A DNA stretch of 64,000 nucleotides from Bryopsis sp. KO-2023 (taxonomy: Eukaryota; Chlorophyta; Ulvophyceae; Bryopsidales; Bryopsidaceae). Positions 1 through 64,000 of this stretch are shown one piece after another. Location of the stretch: assembly GCA_030272585.1 (NCBI GenBank), contig BSYQ01000014.1, positions 1,116,001 through 1,180,000 of the forward strand, read 5' to 3'. Each line of letters starts with the position of its first letter. Positions within the stretch are counted from its first letter, which is position 1. A program made the translations under genes and the position numbers. Below the pieces are notes generated by a model. The model was not told where the DNA came from. It did not search any database and worked only from the letters and a program-made list of their open reading frames with translations.

Positions 1-107
1 ATTGAACAGAAATACTGTTGTCTTCGTTGAACAGACAATCATGTCGAAGAGGGCAACAACCCAGACGTGTTTCTTTGTTTTCATGAATCGTCTTGCTTGG
101 TGCTCAG

Positions 108-1782
108 TGACTGGACAGGACAGTGCTGCCACCCCAAGCGCCCCTGGCCAGGAGGCTGCGTCGATGAAAAGTGCTTTAAAAACAGCGGTCGATGTCACTG
201 GAGACGCCACTGGCAGCGGGGGTACACCTGCACGCATCTTCAGGTCATCCGCGACCAGCTCTTATCCTTACACTGTTTCCTTGCGGAGAAGATCTGATCT
301 GGGTTACTTCTGCGCCGGCGTACTGGTGGGGAATAGACACGTTTTGACAGCAGCGCACTGCGTCGACTCGTCCACAACGTCGACCGACAGTCGACCTCAA
401 GTCGTCGTTGGCTCCGCGTACTTGTCAAAGACGTCAGGCAATGGGATCCAGGTACGAAATCGATCACGAATGTAAACAAGCTCCCAACCAGTGTATATTT
501 TTGTGGCCCATTGTGGCCCTTTTGGCCCATTTTGGCCCCCAAAAAAATCAGAATGGCAAATTTTGGGGCCACAAAAGGGCCAAAATGTTTTAATAGAAGA
601 CAAATTTGGGGCCACAAAAGGGCCACATTCCCCCGAAGTTTGTAAGGCCTGGGCCACATCCAAGAAATCAATCGAGTTCCCACAAAAATCAAAATCAACA
701 ACATTAAGTAAATGCTTATAAACACCAAGCCTTGTAATTTTTGTTTTTGAAGTTGGGGCCACATTCTATTTTTTTCGGACAGATTGGGGCCACAAAAGGG
801 CCACAACTGGATGAAACGGCCAAATTTAGGGCCACTTTGGGGCCAGTGAAATTGAAAAAAAATACACTGCTCCCAACGACGCACCCCTCGACAACATGTG
901 CTGTCACTGCGCAAAAATACCACCGACTACTAACAGGTCATTAGGATCACCCACCATGTGGGACCCCTCTACTGATGCATCCAGGAGCTTTGGGTGGGTA
1001 TGTTGATTAAGACTTGGTGGAGTGGGGGAAGGGGTCATTGGAGGAATGCTGGTTAAAGTCCTCCTAGCCTTTTGTTTTGTGGACGGGCAGGTCATCTCTA
1101 CCCAAAATGTTTTCCTCCACCCCAACTACAAATCCAATCGATCCCCTGATCTTGCCATTTTGGAGCTCTCAAGTGCAGCAAACCAAGCCCCTGTTCGAAT
1201 CCCAACCAGCACCAGCTTTCGCCCACAGAATGGCAATCTCCTGAGATCCATTGGGTGGGGTCGAACACGACGGGATTCGGGATTTTCTGACATCGCACAG
1301 GTTGTCCAAGTGGATTTCATTGACACGAGGCGCTGCAGGCGAATATTGCGCAAACCCGCACCCAAACACCAGATCTGCATGGGTGGAGATGGGGGTGGCT
1401 CTTGTCAAGGTGAACAACAGTTGCAGTAGATTGATTGCTTCATCAGGAATTCTCTGGAGGCAAAAGGAACCACTGAGTCGAGGTGTGTGTCTTGCCAAGG
1501 TGACGATGGAGGCCCCATCGTCCTACCCGGTAAAAGCAGGGCGAATGATGTTTTGGTTGGGATTGTGGGCTCTTCCCATGAGTGCGGAGGGTCCAGGCCT
1601 GATGTCCACACCAACATAGTGCCCTTTTCTGATTGGATCAAGTCAACTGCTGGTGCGGAGCATTTCCGATTGCATATCTCCTGAAATGTGGTTTTTGATT
1701 ATGGAATCAAAGTGATGCAAGACACCTGGTTGATTGAAACTTCAATGATGAGATTTTTTTTGTGTGCCTAGGCCTCCCCTGA
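108..1782 (+). CDS. SPH-A: secreted trypsin-fold pseudoprotease, 5'-partial
   Basis: Coding exons read as 108-451, 1091-1409, 1500-1652 and 1772-1782; phases match (1/0/1/1). Exon 2 begins after a CTCAG acceptor at 103-107, where all paralogues have one, so the signal-peptide exon lies left of the window; an in-frame ATG at 41 is a weaker alternative start. Visible S1 landmarks: PYTVSL, His57 in TAAHC, Asp102 in PDLAIL, WGR, Cys182/191/220 equivalents and the C-terminal DWI helix. The nucleophile motif is GDDGGP, so Ser195 is Asp. No IVGG-type activation site is seen. The last mini-exon gives Gly-Leu-Pro-stop after a strong T-rich acceptor. If intron 4 is not removed, translation runs to a TGA at 1682-1684. 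It is the only + strand copy. It is probably extracellular; the target is unknown. Confidence 0.8.
565..802 (+). repeat. Interspersed 17-bp words in intron 2 of SPH-A
   Basis: The word GGGGCCACAAAAGGGCC occurs three times exactly (565-581, 608-624, 786-802) in the 639-bp intron. Reverse-complement-like words (TTGTGGCCCTTTTGGCCC around 511-527) lie just upstream, so the intron RNA could fold back. No coding potential is evident. Confidence 0.75.
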
Positions 1783-2448
1783 TGAGACCTGTCCAAGACA
1801 TCTGAGAAAAACCCTGTTACATCTTGAAAACAGATTGCATTGAGATTTCATGTAACTTCAGTGTCGCTTGATCAAGTGGTTTTGTACTTGTAAATCATTT
1901 TGGTGAAAATTGACTTGACTGACCACCCGAGCCAGTTCACATCCGGCTGGGGCTGGTGGCAGACTTACAACAATATTTCATGTCGATTTGAAACAAACCA
2001 GCAAGAAACCTCCCATCTTATTCTGATTGAGCTGTCATTTCAGGAGGGGTTTAGTCATATACGTTCATGCTCTGAAAATCCAGCATTACAGAATTCGTGT
2101 CCTCCTTGCTGGAGTTTCACATGGCAGAAACCTCAGAAGACACAAAGCGACACCAAAGCGACATTGCTCCACCCCACACACTTTTATTGAAAAAGGGCTG
2201 CGAGTATTAAGTATTCTTTACAAAACATCTACAAGATTTTGCTCCATTCAAGACTACCTTCGATGGCAACAAAAAACAAACAAACTAGAAAGAAACCCAT
2301 ATGGTTTTCGAAAAAAACCCTCCTTACACCGAGTTGGGGTGTTTTGGTAGGCTTCCCCCCCCCCCCCCCCTCAATCCTGCACCCATGGAATCCCTTGCTC
2401 TCTATATGAAGTTTTGTTCAGGTCCCCCCCCCCAAATTGACCAGGTGA
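1783..2448. other. Convergent intergenic region
   Basis: This holds the 3' flank of SPH-A and of the opposing RBBP4-like gene. There are poly-C runs at about 2357-2370 and 2424-2433. No supported gene is seen. Confidence 0.5.
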
Positions 2449-8641
<6,193 letters not shown>

Positions 8642-10129
8642 TCACGGATTTCCTGAAACCACAATTTTTGTTTTTAAGCAAAAAAAAATTTGTTGTGAGA
8701 GAGCAATGCTAATAAAAAGAATTAACACTCTAAAGCTCTAGTCTGAAGCTCTCAGCTGCTGATTTCGGAGTGAAATGTGAAAGAAAAGAATCGACCCATT
8801 TCTTCAAAAATTGCATGTGTAGCCCAACTGGCCCAAGGTATCACAGGGAGCATATTCACCAACAACAAACATATCAAAAATATGCCTCCTCACCGGCGAT
8901 CGACTCGATCCATTCGATGTAGGGGGCTACATTGATGTGGACATCAGGTTTGGTGGACTTCCCACACACATGAGAGGAGCCCACAATGCCGACCAAAACA
9001 TCATCCGCTCTAAATCTAGTAAATCTAGTATTGCCAGGCAAAACAATGGGGCCTCCATCGTCACCTGGGAAGCATTTCCAGAAATGTTACTGCACGCACT
9101 TGCAGCTCCATTGCAAAAGTGTTGATTCTTGTATGATGCACCTCATTTGGCATGTGCATCCTCCATTGGCCCTACCTGGACAAGATCCAGCTCCACCTTC
9201 CCCCATGCAGATCTGATGGGGAAACACAGGTCTGCCCAACTGTGCGCTGCACCTCCTCAAACCGACGACCTTCACATTGGCAACCTGTATGGTTTCAGCA
9301 AATTCTGATGCCGAGGCTTTTCGTCCCCACCCCAGCAACCTCAGAAACTTGCCATGCTGTGGACGGAAGTCAGTGGAGGTCGGGATTCGAACAGGGGTGC
9401 TGTTTGTTGGACTGGAGAGGGCCAAAATGGCAAGATCAGGGTATTGTTTGGATTTGTAGCCGGGGTGAATGAAGACATCTTGTGTAGAAATGACCTGTTG
9501 AATCACCAAGAAAATATGATTGCCGCATGCCGTGACAACCTTGATCGTGTTGATAAAATCGCATTCATGAAGCTTCTGACGAGCGCACCTGGATCCCCTC
9601 TCCTGACGTCTTCGACGAGGAGGTGGTGCCCACGACGACTTCAGGTCGATCGTCGGCTGCGGTCAAGGACGAGTCGACGCAGTGCGCCGCCGTCAAGACG
9701 TGCTTTTTCCCCACCAACACGCCTGTACAGAAGTAGCCCAGTTCGGATCTCCTCCGCAAGGAAACAGTGTAAGGATAGGCAATCTCGCCCTGCGTGTTGA
9801 TTGCGGCCGAAGCACTGCGGCTCGCAGTGGACGATCTCGCTGCACTCGTTTGCCACTGCAGTGGCAATGGCTGTCCTCTTGTCTCTAATCATACAAACTA
9901 TGCAAGGATAAGCACGCTCGCAACGACGGAGTCATGTATGTGTTATCCTTCAGGTAGACAAGAGTTGTGTGTTTTCAACAAGGGGACAGGAGCCACTGAA
10001 CTCGCAAGACCGCTCTCCCGTTGATGCCACACAACACTCGAACCCGAGATCCTAACCTCTCAAGGCGCTTGCGAGGAACAGCGCCACGCAAAAACACAAC
10101 GTCCCCCTAGCTTGGAAGTGAAAACTCAT
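8642..10129 (-). CDS. SPH-B: secreted trypsin-fold pseudoprotease
   Basis: Exons (transcript order): 10129-10057, 9884-9589, 9494-9176, 9064-8894, 8652-8642; total 870 nt, 289 aa. Exon 1 encodes a signal peptide with a hydrophobic core (LCFCVALFLASA). Exon 2 has YPYTVSLRRRSELGYFC and TAAHC; exon 3 has YPDLAIL and the GWGRK loop; exon 4 has GDDGGP (Asp in place of Ser195) and SSHVCGKS. Exon 4 carries a 15-nt in-frame insertion formed by a repeated CTAGATTTA, adding five residues in the loop after GDDGGPIVLPG. The residue at the S1-pocket position 189 is Gly. The 11-nt exon 5 encodes Gly-Asn-Pro-stop. Confidence 0.85.
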
Positions 10130-10969
10130 CGCAAACTCGTGAACTCCGACACGCGAAACCAATATCAGGCCCCATCCCGGTGCTTTCCGCCCCGCAACGA
10201 CTTGAAGAAAGCACTCGGGATGACATACAGGCTTAGCCGCGTGGGAGGGGGTGATAAAACAACGAATGCTTGGCTGAGTCCCGTTGACCCTCTCCACAGA
10301 ATTCGCGGCAGCTTACAGCGAGGGATGCTGTGACGCAATACGAAACCGTATTTGTGGTGCACATTTGACCTGCGGCGCGCAGTACATACTGAATTGCTAT
10401 GTGTCACGTGTACAAAGGCGGCACTCGCTTGAGTACTCTGGCCTGATGGAAAAAACCTTCAAAAAAATGTGGCGCTCGCTGATTAGTACTGTACAGTTGG
10501 TATCCCCCGCTTTGACACATATATATGGCCGCTCCAGCGACGAAACGGCTTTGTGAAGGTAACTTGGACTTGCGAAAAAGAATTTTGCGACAGGGGCGTT
10601 GCGCCAGAGACAATGGAAAACAGGTTGGTTCTTACAACAGACGGACAAACATTCCTTTCACAGGCATCCCCTGTCAATCCGTGCCAGATCGATCATCTCC
10701 CTCCTCCTAGTTTCTGTTGTATCCCTTTCACCCCCCTCAATGTTTTGTTTTTTTTCTACTTTGTTCGAACACAAGCCCTGAGGGCTGCACAAGAAGCTGT
10801 CTTCCACATGCAACATTCGATTCTGTGACGTTTTGCGAAAGTGAATCAAGGCTTTTGCTGGGGAAAAAGTAAAAGCATGGTGGGGGCAGTTCTTCTTTTG
10901 AACTGGCCCCATTGATATCGATCTTGCCCCTTGGAATCTCGACATAAATCTTGGTTTGTCACGGGAAGT
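10130..10969. other. Intergenic region SPH-B / SPH-C
   Basis: Upstream region of SPH-B and 3' flank of SPH-C. It holds copy 2 of the duplicated flank (10624-10711) and an ATATATATGG stretch near 10520. No supported gene is seen. Confidence 0.45.
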
Positions 10970-12441
10970 TCATGGGATATCTGTGCAACACAAGAATCAT
11001 CAAAAATGCACACACAAAGAGGATTTATCACAAAAAAAACACTGCAGATCAGGGAAAAGAATAAGAAAACAGCAAGCAATAGATACAAAAAAAATCCTTC
11101 GCACCGGCAATCGACTCGATCCAATGGATGTAGGGCGCTACTTTTGTGTGGACATCAGGTTTGGTGGACTTCCCACACACATGAGAGGAGCCCAAGATTC
11201 CAACCAAAACATCATCTGCTCTAGTATCGCCAGGCAAAACAATGGGGCCGCCATCGTCACCTGGGAAGCATGTCCAGAAATGTTACTGCACGCACTTGCA
11301 GCCCCATTGCAAAAGTGTGGATTCTTCCATGATGTACCAAAAAAAATTTGGCATGTTTATTCTCCATTGGCCCTACCTGGACAAGAGCCATGTCCATCTC
11401 CGCCCATGCAGATCTGATGTCGAAACACACGTCTGGCCAATTTGCCCCTGCAACTCCTAAAATTGATGAACTTCACAGTGGCAACCTGCACGGTTTCAGC
11501 ATTGCCTGTCCTGGAGGCTTGACGTCCCCACCCCAGCAAACTCAGAAATTTGCCGTTCCGTGGACGGAAGTCCGTGGAGGTCGGGATTCGAACAGGGGCT
11601 TGGTTTGCTTCCCATGAGAGCTCCAAAATGGCAAGATCGGGGGATCGATTGGATTTGTAGTCGGGGTGGATGAAGACCTTTGGGGTGGAAATGACCTGTT
11701 GAATCGCAAATAGTATGCTTGCCGTGAATGTCTGCTGACGAGCTTCATTATTTCGATCGAAGTGAAAAGCTGCAGCTTGCTTTCGTACCTGGATCTTAAC
11801 GCCTGACGTCTTTGATGAGGAGGGGGTACCAATGACGACTTCAGGTCGACTGTCGGCGGCGGTCAAGGACGAATCGACGCAGTGCGCCGCCGTCAAGACG
11901 TGCTTTTTTCCCACCAACACGCCTGCACAGAAATGGCCCAGATCGGATCTCCTCCGCAAGGAAACGGCGTAAGGATTGGCGATCCTACCCTCCGAATCAA
12001 TTGCGGATGATCCCATCGATTGCACGCGTACGATAACCTTAAGAAGGGTCCGTGTCGAAAGACTCTGTCCTCGTGTCGCTGACGACAGAAACCACTGAAA
12101 GGATTAGCACACTCGCAAGGAAGGCGAAAGAAAAAAACACGTCTCGATGCAAATAGTGGGAGCCATTCCGTTCTAGGCAAAACTTTGGTGTGTCCGCTGG
12201 CCACAGTCGATGCTGATCCTTCAATGAAGGACCCCTTGGCGTACCCAGTGTGATATGCTTTGGGTGGCCAAGGCCAGGGGATTTTGATCATGGGGCGACC
12301 AGGGAAAAAAATCCTCAGGGAACCAAGCTGATATCCTTGTGCACAATCCTACATCGCAAGAATCTAACCTCCCAAGGCGATCGCCAGGAGGAGCGCCGCG
12401 TGGAAACGCAAGGTCGCCTTAGCTGGGACGTTGAAATTCAT
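10970..12441 (-). CDS. SPH-C: secreted trypsin-fold pseudoprotease
   Basis: Exons: 12441-12369, 12078-11789, 11695-11377, 11260-11105, 10980-10970; 849 nt, 282 aa. Signal peptide in exon 1 with core LRFHAALLLAIALGG. His57 (TAAHC) and Asp102 (SPDLAIL) are kept; the nucleophile motif is GDDGGP. Intron 2 (11788-11696) is 93 nt, a multiple of three with no in-frame stop, so exons 2 and 3 form one open frame and a retained-intron product with 31 extra residues would be possible. Intron 4 has a GTGCGA donor, weaker than the GTGAGG of neighbours. Mini-exon 5 gives Asp-Ile-Pro-stop. Confidence 0.85.
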
Positions 12442-13294
12442 GCCGAAGTTGGTCGAAAGATGCTTGACAAGAGGAGAAGGGCCGAGGTGGAAAGATTCTT
12501 GATCGCAACCTCGGAGGGGGCCCTTTTACCTCGGGCAACCTCGGAATAGGACGAGTCCCCCCAAACAGGGTCGCGTCGTCCCCCCCTCGTCCTTTTCCCT
12601 CAAGATATGTCATAAAGATTCGATTATTGTCCGAAGTGCATTCTGCGCGGGTGTGGTTGATTTACCCATCGTGTTGGACGACTTTTTCTGCAAGAATTCT
12701 AGGAGCTATCACGTGAAGCGGCTGCAAGGGGGTTATTAACCATAATCGTAAAGAACAATGTGAGTTGCAATATGGTCAGGAGCAAAAACAGACAAAAATG
12801 CATGCCTGTGATCATTCCGGAGGCAAAAAGAATATTGTTTTTTCAATACTCTAAGAATTTCTGGAACGTAGTGAGTTAAAGGACGCACATTTAACGAAGT
12901 ACTCAGGGGTGTGTAAGAGGAATGAGAAGAAGGGCAGAATATGATCAGGTACAAGAAATGTAGTGCTGAGGGAAGGAAAGGCAATAAATACGAAATAACA
13001 GAGGGGAAAAGACACTTGGTTTTGTAAGTTTGTTTTTGTTTTACCCAGTTTTCTTACAAATACGAGAGGAAGGGTTCCCACCGACTGTCAAAAACAACAA
13101 AATCCTGAACACAGGCTGAACGCTGCGAAATAAACCTACTAATGAATTTAGAGCGCTTCATAATATAAAGTTCGTGCCTACAATGGTGGAGAATTGTACA
13201 AGCATGGCAGGGGGGCAGTTTTTTTGAGTTGGACCCCACACTATTGATCTTGCTCTTGAAATCTCGAGATGAACATTTGTGGTCCATGGCAGCC
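12442..13294. other. Intergenic region SPH-C / SPH-D
   Basis: From about 12625 to 12800 it is homologous to 15390-15600 (shared words GGTGTGGTTGATT, TGTTGGACGA, TATCACGTGAAGCGG versus TGTCACGTGAAGCGG). This is duplicated array flank with no supported gene. Confidence 0.5.
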
Positions 13295-15186
13295 TCATGG
13301 GATTTCTGTGGAAAACAAAGACGAATAAAAAAACTACCTAAAAGGATATATATTTCCAGTAAAACAAAAACAGAGTAATGTTGAGCGATAAAACTGGCTC
13401 TTTTCAGCTACTGATTTCGAAATGAGATGTGAAAGGAAACATCCAATGCCCCGAAAACTTCATCTGAAGCCTGAACTGGTCCCAAGGTACCACAAGCAGC
13501 AAAATTCACCGACACCACCACATAAATAAAAAAACAAGTCCCCTCACCGGCAATCGACTCGATCCACTCCATGTAGGGGGCTACTTTTGTGTGGACATCA
13601 GGTTTGGTAGACTTCCCACACACATGAGAGGAGCCCACAATGCCGACCAAAACATCATCCGATCTAGTATCGCCAGGCAAAACAATGGGGCCGCCATCGT
13701 CACCTGGGAAGCACATCCAACTGTTTTCCTTATCAATTTTTCCACAAACCGAAAACCAACGACTTTGTCAACCATTCCCATTCTTAAGAGGAGAACTCCA
13801 CAGGATTGCGATTGATGGTGTGGACACAAACCCATTCCATAACCCAAGTGCGGATTTCTTTCATATTGCACCTCATTTGGCATGTGTATCCTCCATTGGC
13901 CCTACCTGGACAAGATCCAGCTCCACCTCCACCCATGCACATCTGATGGGCAAACACACGTCTGCCCAATTGACCTCTGCAACTCCTCGAAGGGATGAAC
14001 TTCACAGTGCCAACCTGTATGGTTTCAGCATTGCCTGTCCTCGAGGCTTGACGTCCCCATCCCAGCAAACTCAGAAATTCGCCATTCTGTGGCAGGAAGT
14101 CGGTGGAGGTCGGGATTCGAACAGGGGCTTGGTTTGCTGCACTTGAGAGCTCCAAAACAGCAAGATCAGGGAATTGCGTGGATTTGTAGTCGGGGTGGAT
14201 GAAGACAGTTTGGGTGGAAATGACCTGTTGAATCGCAAAAAGACCATGCTTCAAAAGATGAAAAAAAAAAAAAAGATTTTGCCTTGCATTTCAGCTGATA
14301 GGCTTCATTATGTCGATCGAAGTCCACCAAAAAAAAAATTACAAGACATGCCAGGCCAGATCCTATAGCATCGGAGGGGTATGCAAAGAGAAACCTTGCT
14401 GGCAAGGTTTAAACGCTTTAATCGATTGATCCATTCAACTGAAAGCAAATCATCAACATAAGAAGCTAAATCAACCAAATATGTGAAAACCATACCCAAT
14501 GCTGTCAATATTCCCATGATAATCCCAATACTGTAAAAACCTGAAGCTGCAGCTTGCTTTCGCACCTGGATCCCATCGCCTGACGTCTTTGAGGAGGAGG
14601 GGGTACCCATGACGACTTCAGGTCGACTATCGGCGGCGGACAAGGACGAATCGACGCAGTGCGCCGCCGTCAAAACGTGCTTTTTCCCCACCAACACGCC
14701 TGCGCAGAAGTACCCAAGATCGGATCTCCTCCGTAAGGAAACGGCGTAAGGATTGGCGATGCCCTTATTTGCATCAATTGCGGCTGATCCACTCCATACA
14801 CTACTAGCAACAGCATGTTGGGCCCGTGTCGAAAGACTCTGTCCTCGTGTCACTGACCATGGAAACCAGTAAAAAAATAAGCAGACTCGAAGGCAAATGA
14901 AAAGCAACGCGCCCCAATGCAAATAGTGGAGCCACTCCTAGATCTAGGCAAAACTATCTATGAGGTGTCCTCAGTCGAGTGCTGATCCTTCAATGAAGGA
15001 TCCCTCCCAGTGTGGTATGCTTTGGGTGGCCAAGACCAGGGGATTTTGATCATGGGGCGACCAGGAAAAGATTGCTCCCTTTGGATATCCCCGTTGGACC
15101 ACGAGAATCTAACCTCCCAAGGCGATCGCCAGGAGGAGCGCCGCGCGAAAACACAAGACCCCCTCGGCTCGGAAGTTGAAACTCAT
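13295..15186 (-). CDS. SPH-D: secreted trypsin-fold pseudoprotease
   Basis: Exons: 15186-15114, 14852-14566, 14224-13906, 13703-13548, 13305-13295; 846 nt, 281 aa. Exon 1 codes a signal peptide (core RAALLLAIALG). Exon 2 has NPYAVSLRRRSDLGYFC, TAAHC and the conserved GTPSSSKTSGDGIQ end. Exon 3 has FPDLAVLELS and RRVFAHQMCMGGGG. Exon 4 has GDDGGPIVLPGDTRSDDVLV: Ser195 is Asp. Donor of intron 4 is GTGAGG; mini-exon 5 gives Glu-Ile-Pro-stop. The frame running on past the intron-4 donor is not conserved in SPH-E, which supports splicing there. Confidence 0.87.
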
Positions 15187-15798
15187 GTCGACGGACGAAG
15201 GATGCTTGAGTTCAGGAAAAGGGTTGGGACGGGCAGACTTTTGGTCACAGCATTGGAACGCTGTCTTTTTACCTCAAACCACCTTGGAATGTGGTCGAGT
15301 CCACTCGACGGGATCGCATCGTTTCCCCCCTCCCTTCCTTTCCCTAGTGGGATTTCATGAAGAATCAGTTAAACTGATTCATCATGAAACACTGCCTGGA
15401 GCACAGCGCGTATCGCCGAGTTGGTGTGGTTGATTCAGGGTGGCCTGTTGGACGATTTTTTTTTTGTAAGACTCAAGCCAGGGTTCAGAATTTTTGGAGG
15501 TGTCACGTGAAGCGGTAGCAAGGTGGTTAAGAGTTAAGAGCAATGTGAGAGTTGCGATACGACCAGGAGAAAAAACACACAAAAATGAAACTTTTGATAT
15601 GAGAGGATCCAAAACACCAAATCCTGAATACAGGTGGTGAACACTGTGAAATCAATCTGGCGACAGATTGAGAAAGTTTTATCCACTATGGTAGAGAATT
15701 GTACAAGCATGGTAGAGTACTGTTCATTTGAACCGAACCACACACTATTGATCTCGCTCTTGGAATCTCAAAATAAACCTCTGTGGTCCATGGCAGCC
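15187..15798. other. Intergenic region SPH-D / SPH-E
   Basis: Duplicated array flank; 15390-15600 matches the region between SPH-C and SPH-D. No supported gene is seen. Confidence 0.5.
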
Positions 15799-17472
15799 TC
15801 ATGGGACCCCTGTGGAATACAAGGACGAATAAAAAACCACAACATGGATATATATTTGCAGTGGGGGCCAAAAAGAGAGTAATGTTGAGCAAGAAAACTG
15901 GCACTTTTCGGCTACTGAATTCGAAATGAGATGTGAAAGAAAAAACAATGCTCCAAAAACTTTTTCGAAGGCCTGAACTGGTCCAAGGTACCACAAGCAG
16001 GATGTTCACCAACAAATAAATCATAAAAACATTTTCTCCTCCTACTGGCAATTGATTGAATCCAATCGATGTAGGGGGCTACACTGGTGTGAACATCTGG
16101 AGACGAAGATTTCCCACACACATGGGAGGATCCCACGATTCCAACTAACATACCATCCGCCCTGGCTCTACCAGGCAAAACAATGGGACCTCCATCGTCA
16201 CCTTGCAAGCACATGGAGAAATTGTTTACAGCATCCACTTGCATATGTGTGGATTCTTTCATGACTCACCCCAGGCTTTTTTTTCATGATGCACCTCATT
16301 TGGCATGTGTATTCTCCATTGGCCATACCTGGACAAGAGCCAGGTCCATCTCCACCCATGCAGAGCTGATGGGGAAACACTCGTCGTCCCAATTGTGCAC
16401 CGCACCTCCTCAAATTGACGAACTTTACAGATGCAACCTGCACGGTTTCAGCATTGCCTGTGCTCAAGGCTGTCCGGCCCCACCCCAGCAATCTCAAAAA
16501 GTCGCCATTTTGTGGACGGCAGTCAGTAGAGGTCGGGATTCGCACAGGGGCTTTCCTCGCTTTACTTGAGAGCTCCAAGATGGCAAGGTCAGGGTATCGA
16601 TCGGATTTGTAGTCAGGGTGGATGAAGACAGTTTGGGTGGAAATGACCTGTAGAAAAAGAAAATTCTCTTGCGGATTGGAGTCGTATTGCCTAACCAGTG
16701 ACCACCTTGATCATTATGACCAGATTGTGAAACCAATGCTTGTGATGTTCACACCTGGACCCCATCTCCTGACGTCTTTGACGAGGAGGGGGTGCCCACG
16801 ACGACTTCAGGTCGATCGTCGGCTGCGGACAAGGACGAGTCGACGCAGTGTGCCGCCGTCAAGACGTGCTTTCTCCCCACCAACACGCCTGTACAGAAGT
16901 ATCCCAGATCGGATCTCCTCCGCAAGGAAACAGTGTAAGGATAGGCAATCTCGCCATTCGCGTCGAGTGCGGCCGAACCGATAGTTTTTGCAAATGGTCT
17001 GCTCCCGATTCCACTCGTCGCAGAACCGATGCTATTTGTAGTCGCACTGCCGCTGGTTATAAGCGTCGGAGGATTCTGTCCTCGTGTCGCTGACCATCCA
17101 AACCAAATATCAATGCACTAAATATATTTACAGTACTTGTGTTTCGTGCAAAAAAGAAGAGCTCTTCTTCACGTTCAAGGAACTGAGGAGCGTTGTTGAA
17201 CGACACCCATGCTTGGGGGTGTCGGATGACCACAGTTACGCGTTAGTGTTGAAGGAACACACGGTTTTTTCAAAAGTGTAAGAACGTTGATCTCTTGTCC
17301 GCACTCGTGCGTTTTACTTCGGGTGGCCAACGTTTTGTTTATCAGAGAAGGTGTCGGAATATTTGGGGAGAGCAAGCTACGGAAACACAAGGGCCTAACC
17401 TTCCAACGCGATCGCCAGCAAGAGCGCCACACGAAAACACGAGACCCCGTTCGCTCGGAAGTTGTAACTCAT
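15799..17472 (-). CDS. SPH-E: secreted trypsin-fold pseudoprotease
   Basis: Exons: 17472-17400, 17089-16755, 16647-16329, 16201-16046, 15809-15799; 894 nt, 297 aa. Exon 2 is longer than in neighbours because the Ser/Thr/Gly/Ala-rich linker between signal peptide and protease fold is extended by some 15 residues. His57 and Asp102 are kept (TAAHC, YPDLAILELS); the nucleophile motif is GDDGGP. Loop Arg-rich GRARADGM replaces the usual GDTRADDV. Intron 4 starts GTAGGA and the codon split across it is AGG, so the C-terminus is Arg-Val-Pro. Confidence 0.85.
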
Positions 17473-18373
17473 ACCGACGTTTTTACACTGTGGAACTCGT
17501 TGGCTTTGTCAGGTGCGGGAATCTCCAACCCTGCAACGATTCGAAGAAAGCAATCCCAACGAGATACAGTCATGGCCGCACAATTACAGGAATAGATTCA
17601 AGTGGAAGCTCGGGTCGTGGTGAATGAACAACGAATGCTTGGCTAACTCCAGTCGACCCTGCCCACAAAATTTGGGTCCGTGCAGCGAGGGATGACGGGA
17701 GGCAACACGAACCGAATAAACAAAACGCATCCCAATCGTACACTCACGGTACTCAGACGTTGAAATCACAATTCTTACAAACGCCACAAGCACACCGGTA
17801 TATCGAGCTACTACGACAGGAAAAAAGGAATTTCTAAGCGCAGGCAGTGGCATGGGAGTGTTCGCGAGAAATGATAAGGCAGCTAGCCAGAAAAATAATA
17901 AATCGCTGGAAGGTAGGAAGGTGGAGTTGAAGTTTAGTGACGCGCGTGTGAGCGCAAAAGTGGAATGAAGTAATGTCAGGGTGGAATTCTTTATTGATTA
18001 GTTGTGGCGTAGATGGCTCCGAGTCGGCAGGAAATGTTCGCAGTAGGGTTCGTTGCAGTTACTGGTCGAGGAGAGCACGAAACGATATCGTTAAGACTTG
18101 TGAAAAAAAAAGTTCTGAAACAGAGGCGTTGAAAACACTCCAAAACACGTGAACGATGGTTTTACAACAAGCACAAGAAGTTGTTTTTCACACGCAAGAT
18201 TTGAATTGTTTGACATTTTGCTGAACCGCATCACAGGTCGGAAAGTAAATCAAGATTTTTGGCGGAGAATATTACAGGCGTGGTTGGGGCAGCTCTTCTT
18301 TTGAACTGGACCCAACAATATCGATCTGGCTGTTTTGAGGAATCTTGAAATAATTTCTTGCCTTGGGCGGTGC
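17473..18373. other. Intergenic region SPH-E / SPH-F
   Basis: Upstream region of SPH-E and 3' flank of SPH-F. I see no conserved gene, RNA gene or clear repeat. Confidence 0.4.
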
Positions 18374-20109
18374 TCATGGATTTCCTGTGGAATTCAAAAT
18401 GAATAAAATAACAGCACCCACACAAATATTTGCTTGCTCTTTGAGTGGGGGACATGAAACAGATTGCAGATTGAAAAAAGGAGAAAAAAAACAGACTCCA
18501 GATTGCAGATTGAAGGAATAAAGAAAAAAAAAAACAGACTGCAAAGGAAGAAAAGAAAAAAAAAGGAGAAAAACTGGAGAACAGAATTTCTTACCGGCAT
18601 TTGACTTGATCCAATCAATATAGGGCGCTACTTTTGTGTGGACATCGGGTTTGGTGGACTTTCCACACACAAGAGAGGAGCCCACGATTCCAACCAAAAC
18701 ATCATCCGCTCTAGTATCGCCAGGCAAAACAATGGGGCCTCCATCGTCACCTAAAAAGCACAACCCTCTGTTTTCCCTATCAGAATTTTCACATTGAAAA
18801 CCAACATGCATGGGTGTGCATAGCAATCTAGAACTTGAAGCCCTGTAACCTTTTCTCTCTTTACCAAGTGTGGATTCTTTCATGATTTGGAATGTTCATT
18901 TGCCCTACCTGGACAAGAGCCAGGTCCATCTCCACCCATGCAAATCTCATAGCGAAACACAGGTCTGCCCAATTTTCCAACGCAACTCCAGGAATTGATG
19001 AACTTCACAGTGACAATCTGTATGTCTTCAGCATGGCTTGTGCTCGAGGCTGTACGTCCCCACCCAAGCGAACTGAGAGACTCGCCATTCTGTAGGCGAA
19101 ACTTTGTGGTGGTTGGGATTCGAACAGGGGCTTCGTTTGCTTCATGTGAGAGCTTCAAAATGGCAAGATCTGGGTACCGATTGGATTTGTAGTCGGGGTG
19201 GATGAAGACATCTTCAGTAGAAATGACCTGTTGAATGGCAAAGAGGTTCTTTGTCGTTCTTCTCTGCCAACCAGCTCGAGAAGAACGGATGGATCGTGAA
19301 GCTGTCAGACTTTTGCATGTCACACTGAGCCGATTGGGAGTTCTCACAAAAATATTTTGAAAATAGAAAACAGATAGATTTTGAAATAGCTTGGTTTGGT
19401 TCTTCCATAATTCGATCAAATTAAAACGCTTCGAAGCTCGTGAACGCTTTCGCACCTGGATACCATCTCCTGATGTCTTTGACGAGGAGGGGGTACCAAC
19501 CACGACTTCAGGTCGGCTATCACCTGATGTTATTGACGAATCGACGCAGTGCGCCGCCGTCAAAACGTGCTTTTTCCCCACCAACACGCCTGCGCAGAAG
19601 TATCCCAGATCGGATCTCCTCCGTAAGGAAACGGTGTAGGGATTGGCGATGCCAAAGTTGAGGTCGAGTGCAGGAGTACCAACTGTGCCAAGTGTCGAGT
19701 CGAGCACACCCGTCGACGCTAGTTCGATCTCTTGAACAAATCCTCCAGTCACTGACCATACAAACCAATAAAAAGTGCGTCAATTGACGCGAAGTCAATT
19801 TCCCAAAAAGCACTCCAGGTTCGAGACGAAACTCTGGGCTATCTCATGGTCGCAGCTACGGGTTAGCCGCCTGTTTGTTCAAGCGAACGAACAGGCGGCG
19901 GCTTTTCTGAACCGTTCGGTAGTACCCTGTGTGATATCCTCGTACCACGAGTTATGATTTTGATCAAGAAGGGGCCAGAAAAAACACTGGGGGTGTTGGA
20001 ATATCTGGGGAGGTCAAGGAAAGGCATTATTCTGACCTTCCAAGGCGATCGCCAACAAGATCGTCGCGTGAAAAAACGAGACCCCCTTAGCTCGGACGTT
20101 GAAACCCAT
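18374..20109 (-). CDS. SPH-F: secreted trypsin-fold pseudoprotease
   Basis: Exons: 20109-20037, 19751-19456, 19227-18909, 18750-18595, 18384-18374; 855 nt, 284 aa. Signal peptide core FFHATILLAIALEG. His57 and Asp102 kept (TAAHC; YPDLAILKLS); nucleophile motif GDDGGP. Intron 2 (19455-19228) is 228 nt, a multiple of three without an in-frame stop, so exons 2-3 read as one frame, as in SPH-C. Intron 4 has a consensus GTAAG donor; mini-exon gives Gly-Asn-Pro-stop. Retrotransposon element I begins 90 bp upstream of the ATG, so the distal promoter has been moved 12.2 kb away. Confidence 0.86.
19866..19899. repeat. Inverted repeat in intron 1 of SPH-F
   Basis: Arms of 15 nt (19866-19880 and 19885-19899) pair with a single G-T wobble around a 4-nt loop, with a GCCGCCTGTTTGTTC left arm. 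Transcribed, it would be a stable hairpin. Confidence 0.8.
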
Positions 20110-20194
20110 TCCGATGGATGCGGCCCGCCGGAACTTTCGTTTCAGACTCCACTCTGCTTCACAAAAGCAAAAACGTTCTTGGTTAACACGACCA

Positions 20195-20199
20195 CCGTC
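20195..20199. repeat. Target-site duplication CCGTC (element I; partner 32405-32409)
   Basis: CCGTC directly precedes TGTGACG at 20200 and directly follows CGTCACA ending at 32404. The two termini are perfect inverted heptamers. Confidence 0.85.
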
Positions 20200-21592
20200 T
20201 GTGACGCTCCGAAAACGCATTCGGCACAACTACTAATTCTTCATTCGCGCCGCGACTGAAGGTAGAGTTGTACTGAACTACCGCAGAGTCTGTCTACGGC
20301 AACGGAGTCGGACTACGCCGACGCTGAATGTCTTATCCAAAAAAAACTTGGTATCTAAACTGCGACGCACTGAAACTATCGTCACCTAAGAAGTCGGCTA
20401 AGACCAGTCGCGCTAACAATCATCACCATCCGAGAGTCACAGTCTCGATTCCCCATAACAACGAAAAGCCTAAGACCAGGCATCTGAACGCGACACGAGT
20501 CAAAGTCGACGGAGACACCCGCTAAGAGGGCCTTGCTCCCGAGAGTGAGACAGAAAGTGGAGTCCTCTGGAGGATGGTCGCTAAGAGACCATGGCCTAAG
20601 AGGACTCTGGAAACTGAGCTGGAGAAAGAGAGAAACATAAAATGCAAACACCAAAAAAACGAAAGGAGACACTCAGAGGAGAGGTCGGCTCCTCTGAGTG
20701 GAGAAAAACCTCCTAAGAGAAGGGCAGCACCTTCTCTTACTATTCTGACTCCACTCCTTTTCCTCTAGAATCAAAGTTTGATCAGAAACAATCTTATTTT
20801 GAATAAAGACACTCAGAGACACAAGAATAATAGCAAGAGAATATTTTTACAGAAAGAGAAGGGATGGTGTATCCCATTTCAAAAGCGTACTTCAGAAAAC
20901 CTTGGATGATGCTATCTTTGGCCAGAAGTACCTCGTCCGATCGGGATTCCCGTTTAAGGTAAGTCGCGAAGCTTTCCTTAAGTCCGTCTCGATAAGAGAG
21001 TCCTCCTATAGATAGATGTCCGAAGTAAGAAGTAAACGAGGTATTCACCGAGTTCTGTCTGTTCTCTATCAGAATTCTGTGGGATATTTATACTCGCGGC
21101 CGGTTCTAGCGCTAGCGCATGTGTGCTGGCCGCGAGTTCGGCGTCACGACAGGGGTCGACTAGCGACCCGACTGCCAGTCGTGCGTATCGCCTAAAAGAT
21201 CGCTTTTCGTAGGGAGTTGTATCCGTTTCGCTGGAATCCATAGTGTTTTCGCTGGCTCCTTGTGTTCCCAGCCGCACGTTTCGTAGAAGTCATACCTCGG
21301 ATGTCATAAAACGACAGTGCCGGCAGTAAGACTCCTAGTACTCTGCGCTAGCCATGGGTTGGCGTGCCAGCTATTCGATATCTTCCAGCGTATCAATATA
21401 CAACTTTTCCTATGTCATCGACCTCGTCAGGAATTGAACCCGACGTACGAACCACCAGGTCTCACATAGAGCAGCGTAAAATACGACTGTTTATCAGTGT
21501 GAGTTGGCAATTCCATTCTTCCGAATTATCATCGGAATAATCATTACATCTGGTGGCAGTACATCTGCCATGTTCTTTCTAGCTCCGTCACA
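20200..21592 (-). repeat. 3' LTR of element I
   Basis: Core 20211-21592 matches 31023-32404 (offset 10812) with no difference found. It carries 11 extra bases (20200-20210, TGTGACGCTCC) absent from the inner edge of the 5' LTR; the same 11 bases recur just outside the other edge at 21595-21605. It contains a tRNA-like T-arm (21426-21444) and a GC-rich inverted repeat near 21105-21148. Confidence 0.9.
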
Positions 21593-21806
21593 GCTGTGAC
21601 GCTCCCCCTTACACCCGCATAGAAATCACTCTATGCGTACCCAAAACCTAATCAAAAACCCACTGCATCTCATGCAGTCTTTCTTCCTTTCAACCATACT
21701 GTTCATTTCACCTCTTGCACCCACATCAAAACTCCATTGAGTGTATTCAACACCCACATCAAACCCCCTATTAAGTGTATTCAACACTTCTAAGTCCTCC
21801 CTTATT

Positions 21807-21919
21807 CTACCAGAAAATCCACAGAATTTGTCTCTCCCTTATTGTCTACCAGAAAATCCACAGGATTTGTCTCTCCCTTATTGTCTACCAGAAAATCCAC
21901 AAGATTTGTCTCTCCCTTT
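21807..21919. repeat. 39-bp tandem repeat, three copies
   Basis: Units beginning CTACCAGAAAATCCACA at 21807, 21846 and 21885 lie between the last ORF and the 3' LTR of element I. The first unit differs slightly. Confidence 0.85.
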
Positions 21920-22141
21920 TTTTTTTTTTAGAATCCCCCTCTTATTTTCTCAATTCAAGAAAATAATATGAAAAAGAAAACCTTATAAAATTTTGGCAAA
22001 AATCTACACCCCTTTGATAACCCAGGAATAACACCCTTTCACAAAGGGAATCCCCCTCTTCACTGTTATCCAATTTTTATTTATTATTATTATTTTTTTT
22101 TTTTTTTTAAATTTCTACTCTCCCAGAAATTTACCCTCTCT

Positions 22142-23467
22142 CTAGCTGCCACTGGGTCCCCTTTGTCGTTTGCTGGATGCTGCAGCTGCTGATGTTGCTC
22201 CTTTTCGGGCAGTCCTCTTTCGGGAGAGTGGAGGAGTGGTCGCTCCATGGATTTCGATCAATCTCTCATCCAGGAGGGTCTCCACTGGATGGCTCTGCTG
22301 CTCATTGTCGACCCATGCTCCTGGGAACTGATCCGCTCGCACATGACTCCGAGCCCGATGTGTGGCGCGGTTGATTTCCAGACGGGGTCGAGAGGTCGCT
22401 GGGTAGATGGAGCGAAAATGATTTGCTCCTCCGATCAATCGACATAGAGAACATGTCTGATCGGAGAAGTTTGCCGGCGGTGCGATTGACGATTCGGGAG
22501 CGTATATCCTGCGAAAGGTTCCCATGCCCCCTTCATTCATGTCCAGCTCCAAGCTCCCCGCCAACCAAGCACGGTCTCGACAACCAATCCGGTGACAGGC
22601 TTGGTGCCGAGAACATGCCCCGCCGATGGGTTTCACTGCATTTCGCGACCTGCAGAAAAAGCAGTTCCCCTCAACCCAGTCCCCGCCGGGATTGTCCTCC
22701 TCCTCTTTGATCTGTGCTTGATCGATCCCTGCATCCGTTCCTCCACCTCCATCACTGTGATCCGCCCTCTCTCTGATTCCGCTGCCACCTTGACTACCTC
22801 CCTCTCGTCCTCCCGTGGGATCAATCCTATCCTGGTCCTCCACTCTTTCATCCCTTTCTTGTTCCTCTCTAGCAGCACCTCCACTGATCCCCACTCTGCC
22901 AAATTCTCCTCCTTCTCTGTCTCCACCATGATCGATGTCATCCCTTTCTCCTCTTTTCCTTCCATGCTCTTCTCCATCCCCGCCGCTGTTGTGATCGTCA
23001 TCGCTGTCGTCGACTCTGAATCCTCTCGCGGTTCTCCGTTCCTCCATCTGCCGTTTTCCTGCATCCGTCTGCCTCAGCTGCCCCTCGAGATCCACGACTT
23101 CCTGTCGCAACCTCACCGTTTCCAAGTCCTCCGAGGCGATACTGGCTTGAGCCGCCTGAAGCGACTCCTCCAGTTCAACCACTCGTAAGAGCAGCTGATC
23201 CCGTTCACGCTGCAGGAGGATCACCTGAGCAGCAGAACTAGATGAACCCGCATCGCCCTCGCTTGCAGCCTGTCGAAGGGCGGAGTTTTCCTGGATGAGC
23301 TTTTGTCGCTCCTCCTGCCATTTCAGCTGGTTCCGAGTATATTCCTCCGCCAACGACTCTTCTCCCCTAAATAAATCCTCCAGTGCTCTAGCCCCCTCTC
23401 TGGACTGCACCGCCCCTGCCTCGATCCTCTCGATCGCTTCCTCCACCCTTTGACGCCACTCAACCAT
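22142..23467 (-). CDS. Element I ORF Z: coiled-coil, Cys/His-rich accessory protein
   Basis: An ATG at 23467 gives 441 aa. Residues about 1-150 are Glu/Arg/Gln/Leu-rich with heptad spacing, likely a coiled coil. The middle is a Gly/Asp/Arg/Glu-rich, probably disordered stretch. Around residues 280-315 there is a Cys/His cluster (NCFFCRSRN, then GGACSRHQACHRIGC) and a further CSLC near 350, suggesting zinc binding. The C-terminus is basic (LSRKRTARKG, SSKRQRG), like a nuclear signal. It follows integrase, the position where env or accessory genes sit in other LTR elements, but no membrane segment is visible. Function unknown; it could bind the element's RNA or cDNA. Confidence 0.7.
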   Translation of the reverse strand: MVEWRQRVEEAIERIEAGAVQSREGARALEDLFRGEESLAEEYTRNQLKWQEERQKLIQENSALRQAASEGDAGSSSSAAQVILLQRERDQLLLRVVELEESLQAAQASIASEDLETVRLRQEVVDLEGQLRQTDAGKRQMEERRTARGFRVDDSDDDHNSGGDGEEHGRKRGERDDIDHGGDREGGEFGRVGISGGAAREEQERDERVEDQDRIDPTGGREGGSQGGSGIRERADHSDGGGGTDAGIDQAQIKEEEDNPGGDWVEGNCFFCRSRNAVKPIGGACSRHQACHRIGCRDRAWLAGSLELDMNEGGMGTFRRIYAPESSIAPPANFSDQTCSLCRLIGGANHFRSIYPATSRPRLEINRATHRARSHVRADQFPGAWVDNEQQSHPVETLLDERLIEIHGATTPPLSRKRTARKGATSAAAASSKRQRGPSGS

Positions 23468-23692
23468 TCTCTTTTCTCTCTCTTTTTTTTTTTTTTTAAA
23501 CAAAAAGCAAAACCTCCCGCTCCGTTGGTTTTCTTTTTCTCAGTCGAAGGAATTCGACGCCTCGAGGCTTGGGGTTTAAAAACACTCCTCTATGTCCTCT
23601 CAAGATGACTCCACATCTATGTGTTGGGTCTCCCAATATTCTCCCTCACTCAACCAGAGTTCTACATCCTCCAGAGCTCTCCTGCCGACGTC

Positions 23693-24154
23693 TCAACCTC
23701 CCTTCTCTCCCTCACTCTCGCTATCAGTTACTTCGAACCCATCGCTCTCACTCTCCTCTCCTCTCGCTCGCTTAATCTCCTGCTCGTGCATGTCACCCAC
23801 GACTTCCAGCCGCCGTTTTTGGTTCGAATCCTGTCGTCGCCACCCAGAAGTCCTAGACCTCTCGCGAACCACCTCCTGCAGTCTCTCCTCCGGAATTTCC
23901 TCTTCCCCTTGGGTTTTCCGCAGTCGACTTTGAAAGTCTTCTATCCTCCCCAAACTCTCTAAGTTACTCAGTAGAGCGATTTTCTGGCGCCTGAGTAACT
24001 CTCTCGCCGTCCTCCCAGCGGTGGTTTCGTTTGTGAAGGCCCGTTTGAGCCGTCTAGTAACCTCCACTCTTTGTTTTTCTAATTCCGTCCGAAGGCGGAG
24101 CACTTCAGCCGCCATGCACTCGTTCAGCTGCTGTTCGGACATTGTTCCTGCCAT
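23693..24154 (-). CDS. Element I ORF Y: small coiled-coil protein
   Basis: 153 aa from the ATG at 24154, preceded by GGAAAGA as in ORF X. It is rich in Glu, Arg and Leu with heptad-like spacing in the first 100 residues (AAEVLRLRTELEKQ), then Arg/Asp/Glu-rich and acidic at the end (SESEGEKGG). It lies between integrase and ORF Z. No known family recognised; the shared start context and similar composition suggest X, Y and Z are a set of element-specific proteins. Confidence 0.6.
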   Translation of the reverse strand: MAGTMSEQQLNECMAAEVLRLRTELEKQRVEVTRRLKRAFTNETTAGRTARELLRRQKIALLSNLESLGRIEDFQSRLRKTQGEEEIPEERLQEVVRERSRTSGWRRQDSNQKRRLEVVGDMHEQEIKRARGEESESDGFEVTDSESEGEKGG

Positions 24155-24325
24155 TCTTTCCTTCGAAGTCTTCGTCGTTTAACGAAATATTTTTTTAGAA
24201 CTTTATCCCTGACCTCCCGAAGACACTCCTTAAAACCCGTCTCACTCGCTACTGTTCTCTATTCTTGGATATCTCGCTAGTAGTTTGGTCCAAGCTTCTC
24301 CGTAAAACTCTCCTAAAGTACTCTC

Positions 24326-25747
24326 CTAAGTACTAGGCTCTCCTACGGGTACAGCGACATCCTCTAGAGCCACCCACCGGCTCTGTCGAGTACCCCTAGA
24401 GACCTTAACTCTAACTCCTGTTCTATCTATTTCCTCTATTCGAAATCCTGCCTGAGCTTTAACCACTAGCTTCTTAGAAGTCTTAATTCTAACTAAAACC
24501 GAATCCCCTATTTTAAGAGCTTCTATTCTTTCTTTTTCTTTAAGTTTTTCACCATAGTTCCTCTGCTGCCTATACTGAGCTGTTCCTATTGATTCCTTAG
24601 CTCTTTCTTCCATCCTTTTTCTTAATTCACTCAGCTCTTTTAACTCCCTATCTGAGATCAGAACTGGCAGTTCCTGGATCACAGGATCTAATAAAAGTGC
24701 CTCTTCCCTTTTCTCAGCTAAAGTCTGGGATCCAGAGCCTCCTCCCTGAGGTTGGGATCCTTCCCCTAAATCTCCCTGAGACTCCTCTAGTTGTTGTCCT
24801 AATTGATAAGCTGCCCAATCCCTTTTATTCACCTGCCTCCTAATATATACTAATTCAAAAGGGCTGTACCCTGTTGTTTCTTTTACCCTGCTATTATAGT
24901 CTCTAAGACTGTCCAATAAAGCCCCCTGTAAATCCTTGACTGAAAATAAGAGTGCACCTGTGGTGGGTGTCTCTTCTGCCTGCTTTTCTTTTAGCCTACC
25001 CACTATTCCCTGTTTCAGGGTCTGATTTAATCTCTCCGCCAGCCCATTCGTTCTGGGATGGTTCGGACTAGTGTTCTTAATCTCTATCCCCTCTTGCTTG
25101 CATAAATCTAACACTAAACCCTTAAACTCTGTCCCATTGTCACACAGGAAGAATCTAGGAACCCCAAACCTACAGATGATGTTCTGGAAGAGAAACTGAG
25201 CTATAAAAATTGGACTCTTTGCATCCACTATTCCAGCCTCAGCCCATTTTGTAAAATAGTCCACCACTACTAAAATATGCACTAAAGCCTGTGTGTCAGG
25301 CATCCTAACGGAAAAGGTATCCATCCCCCACTGATAAAACGGAAGGCCAGCTGGGGTCTGGAGCAGTCTAGGCTGTATCAGAAACTTTGGCCTGATCTCC
25401 TGGCAGGTCTCACACTTCCCCAAAGTTTCTTTTGTCTGTTTTTCCATCCCATACCAAAAGTAGTGCTCCCTGAGCTTCTCCAGAGTTCCCTTCACAGACA
25501 CATGTCCTACTGCTATGTGTGCCTCCATAATTAGCTCCTGTCTCCTAGCCTCCACTGGCACCTCCCTCCTTTTATCTCCTCCCGCGTCCTGCAGAAACAT
25601 TCGTTCTGTTTCCGAATCCCACATATACCTAGCCTCCTTTTTCCTAGCCGCTGCCTTTTCTTGGCTGGAATATCCAGCAAACTTCACAAAGTCTTTCCGC
25701 AAAAGACTCAGGGTGCAAGGGTCCCTCCAGATGTCATACTTCCGCAT
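24326..25747 (-). CDS. Element I integrase
   Basis: 473 aa from an ATG at 25747; the frame is open some 50 nt further upstream, so this ATG is not certain. HHCC zinc site: HIAVGH then CETC about 30 residues on. Catalytic DDE core: Asp in GMDTF, Asp in CDNGTEF, Glu in NGLAERLNQ. C-terminal basic region follows. The stretch before the zinc site resembles the connector that normally joins RNase H to integrase in Ty3/Gypsy polyproteins, but here it begins a separate ORF, 1.6 kb after the RNase H stop. It either is translated on its own or is joined by removal of an intron; an ATACAG acceptor-like sequence abuts the ATG. Confidence 0.88.
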   Translation of the reverse strand: MRKYDIWRDPCTLSLLRKDFVKFAGYSSQEKAAARKKEARYMWDSETERMFLQDAGGDKRREVPVEARRQELIMEAHIAVGHVSVKGTLEKLREHYFWYGMEKQTKETLGKCETCQEIRPKFLIQPRLLQTPAGLPFYQWGMDTFSVRMPDTQALVHILVVVDYFTKWAEAGIVDAKSPIFIAQFLFQNIICRFGVPRFFLCDNGTEFKGLVLDLCKQEGIEIKNTSPNHPRTNGLAERLNQTLKQGIVGRLKEKQAEETPTTGALLFSVKDLQGALLDSLRDYNSRVKETTGYSPFELVYIRRQVNKRDWAAYQLGQQLEESQGDLGEGSQPQGGGSGSQTLAEKREEALLLDPVIQELPVLISDRELKELSELRKRMEERAKESIGTAQYRQQRNYGEKLKEKERIEALKIGDSVLVRIKTSKKLVVKAQAGFRIEEIDRTGVRVKVSRGTRQSRWVALEDVAVPVGEPST

Positions 25748-26535
25748 CTGTATACTTCCTTCTCGACTTAAATGCCTTACGTCTGTACTTAGAGCCTCTT
25801 AGCTCCGGTATCCTTTTGCTTTAAGTTGCTTATCCTGGGTAGATAAAGCAAAGTTTGCCCTCTCCTCTAGTTAATAAGGGTTTCCACTTAAATACAAAAT
25901 CCTCCAGGTTGAAACAGCTGTAACAGTTGGCCTGTGAGCTGGCTGAGAGCTGTAAGCTTTAGAGGTCATCTCTTAGTCCAGTTAACATGCAGTTGTTTAA
26001 TCCCAGAGTTTGAACTATCAGTCCTGTTTATGGGAAAGGGCACTTTTCCTCTTAAGTGACCTTAACTTCTAGGTTGGATCAAACACCACACCATTTTCGA
26101 CTTAGTGTATGAGGTCCTCACAGGGATTGATTTAAAATAAATCAAAGTGTGTACAGTCTTACCCGAGACTGTAGTCCTCCATTCTGAGAGTCCCCTCTTT
26201 CAGGATACCTGATCTCTGCAGAATCTGAACGTTTTGTCTGGGATTACTTCTAATCCTCAGACCTTCTTTAATTATCTTAGAGATTGACCGGCTGTGAGCA
26301 GAGTGGTTTTCTGTTTTTCAGTGTAGATTGAAAGAAACTCAGACTGGTGTTCTGTTAAGAGGTGGAACTCATTTGTTCCAGGAGTCTTAACTATTCCTGA
26401 GATAACTTATATCACTTTAAGAAAAATGCAGAATCCTGCTTACAGAACCACTTCCCAACCCCGACATGACTTCAACTTTTCCACCTGCATACCAGGCTAA
26501 CATCCACACACTCAAACTGCCACTAAAAACATCCC

Positions 26536-27045
26536 TTAACCACTGGGGCCTGGTGCCCCCACATCTCTAGTGTTCTCCTCTTCCCCTGAGGAGTACACCA
26601 CTATCGGCTCCTCCGGAGGCACCTCCTGCATATCGCCATCACCGTTCTCCTCGAACCTGGCCTCTACCCGTGCCACTGGGTAAAAGCGCGGCAGGCCAGC
26701 AGGGTTATTAGATGGACCCCCTCCACCTCCCTGTCCTCCAGCGTTCCCGATAGGTTGGGCCAACATCGCTGTTATCTGCTGCCTCGGGGGCCTAAGAGGG
26801 CCTGGACCAATCGGAACACCTGACCGAAACTGGTCTAACAGTCCTCGCAAAGTCATCAGTGTCTCCGTGTACTGAGCGAGTTTGGAGACATTCATCCGAG
26901 CTTCCCTGCCTGCTCTTGTGTTCATCCGGAACTCTCCCACAAGCAGACGGTGTCGCAGTTCCTCCTCATATTCCTCCATATCCACCAGTAGCTCCAGCAA
27001 AACAGCGATGATGTGCGCAAGGGCGGCGGCTTGGGTTGCATCCAT
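26536..27045 (-). CDS. Element I ORF X: extra ORF between RNase H and integrase
   Basis: 169 aa from ATG 27045. N-terminal half is helical and Leu/Glu/Arg-rich (HIIAVLLELLVDMEEYEEEL); then a Gly/Pro/Asn linker (GGQGGGGGPSNNPAG) and an acidic, Ser/Glu-rich tail. No family recognised; the helix-then-linker layout recalls small gag-like proteins. The 790 bp between its stop and integrase show no further ORF of note. Confidence 0.55.
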   Translation of the reverse strand: MDATQAAALAHIIAVLLELLVDMEEYEEELRHRLLVGEFRMNTRAGREARMNVSKLAQYTETLMTLRGLLDQFRSGVPIGPGPLRPPRQQITAMLAQPIGNAGGQGGGGGPSNNPAGLPRFYPVARVEARFEENGDGDMQEVPPEEPIVVYSSGEEENTRDVGAPGPSG

Positions 27046-27339
27046 TTCTTTCCTCTCCTCTTCGAACTTCTAATTCCCGTTTACTGAACTCTGCTCTGTT
27101 CTCTGAGAAACTTATCTCGATCTACTTCTTCCCTGCCTGCTTCTCCCTTAAGAATCCTGAGCAGGACTTGTTTCCTCCCAGAGGCCCTTTCCTCTACAGG
27201 AGATTTCTTGGATTTAACCTTTATCTTTTCTATCCCCCCGTCTTGTGCCTCCTGATCGACTCTGTCCCAGAAATTCCACCAAACCTTGCCATCCACTAGT
27301 CCTCCCCTAGACTAGTCTTTCTCTTATTCCTAGACCCTA

Positions 27340-28950
27340 CTAACTCAGCTTCCTCCCCAAAGGCAGATGATCTGACACTGTAGGCAGACCCTGTGCCTCC
27401 TTTTTCTTTTCTCTATTCATAACTAGTCTAGACAATGCATCTGCATTGACATGAAACTTCCCAGGTCTATGGACCACCTTAATTTTATACCCCTGTAACT
27501 CTATGACCCACCTGGCCATCATATTGCTCAGGTGTCTAGAACCCATTAGCCAAAACAAGGCTCCACAGTCAGTAAAGACAGTAAACTCCCTCCCTGTCAG
27601 ATAATAACTAAATTTCCTGATAGTTTTGATCACAGCCATGGCCTCCCCCTGGCTAGGGGCATACCTAGCTTCTGATTGACTATTCTTTTTGGAGAAATAA
27701 GCTATTACCTTCTCCTGTCCTTCCTGAACCTGGCCCAGTATTCCAGCTATAGCATACTGACTCCAATCGGTGCACACGAACACCTCCCCTTCCCTCCTGA
27801 GAGTTGTCACCACTGGGGCTGTAGTCAGCATCTTCTTCAGCAGTCTCCATGAATATTCACATCTCCAGGTCCAGAGAAAAGGGACTCCTTCCTTAGTGAG
27901 CTCTGTGAGAGCTCCTGCTCTTCTTGCATAGTCTGGGGCATGCCTCCTGTAGTATCCAGTAAGCCCCAAGAAAGACCTGACTTGGGTGACTGTAGTAGGA
28001 GTCTTCAGCTTTGCTATGGAGGCCATTTTGTCCTCCTGAGGGCTAAATCCAGCCTTAGTGATGTGGTGTCCTAAGTATTCTATCTCCTCCTGGAATAGAA
28101 AGCACTTTTCTATGGACAGCTTAGCCCCCTCCCTCTCCAGAATATCTAACACCTTCTTCAGAGTTTCCAAATGCTCTTGGAAGGTGTGGCTAAAGATGAC
28201 TATGTCATCCAGGTAGACCTGGACTCCTTCCAGGTGGCCAAACAAAGAGTCCATAACTCTCTGAAAGGCCTCTGGCATAGTCTTGAGTCCCTGAGGACAC
28301 CTAACCCATTCATATAACCCTGAGGAGGTCCTAAAAGCTGTTTTCCCCTTATCCTCCTCAGCTAAGGGCAACTGCCAATACCCTGACCTAAGGTCCAAAC
28401 TAGAATAAAACTTCCTACCTCCCAGCCCATCTAGCAATTCATCTATCAATGGCAGAGGGTACTGATCTGCCTCCACCAAATCATTCAAATCTCTAAAGTC
28501 TACACACCACCTCCATTTTCCTGGTGCCTTCTTAGGGACCAGGAGAGTGGGTGAAGACCAAGGTGACCCTGGGCTGGGTCTAACTACCCCTACTTTTAAT
28601 AACCCTTCTAGTTGCCTCTCTATCTCTCCCTTCTGGAATTCACTAACCCTATATTGCCTCTTTGCCACAGGCCTAGCTGTACCAGTTTCGATCTTGTAAC
28701 TATGATTTCTAAAGGAGCCTATCTCGTATTCACTTAGAGACCAGGCCTCCCTCCTAGACTTGCAAAGCTTTTCCACTGCCCTCCTTTCATCTCTCGTCAA
28801 ACTATCCCCTATATTTAAGTCAGCAAAGGTTTTTCCTTTCTCCTCTTGTGACACCAGGATGGATTCTGGAGGTGTCACCCCTCTAGTAGTAAACCTGTGC
28901 AGCCCTGTGGCCACACCCCTGAGATCACCAGGCCTGACCTCTGGCCCTAA
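27340..28950 (-). CDS. Element I reverse transcriptase-RNase H
   Basis: The frame is -1 relative to gag and is open through and upstream of the gag stop (28947-28949), with no suitable ATG, so it is probably expressed by -1 frameshifting as Gag-Pol. RT motifs: WCVDFRDLN, LDLRSGYWQ, CPQGLK and the catalytic VYLDDIVIF. RNase H catalytic acidic residues are in CTDWS, GEAMAVI and FTDCGAL. It ends shortly after the ADALSRL motif that usually precedes integrase, so this pol lacks an in-frame integrase. Confidence 0.9.
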   Translation of the reverse strand, partial: LGPEVRPGDLRGVATGLHRFTTRGVTPPESILVSQEEKGKTFADLNIGDSLTRDERRAVEKLCKSRREAWSLSEYEIGSFRNHSYKIETGTARPVAKRQYRVSEFQKGEIERQLEGLLKVGVVRPSPGSPWSSPTLLVPKKAPGKWRWCVDFRDLNDLVEADQYPLPLIDELLDGLGGRKFYSSLDLRSGYWQLPLAEEDKGKTAFRTSSGLYEWVRCPQGLKTMPEAFQRVMDSLFGHLEGVQVYLDDIVIFSHTFQEHLETLKKVLDILEREGAKLSIEKCFLFQEEIEYLGHHITKAGFSPQEDKMASIAKLKTPTTVTQVRSFLGLTGYYRRHAPDYARRAGALTELTKEGVPFLWTWRCEYSWRLLKKMLTTAPVVTTLRREGEVFVCTDWSQYAIAGILGQVQEGQEKVIAYFSKKNSQSEARYAPSQGEAMAVIKTIRKFSYYLTGREFTVFTDCGALFWLMGSRHLSNMMARWVIELQGYKIKVVHRPGKFHVNADALSRLVMNREKKKEAQGLPTVSDHLPLGRKLS

Positions 28951-30866
28951 TGAAAATCCTGGGAGGGCCCTTCTCTTCCTCCATCTTTCTGTACCCCTGT
29001 AGCTGGAGTACTCCTTGGTCCGAATCCTGATGGCAGAGGACTGTGTGGTGCTTCTTTTGGAATGGTCTCGGTGGTGGGGTTGAACCTGACCTTTTTCTCC
29101 GGGGTCAAGTTTTCTCCTTTCCTTTTCTTCCCGGCTGCAGTCTGGACTTCCTCCTCCGTCCCTGGGCTTTGCTTCTCCTCTGTCCTAAGAGAGATGGCCC
29201 CCATCTTCCCATTGCCCTTGTGATAGAATATCTGCTGTGGTCCCAGCATTATCATGGCCCTGATTGACTTAAGAAAGTCTATCCCCAGCAGGACACAGCA
29301 GGTGTCTGTGTCTGTCACCATAAAAGAGTTGTGGGAGCCTGTTCCTCCTATGTTGACAAATATTTTTGGGAGATACCCAAGAGAGGTGGCTATCTCCCCA
29401 CTGGCTGTCCTAAAAACCCATTCGGAGGGTTGGACCTGTCCCACCAGGCCAAGCTTCTCCACCGTGGCTCTGGAGATGCAGCTGTGGCTGGCCCCCGTGT
29501 CCACCACTGCCTCCAGTGCCTCCCCCTTGATTTTGATGGTGCATTTTGCTGGGGTGTTCTTGGAGGCCGCTTCCCTCTGAAGTGTATCCACCTCCAGCAT
29601 GCCCACCTCCTTGTCTTCATCCTCCTGGCCAGAGGTTTCCGGTTCGAAGTGGAGGGGTTGAGTTACCCCAGCATCCACTGAAGTCATCAGGTCTGCCTCC
29701 CTTCTGATGGCCTCCCTGAGTTCAGGGGAATAAAACATGAATGTTTTGAGGGGGACAGGTAACTCTGTCCTGTCCAGGAATGCCTGAGCATCTATCAAAG
29801 CATGCTTATTCCCCATCCTATATTTGTTCTCCCCTCCAGAGGTCTTCCCCTCTACCATATTCATTTGGGGACCCTGAGACTTGGAGTTCCCTTGGTCGGG
29901 GTTCGCCTGTACAACCAAAGGGGTATTGCCTGCTCTGTATTGGAGGCTGTAGGTTACTCCCGCCTTTCTCTTAAGACATCTTCCCCATCTATGACCTGGT
30001 ACCCCACAGTGCCAACATTCTCCTAGGTTCAGATCCTTGTTCAGTAAAGGACTATAATAACCCCTGGGTCTTTGGCCTTCATAAGTCTGATTCCTTCCTC
30101 CCTTCTTTCCTGAAGCTCCCCCATTGACTTTCTGTCGCCATTCCAGCAGCCTTTCCTCTGGAGCTGGGAGGGCTGTATAGATCTTGTGCATATGTCCCTC
30201 CATAACTTTCTGAACCTTGTGCATCACTTTATTCAGAAGCTTTTCTTCTTTTGAGTCTGTGGTCTGTCCAGTGTTCTTCTCTGTGTCTGAATCTGAATCA
30301 GTGCTGTCTGGAGCTTTCCTTTTCTTACTCAGCCCTATTCCCTCAACTGCCTTTGCAGCCGTCACCACTTCCTCAAAGTTCTGATGCTGAAGTGGGGCTA
30401 TAGCATCCCTTATCTTCGATGGTATTCCAGCCTGAAAAATGTGACGGAGAAATTCGTCGTTCAGGGCAATCGGGGTGGCGCCGTCAGTGCGTGTCGCGGT
30501 CTGAATATCAGTGATATCCTCAGCTAAGCCACGAAGGGCGTCCGCGAAATCTTCGACTGTCTCCGTAGACCGTTGGCAACGCCTTGTTAGCTCGCTCATC
30601 AAATCATCGGTGGCCCCCAGCCACCTTTTCATAAACTTCTTTTTAAAGTTTTCCCAGGTCATATCTTCTGGGAGAGCAGCCGCCCAAAGGGCTGCACCGT
30701 GAGTGAGGTTCGCTTTCGCCCTGCTCACTTTGGAACGGGCAGGCCAGTTCTGCGCCGTGGCTGTTGCTTCCACAGTCTTGAACCATTCTGCCGCTGGAGG
30801 TTTCTTTCCGTCAAACTTTTCGAGCTTAGGGGCACGATACTTATCAGCAGAAGTTGCTCCAACCAT
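28947..30866 (-). CDS. Element I Gag-protease
   Basis: 639 aa from ATG 30866. Residues about 20-220 match a retrotransposon Gag capsid (EWFKTVEATA, WENFKKKFMKRW, FLRHIFQAGIP). A CCHC zinc knuckle (CWHCGVPGHRWGRC) is near residue 290, and a retropepsin active site (VVDTGASHSC) with LLGIDFL downstream near residues 450-530. So protease is fused to Gag and not to Pol. The frame is intact. Confidence 0.9.
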   Translation of the reverse strand: MVGATSADKYRAPKLEKFDGKKPPAAEWFKTVEATATAQNWPARSKVSRAKANLTHGAALWAAALPEDMTWENFKKKFMKRWLGATDDLMSELTRRCQRSTETVEDFADALRGLAEDITDIQTATRTDGATPIALNDEFLRHIFQAGIPSKIRDAIAPLQHQNFEEVVTAAKAVEGIGLSKKRKAPDSTDSDSDTEKNTGQTTDSKEEKLLNKVMHKVQKVMEGHMHKIYTALPAPEERLLEWRQKVNGGASGKKGGRNQTYEGQRPRGYYSPLLNKDLNLGECWHCGVPGHRWGRCLKRKAGVTYSLQYRAGNTPLVVQANPDQGNSKSQGPQMNMVEGKTSGGENKYRMGNKHALIDAQAFLDRTELPVPLKTFMFYSPELREAIRREADLMTSVDAGVTQPLHFEPETSGQEDEDKEVGMLEVDTLQREAASKNTPAKCTIKIKGEALEAVVDTGASHSCISRATVEKLGLVGQVQPSEWVFRTASGEIATSLGYLPKIFVNIGGTGSHNSFMVTDTDTCCVLLGIDFLKSIRAMIMLGPQQIFYHKGNGKMGAISLRTEEKQSPGTEEEVQTAAGKKRKGENLTPEKKVRFNPTTETIPKEAPHSPLPSGFGPRSTPATGVQKDGGREGPSQDFH

Positions 30867-31010
30867 TGTTCCTACAATGTTTTACACTTGTGTTAATTTC
30901 TGGAGCGCTTTCTCTTTTACGAGAGGTGATCACCAGAGTAAACAGTGTTGCACAGAACTTTGTTGCAATGTTAGTGGGCCCATATTCCTAACATGTCCGA
31001 AGCTCGCAAC

Positions 31011-31022
31011 GCTCCGAAACCA
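31011..31022 (-). other. Primer-binding site of element I
   Basis: In transcript sense TGGTTTCGGAGC directly follows the 5' LTR. The identical 12 nt form the PBS of element II (39540-39551). The implied primer tRNA 3' end is GCTCCGAAACCA. Confidence 0.85.
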
Positions 31023-32404
31023 GAAAACGCATTCGGCACAACTACTAATTCTTCATTCGCGCCGCGACTGAAGGTAGAGTTGTACTGAACTACCGCAGAG
31101 TCTGTCTACGGCAACGGAGTCGGACTACGCCGACGCTGAATGTCTTATCCAAAAAAAACTTGGTATCTAAACTGCGACGCACTGAAACTATCGTCACCTA
31201 AGAAGTCGGCTAAGACCAGTCGCGCTAACAATCATCACCATCCGAGAGTCACAGTCTCGATTCCCCATAACAACGAAAAGCCTAAGACCAGGCATCTGAA
31301 CGCGACACGAGTCAAAGTCGACGGAGACACCCGCTAAGAGGGCCTTGCTCCCGAGAGTGAGACAGAAAGTGGAGTCCTCTGGAGGATGGTCGCTAAGAGA
31401 CCATGGCCTAAGAGGACTCTGGAAACTGAGCTGGAGAAAGAGAGAAACATAAAATGCAAACACCAAAAAAACGAAAGGAGACACTCAGAGGAGAGGTCGG
31501 CTCCTCTGAGTGGAGAAAAACCTCCTAAGAGAAGGGCAGCACCTTCTCTTACTATTCTGACTCCACTCCTTTTCCTCTAGAATCAAAGTTTGATCAGAAA
31601 CAATCTTATTTTGAATAAAGACACTCAGAGACACAAGAATAATAGCAAGAGAATATTTTTACAGAAAGAGAAGGGATGGTGTATCCCATTTCAAAAGCGT
31701 ACTTCAGAAAACCTTGGATGATGCTATCTTTGGCCAGAAGTACCTCGTCCGATCGGGATTCCCGTTTAAGGTAAGTCGCGAAGCTTTCCTTAAGTCCGTC
31801 TCGATAAGAGAGTCCTCCTATAGATAGATGTCCGAAGTAAGAAGTAAACGAGGTATTCACCGAGTTCTGTCTGTTCTCTATCAGAATTCTGTGGGATATT
31901 TATACTCGCGGCCGGTTCTAGCGCTAGCGCATGTGTGCTGGCCGCGAGTTCGGCGTCACGACAGGGGTCGACTAGCGACCCGACTGCCAGTCGTGCGTAT
32001 CGCCTAAAAGATCGCTTTTCGTAGGGAGTTGTATCCGTTTCGCTGGAATCCATAGTGTTTTCGCTGGCTCCTTGTGTTCCCAGCCGCACGTTTCGTAGAA
32101 GTCATACCTCGGATGTCATAAAACGACAGTGCCGGCAGTAAGACTCCTAGTACTCTGCGCTAGCCATGGGTTGGCGTGCCAGCTATTCGATATCTTCCAG
32201 CGTATCAATATACAACTTTTCCTATGTCATCGACCTCGTCAGGAATTGAACCCGACGTACGAACCACCAGGTCTCACATAGAGCAGCGTAAAATACGACT
32301 GTTTATCAGTGTGAGTTGGCAATTCCATTCTTCCGAATTATCATCGGAATAATCATTACATCTGGTGGCAGTACATCTGCCATGTTCTTTCTAGCTCCGT
32401 CACA
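31023..32404 (-). repeat. 5' LTR of element I
   Basis: 1382 bp, identical as far as I can see to 20211-21592. The outer end CGTCACA is followed by the CCGTC duplication at 32405-32409. Confidence 0.9.
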
Positions 32405-32409
32405 CCGTC

Positions 32410-32937
32410 TTTTACAAAAAAATGCAGACAGAGAAGCTATCGTACCTCTGACTATGGAACGTAACCTTGGAAAGCTCTGTTCACACCTCGGAGCACCTCG
32501 AAACGCATTGACAGCTTCTAGGGGGTCGGCATTCCCAATCGACAAGTCTCATCGTTCCGTTTTTTGATGTCACTTCTCAACTTTTGGGGGTGTGTGGAAT
32601 TTCAAGGTCACAGAATTACTGTGGCCATGTTGAAAAGGTTCCAGATTCCATAGTTTTCGATGTGGTTGGCGTTACCCTTGCTATTCTCGTTCCTATATTT
32701 AATTTTAAATTTTTCTTTTTTAACTTAAACAATTTTTTATTCTGCGGTATGCCCCCATTTTCTCCTTAAGAGGCTCGGATTATGTTCAATTCTTACTAAA
32801 AATTCACGAATGTTTTTTTATGTTTTAGATATATATATTTTTTGTGAGATCTTTAATTCAAATAGATCATTGGATCAAGATTTAATTGATAATCGATCAG
32901 ATTCAGATTAGGTTTTGTTATCAAGTGTTAATATTGG
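32410..32937. other. Displaced upstream flank of SPH-F
   Basis: GTCTTTTACAAAA right after the duplication resembles the region upstream of SPH-H (about 44264-44280), so this is the distal 5' flank of SPH-F cut off by element I. AT-rich with a TATATATATTTT stretch near 32830; no supported coding gene. Confidence 0.45.
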
Positions 32938-33087
32938 TGGTGCGAAAACCCCGACCAGTGTCAACAGGTCGACGGGGTTTCGGAAGCTCGGGATAGTAAC
33001 GCCCGGGGCCACCGTATGGCACCACATCGGTTTACAGATGTGGTGTCGAAAAATACGCCAGTGGGCCACATTCACTTCTTTTTTTTT
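32938..33087 (+). ncRNA. Candidate structured small RNA (unassigned)
   Basis: Three successive hairpins can be drawn: 32943-32956 with 32967-32982 (CCCC/GGGG core and GACC/GGTC top), 32986-32992 with 33002-33009 (one bulge), and an 11-bp perfect stem 33018-33028 with 33037-33047, extended outward by CGTAT/ATACG. A run of nine T at 33079-33087 follows, as at Pol III terminators. The GC-rich block stands out sharply from its AT-rich surroundings. I tested it by eye against U1, U4, U5, U6, U12, SRP and RNase P/MRP signatures and recognise none. Confidence 0.35.
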
Positions 33088-33393
33088 CCTTTCTTATTTC
33101 CAAGCTCGGGCTCTCGCGTAACGAGGTGCTTGTTAGGCACCCGCGGAACCCAAAGAGCATGCTCTTCAAGATGGTTGTTCCTAAAACGTTGCCAGCCAAG
33201 TGGCCTGCGAATGTTTTTCATCCTGCTTGGTTAGTGCACCACGCGGGGAAAAAAAACAAAAACAAACACAGAGCGATAATAACGCGCTTCTCCAGGAAAA
33301 GGAGTCTGGTGGAGGTTTGTTGTGGCGGCGGAAGCGACTTTTGTTTGCAGTATTGTGAGGGGTATTGGATAGAAAGTTGAGAGTAGTAGCGCT

Positions 33394-33410
33394 TCAGGAA
33401 TCGAACCCGA
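33394..33410 (-). other. tRNA-like T-arm / perfect Pol III B box
   Basis: In - sense TCGGGTTCGATTCCTGA, a 5-bp T-stem with the canonical loop and a GGTTCGATTCC B box, just downstream of U2. No matching tRNA acceptor, D-arm or anticodon arm is found, so this is a fragment and not a tRNA gene. Confidence 0.5.
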
Positions 33411-33418
33411 ACGAGGCC

Positions 33419-33607
33419 AGCGCACAATCGCAGTGGTAGTGGAGAACCGTGACTATGCCGTGCAGGGCGGGCGCAAGCGCCCGTTAATCTCGCACCCCAT
33501 GAAAAATCAGGTTAATCGTCGAAGGGATTCCTTGAATCCCATATCAGCGATCAAACTGATAAGAACAGAACTACACTTGATCTTAGCCAAAAGGCCGAGA
33601 AAGGTAT
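33419..33607 (-). ncRNA. U2 spliceosomal snRNA
   Basis: The 5' end ATACCTTTCTCGGCC and the following TTTTGGCTAAGATCAAGTG match U2 closely. Then come the stem IIa analogue (ATCAG/CTGAT around 33541-33565), a IIb-like hairpin (GGGATTC/GAATCCC), an Sm-like GATTTTTC, stem III (GGGCGC TT GCGCCC) and stem IV with a loop containing CACTACC. Length about 189 nt fits U2. One base is missing in the branch-point-recognition sequence: GTGTAGTTCTG where U2 normally has GTGTAGTATCTG. The stems are retained, which favours a real gene, but a variant copy or pseudogene cannot be excluded. 3' end is approximate. Confidence 0.88.
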
Positions 33608-34181
33608 GCTTTGAAAGCAAAACGGCCTCGCCAATGTGGTCAGATGGTGGTTGTCTTGCCAAGTGCATGGGAAGCGGGTGCAACCACCCTTCCAAACGAG
33701 CGCCAGATATCACGTGACCCCCTCCGTCGCACTCGTTGAAACCGTGCCAAAGCTTGTCGCAAAGTATAATTGCTCATGAATTCCCTGACTGTTCGAAAAT
33801 GCGTCCACCCAAAGAAAGCCAGGGAAGAAATTGCAAATCCAAACTGACAGAATCTTTAACATAATATGCCAGGGCAAAGCATGTAGCATTATGGAAGAAA
33901 ACAACATACCATAAGAAAAGTCGACCGAAATCGATGTTTCAAGAAAAAACCTAACAGCTCGCAACGGCCTGTCAGGAAGAAGAAAAAGTTGCAGCCAATG
34001 TTGCTGCAAATTTTGACAGGAAAATGTGAGGTTGGTCAAGTGTGTTCTCTTTACAATTGGACAAATATTGAAAGCTAAAATAATAAACCTGTCACTTTCA
34101 CAGAAAAGGATGTGAATTGAACTGGACCAATCCACATTGTAGAAAGCCCACAATACGGTAGGTTCTTCATTTGCTACAGAA

Positions 34182-34213
<32 letters not shown>

Positions 34214-34449
34214 GAATAAGTAAATAAAATAAAATAAAATTTTCCGGTCATTATTTTTTATCCGAAATCTGTGGATAGATTTGTTTCTATATGTGTGCCT
34301 GTCTGGCATCATGGGGGTTGTCTGGCATTGTGCCCTCCTTTTTGCTGTTTTGCAATTATTATTGATCGATTGTTTGTGCTGCAGCAGGCAAAAATATGTT
34401 ATTTATTACTTTTTATTATACATAATCTCGGGAGCTATCACATGAAAGG
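33608..34449. other. U2 upstream region and array flank
   Basis: Presumed U2 promoter (no certain box recognised), then AT-rich DNA with a (TA)n run at about 34184-34213. The end (GGGAGCTATCACATGAAAGG) is homologous to array flanks at about 12700 and 15497. No supported gene. Confidence 0.45.
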
Positions 34450-34453
34450 GTAG
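34450..34453. repeat. Target-site duplication GTAG (element II; partner 39764-39767)
   Basis: GTAG precedes the TGTAATA end at 34454 and follows the TCACA end at 39763. Confidence 0.75.
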
Positions 34454-34665
34454 TGTAATAAAACTCGAGCGCAGACTATCTCAACGCGAACAAACGTTCG
34501 CTGTCTCTTGTTTACAAGTTTCCCTGTCGAACTTTATACCTTCCCACGACTAATCGAAACTGTCCACAAGATTCCCTCACTATCGCACTACCCCACGTTA
34601 CACAGCACCACTTCCTTTCGTCCACTACTGCCTCATTTCACTCATCTACCACTTTGGCGCTCACA
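34454..34665 (-). repeat. 3' LTR of element II
   Basis: 212 bp, TG...CA ends in either strand sense, no difference seen from 39552-39763 (offset 5098). In transcript sense it has a GGTATAAAG TATA-type box. Confidence 0.95.
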
Positions 34666-34678
34666 CGCTTCTTTTGTG

Positions 34679-37402
34679 CTAAACTCCTTTTTCGTCCCTT
34701 TTCTCATATCGAATCAATCGATCATGGTGCACTAAGCCTTTCAGCAGTGCACCTTTAGGTGTTGCCAATAAAAAAATCCCAGACCCATAATCACTGACTA
34801 TTTTAAATGGGCCTTTCCAGCGACCTGCAAATTTGCTATTCTTTTGACCTCGTTCGTTTTTAAGTAAAACAGCCATACCCAATCGAAACTCCTTTCTCTG
34901 CGACCCGCGTTTTGTAGCATCATAATACGACCGCATTTTCGACTGCGCCTTAGTCATTTGTTGATTCGCCAGTATACGATTGTCTTCCAATCGCGAAGGC
35001 CTGAGAACTGTCGAAGTACTTTCTTGCTGTTCTAAAATCTCCTGGGTGACTGCATCATCCATCCAGTCTCGCGGCTTGAACCCATACATGACTTCAAAAG
35101 GAGTCATCTGCGTAGTAGCATTGCGCTGTGTGCGTATCCCGTAAAGCACACGTTCCAAATGATTCTCCCACTCATGCCCTTGTCCCAAGCAGCTTTTCTT
35201 CAGCGCATTCATAATCGTCTGATTCATTCGCTCGACACACCCATTTGTTTTAGGCGAATAAGCTGAAATTTCCAGCCGCCCTATTCCATGGTCACCTAAA
35301 TAGGCTTGGACCTGTTCACTCACAAATGCTGGCGCATTGTCTGTAATAATGCGCCTGGGCGTTCCAAAACGAAATCGCAGAGTGTCCAAAAATGCACAGA
35401 TCGTCTTACTGTCCGCCAGCTCCACTCCTTTAGCTTCTGGCCATCGCGTGGCATAGTCGATCGCCACGAGAATATACCGACAGCCACCACTTTGGGGTAA
35501 TGGGCCAATAAAATCTAAGCCCACCAGTCCCCAAGGCTCCATCTCTTTGATTGGTCGCAATTCCGCTGTGGGAGCGATTTTGAGACAACGCTGGCACTCT
35601 TCACAGGAGTCGACATACTGCTTGATGTCGCGATGCATTCCATCCCAAACATAGCGAGCAGCGAGTCGTTCTTCAGTTAAAGCACGATTACTATGTCCCA
35701 GATCATCATGTGCTTTCTTTAACAGAGCAGGGGCGTATTGCTTAGGAATCATCAAACGCCAGGTGCCGACTTTGGACAATTTGAGCAAACGACCCTCCTG
35801 AATACGAAATTGCGGGCGAACCTCTTCCACTCGAGTATCCAACAGCCATCCGTCCACCTCATTAGTGGTCAGCAAACGCCACACAGGACCGGTATACGCA
35901 TCAGTCAACAGCGAAGCCAGCCATGGCGTAGGAATAGGAGAAGGCGAGGTCAAATCCACTGCAGCCGCATCATGAGAAGCGGCAGAACGCTTTCCTGCGA
36001 AATACTCATAACGCGACAACACATCTGCCAGGACATTGTGCGCACCAGCAATGTGCTCCACAGAAAAAGGACAGATACACAAAGATTGTATATCATCCAA
36101 GCGCCGTAATACAAACGGCGAATGATTCTCAGGATTAAAAATCCCAAGAACAGCTTTATTATCGGTGAAAACCGAAAAAGGACGGTCGACTAAAAAAGGC
36201 TGAAAAGCAGCCACTGCTTTGCAAAAACCATCTAATTCCGCATGATTGCTAGAGGACCACGAACGGGAGTTTATCGAACTCCAAAACTGAATGATTCGTT
36301 CGCCCTGCAGTAAAATAGCCCCATGCCCAACACTGGAAGAGTCTAGAAAAATTTTCATCGGCTCCTTAGAGGCGTGGTCAAAAAAATCTAAGCCCCAGAG
36401 TTTATTAGTCAACGAAGAAACCAACGACTGCCACAAAGAACGAAAATCATCAGTTTGAAAAGCCACTGGATCAGCCGATCGAAAACACTTCAGTGGCGCA
36501 ACTGTGCGATGCAAAAACGGATGAAAACTCGCTAACCCATTCATCAACCCAAAGAAACCGCGCAAATCAAATTTGTTTTGAGGAATAGGAAGATCCTCGA
36601 TTTTATTAAGCGTTTGAGGATCCATTTTGAAACCAGTGGAACTCACATGCACGCCAAGAAAAAAGATAGAAGAACTAAAAAACTCACACTTTTCGAGTTG
36701 GAGACTCCAGCCATCCTTATGGAGTTCATCCAGTAAAATGTCCAGCGCGACGCGATGCGTCGCCAGATCGTCAGTGGCTAACGCCAGGTCGTCAACATAT
36801 GCATGCAGTTCGACTCCTGGCGGTAGCTTGGTTCGCACTTTCGCCAAAGTAAAGTGCATAGCACGCATATAGTAATGCATGCTATTGTGATAGCCTTCTT
36901 TTAGCCTTGTCATCACATAATTTTGACCTCCGAACTCAAAACCAAAGTATGTGGCTATTCCATCAGAAATAGGAATGCACATAAAGGCAGAGGCTATGTC
37001 TAGCTGTGAAAAGACTTTCTTTTTTTGCATTCGTTTCAAAATAGCCCCTCTATCCAGTGGAGGTGAATAAACTTGCTTAATGCTAGCATTAAGCATCCTG
37101 AAATCAAAACAAACCCGCAGTTTTTGACTGCGGGGTTTAGGAACGACGACTAAAGGAGTCATCACCCTAGGTGTAAAAGACACCTTCTTTACCAGCCCCA
37201 AGCTAACCCATTCTGCCACTTCACGTTTCACTACTTCAAAAAAACGCCCAGTCAAATCTCTTTGGCGAAAGTTAGAAAAAGAATCCGAGGAAATAAAAGG
37301 CATGTCCTCAACTGTCTCCTTATTAAATTTCCCGATGGGCTGTGAAAAAAGCTCAGCATATTTTTTTTGAATGTGTGATAATAACAAACTCTTCACATCC
37401 AT
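34679..37402 (-). CDS. Element II Pol (RT-RNase H-integrase)
   Basis: 907 aa from ATG 37402; the frame is open upstream to 37471 and overlaps the end of gag in +1 frame, so frameshifting or reinitiation is possible (gag stop TAA overlaps an ATG). RT: VCFDFRMLN, FSQLDIASAF, AYVDDLALA. RNase H acidic residues in IFLDSSS, HAELDGF, FTDNKAVLG. Integrase: HDDLGHSN ... CEECQRC zinc site, then Asp in GLDFIGPL, Asp in ITDNAPAF and Glu in GCVERMNQ. Order is the classical Ty3/Gypsy order, in contrast to element I. Confidence 0.93.
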   Translation of the reverse strand: MDVKSLLLSHIQKKYAELFSQPIGKFNKETVEDMPFISSDSFSNFRQRDLTGRFFEVVKREVAEWVSLGLVKKVSFTPRVMTPLVVVPKPRSQKLRVCFDFRMLNASIKQVYSPPLDRGAILKRMQKKKVFSQLDIASAFMCIPISDGIATYFGFEFGGQNYVMTRLKEGYHNSMHYYMRAMHFTLAKVRTKLPPGVELHAYVDDLALATDDLATHRVALDILLDELHKDGWSLQLEKCEFFSSSIFFLGVHVSSTGFKMDPQTLNKIEDLPIPQNKFDLRGFFGLMNGLASFHPFLHRTVAPLKCFRSADPVAFQTDDFRSLWQSLVSSLTNKLWGLDFFDHASKEPMKIFLDSSSVGHGAILLQGERIIQFWSSINSRSWSSSNHAELDGFCKAVAAFQPFLVDRPFSVFTDNKAVLGIFNPENHSPFVLRRLDDIQSLCICPFSVEHIAGAHNVLADVLSRYEYFAGKRSAASHDAAAVDLTSPSPIPTPWLASLLTDAYTGPVWRLLTTNEVDGWLLDTRVEEVRPQFRIQEGRLLKLSKVGTWRLMIPKQYAPALLKKAHDDLGHSNRALTEERLAARYVWDGMHRDIKQYVDSCEECQRCLKIAPTAELRPIKEMEPWGLVGLDFIGPLPQSGGCRYILVAIDYATRWPEAKGVELADSKTICAFLDTLRFRFGTPRRIITDNAPAFVSEQVQAYLGDHGIGRLEISAYSPKTNGCVERMNQTIMNALKKSCLGQGHEWENHLERVLYGIRTQRNATTQMTPFEVMYGFKPRDWMDDAVTQEILEQQESTSTVLRPSRLEDNRILANQQMTKAQSKMRSYYDATKRGSQRKEFRLGMAVLLKNERGQKNSKFAGRWKGPFKIVSDYGSGIFLLATPKGALLKGLVHHDRLIRYEKRDEKGV

Positions 37403-37436
37403 TTCTGAGTCTTTATTTCCATCATTTATTGCTCCA

Positions 37437-39236
37437 TTAAACGCACCGAATGCGTTTACTGTCCTGATGAGCTAATTGAATTTGAAATCGAAAATCACCC
37501 ACCGACAATCCAACCACAGCAGTGCGACTGCCAACGTGAACTGCCCTGCTCGAAGCATTGAAAACCGTTACCTTAAGAGGTTTTCCCGCTTCCCATAGCG
37601 ACGATGATGTGAGGAGGCCGATAGGCATGCGTCCAGAGTCGAAAACAGGGATACTGCGGTCTGCGCGAAACGGCAGTATGAAAGTGCGAGAGGCTTTAGA
37701 TGCGATCACGAAAGAACGACCCACTGGAATAAAAACATTCTCGCCTCGCTGCACTGGTTCCACCACTCCTCTTTCTGTAGCCTGGATCGTAACTGTCGTG
37801 GGTGCAACCTCCTTTGCCTCAACGCCTTTGGTATATGTGTTTTCGCCTCGAACAGCCAAACACTGCACTGCCGTTTGTCGACTCATCTCGATTAAACCTT
37901 TCGCTGGATTAATCCTGCACTCAAATCGCTTCAATAAGTCGTTGCCCACCAGCAGATCATGCGAAACCTCATCACAAACCATGAACTCATGCAACATGGT
38001 TTTCTTTCCCAGGGTCACGTGCATCTCCGCAACTCCTTTCGCCTGCAACGTGGTTTGGTTAAAACAGCGTATAGCTGAGCGCGCCATGTCAACTTTCAAC
38101 TCAGACCCAGCTCGCTTCAAGGTGCGGGAGGAGATAATCGATATAGATGCACCAGTGTCGACGAGTCCATTCATCGTAACGCGATCATTCAAAACCACTG
38201 GGCAGTATAACAGCGAGCTTGCGAAATTGATGCCTGCCTTGTCCATTTCGTCAGCGATGGCGACATTCACTATTTCACCTTCCTCTGCCATAGGATCTTC
38301 TTCAGCGAAAATATCGTCCTCAAAATACTCGTCAACTTTGTCATCCTTCGTGGCGTCGTCAGTATCCACGTGAAATATCCCAGGCTGTTTGTCACCACGA
38401 CCTCCTTTTGAACGCTGACGAGTGAATGGGCGTGCCTTTTCCCCTCCTTCTCCAGTACCTTGGCTTTTCACGAGATAGGTCAAAAACGAACGAAAGCGTT
38501 TATCTCGTTTCGCGAAATCAGCAACATAGTGTTTGAGCGTGGAAATAGGCACGCGTCTCAGCGTATCCACATGCGACGAAGTTCCTTCCAAAGCCGAAAC
38601 ACTTCCCTTACTCAACTCCAGAGCGTCGATCTCCATAGCATCCTCGACTCCTTTATCACTCAAATTTCCAGCGAGTAACCAATCCGTTCTTCTGCGAACA
38701 ACCTGGATGACTTGGTCGAGACTCGTCTGCAGGATATCATATCCCGCTAATGTATTTCGAACATCCGTGGGCAGTTTGTTTAGTAACAACTGCAGCTTTC
38801 TCGATGGAGCCACATGGGGATATTCGTCACAGACAGTCTTGAACCTGCTCGTGAACGCCAACAAGGACTCCCCTTTTTCTTTCTTCAACGACAAGATCCT
38901 TTGTTCTGGACTGAGAATACTCTCCGTTGGAAGGAGATTGTTTAGATTAGCCTTGATAGAATCCCAGCACGCAGTCTCTATGCGTTCCTCGTCAGTCAGT
39001 CGAATCCTTCGCTCTGGATTGTCTGGGTCCTGAATAAACCACTCTGTAGCCTTCAGCGCATTAGTGATCATTTTGTAGATTGCGCGTCCTTCATGTGTGG
39101 TCGGCGCAACGTGCTTAAGAATGACACGTGCTCTCTCCGTGGTCTCTTCCTCTGTGACCTCGGCATACGGGACGAGCCAGTCTGCCGTCTCCCTTGTCCA
39201 TTTCGTCACTCTCTGTATCTTTTCAACGTCAGCCAT
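37437..39236 (-). CDS. Element II Gag-protease
   Basis: 599 aa from the first in-frame ATG (39236). Gag-like part: LKKEKGESLLAFTSRFKTVC and LQLLLNKLPTDVRN, residues about 120-230. Retropepsin motif GLVDTGASISIIS near residue 400 and LLVGNDLLKRF after it. No CCHC zinc knuckle is visible. The frame stays open upstream of the ATG to the PBS with coding-like composition but no ATG, so a non-AUG start or a lost start is possible. Confidence 0.85.
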   Translation of the reverse strand: MADVEKIQRVTKWTRETADWLVPYAEVTEEETTERARVILKHVAPTTHEGRAIYKMITNALKATEWFIQDPDNPERRIRLTDEERIETACWDSIKANLNNLLPTESILSPEQRILSLKKEKGESLLAFTSRFKTVCDEYPHVAPSRKLQLLLNKLPTDVRNTLAGYDILQTSLDQVIQVVRRRTDWLLAGNLSDKGVEDAMEIDALELSKGSVSALEGTSSHVDTLRRVPISTLKHYVADFAKRDKRFRSFLTYLVKSQGTGEGGEKARPFTRQRSKGGRGDKQPGIFHVDTDDATKDDKVDEYFEDDIFAEEDPMAEEGEIVNVAIADEMDKAGINFASSLLYCPVVLNDRVTMNGLVDTGASISIISSRTLKRAGSELKVDMARSAIRCFNQTTLQAKGVAEMHVTLGKKTMLHEFMVCDEVSHDLLVGNDLLKRFECRINPAKGLIEMSRQTAVQCLAVRGENTYTKGVEAKEVAPTTVTIQATERGVVEPVQRGENVFIPVGRSFVIASKASRTFILPFRADRSIPVFDSGRMPIGLLTSSSLWEAGKPLKVTVFNASSRAVHVGSRTAVVGLSVGDFRFQIQLAHQDSKRIRCV

Positions 39237-39539
39237 GTCGTGCCTGCGGTCCTTCCTAGGACGCGATATGTCCGGAAAAAAAAGGTGTTCGTCAGTTTCA
39301 AACCAAGGCGTGTTACGCCACTTAGCTTGCTTGCCGAGGTCTGTCACACTCGACGTGTCTGAAGTAGCACGTCCTTGTGCCAAGTCGTGAGAGTGCGTAT
39401 CTGCGTCCTCGCTGGTTCGCTGTCCTTTTGCGGTTGCAAACGAACTATCGCTGAAGGATAGTTCGAGGTCGAGCTTTTCGAGTTCAACGCCTAAGCGAGC
39501 CAGCGTGCGAACTTTAAACGACTGAATAGACCGATTATA

Positions 39540-39551
39540 GCTCCGAAACCA
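39540..39551 (-). other. Primer-binding site of element II
   Basis: TGGTTTCGGAGC in transcript sense, directly after the LTR; identical to the element I PBS. Confidence 0.9.
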
Positions 39552-39763
39552 TGTAATAAAACTCGAGCGCAGACTATCTCAACGCGAACAAACGTTCGCT
39601 GTCTCTTGTTTACAAGTTTCCCTGTCGAACTTTATACCTTCCCACGACTAATCGAAACTGTCCACAAGATTCCCTCACTATCGCACTACCCCACGTTACA
39701 CAGCACCACTTCCTTTCGTCCACTACTGCCTCATTTCACTCATCTACCACTTTGGCGCTCACA
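39552..39763 (-). repeat. 5' LTR of element II
   Basis: 212 bp matching 34454-34665; promoter with TATA-type box as in the other copy. Confidence 0.95.
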
Positions 39764-39767
39764 GTAG

Positions 39768-40284
39768 CATGGCAGCTAAAAAACTATACGCCAGTTGTGG
39801 ATGCAACCAGGAGAGGAAAAAAAGACTAATACTCAATGCATGTGTTGCTTTCACTTTGACACCTGTCTGCTGTCAAGTTGAAAGGTTCCATCAGTCATGA
39901 GGGAGCAAAATAAGTAATTCCTTTTAAATAAGACAGGAATGGAGCTCCTGTCAATTGTCGACAATGTATGTCGAACTACTAAAATATGCAAGGTTTTGCT
40001 GATGCCATCCTCGGAGAGGAAATAAATTCTCAGAAAGTCGAACTCGAAAAGAGGATTCAGGTGAAGTTTCAAGAATAAAGCGTTCAGCCTGCAAAACAAA
40101 ACAGAAAAGCCAAAAAGGAACTTTTTCATGCTTACAACCTTCATGAACCACATCGCAGCTTGAAAAAAAAAGAAAAAAATTGTAAAAAGTGAAAATAATT
40201 AAAAATGAAAAAAAAATCAAGGTAGTTGCTGGAGAATAGTATGATCACAGCAGGGGCAGTTGTTCTTTCCGACTGGACCCAACT
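39768..40284. other. 3' flank of SPH-G
   Basis: AT-rich array flank continuing from 34449 across element II. No supported gene. Confidence 0.45.
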
Positions 40285-42083
40285 TTATATTGATGTTGGT
40301 AAATCTTTGTCTGTCATGGAAAGCTTGCGGGCTTCTGGTAAAATACAAAGATGAATTAAAAAAACAGAAACCCACCCACCCACCCACCCACCTGCACAAA
40401 GACTTATTTGTATGCTCTTTGAGTGGCGGTGGTGCGGGAAGGGGGGGGGGGGCAGAAACAGTACATATATAGAGATTGAAGATTGGGGAAAAACAAAAGA
40501 CAAAAAACAGAGCTGTACATGAATAACAAACAAGTCCCCTCACCGGCAATCGACTTGATCCAATCGATGTATGGGGCCACTCTTGTGTGGACATCAGGTT
40601 TGGTGGACTTCCCACACACATGAGAGGAGCCCACAATGCCAACCAAAACATCATCCGCTCTAGTATCGCCAGGCAAAACAATGGGGCCGCCATTATCACC
40701 TGGGAAGCATTTCCAAAAATGTTACTGCAAGCACTTTGCCAGCCGCTTCCATTCTTCACAGCAACTTTCCACAGGCTTGGTGGTGTTGGTACTGACACAC
40801 TGTATGTCATACTTATCTGGCACATGCAGCCCCATAGCACATGTGCGGATTCTTTCACGATTCACCCCAAGCTTTCTTTCATATTGCACCTCATTTGGCC
40901 TGTGCATCCTCCATTGGCCCTACCTGGACAAGATCCAGCTCCACCTTCCCCCATGCACATCTGATGGGGAAACACTCGTCGTCCCAATCGTGCCCAGCAG
41001 ATTCTGGGATGGATGAACTTCACAGATGCAACCTGTATAATTTCAGCATTGCTTGTGCTTGAGCCAGTCCGCCCCCACCCCATGGACCTCAGAAAATTCC
41101 CATGCTGTGGAAGGAAGCTGGTGGAGGTCGGGATTCGAACAGGGGCTTGGTTTGCTGCACTGGACAGCTCCAAAATGGCAAGATCAGGGAACCTTCTGGA
41201 TTTGTAGCCGGGGTGGATGAAGACATTTTGGGTGGAAATAACCTGTTGAATCGCAAAGAGAAATATAGCATAAAATATTAAAAGACATGCCAGGCCAGAG
41301 CATATAGCATCGGGGGGTAGAACAAGAAATTCTTGAGTGTAAAAATGATTCCAAAAGAGATAAAAGATAAAGGAAAACCATAAGCCAGCAAGGTTTACAT
41401 CGCTTAAATCAATCTATCCAACCGTAGCGGCTGACTAAACGATTTTGACGAAATCGGTAAACACTGAAACTTCTGACCATCGCACCTGGACCCCGTTGCC
41501 TGACGTCTTTGACGAGGAGGGGGTGCCGACGACGACTTCAGGTCGACTGTCTCCTAACGTTCTGATCGAGTCGACGCAATGCGCCGCCGCCAAGACGTGC
41601 TTTTTCCCCACCAACACGCCTGTACAGAAGTATCCCAGATCGGATCTCCTCCGCAAGGAAACGGTGTAAGGATAGGCAATCACGCCGTTCGCGACGAGTG
41701 CGGGCGAACCGATTGTTTTCGTAGATGCTCTGCTGCTAAGCTTCAGAGGTTTCTGTCCTCGTGCTGCTGACGATACACAGCGTATAAATGTATTGTCAGT
41801 GTGACTGCTCTCCGTGATTCAGGCCTCGACGTCAACGCTCAAAGAACCGAGGTGCGTGGTTGAACAATCCCTGTGGAGATGTCGCGGGGATGTCGGATGG
41901 GAGCTTTTTCGGAAGTGTAAAGAACATTTGCCCGTAACGGTGTGGTCCACCTCGGGTGCAAGAAATATTTTTCAAGTTCTGGGGGGGGGCCAGAAAAATC
42001 ACATTCTAACCTCCCAACGCGATCGCCAGCAAGAGCACCACGCGAAAACACGAGATCCCTTTAGTTCTCAAGTTGAAACTCAT
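40285..42083 (-). CDS. SPH-G: secreted trypsin-fold pseudoprotease (Asn195)
   Basis: Exons: 42083-42011, 41766-41486, 41242-40924, 40699-40544, 40334-40285; 879 nt, 292 aa. Signal peptide core FRVVLLLAIALG. The His57 motif is AAAHC instead of TAAHC; Asp102 in FPDLAILELS. The nucleophile motif is GDNGGP, Asn for Ser195. Exon 5 lacks the early TGA shared by most paralogues: after Glu-Ala the frame runs 14 more codons, so the tail is longer (16 residues after the junction). A (CCCA)n run at 40371-40392 lies in intron 4. Confidence 0.83.
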
Positions 42084-42799
42084 TTCGACGGACTCGGGCC
42101 GACGAAGTTTTCGTTTCCAGTATTAACGTTTGCAGCACAAAGCCAAACACACAAAAAAAAATCTTTCACGAAAAAACATACCTGGAGGAAAATTTATCGG
42201 GTGACGCTTTCAGCAGGAGTCCGGGCTGATGGAAGAGTGAGGTCTTTCATTGCCACACTTTTCACGACGAACAGGGGAAATCTCCTGCTGCGACCCATTT
42301 TCATTTTTTTTTTTTGATGTTTGTTTTGGCAGTTCGTTTTCTGCCGACAAGCGAGCAACCACAATTGCATGCTTTTGCGAAACAAACATCGATTAATGCT
42401 TTTGCGAACACTTGCTATGATTGTGGTAAAGAATCTGGAAGAAGGCAATTAGCATTACACCATATTATGCACATCTATCGTTGGAAACCCGGCAACGAGA
42501 CTTGGCCTGAATCAAGCCAGGACGGTGTCCATGACAGACGGATGTAGGAATGTGTTGGTTTAGTCAACGTTTTCTTTCTTCTCTTCAATTGAATCTTGAG
42601 GTCCATGTTCACTTGTGTGCATCCACCGTATGGGATCCCTGTAAAGCAACACGAATGCTGCATGAATAAATGCATGAGTTCAATCAAAAATAAAGAGACC
42701 AATGCTTCAAAGTTTGGATTTTATATTTTTTGTAGCTTAACAGGGTTGCACTCTCTGGTCAGCGACAACAAAAAACAATTATTACCACTGATTTGTCTC
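42084..42799. other. Intergenic region SPH-G / SPH-H
   Basis: SPH-G promoter side and SPH-H 3' flank. At 42593-42651 it keeps a decayed version of the array's last exon: an ACAG acceptor followed by GGATCCCATACGG, where the usual TGA is gone. Confidence 0.5.
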
Positions 42800-44185
42800 C
42801 TAGCCGGCAATCGACTTGATCCAATCGATGTAGGGGGCCACTCTTGTGTGGACATCGGGTTTGGTAGACTTCCCACACACATGAGAGGAGCCAACGATTC
42901 CAACCAAAACATCATCCGATCTAGTATCGCCACGCAGAACAATGGGGCCTCCATCGTCACCTGGGAAGCACATCCAGAACACATGTACAGCAAACACTTT
43001 GCCAGCCCCATTGCAAAAGTGTGGATTCTTCCATGATGTACCAAAAAAAAACTTGGAATGTGCATTCTCCATTGGCCCTACCTGGACAAGAGCCAGGTCC
43101 ATCTCCGCCCATGCAAATCTGATGGGGAAACACTCGTCGTCCCAATTGTGCGCTGCAGCTCCTCAAATGGATGAACTTCACAGATGCAACCTGCAAAATC
43201 TCGGCATTGCCTGTCCTTGAGCCTTGACGTCCCCACCCATTGGATTTCAGAAGCTTGCCATTCTGTGGGCGAAAGTTGGTTGTGGTTGGGATTCGAACAG
43301 GGGCTTGGTTTGCTGCACTTGAAAGCTCCAAGATGGCAAGATCAGGGAATCGCCTGGATCTGTAGTCAGGGTGGATGAAGATATTTTGGGTGGAAATGAC
43401 CTATGGAAGAAGAAAATTCTTTTGCGCATCCTGCAGCCAGTGACTACCTTGATCATTTTGACCAGATTGTACAACCAATGCTTGTGATGGACACACCTGG
43501 ACCCCATCTCCTGACGTCTTTGACGAGGAGGGGGTGCCCACGACGACTTCAGGTCGACCGTCGGCTGCGGACAAGGACGAGTCCACGCAGTGCGCCGCCG
43601 TCAAAACGTGCCTTTTCCCTACCAATACCCCTGTACAAAAGTATCCCAGATCGGACCTCCTCCGCAAGGAAACAGTGTAAGGATACGCAATGTCGCCGTT
43701 TGCGTCAATCGACTCGAGTGATGCCGCACCGCCATTTAGTGCACGTGAAGCGTTAATACTCCTCGGAGAACCGAGAGCTGTTGCTCTTGCAGTCGCTCTG
43801 CTGCGGGTAAACGTCGGAGTTGTCTGTGCTGGAGTCGCTGACCACACAAACCAAATATCAATGCACTGGTTGGTACCCTCCGTGTTTGACGCATACCCCT
43901 ACTTTGGGGTGTTGGATGGGCACAGTTGAGTACTGAAGGAACACGCAGCTTTTTCGGAAGTGAAAAGAACGTTGATCTTTTGCCTGCACCCGCGGGATAT
44001 ACTTCAGGTGGTGGCCATGAATTGTCTTCTCAAGTCTGCATGATCCAGGGAAGCTCACAGGGGGTGTCGGAAAATCTGGGGAGAGCAAGCTACGGCAACA
44101 CAAGGGTCTAACCTTCCAACGCGATCACCAGCAAGAGCGCTACACGAAAACACGAGACCTCCTTGGCTCGGAAGTTGAAACTCAT
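42800..44185 (-). CDS. SPH-H: secreted trypsin-fold pseudoprotease, shortened exon structure
   Basis: Exons: 44185-44113, 43837-43497, 43400-43082, 42960-42800; 894 nt, 297 aa. The intron-4 donor is changed from GT to GC, and the resulting sequence GGC TAG puts a stop right after the DWIKSIAG end, so four coding exons suffice. Long Ala/Thr/Arg/Ser-rich linker between signal peptide and fold (exon 2 is 341 nt). His57 in TAAHC and Asp102 in FPDLAILELS kept; nucleophile motif GDDGGP. PVF HQICMGGDGPGSC loop is standard for the array; Gly at position 189. Confidence 0.86.
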
Positions 44186-45478
44186 TTCGATGGACGCAGG
44201 TCGACGAAGCCTTCGTTCCAGTCTTCACGACGGCTGCACGTAAACCCAAAAACACAATAAAGGGTCTTTTACAAAATAGCGTACCAAGAGGAAGATTATT
44301 ATTGGGTGAAGCTTCCAGCCGGGAACGCGGAGGCTGATGCAAGAGTGAGGTCTTTCATTGCGACACATTTTTGTTTTTTGGTGTTGCAAGTTGCAAAAGG
44401 TGAAACGAACTACCCGAAAAACGTCTCAACGCAAAAGACACGAACATATTTGCTTGGCTTTCCACCCTTTCTGTCCAGTAGCAGCTCATATCTCGTACGA
44501 TCCATTTTCTTACTCTGTATCAAAAACTGAGTAACTTGTCTCATCAGGTTGTTATCCTTCCACACCTTGATCCGCCACATGTCAGACTACAGGGATTTGT
44601 TGCACTTGGGTTCAATTTTAAATATGAAGATTTTGGGGAAATCGGCATCCCACATATATTTCGTGATGGAGAGAACATGAGCAGCCAACGAAAAATATTA
44701 CAATACATCCCAATGCAGCGCCAAGAGCATCAGGGAAATACAAAGAAAAAACCCTTGGTCAACGAGGTTTATTGTGAACTGTTGAAGCTACTGTGGGAGC
44801 ATGATAAAAAGAAAGGAGGCCGAGTTGATTTTATCCCTTAGTGGATTGTAAATTCTTCTTTCGATAGACCTCAAACAAGCCAGACACAACAGAACATGAC
44901 AGTGGATGGTGCACCATGTGTTGGCAAAAAACCAACCACTTGGTTTTTTGCCAACACTAGAGAGTTATGATTGTGGTTGAAAAACACGGAATGAAGGCAA
45001 TTATCATTACACCAGTCTCTGCACAGTTCCAATAAAAAAACATCCTCCACAGAAAGCCCAACAACTTCTTCAACGAAACTGCCAAACATTGGACACTTTT
45101 TTTTGGGTTTTTTTGTTTTTCCTCCTCTTCTCTCGGGATCTAAACAATTTTAGTGCAAGTATCTTGAACCATAAAAAAAAATTCACTGATCAATTTGCGA
45201 TTGCTATCTAAACTATACCCCATTTCACGGAAGCATTCTCTGTTGCATTCATCCCGGACATCGCTGCCATGACAGACCATGCATTTAAACCTGGTAAAAA
45301 TAAATACCTTTTTTTTTTTTTCATTTTTTCTTTCAGCCCTTCGAAATGGACGAAATGCCATACATGGCTTCGCCATGATCTTAACTCGAAAAATCACAAT
45401 AACCGTTTTCTTTTCTTTTTTTTTGTTTTTAATTTTGGAATCTTGAGGTCAATATTGGTTCTCTTGTGTGCATCCACC
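44186..45478. other. Intergenic region SPH-H / SPH-I
   Basis: SPH-H promoter side. An open frame at about 44560-44841 (+) has protein-like composition but no ATG near its start and no recognised family. A perfect inverted repeat is at 44918-44957. Confidence 0.4.
44918..44957. repeat. Perfect 18-bp inverted repeat, 4-nt loop
   Basis: Arms GTGTTGGCAAAAAACCAA (44918-44935) and its exact complement (44940-44957) around CCAC. It could be a terminator-like hairpin or a remnant of an inverted-repeat element. Confidence 0.95.
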
Positions 45479-48400
45479 TCATGAGATCCCTGCAGAGGAA
45501 CACGAAAAAAAATGACACATAAATAAATAGATAAATTAAATAATAACAATAATAATAATGCTATAAACAACATAAAAAATAAGCGGTCTGTATACATATA
45601 CAATGCATGCCGCTTTATCCAACACATTCGGGCGGCGAGTTTTTTGCTTCAGTATGCGGCTGATTTACAATACGAAATCCGACATTTGCATTCTCAGTCG
45701 ACTCGAACTTCAGAAAACTCATCAATAGTGGCGTGCCGCTTCAACTGGTGTCGAAGGAATCGTCCCAACGAATTTGATGTCCAGACAACAAAAGCAGAAA
45801 CTCGACGAATTTGTATTCTCTTTGGATTCTATTCATATTTTGTTCGACTGTTTCGCATTCCCTTTGCACCCCGCGTCCTCTCGTTCGACGATTCTCGTCT
45901 GAAATTTGCGAGAGCTGTGATTTATTACCCGAAATTAAAGATCGATTAAACGGCCCCCCCCTCCCCCCTGAAAATTCCGTTCCTGGCGATTTTGCTTTAG
46001 AAAACGACTCGCTGCAGTATCTCAATATCTAGAGATCCGATACTGAGCGTTGAAAAGGTTGCATCGCGAAATCAAACATCCAAAAAAAAAGGGGTCGCAA
46101 AACAAGGGGTCGCAAAGCATTTTGAAAAAAATATTTTTACTTTATTTTTTGCAACCCCCCCTTTTTTTTTTAATGCGCAGTTACTGGAAGAAGAAGAAAA
46201 AAAACGGCTCGATTCCTTGAAAGGGTTTGGCAGCTTAATAAAAAAGTTTTTAATCTTTTGAGGAATTGTTTCAAAAAAGTTTTACGACAGAGTTTTTTTT
46301 CATCACCGATTCCAAGGGGGGAGGGGAAATATATGAAAGATAAAATATAAACAGAATACATATGTATATTAGGATGCCCCAAAAATCCTATGTTCATTTG
46401 GTTACGAAATTTTCAAAACACTCTATTGACTTTCTGCACTTCAGTTGGGTACCGCTTGGGCTCCAAGGGTAATGTTAATATTTTTTAATTTTAATATTTT
46501 CTTAATTTCAAAGATGCAGAAAAAAAAGACCTTAAAGCATATCTGAAATCGAAAATCATTTTGAGATGACATCTCAAAACGCTTCAATTTCTACCATCAT
46601 GCAAAAAAAACCTGATACGAAAAAACCAGCAACAGCAAGCGGTGGGAGCCATATCTCTCGTTTAGCATGTAACCATTTGATTGATTTATTGATTTATTTA
46701 TTTATTTATTTAAACCTCAACACAAAACACTGGAAAGAAATCCACTACTGATTTATCCCCCCCCAAAAAAAAAAAATTGAAAAAAAAACCCCTCTAGATG
46801 CCTGAGCAATGCGCACGAAAATATAGAAGATATGTTTCAGTTACCAGCAGTGGTTCGGATCCAATCCACGTAAGGCCAGACATTAGTGTGAACATCAGGT
46901 TTGTTGGATCTGCCACACACATGGGAGGAGCCCACGATTCCAACCAAAACATCATCCGCTCTAGTATCGCCAGGCAAAACAATGGGGCCTCCATTATCAC
47001 CTGAGCATCAAACCCCCCCAAAAAAAACACAACAGTTTCAGGTGAGAAAGACATTTCCACAGTTCAATATTTCGACACTGCTGTTACACAACAGATGGGC
47101 TCATCGAGGCTTTTTCCCTCAGTGGAATTCAGCACAATAATAAATAACAGCAGACAGACATACAGACATACAGAAAACATAAGAGAGCGATACTCTGATA
47201 TTGCATATTCATATTGTGGGATCAAGATATATATTATATATTCTAAGAATATCTAAGAAGAATATTTGATGAGAATTTTGGGGATTGTGCATGTTGCACA
47301 CATTTGCTTTAAAAAAGGGAAAAAAAAATAAGAATAATAAATAATAATAAAGGAAACCCACTGGTGTTTTTTTTTCCTTAAAAGCAAAAAAAAAGGGGGG
47401 GGGGGAATATTGATCGAACGGACTTCCTTTCCCATATTCTGTTTCAACGGCTTTTTTTCCAATATTTTTTTGAACGGTTTTCGTTTCCTGGATTTTTTTT
47501 TTCTTTTTCGGTTTGTTTGGGTAGCAAAAAAAAAACACGACCCCCCAATTCCTTTCGAAAAAAAAAAAAAAAACAGGGGAGAAAAAAAATGGAATTACCT
47601 TCGCAAGTACTGGGTCCCTCGCCACCCATGCAAACCTGGTGATTGAAAACGGGGCCAAACACCCTCTGGACACATGTTCTCCTCAGCATGTAGTTCATGC
47701 TGGCGATCTGCACGATCTCAGAATTCCCGGAGCTGGAGGATTTTCGCCCCCAGCCGATGGCCAGCAGAGCATCGCCCCTCCTAGGAACAAACTTTGCTGG
47801 AAGTTGGACCGGGGTTTTGTTTGCATCGTTCTCCAGCTCCAGAATTGCCAAATCGGGGGCCCGCTGGGATCGATAGTTGGGATGGACGTACGCATTCACG
47901 GTCGCAATGGTCTGTTGATTTTTCCCACAAAAAATAAATAAAAATGGGGAAATGGTGCCCAAGAAAAATGCATCAGCATGCATGTGTTGCAATTTTACTG
48001 AACCACCACAAAAAATTGGGGAAATGGGAAAAGGAAAAAGGATCAGCATGCATATGTGGGTGAGGGAATGCATGCAATTATATTGAATCACTACGTTTTG
48101 CAGCAAGCTAAAAAGAGGGCGTCGATGCTGGTATGAGTATATATATTTACTGATATTTTCTAAAAATAAGAAAATAATAGTGCCCTCCCACAACAGCCAA
48201 CCCCCTACCAAACGGACGCACCCGCGCACCGCTCTGTGGGTGTCCTATTCGATATGACCAATGTATGACTAATTTTTCACCGTTCTGTCTGTCTGGGGAA
48301 CTGCCGGACGCACCTGGACCCCGACGCCTGACGTCTCTGACGAGGAGGCGGAGCCGACGACGACTTCAGGTCGATCGTCGCTCGATGTCCTTGCCGTATC

Positions 48401-49093
48401 CAAGCAGTGCGCCGCCGTCAAGACGTGCCTTTTCCCTATCAGTACGCCAGCGCAAAAGTAGCCCAGATCCGATCTCCTGCGCAGGGAAACTGTGTACGGA
48501 TGACTGATTTCGAACTGGGCGTTGGTGCCCGCTGCACCCGCAAACGAGGTTGTGGCAAATTCCCCTGGATCGGCGATAAATTCGAAGATTATGGGTTCGG
48601 GTTCCCTAATTGCCAATCCTGGAGCAGATACAGCAGCTCCCAAAGCCTCTGGCACGTCCTCTTCGGGGAGAAAAACTTGCTGTTCCAAGAAAACACCTGT
48701 CGTGCCGCGGGGAAAAAAACACAAAAAACACAAATATGAAAATGTGTGAGAGGACAAAAGTACAGCGAAAACCCCAGCAGGCAACCGGAAAGAAAAAGAT
48801 GCCTCCGCCAACGTGCGACATATCGTTGCGCGCGCATGGATAGCACCGTGCTCTTTTCTAATCAACGCGTTTCTTTCCCAGCGCGCGCTCGTTTGTCGGC
48901 TTCGTGACATGAAAATTTGCTTTTCCGAAAACAAGAAAAGAAACAATCCATCAGGAAAACAGACGAAAAAAGGTACGGGGGCATCGAAACCATCCAAAAC
49001 TCCCGAAAACGTCCGATAAAAACCCTTACCTTTCGCACAGCAAAACAAAAAGAAGAAAATTGAGAGCTTCGCCTGGAACTCCCGGACACTCAT
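45479..49093 (-). CDS. SPH-I: divergent secreted trypsin-fold pseudoprotease (Asn195)
   Basis: Exons: 49093-49030, 48696-48314, 47911-47599, 47000-46845, 45489-45479; 927 nt, 308 aa. Signal peptide core LSIFFFLFCCAKG. Exon 2 has a linker rich in Glu, Pro and Ala, then HPYTVSLRRRSDLGYFC and TAAHCLD. Exon 3 has APDLAILELE and HQVCMGGEGPSTCEG. Exon 4 has GDNGGP: Asn for Ser195. The last intron would be 1355 bp, far longer than the 80-390 bp of its relatives; without splicing the protein ends at a TGA at 46837-46839 (Gly-Asn-stop). The mini-exon (Gly-Ile-Ser-stop) and its flank are conserved, so I prefer the spliced form, with doubt. Confidence 0.72.
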
Positions 49094-49394
49094 GCTTTCG
49101 GAAACAAAAAAAGAAGAAAGAAAGAAGTAAACAGTTTTTAAAAAGAGATTAAACCCCACGCTCAGTATGTATACATAGAGCACGGGCAGCGTCGGGTTTC
49201 GACTTTGGAGAAAATATAGCAGTTTTTTTTTCAGCTTCAGCGGTTTTTGGATCGTCGAAGAGCGCAGACGACTTTTACTGCTTGCTACCGTACGGGTTGA
49301 ATATTTTGAAGTCCGTACTGCGGAGGTTGTGTCAGAATCATAGTGCGTCATTGGGAAACGCTCGATTTTCTTTCAACGGCTGCTCCTGCTTCAG

Positions 49395-49760
49395 CTAAGA
49401 CTCATAGCCGCCATGAGGAAACACTTGCCGTTGCTCCGAGCAGGGAGTCTGATTGGAGGCTCCTTGGAAAGAAGGATTGATTGAGCTGCCTGACTCGATG
49501 CAACCTTTGGCAGCCACTTTCGACTCCCACAGAACAGGAAGCTTCAACGTTGATCTATGGGTGGTCGGTCGACGAATCAGCAAGCCATGATGAGTTTTTT
49601 GCGACACCAGAAGCTCAAGACTGAAGCTTGCAAGCTTGCCCAACATGTCGGAATCGCTGCGGAAAAGCGATTCTGTAGCGCCAGTGTTGCAACTAATTGG
49701 TGGGGGGATGATGTTTCCTGTCGCTGTGTTTAGAGGATGGACAGGGAATTTACGAAGGGT
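49395..49760 (-). pseudogene. Possible decayed retropepsin-like fragment
   Basis: In one frame the - strand reads FPVHPLNTATGNIIPPP followed by CNTGATESLFRSD, which resembles a retropepsin active-site region (D/NTGA-S/T). The frame stops at 49395 without RT or other domains and is broken upstream. This could be coincidence. Confidence 0.25.
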
Positions 49761-51389
49761 GTGTTGTGGAGTGCCAAGTAGTTCTTGATTTTCGTTTTAT
49801 CGAAGCGTTTTGCGCGGGGATCGGTAGCAAGAGAAGCGAAAAGTGTGTTTCCTCACAGCCGATGAGGAGCAGGCCTGCCCCCAATGTTTGAAATCTGGTC
49901 GAAATTTCCAGTGTGTTGGACCCGGTTAAACACAAGTTCGGGAAGACAGACATAGGGACATCACATCAACGAATACTCACACCTGGCGGTAATTCCTAAT
50001 GAACATCAGACCATGCGATTTGACTTAGAGAGAGAATGTGAATCGAATTGAATCGACCTGTCAGGGTTGGAGAAAGTCTCCATGACATCTGGGTTTTACA
50101 TTAGAAGTACGAGGTATGAGTCAGTGGAGGAAGTGTGAGAGTTGAGTGAGTCGGGAAGGAAAGACTGTGAACGGGAGTTCGGGGTTGTCTTTTTGTTGTA
50201 AGACGTTTTTTGCGGAAGACTCGTTTTTCCAGTAACAACAAGTGGTAGTTAACATTTCTGATGCGTTTTTGGCGAAGCGAGTCGCTTTTTGCCACACTGG
50301 ACTTTAATGATCAGCAAACAGCTCACAGCAAAAACATGCAAATGCTAGTGCACCTCTCATGTCAGACTCAAATCGACTTCCACCCCCCCCACACACACAC
50401 ACTTCTTCCTCCATAACAAAGAATAATAATAGAAAAAATCATCAGGAATCTTGATTACAATTTTTTCCTGGAGACATCCAAACATTCAGTACTGACGGAT
50501 ACCTCAACAACTCAATTTTTTGTTTCACTCTGTATTTTTTTTTCTTTTCTTTTCCTTTTCTCCTTTTTTTTGAATGTTGTGTCGAATTTGCTAATCACAG
50601 ATGGGCTATAAACTGAAGCAATCCTAGGGTCCTTTTTTTTGTTGTTTGTTTCTTCACCAAACATTTCACGACGCCCCTAGATTATTTCTTGATTTTCTCT
50701 TTTTTTTTTTGATTTTTTTTTTCCGAAAGAAAAAAAAAAGAAAAAAAGAAAAATGCACAGGAAAGAAACCCCAACCCAGTTCCAGAAACAGTCATATTTT
50801 CCACACCAAGAAACTTGAGAGATATATCTTAAGAAAAAATACATAGACACGAAACTGATCCGTCAAAACACAATTCCCAGCTATTAAAACCAATGGCACG
50901 AAAATAATACAGAACTGCTCCCTCTTGGGGTTAAGGTTTCTATCAGGGTTAGAGCGTTAAAAACAATCAAATCCTAAAGGGAACAATAAGGGGAAAAAAA
51001 AAAAAATCGGGGAATTTCAGTCAATATGAGTCCACAACTTGATTGGGGTTTGTTTTCGGATATAGTTGGTAAAGCTCCCTTTAACGACTCGAATTCCATT
51101 GATTTCATCTTGTCCTTTTTTTTTCTCACTCTTTCTCTACCTCTCTCTCATTCTCTCTGTCTGTCTGTCTGTCTTTTTGTTTTTAAAAAGCCTTTTTTCT
51201 TTTTACTTGTCCTTATTTCGCCGTCGTGACGAGTCACACCGCTTCTGTCATGACATCTTATGGTTAGCCTGCACAGTAGAAAAAAAAAAGACAAAAAAAA
51301 CGTCATTCACAGATTTGATAGTGGGGGTTTTGTGCTGACCAAGCAGTTTGAACCCATGTGTCATCAATGATCAATTCTAGCAAATTTAG

Positions 51390-51455
51390 TCAGAATCGTC
51401 CTCAGCAGGCTTCGAACCCTGGTCGATGATGACTGACTAACCTTCAAAAGCTACA
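51390..51455 (-). repeat. tRNA-derived SINE-like fragment
   Basis: In - sense TAGCTTTTGAAGGTTAG (A-box-like, D-arm-like) is followed 20 nt later by AGGGTTCGAAGCCTGC (B box GGTTCGAAGCC). The spacing is shorter than in a tRNA and no anticodon arm is present. Confidence 0.35.
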
Positions 51456-51879
51456 GTTCCTAATGAGACACCAACACTGGTGTTGAAAAAAATAAAAAAT
51501 AAATAAATACGTGCAAAGAGTTGTCCTCTGTACGAACTCACAGCAAAAGAGCCGTTGGCATGTACACTCTAAAGCTACTCCAATTCATCAAGGAATTGTT
51601 CAGGGTGTCTTTTAAGCCACTTTATATAAAAAAAATCGTGGGCCGAACAAGGGTTGAATTTAGACACATCTTTTCCTCTCTATGGAAAGCTGCAACTGTG
51701 TGATATTCCGCTATTTACTACGTGCTTTTCTACTGGATTCCAATTACAAGACCAAACTTCGGTCTAAATTCTGGTAACATCAACTCATCGAGGAGCCACA
51801 TAAATCAAACACTGAATATGAAAACCCCCCAGCAAGCAGAGCTATCCACCGTTCAGCCCCACACCCCTTGACGTTCATT

Positions 51880-54299
51880 TCAGGTCAACTCAGCCTTCCC
51901 CACACCTGAATCTCCCCCAGCTGCATTTAAACAGGTGATAAAAAATCAATAAAAAATATTACTCACCGACAACTCTCTCGATCCATTCCATGGCATGAGC
52001 GACGCTCGCGTGGACGTCAATCACCTGTTCACCACAGGCATGGTCCTCTCCAACGATGGCCACCACCAAATCAGGGCTTCCATCCAAAACCACGGGTCCT
52101 CCGTTATCACCTAGGATTAGAACACACATGCTGACTGATAAGAAGCTGCGAAACAACCAACTGAATGACTGCCAACCCAATCCACTTGCCGGAGGGATGT
52201 TTTGTAGTGTTGTGAACTGTGCCGAATTGAAAAGGTAAGATAAAAAAGACGATGCTCGGCCCCACCGATTGATCGCACAGGGTGGAGAGTTTGAGAACGT
52301 TGCTCTAAAACCAAATTAGAAAAGAAAAGTAATACTCTGGAGTGTTGGGTCGAAACTGAAACTGTCTTTTGCCAAGGTGAGTCTAGAGCATATCTAGGGA
52401 ACTGTTTTCTATGTTGTCATAAAGGTGTCATTTCCCATCTCCACAGATACAACTCTATTCCCCAAAAAAACTACAATGAAAAGAGAGTCGGAGCACTTGC
52501 TGGATGCTCCACACACACACAGCTTCTGCAACCTCATTACCCAACCGAACACCCCTTGAGCCTGTAAATTTTGAAACTAAAAACTGTTCTCCCACAACTT
52601 TATTCCACGAGGGCGGCGGCTAAGACACCATTGTATCATCTATGCTCCTGTTTTCATGTACCTTTGCAAGTTCCAGCTCCTGCTCCTCCCATGCACACGT
52701 TGAAGGATGGAATGAATTTCCCCCTCATCAGCTCGCAGGTGTCTTTCACGACGAACTTCATGTTCACCGCCCTCAACTTCTTGGACCTGCGTCCACCTTC
52801 AGTTGGCTTTCCCCAGCCCAAGGCCGTCACGACAGACTCGGGAGCTGGCTCGAACCTCTTGGTCGGCAAGGAAGCAGGAGGCACCTTGGCTGATTTTTTC
52901 AAAGTCAAAATAGCAAGGTCGGGACGACCAGCTGAAGAACCTGGGTTGAAATCGACCTTGGCCGTTCCCAACACCTGTTATGGCCATGCAAGCATATTTG
53001 AATTAGGTAATGCCCCAGTTCCTTTATGGAGAGATGCACCTTGCATGTATATTGGTGTTGCTTGAGAATGAGGCTAGGTTGAAAGAGCATTTCCCCCAAG
53101 CCTACCCCCCAGTTGTTTTGTTTGAAGGTTTGTTGCCAACATACACCAAGTTCCACAGTGGGCAGTTCAAGCCACACATTGTGCAGGGGATTGTATTTTA
53201 GGTGAGGAGCCAGAGTGGTAAGACGCTGACCTTGACTCCAGGACCTGACGACTTGGTTGGTGAGTCTGAACCCACGACGACCTTCGGCATGACGTCACCG
53301 TTCAACAAAAAGGCGTCCACACAGTGAGCCGCTGTCAAAACATGCTTGCTCTTCTTCCCAATCACCACACCCGCGCAGATGTACCCCAAGTCGGACCTTC
53401 TCCTGAGAGACACCACGTAAGGGTGCTTTTCAATGACTTCCGCGTCTGGTTCCAAGTTGGGGACGGTCTCATCGTCTTCAGCCTCTGGTGCGACGACAAC
53501 TGGGTCGGGAACAGCCACTGGTGGTTCAGCGACTACCGCGGGCTTGGCAGCGACTGGTGGTTCTACGACGATCACTGGCTCAGGGACAGCCTCAGGGACG
53601 ACCACTGGGTCGGCAACAGCTGGTACCGCAGGAGCGACAACTGGGTCAGCAACAACAGCAGGCACAGGAGCAACCACAGCCGCAGGAACCACGGGAGCGA
53701 CCACAGGCGCAGGAGTCACTGCGGGAGCGACCACGGGCGCAGGAGTCACTGCGGGAACGACCACGGGTGCAGGTGTCACCGCGGGAACGACCACGGGTGC
53801 AGGAGTCACTGCGGGAACGACCACGGGTGCAGGGATAGCCGCGGGCGCAGGAACGACCACCGCGGGTGCAGGAGCAACCACGGGCGCAGGATTGACAACG
53901 GGCGCAGGAGCTACCACCGCGGGCACAGGAGTAACCACGGCCGCAGGAACAGCCGCTGGCTGTGCAACATTCTGTGGTTGTGCGGCTGGCACTTGCTGAG
54001 GAGCGACTACTTGCGCGACAGCAGGCTCTGGTGTCGAGACTACCGACGGAGCAACGACAGCATCGACGGCAGCTGCGGGGTTGGCTTGTGCTGGCTGGCT
54101 ATTAACAACAGCTGAGGAAAGCAGGAAAACCGTAGTTGCAACCTCGAATCTTTGTCTATCGGTGAGCGAGAAAGCACAGTGCTGGGCATGAACAGTACGA
54201 AGCACGAATATTAGGAAACTTTGTGTTTTCTATACCTTGTTGGGCGTCCGCCGCGAATAGCAAGACGAAGCAGGTCACCAAGGAGAGCATCCCACGCAT
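51880..54299 (-). CDS. SPH-J: pseudoprotease with Pro/Ala/Val-rich N-terminal region (Asn195)
   Basis: Exons: 54299-54236, 54111-53231, 52974-52662, 52110-51967, 51920-51880; 1443 nt, 480 aa. Signal peptide core MLSLVTCFVLLFAADA. Residues about 25-235 are a low-complexity linker built of Ala, Val and Pro, including repeats of PAVTPAPVVV, turning acidic at the end. The trypsin fold follows: HPYVVSLRRRSDLGYIC, TAAHCVD, RPDLAIL, NVCMGGAGAGTCKG, then GDNGGP (Asn for Ser195). Exon 4 is 12 nt shorter than in the B-H group. The last exon is inferred; if intron 4 is kept, the protein ends Gly-Glu-stop at 51959. Confidence 0.8.
53690..53850. repeat. 30-bp coding tandem repeat in SPH-J exon 2
   Basis: Four to five units encoding PAVTPAPVV(V/A) with high nucleotide identity (ACCACGGGTGCAGG words recur about every 30 bp in + sense). 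Confidence 0.8.
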
Positions 54300-55987
54300 T
54301 CTGTCCAGTCAAAGTCAAGAGAGAACGAACAGGCCAATACCGCGCGACGTGGTTTCTATTATTTTGTAGGAAGAGTTGTCCCCCAACTTCAGTGTCCCGG
54401 AGGTAAGGAAACACTAAGAGTTTAAGTCATCCGGAATTTGCGGCTGTACGTACACATGAGTGAATTCTCAACGGAGCACTGAATCCTCCCGGAGGTCGAA
54501 GCACATGTGATGATAGGTCGAGAACACGGTCATTAATATTTCTCGCTCGCGGAGTCCCCAGCCCCTGCGGCATGCCCACAGGGTACAGTATTCTGACTCT
54601 CCTGTCCCCAGTGCTCGTTTCCGACAGACTCACCCTCCCTCCTTGGCTGGCATTTTAACAGTCTAACCGGCGGCAGAGTGTCCAGGAATCTGTTGTAGAT
54701 GAGAATTGCTTGCTCAACCTGTCTGTCTACCACATGACCCCTTGGATCATGCCGTCGTAGACGCGTGCCCCGAAAGGTATCGCGAGCAGGCCGCCGATGG
54801 TGTTCCCTTGAGGGAGATTATATTAAACGTTGTGTGCTATGGCTCCTTTCGAAGAGCCATTGGGTTATGCTCTGTTTGATGTACTGACTAGTCAGTATAT
54901 ATCTATAGTACTATAGATATGTTTTTGGGAAACAGATGATCAGTGGCATGATTTGATTCGAGTGGGAATATGGTGTATGCCTGGGTGCGTCTAATGCCTT
55001 TCAAGATAAAATGAAAGACATTGCTGTTTGTACACCTTTGGGTTCGATGCCCAAGCACCTTCTCTTCAGCAAAGGATTTCTTTTTTGCAAATTTTATTTT
55101 CGTAAAATAAAATACGAATTTTTAGGAATTAGGAATTAGGAATTCTTCAGAACTCCTTTCGCAGACTTCGTTGTATGGAAACGATTTTCATCCTGAGTAG
55201 CGAACAAAACTTCCCCTCCTCTTTTCCCTTTTCTCAATTCCCACCGGCTTATCGGAGCGGAAAAAAGGGTTCGAATCCTTTCAAGTCTTCAAGGATGATT
55301 TCGCCAGCAAGAGCTCACAAAGACGTCAGTCCGGGGATGTCGGAGAGAATGAATTTGGAATCGTAGTGCGGGGAGGAGTGCATTGATTCCCCCCCCCCCC
55401 CCAGGCTTTCCGTTCGCTGTTTTCGTCTGAGCGTAAAGTCTGTTTTCACTATTCATGTGTAGATACAGCGGCAAATTTGCTTTATTTTACCTCCACGCCC
55501 CCAACATGGAAACCTGTGCCAAGTAAGTCCGACGTGGATGCAAAATGGATTAAAGTTCGGGATCCCTCCAGCTAGGCACCATGCCTACAGCTGCTCCAAT
55601 TCCCTGCCAGGCAAACATCTCAGGCAGCAATCTCAGCCTTCATTCTGAGTTCTTCGTTGATAAAACACAGCCCGATCAAAGCGCGTAAAGCCAGATCGGA
55701 TCAACCGTTTCCGTCTTCTGCATATAATGAACCACTGGTTTGGCCAAAACTGCTCCGGCGTCTGGCTTTTCTTGTAACTTGTCCTTTCAAGAGTACTTTT
55801 TCGATCAGAGAATATTGCTCCAGTGGTTGGAATCGGTAGTTGAGAGCACTGAGTCCAGTCGAGTTCAATCGACTTGATCGAACAGTTGAAATGTGTTGTG
55901 GTGTGATTAAACACCAAACGTTTGGACGGGCCAGAAAAGCAAGCTGGAAAAGCGCCCAACCTCCAAAAGAGCGTCGACGCTGCACTT
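54300..55987. other. Divergent intergenic region SPH-J / AIG1-like GTPase
   Basis: Shared upstream region of two genes transcribed away from each other. It contains two tRNA-like T-arm words, TTGGGTTCGATGCCCAA (about 55028) and AAAGGGTTCGAATCCTTT (about 55265), without tRNA bodies. No gene is supported. Confidence 0.4.
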
Positions 55988-57650
55988 ATGGCAGGTAATA
56001 TATCCAGCTCCATTGCTTACCAAACAGCCAAACAAACAAGAATGCTGCCCAACGCAGCCTGTGCTTACATGACCTGGCAAGTTCGTATCTTCAACGGACG
56101 AACGCAAGGGATCTCAAGTTGATATTCCTTGACTGCCGTCGTTCCGCGTCCAGGCTGACAGTCGACAGTGCTCGACACTGTTTGAAATCTTTTCAGAAGG
56201 TGAAGATCGAACGATTCTAGTTGTGGGGAGGACAGGAGCTGGAAAATCGGAATTCGTGAAGAGAGTAGTCACGGAGGGGGCCACCGACGTTCAAGACACT
56301 CCGGAAGTCTCGTCAGGTGTGAGCTCCTCGACGGAGCATAGCAAGACATACCCAGTGCCAGGCCTAATAGACAGCGCGAAATACCACCTCGTGGACACGA
56401 GGGGGTGGATGGATGTGTCCGACAAAGACAAAGGCGCTTTGGAGCAGCTTGCAGATTTGATACAGAATACAGATAACATTGTTGGCGTCGTGTACCTTCT
56501 TCCTGGCAGAATGGAAAAGAGTGAGGTGGAACTCTTCGACTTTTTGTTCAGTTCTTTCTTTCAACACGTTCCCCCCTCCAAACTGTTGGTTGTGAAGTCC
56601 AAGTGCAACTCTTGGGAGAGCTTTAATGTGGCTGCCGAAAAAGAGCAACTCAGACGAGAGGGGAAAGTGCCCTCCATCATGCTGGTAGCAGAGTGGGTTG
56701 CGGTGGATTTCCACCCCAAAAATACTGCCCAGGAAAATTCCCAGATGGTGGAGAAACTTCGCGAGCAATTTTCGACGTGAGTGTGCGATCTTCCTTCAAT
56801 TTTCGACAAGTTGTCGATTTCCTGTTGCTAGTGCGCTCGTAGATAATGATGCATATGCCATATGTACAGTGTACCAGGCGAAACTCGCGGTTGGTTTTGT
56901 ACAGTATATATAACTCAGCCCATGTTCACTTTGTGGGGCGTTGATATGCACCTCACCGCCAACAGGTGCAAGCAGTTCTAAGCCTCGAGCACCTTCATTC
57001 TTCACATATACACATATATAAATTTATACATCCCATACCATGTTCATCATTAATATTGGTGAGTCTAACTTAGAATCATTTCGTGGCATCTCTGGTAACA
57101 GTTGCGCTTTATTTCTTTCCTGCAGGTGGAGGGGTCGGCTTACGGTGCAAGCCACGTACAAGGAATACATCACGAAAATCCATGCCGCTCGCTTGGAACT
57201 GGCGGCGCTGGCAGGATGCAAAAGAGACCTTGAGCTTCTGAACGAAGTAAGATATGTAGTTCTTTGCCAACTGCGTCTCAAATAGTCAAAAATGTATCAA
57301 TACGTGTCAGACTCGAGTCTGCTGGAGCTCCAGCAGCGTACGAGAACTTCCTAGTGGATGAAAGTCGTTTTCCAAAAAGAGTGTTCATTCACGCCTGACT
57401 CCCTGAAATGTTTGCTCTTACTCTGGAACAGCTTCTCGATGGACCTTTCGCTGAAAGGAAAGAAAACCAGGAAGAAATCAAAAGGCTGCAGACTAGGATC
57501 AAGGGGAACCAGTATCACGAAGAGGCGAAGTGTGTCGAAGATATAGTTGCTAAAATCAACGAGGAGCACCAAAAAGTTATGAACGAAATGATGGAGAGGA
57601 TGCAAATATCGTTCGCATCCAAAAAAGGGCTTTTCTGCACTATTATGTAG
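55988..57650 (+). CDS. AIG1/GIMAP-like GTPase with C-terminal CaaX box
   Basis: Exons: 55988-55994, 56197-56776, 57126-57246, 57432-57650; 927 nt, 308 aa. Exon 1 is only 7 nt (ATG GCA G) and was chosen because it alone gives a good start, a GTAATA donor and the right phase, producing MAEGEDRTILVVGRTGAGKS. G1 P-loop GRTGAGKS at residues 13-20; G3 DTRGW at 69-73; KSKCNSW near 135 could serve as G4. The C-terminal third is Glu/Lys-rich and probably coiled coil. It ends KKGLFCTIM, a CaaX box with Met, suggesting prenylation (farnesyl) and membrane attachment. Such GTPases act at membranes in immunity or stress in plants and animals; the role here is unknown. The family call rests on these motifs and length. 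Confidence 0.82.
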
Positions 57651-58852
57651 ATCTATGTCAAAAATATTTCTGTAAGATCAACTTTTTTGTTTTGGACATG
57701 CATCGACAGTTCCATGGTTGAGCAATTTTTTTTGTATTTAAACCGTAAGATCTTAGTTTGGACTTTTTAATCGTTGACGAGTAAACTTACAGAGAGGCTT
57801 CGCCTTTCACAACTGGGCATTGAATCAAGCAGAGAAGCGTCAAATCAAGCCAATTCTTGCGTGGAAAAGAAACATAGTTCCCCGAGCCAATGTATGTCTA
57901 TGTGTTGAGTGCTTCCGCGGATACCTGCGTCAAGCTATCGAGTGTCGACGACATGTCCAGACGTTTGTGTATACGTCCCCGGATATCATATCATGATGGG
58001 GTTATTAGACACGGAGTGCAACCCACTATCTCCCCCTCTGAGGACACGTTTTCATACTTTCGTGAAAAAGGGGGAAAACATGTGGCCACCAAAAGAAGCA
58101 TTTTGAGAATTCGATGGCTGGCTGGACAACCTCGATCTCACCTCTTGACGACCAGTTTTGCAGTTTTAAAACTCAAATTTGAGTCTTAAAGTCCGCAGAA
58201 CAAACAATCGATAGAAAAAACGACACAGCTGCCATCTTTGGATTTTGAAGCTCACAGACGTTCAATTAAAAAATGTTTCGATCCCTCGGAACAAGAAATC
58301 TTCCAAGAAACAAATGACAGCGTTTCAAGAGCACCCTACATGGCCCTTGGTATCTGAACTCCCTTGGTCGTCACGGCAATAAATATTCCACCAGACGTCG
58401 AAAAGACTCCCAAAATTTAAGAAAGGTAAACAAATCCCCCCCCCCCCCACCCCCGGGCAGCATTCTCTGTACGTCAGCTCACAGAAGCGTTTCTGCCCAT
58501 CACTAAGCTACTGAAAAACACTTTGATTCACGAGTTTCACGAGAAGCTGGGGGAAAGCTCTGCGTTCCCCCAACCTCAAAGCTAATAACCCTTAGCTTAT
58601 GTTATTCGTCAGGCAATGAGTAACTCAATGTTACCAATGCCAGTCTTATGTGTTTCCTGCACATTCACAACAAAAAACAGATCCTCAGCAAGGGTATTCA
58701 GCCACACTCAACGGCAGTCAGGGCAATACGATGAGCTATATATCTCATTCCTGAGCAACTAATTTCTTCTTTACTTTTTCTTTTTCAAAATTAATGAATG
58801 AATTGATCTGCCCACGAGCTAAACATCATGTCTCACTCTTCTTAATCACTTT
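57651..58852. other. Convergent intergenic region GTPase / SPH-K
   Basis: 3' flanks of the GTPase (+) and SPH-K (-), with a poly-C run at about 58437-58448. No supported gene. Confidence 0.45.
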
Positions 58853-61800
58853 TCATTTTCCAGCTGATGTGGTGTTACAGCACATCACATCAGCACACCA
58901 TTTCATTCTCTGTTTTTTTCGCTTTCACAGCGAGATGTAACACTCACTAATGGTCTCTCTTATCCAATCAATGGACGTTGCAACATTGTTGTGCACATCG
59001 ATCATCGGTTCTCCACATGCATGCTGACTTCCAACAATCCCAACCAAAAGATCAGGATTTCTTTCAGCAACAATGGGCCCACCATCGTCACCTGACAGAC
59101 AGAATTATCAAAAATTGGGTGAATAAGTCTGCAGCATTGCCAACGAAAAGCCATGGCAATGAAGTTTGCATGCCATAATTTGTTACTCGTGAATCGATAT
59201 CAGCAGAGAAATATGAGTCATAATGTTTTTACTATTCGACGTTCGACGAACTTCCAATCTCGATGGAAAGGTCTGCCCTTCCTATTACCTGCGGTAACTA
59301 ATGAATTTGTAACTGAATCTCTTTCTAAATCCTGACTTCTTTGCTGGGTTTGAAGAAAGTTCAGACTGCTTAGATCAAGCATGCTAGCTGTGCCTTCTGT
59401 GCTCAGCTGATAACAATATTATTCCTGAAAAACATTTGAAATTGATTCTCTGCTCACCGCTACAGGAACTTCCTCCCTCTCCTCCCACACACAAATTGAA
59501 GTCCGGAATGTCTCTGTTCAACGACTGGGAGCAAGTATCTCTTGGCACGAAGGTGGTCCGGAAGAACTGCACTAAATCAGAAAAAGCTGATTGTCTGGAA
59601 GTCCTTCCCCACCCAATGCCAACAACATTCTCTCCTCCATTTGGAAGGAAATCGGCTGAATTTGGCAGCCGGATCGGTCCCTGGTTTGCTCTTCTGGCTA
59701 GCTTCAATATGGCAAGGTCCGGCTTTCCCCCAGATGTTCCGGGATGGAGAGTGACACTATCCGTGGACACCACCTGTGAAGTATGGCACCGACTCAAACG
59801 CAACAGAATTCAAATTTCAACCTGGGAACAAAATCCGCCATGGTTGTTCTCCGTCACAACGCATATCTCAATGGCGGTAGGAGCACATGCTGCATTGCCA
59901 GAAACCATGTACACACGAATAATTCTCGCGAAAGGGGTTGGGAACACCTTGCTAGCGACAAACTTTTTCCTGTCAGCGTTTCGGATACCTGGATGTCTGG
60001 ACCCGACGTTTGGGACAAACGTGCCGACCCGATGACGACTTCAGGTTGAGTATCCCCTCCCGGTAGTGAAGAGTCCACACAGTGTGCCGCCGTCAACACA
60101 TGCCTCCTGCGGATCAACACGCCAGCGCAGAAATACCCAAGATCGGATCGCCGCCTCAGGGAAACGACATAAGGTTTTATAAGAGCGTTGTTCCCGCCTT
60201 GTCCCCCGTTGCCTTGATTCCCGTTGTTGCCATTTGAGTTTCCCTGACCTTCATTGTTTTCTTGCCCTTGTCCCCCCTGCCCCTGTCCTTGTCCTTGCCC
60301 TTGCGGTTGTGCTGCAGTTGAGAAAGGAGCGTCGGACGGAAAAAAACCATTTTGTGCGCCCCCCTGACCAGGCGCTCCTGCTTGTCCCAGGATATCTGAA
60401 ATGGTGAGCACTTGTACCAGTTGTGGATCCGGTTGAACCACTGGAATCAGTGTGGTGACCACTGGAACTGGTTGCACCACTGGGACTGGTGCGGGAACTA
60501 CTGGTACTGGTGCAGGAACCGGTTCTTGAACTGGCGCAGGAACCACTTCTGGGGATGGCTCACGTTCCGGGAGTAGGTCAAAGAGCATAGGTCGCGGGCG
60601 CTGCACGACTGCTTGTGGTGCTTGTGTTTCCTGAACCACAGGGGCTATAGGTGGATTTGTTCCTCCAGGAACCCCACCACTGGCTGGTGGCGGTGTACTC
60701 GCCCCATTCAGGACAGGTTCTGTCTCGGGTGGTGGTGCTGGTATGCTTGGCTCAAAGGTATATGGTTCAGGGGCACTTGTTGTGACGGGTGGTGGTGCTG
60801 GCGTGTTCGGCTCGGGGATATCTGGTTCAGGGGCACTTGTTGTGACGGTTGTTGGCGTGTTCGGCTCAGGGATATCTGGTTCAGGGGCACTTGTTGTGAC
60901 GGGTGCTGGCGTGTTCGGCTCAGGGATATCTGGTTCAGGGGCACTTGTTGTGACGGGTGCTGGCGTGCTCGGCTTAGGGACACTTGTTGTGATGGGCGCT
61001 GGCGTGCTCGAGGTTCCAGCGATAGCAGGTGCGGGTGATATCCGTCTCTGGCTTATGGCTTCGGCTGTAGATGCGAATATGGATGATGTTGGTGCACCAG
61101 AAGTTTGCCCCTGGCTGGTGGGCGTCACCACCGAGCTCCTCCCGAATCCTGTGCCCCCACCTGAAGAAAAACACAAGTTTTCTCAAAGACTCTAATAAAC
61201 AGTGAAAACTGAGGAAGATGAGCTAGTTGACCTGGCCTAGTGATTCATTCCCGGAGCGATCGCATTGTGCAACTCTGGCGACCATCTATTTTGTTTCTAC
61301 GCGCGGAATTCTACCGTGACCACAGGAGCGGCTTCTGGACATTCCCCTTTCTAGTTTCAAAACATTGGAGGGTATTGTCAGCCCGGCATATTGTGTTTTT
61401 CGCGCCAAATTTTCGCAGATATGTGGTCGTTTTCAAGATATCCGCGAGGAGTTGGAGACACAAAGAGGTCTCGAGTTGTCTGACTGCGAGGCTGCCATAG
61501 CCACGACATAGCCCTGGTCGCCCTGTATTCCGGAATGTTTGGGGATTCCCCAACCTGTGCCCTGGAAGGGGATTTGCTTCATCACAGAAAATGCCCTGAA
61601 CCCAGGGCCCCTTATTTCACGCTTGCTCTTCACGTTTCATGCCGGCACTGGGATTGCTGGAGTATGACTAGCGCAGCCAAAAGCCTCATTGCTGTACAGC
61701 ACATTTGCAAATCTTCCAAAGAAATACTATCCTCCCATTCCGACCGATCTGGATTTGTTTGCAGCCCCCTGTATCCCAGGATCCGGTGAATTTTCCCCTT

Positions 61801-62485
61801 CTTTCGCTCCGAACGGGTGGACAAATACAGCTTACCGACCACCCTCCAAAATCAGATTTTTCATTTCTCTGGTGTCGATCGCTCTTTCCGTCCTGCCACC
61901 TTCCGATGTCGAATCCAACAATTTCCCAAAATTTACTGCGTTCGCCTCAGGGGAAGCCTTGGTATCACAGTGGTTGGGCTGTTGTTCCCACGCTTATAAA
62001 TACGAAACCACAAGGCCAGCCCGACAATTCCCGACCTCGGTGACTCAATATCCGTCACCAGTTCGCGCCGGGTCCTTAGAGCCTTTTCCGTGGAGAATTT
62101 ATTGCGACCACCTGGAGCTTCCCTCGCAAACTTTCGGCGTTCTGTTCACAGCTTTCTCGAAGGGAATTCACAAGCCCCAGAGTTCCGTGGGATCTCACGG
62201 CGAGGATGCTTCCCTTGGGGCTGATCCGGTACCTTTGTTATCCCGGTGCGTTGAACTCGCCCAACGACGAGATCGAGGTTGCGCGCGCAAAACTAAAAAA
62301 GGGACCAAACAGTGTCTCCGAAACATCCACTCAAGCTGTGCAGGTTCACAAGAGACGTCGACGGAGCCTCGCAAAGCGATCTGTGTTGTGAGGTTGTGAG
62401 CCGTCATACCTAGAAGATCCAGGCGCTGAGCGTCCGTAAACAGGAGGAGGACCGACAGGATGGCTAACGAGAGGGGGGCCTTCAT
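58853..62485 (-). CDS. SPH-K: pseudoprotease with long Thr/Pro/Glu-rich N-terminal region
   Basis: Exons: 62485-62410, 61160-59989, 59773-59458, 59091-58948, 58863-58853; 1719 nt, 572 aa. Signal peptide core LAILSVLLLFTDAQ. Exon 2 codes a mucin-like region with repeats of PVTTSAPEPDIPEPNT, then PVPVV stretches, then a Gln/Gly/Asn-rich part (QGQGQGQGQGG). The fold follows: KPYVVSLRRRSDLGYFC, TAAHC, KPDLAILKL, NLCVGGEGGSSCSG and GDDGGP (Asp for Ser195). Position 189 is Ser. The loop after the motif is shortened as in SPH-J. Mini-exon 5 gives Thr-Gly-Lys-stop after an 84-bp intron; reading through instead gives CYISL-stop at 58925. Intron 1 is 1249 bp. Probably an extracellular, perhaps O-glycosylated, binding protein. 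Confidence 0.82.
60745..60990. repeat. Coding tandem repeat in SPH-K exon 2
   Basis: Four to five near-identical units, about 54-63 bp, each encoding a PVTTSAPEPDIPEPNTPA-like block; the words CAGGGGCACTTGTTGTGACG recur in + sense. Confidence 0.85.
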
Positions 62486-63873
62486 GGCGCCGAGGTTCAG
62501 GCCTTTGCGGAGGAGAAAACGCAGAAACCGTTCGGTGTATTGCGCCTTCGTTTTTTGTTTCGTGAGGGGGCCATTTTGAACCACAAACTTGTGATTCTCA
62601 AATCACGCGAAGGCCAAGAACCACTGCAGTGGGAGTGGACGGCGGACAATTGTTTTGCACCTCGGTGCCAGAGAGCCCCCGTACGGACACTGTGCGGATG
62701 CACCATATCGTTGGCCAGTGGACCGTCCACGACTTGTTAGGTCACCGCGAGCAGGATGACTGAAGAGCTGGTTGGTTGGCTCCAGGAAACCAGGCCACAA
62801 ACCACAGATGCATGTCAAACAAGATGCTCCAATTCTCCCATCCGTACCAACTGGCAAAACTGAGTGACCTCCTGTTGGCGTTACGCGAGAAGGGCAGGCC
62901 CTATTTTTTTATTTTTTATTTTTTATTTTTGTCCTCACACAGAAACTCACTCGTTTCTGCGGCTGTTGTGGTGAACCATATTGTCTTGCAGTCCAATGAC
63001 TCGCCAGCAGTTTGGCAAACTCATCACTGGCAGAATTGTCTCTGCGCTGCACCTAACGCCAGCCAGAACAGGCCCAGAATTCCTGCTTTGGTTTGATGAA
63101 GGGGGAGAGAGATGAGAAAAGAAAAAGATTTGAGAAAGGGAGGCGGTGCAATCTACATTCCTCCCCAGAAAAAGGCCAGCCTTCAACACACACACCCCTC
63201 CAGCTGTTCCTCAGGTTCTTTCACAAAGTAACTCAGTTTTTTTTTCACAAAGTAAAGGTCGGGCAAATCAACAAAATCCTGCGGTTAGATATCCCCCTCC
63301 AAAAAAAAGAACCCCCTCAATCAGAAAGAAGGGAGAGAAGCCGATCAGCTCCCCAAAGAAACAAGGAAGGAAAACACAACCTTGATGAAGTGTGTGCCAC
63401 CCATCTCATCCTCAAAACCCTTTGCCAACTTTGGCTTTTCTATTTTCACCAAATTCCTTTTGAGCCTTACACACACTTTTTCATTTTTCGATGAACAGGC
63501 CCCGCCATGACCACCTCACAAAACCCACGAAACAAAACCAAAGAAACTTATGTGGTCATAATTCCGATCGATCTCGAAAAACAAATCAAGGACTTGAGGA
63601 AAAGAGAAGAAAAAAAATCCATCGAAAAGTCTCTTGAGACACACACACAAACACGCACACCATTTCACCGATTTCAAAAACGTTTGAAACTCTTAACCCA
63701 CACATGCCACCAAGCAAACACATATAAAAAAAACCATCCCCCCCTTTCCCTACTCATTACTGTTTTTTTGCTGTTTGAACCTAAACGCAAGAATGACAGA
63801 GCAAAGAATCCGTAACTCCCCCCCCCCCGGAGAAACTTTTTCCTTTTCCTTTCAAGCCCTTCTGTTTTTTCTT
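62486..63873. other. Upstream region of SPH-K and 3' flank of the SNARE gene
   Basis: AT-rich with (TTTTA)n near 62908-62930. A 102-codon + frame (63507-63815) starts with a favourable ATG context but is Lys/Thr-rich, unlike any family I know, and lies opposite the SNARE 3' flank; not called. Confidence 0.4.
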
Positions 63874-64000
63874 CTACTTGATGAACTGAAAATAAACGAC
63901 CAGAAAGATGACCACCAAGAGAAGCACGGCGATCAACGTGAGGACGATTTTGTTGGTGACCACTCTGCGTGACATGGAGCCCAGCACTTTCCTGGCTCGG
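63874..64000 (-). CDS. VTI1-like SNARE, C-terminal exon (partial)
   Basis: The last 41 residues end at a TAG at 63874-63876. They read ARKVLGSMSRRVVTNKIVL, then a hydrophobic anchor of some 20 residues (LIAVLLLVVIFLVVYF) and a short QFIK tail. MSRRV-TNK just before a C-terminal membrane anchor is the signature of Vti1-type Qb-SNAREs, which act in Golgi-endosome-vacuole fusion. The SNARE helix and start lie outside the window, so the assignment rests on this tail. Confidence 0.72.
   Translation of the reverse strand, partial: RARKVLGSMSRRVVTNKIVLTLIAVLLLVVIFLVVYFQFIK

Follow-up and report, generated by a model that had tools for sequence, protein, structure and literature searches.

A tandem family of Ser195-less trypsin-fold genes in the green alga Bryopsis, probably encoding secreted pseudoproteases

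Inactive trypsin-fold proteins and the algal family

The glucanase inhibitor proteins of Phytophthora are secreted, inactive trypsin-fold proteins that act on host molecules, and in protein Z an Asp replaces the nucleophile at position 195, His57 being lost too and other domains being present. The algal family described here resembles the Phytophthora inhibitors by description only, in that its members are trypsin-fold proteins that are probably secreted and inactive. It can likewise be compared by description with protein Z, a pseudoprotease cofactor (PMC13194640).

Among arthropods, the 125 serine protease homologues (SPHs) of Tenebrio molitor are mostly secreted, and the algal family resembles them in its S1A domain, its substituted catalytic triad, the probable secretion of its products and the presence of Ser195 paralogues beside many members; the Tenebrio set, too, includes homologues with Asn or Asp as residue 195 and with an acidic residue at 226 (PMC11172050). 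Residue 195 is G in 26 of the Tenebrio homologues, T in 21, N in 11, L in 10, V in 9 and I in 7, with others, including D, at 1-4 each, and His57 is kept in just 42 of the 125 (PMC11172050). Judged from its predicted proteins, the algal family fits this SPH kind; unlike the Tenebrio set, it is limited to D and N as residue 195, and His57 and Asp102 are invariant in the 19 copies aligned. It also differs from arthropod SPHs in its green algal host and in that no clip domain was seen in SPH-F, the one of 11 genes scanned with part of its N-terminus (from shortly after the signal exon onwards), where all the families matched were trypsin families.

Two further animal systems invite comparison. 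PRSS23 is a secreted S1 pseudoprotease without the Ile16-Asp194 activation switch, as the algal proteins appear to be, but its triad is intact whereas the algal family is Ser-less and multicopy (PMC13194640). The SMIPP-S proteins of the scabies mite are multicopy inactive S1 paralogues that act by binding, which is also the probable nature of the algal family; unlike the algal proteins, they come from a parasite and have known complement targets (PMC4031079, PMC7815109). The S1 pseudoproteases described in these papers (PMC11172050, PMC13194640, PMC4031079, PMC7815109) are from animals. What sets the family apart from the SPH kind is the algal host, the restriction of residue 195 to D or N and the invariance of His57 and Asp102. 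Among the matches listed in open-licence literature there was no publication on the algal family, which is no proof of its being unpublished, and the text string GDDGGP was not found there, which says little. An algal clade of at least 20 members, maintained by selection, with one consistent kind of replacement at 195 and with His57 and Asp102 unvarying, is well suited to the question of why a dead trypsin site is kept.

Gene models and residue 195 in the window

The window is a 64,000-nt stretch of contig C14. Elsewhere in the genome are 107 light-harvesting protein matches, each exon being counted separately. One aligns best with PDB chain 6igz_7 (Lhca-h), at 374 bits over 165 residues against 278 for the runner-up, and another has LHCI-2 of entry 9vfj as its top match, at 251 bits; 6igz is a Bryopsis corticulans entry, and the host is accordingly most likely a siphonous green alga of the Bryopsis type. 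A pattern scan with GGNGAYRAYGGNGGNCC gave 11 matches in it against 0 in 100 dinucleotide shuffles, and these correspond to 11 trypsin-fold genes (Table 1), SPH-A on the plus strand and the other ten on the minus strand. The earlier note had claimed that Ser195 is gone from all of them, and so it is: eight read GDDGGP (SPH-A, B, C, D, E, F, H and K; Asp195) and three GDNGGP (SPH-G, I and J; Asn195). Its companion claims, that His57 and Asp102 are retained and that the frames are open, hold in 11/11 genes, the latter for spliced models through exons 2, 3 and 4. Equally borne out, for the exons seen, is that splicing is unable to restore Ser, since in all 11 genes the preceding intron splits codon 193, exon 4 begins within that codon and codon 195 lies 6 bases into the exon.

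Table 1. Window positions of the exons and of codon 195 in the eleven genes
Gene	Span	Strand	Exon 1	Exon 2	Exon 3	Exon 4	Codon 195
SPH-A	108..1684	+		108-451	1091-1409	1500-1684	GAT (Asp) 1505-1507
SPH-B	8874..10129	-	10129-10057 (signal-like)	ends 9589 (start not fixed)	9494-9176	9064-8874	GAT (Asp) 9059-9057
SPH-C	11049..12441	-	12441-12369	12078-11789 (candidate start)	11695-11377	11260-11049	GAT (Asp) 11255-11253
SPH-D	13408..15186	-	15186-15114	14852-14566 (candidate start)	14224-13906	13703-13408 (open-frame end; true end may be earlier)	GAT (Asp) 13698-13696
SPH-E	15912..17472	-	17472-17400	17089-16755 (candidate start)	16647-16329	16201-15912 (open-frame end)	GAT (Asp) 16196-16194
SPH-F	18374..20109	-	20109-20037	19751-19456 (candidate start)	19227-18909	18750-18374 (open-frame end)	GAT (Asp) 18745-18743
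SPH-G	40404..42083	-	42083-42011	ends 41486 (start not fixed)	41242-40924	40699-40404 (open-frame end)	AAT (Asn) 40694-40692
SPH-H	42800..44185	-	44185-44113	43837-43497 (candidate start)	43400-43082	42960-42800	GAT (Asp) 42955-42953
SPH-I	46837..49093	-	49093-49030 (candidate)	ends 48314 (start not fixed)	47911-47599	47000-46837	AAT (Asn) 46995-46993
SPH-J	51959..54299	-	54299-54236 (candidate)	ends 53231 (start not fixed)	52974-52662	52110-51959	AAC (Asn) 52105-52103
SPH-K	58925..62485	-	candidate from 62485 (signal-like MKAPLSLAILSVLLLFTDAQ; donor not fixed)	ends 59989 (start not fixed)	59773-59458	59091-58925	GAT (Asp) 59086-59084

The genes follow a common plan. Exon 1 is signal-like, exon 2 carries His57, exon 3 carries Asp102 and exon 4 carries residue 195; the intron between exons 2 and 3 is in phase 0, and the one between exons 3 and 4 is in phase 1 and interrupts codon 193. 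For SPH-I, J and K exon 1 is a candidate, and so are the starts of several second exons and the exon 2 acceptor of SPH-A at position 108; exon 1 of SPH-A lies outside the window, about 220 bp to the left of its start (L041 position 5781). A signal-like exon of the MSFNFRAEGVLCFRAALLLAIALG type occurs in 14 of the 20 family members found in the genome, plus SPH-A, while SPH-I, J and K have different candidates and none was found for copy L42; these putative signal peptides come from a hydrophobicity scan. Exon 2 bears a long low-complexity extension in SPH-J (Pro/Ala/Val-rich) and in SPH-K (Pro/Thr/Gly-rich). From Gly193 to the stop, four of the eleven genes (SPH-D, E, F and G) read 96-125 residues, and one more intron is possible in them. 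The spliced proteins scanned (F, I, J and K) all match Pfam Trypsin (PF00089), at 106-139 bits against a cut-off of 20.6.

Residue numbering was set by hand from PDB alignments for 19 of the 20 copies, a broken one being omitted. The six core cysteines (Cys42, 58, 168, 182, 191 and 220) are invariant in all 19, as are His57, Asp102, Gly193, Asp194, Gly196, Gly197, Pro198, Gly214, Asp226 and His228. Of 210 ungapped columns 59 are invariant, and 54 of those use more than one codon; synonymous variation is found at invariant positions 57, 102, 194 and 226 and also at 195, where Asp is written GAT in 13 copies and GAC in 3. The family combines an S1 domain with at least one replaced triad residue, which is the mark of a serine protease homologue; of the residues expected of a catalytic S1A enzyme, Ser195 is present in 0 of 20 members and His57 with Asp102 in all 19 aligned copies. 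In the pocket, residue 189 is Gly in 17 and Ser in 2, residue 190 is Ser in 17 and Thr in 2, and residue 226 is Asp throughout; 214 is Gly in 19/19 and 215 is Ser, Ala or Glu, where trypsin has Ser and Trp in the PDB alignments. A ligand-binding pocket may persist in family members, because an acidic residue 226 is known from crab and insect enzymes too (PMC11172050).

An R/K-I/V-V/I-G-G activation site is absent from all 11 window genes by pattern search and from 7 of 8 other copies by eye. The exception among the 19, a copy on C6, carries R-I-I-G-G, with a spacing to the domain that a count by hand puts at about 6 residues more than in trypsin, and SPH-E and SPH-G have K-T-I-G-S near the expected place. 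Such a gap is a weak sign of a dead enzyme, since three multi-exon Ser195 genes of the same alga (L054, L055 and L061; 3/3) also lack I-V-G-G and show E/P-Q-G-G instead; on its own, the missing motif is no mark of a dead enzyme in this alga. Among the eight single-exon Ser195 genes fetched, L003, L005, L007 and L008 have IIGG or IVGG and L006 has VVGG, L002 and L004 are without the motif and L001 is unclear.

Relatives, descent and constraint across the genome

Across the genome searched (91.09 Mb in 28 contigs), the pattern GD(D/N)GGP occurs at 24 sites, against 5 for the backward-read control. Translated flanks assign 20 of these to the family (18 on C14, one on C4 and one on C6) and three to distant S1-like genes on C7, C8 and C9. 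The remaining one, a GDNGGP at C10:3878741 in what we take to be a sulfatase-like gene, has flanks that are not S1 and is not counted as a family member. The 20 members are a lower bound, as the genome searches score best candidates only. Residue 195 is Asp in 17 of them, Asn in three and Ser in none. This contrasts with 94 GDSGGP sites (93 TCN and one AGY, with 0 in the backward controls), a count in which not each site is confirmed as an S1 gene and which omits Ser genes whose residue preceding Asp194 is not Gly (L001, for instance, has NDSGGP). The genome-wide inspection of residue 195 that the earlier note had called for agrees with its view of the family.

When the exon 4 protein was searched against the genome, 18 family members ranked on top, followed by three relatives on C5; SPH-K came below these and SPH-J lower still, separated from it by the C8 gene and by one Ser195 gene located on C1. 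The C5 relatives read GDGGGP, GDGGGP and GDAGSP at the 195 motif, and the Ala195 one has Thr at position 57. The C8 distant gene has Asn at 102, an additional relative on C7 reads GDKGAP, and Asp195 is present also in the distant S1-like genes of C7, C8, C9 and C5 (GDDGAP in the last). One family copy outside the window, at C14:1273.6 kb, is interrupted in exon 3 ahead of Cys191 and looks broken.

The phylogeny comprised 34 rows, including eight Ser195 genes chosen from the fetched ones, so that most Ser195 genes of the genome are absent from it. The 19 copies group as a single clade (99/96), nested within a clade of 22 rows (100/99); its three further rows, the nearest sisters, have Gly, Gly and Ala as residue 195. 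Because of these residues, the tree suggests that Ser was lost, and the site dead, before Asp became fixed. Residue 195 requires at least 7 changes on the tree and Ser/non-Ser at least 2. A codon route from Ser through Ala to Asp is favoured, because GDSGGP is mostly encoded with TCN (93 against one AGY), the Ala195 sister at C5:3068 kb has the codon GCT, and the steps are single: TCT to GCT, and GCT to GAT or to GGT (Gly).

On the number of Ser losses, the tests between hypotheses are split, with long branches in play. A grouping of all Asp/Asn rows as one clade, which omits the Gly and Ala sisters, was rejected (p 0.0015); holding all non-Ser rows together was not (p 0.149).

In a codon alignment of 19 of the 20 copies, without the interrupted one, dN/dS has a median of 0.35 and a range of 0.23-0.56 over 132 usable pairs of 171, the other 39 being saturated or outside the dS window of 0.05-1.2. 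By this measure the family is under purifying selection, and gene conversion may be inflating the apparent constraint. The exon-wise values that the earlier note had proposed to measure came, for exons 2/3/4, to 0.24/0.50/0.12 among the B-H copies (a group of 8 including the C6 copy, 28 pairs) and to 0.23/0.64/0.35 in a second group (7 copies, 21 pairs), with SPH-I, J and K and one near-identical copy in neither. Constraint is weakest on exon 3 in each group; exon 4, which holds residue 195, is the tightest in the B-H group only, exon 2 being lower in the second (0.23 vs 0.35).

Exon 4 of SPH-I shares an identical run of 70 bases with SPH-F (Asp) and one of 50 with SPH-G (Asn), whereas no identical run longer than 38 bases links the two main groups; in exon 3, identity of SPH-I to the B-H copies is 53-59%. 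The exon 4 tract of SPH-I was likely converted from the B-H group, and Asn195 may have moved with it, as an alternative to three separate origins of Asn195; SPH-J is far from both. In SPH-J and SPH-K, exon 3 has about 46-56% DNA identity to other copies and every core residue is kept. Open frames through exons 2-4 with splice signals are found in 19 of the 20 copies. The earlier description of a maintained, expanded and probably secreted pseudoprotease family is supported by the dN/dS values, the invariant core and the signal-like exons.

Proposed role and competing readings

Taken from sequence, the tandem family is probably a secreted S1A pseudoprotease that serves as a non-proteolytic binding scaffold. 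The proteins would be exported by a signal peptide and folded as a rigid scaffold, with Asp or Asn195 in the nucleophile's place beside His57 closing the site to catalysis, and partners would be bound through the cleft and the faster-evolving loops of exon 3. The likeliest partners would be substrates, inhibitors or zymogens of the genome's many Ser195 S1 proteins, and the family could have a decoy or cofactor function, one conceivable setting being the wound and cell-sap response of this giant-celled alga. Within the scaffold reading, control of endogenous proteases, or a decoy function towards them, is possible but tentatively put forward, and a role in wounding in particular is unlikely. 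The response to wounding and of protoplasts in Bryopsis, which involves lectins (PMC3252328), makes an extracellular regulator plausible but is not evidence for one. Since the genome also holds the 94 GDSGGP sites, a single organism could be searched for pairs of regulator and enzyme.

A sub-case of the scaffold reading would aim the proteins outwards, as inhibitors or decoys of the enzymes of grazers, microbes or pathogens. Many copies, a faster exon 3 (dN/dS 0.50-0.64) and signal-like exons would suit it, as would the inactive serine protease paralogues of the scabies mite, which bind components of complement and block that pathway (PMC4031079). Yet the exon 3 values stay below 1, which means that diversifying selection is not indicated, and the sequence pattern would look the same if the family regulated endogenous proteases; we regard outward targets as possible but doubtful. 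That the copies are neutral relics, non-functional duplicates in which Asp or Asn hitch-hiked through gene conversion, is very improbable. The likely converted tract in SPH-I and the one interrupted copy speak for it, but every usable dN/dS is below 1, all other copies are open with their splice signals, and SPH-J and SPH-K keep all core residues despite their divergence in exon 3.

Asp serves as the nucleophile of haloalkane dehalogenases and of alpha/beta-type epoxide hydrolases, and a Ser-to-Asp swap separates esterases from haloalkane dehalogenases in a fold other than trypsin's; such carboxylate-nucleophile chemistry is not known from the trypsin fold. If Asp195, His57 and Asp102 nonetheless formed a working triad, Asp195 would attack carbon and a His57-activated water would free the ester, the substrates being carbon electrophiles (alkyl halides, epoxides, activated esters) and the Asn copies being inactive or non-catalytic partners or maturing by deamidation at Asn195-Gly196; the clade would then have turned the trypsin fold to a new use, as an Asp195-His57-Asp102 enzyme. 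Such a scheme draws on the invariance of His57, Asp102 and Gly193 in 19/19 copies, on the tight exon 4 of the B-H group (0.12) and on the retention of Asp195 despite synonymous codon change. Against it stand the Asn of 3/20 members, at least for those copies, the replacement of Ser and Trp at 214/215, and the Gly, Gly and Ala sisters, which suggest a site already dead before Asp arrived. We consider it extremely improbable, and the acid-assisted chemistry through Asp/Asn195 floated in the earlier note is not supported, as Asn is no acid and the same sisters count against it, as does, weakly, the missing I-V-G-G motif.

The scaffold reading itself has to accommodate one observation: His57 and Asp102 are kept in 19/19 copies, which counts against a pure scaffold, since that would need neither. 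As a guess, a structural ion pair with Asp195 might be the reason for their strict retention.

Residue 195 replacements beyond the clade

Replacement of the catalytic Ser195 extends past the family of Asp/Asn195 genes to which the eleven window copies belong. Asp195, within GDDGAP or GDDGGP, also occurs in S1-like genes outside this clade on four contigs, namely L068 (C5:67 kb), L050 (C7), L052 (C9) and L051 (C8); more than one origin of Asp195 is therefore possible. Gly195 is likewise encountered beyond the clade, in the GDGGAP motif of L065 (C5:931 kb) and in GDGGGP codons at C4:1332211 and C4:1353167, three sites that possibly represent other pseudoproteases. GDSGGP sites, which retain the serine of active proteases, form a large cluster on C4 of the same genome (G000) at about 0.5-2.6 Mb, where two genes, L054 and L055, were read.

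Activation-site motifs

At the place where I-V-G-G is expected, both of these Ser195 genes carry E-Q-G-G or P-Q-G-G. Among the 19 aligned clade copies, only L049 (C6:270 kb) has R-I-I-G-G, located in the N-terminal part of exon 2. Its spacing to the domain is longer than in trypsin, and the motif is a possible remnant of an activation site.

Duplication, probable decay and insertion on the window's contig

Elsewhere on C14, the family copies L045 (1303.9 kb) and L046 (1328.5 kb) are separated by one synonymous base across the aligned coding part, a difference that falls in codon 195 itself (GAT/GAC); their sequences point to a recent duplication. A further copy, L044 (C14:1273.6 kb), has an exon 3 disrupted ahead of Cys191 and is likely a pseudogene. 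Between SPH-F and SPH-G, the 1382-bp repeats flank retroelement frames, one of which matches an integrase core domain, and together these features indicate an LTR retroelement inserted very recently. A second retroelement, a U2 RNA gene and a frame with a GTPase domain are listed with it below.

Retroelements and other features in the window
Feature	Position	Strand	Details
Direct repeats, 1382 bp each	20211-21592; 31023-32404		100% identical to each other
U2 spliceosomal RNA gene	33415-33607	-	132.4 bits, full-length match
End repeats, 212 bp each	34454-34665; 39552-39763		identical; enclose second retroelement
Second retroelement, frame	34679-37471		RT, RNase H and integrase domains
Frame with MMR_HSR1 GTPase domain	56133-56780		between SPH-J and SPH-K
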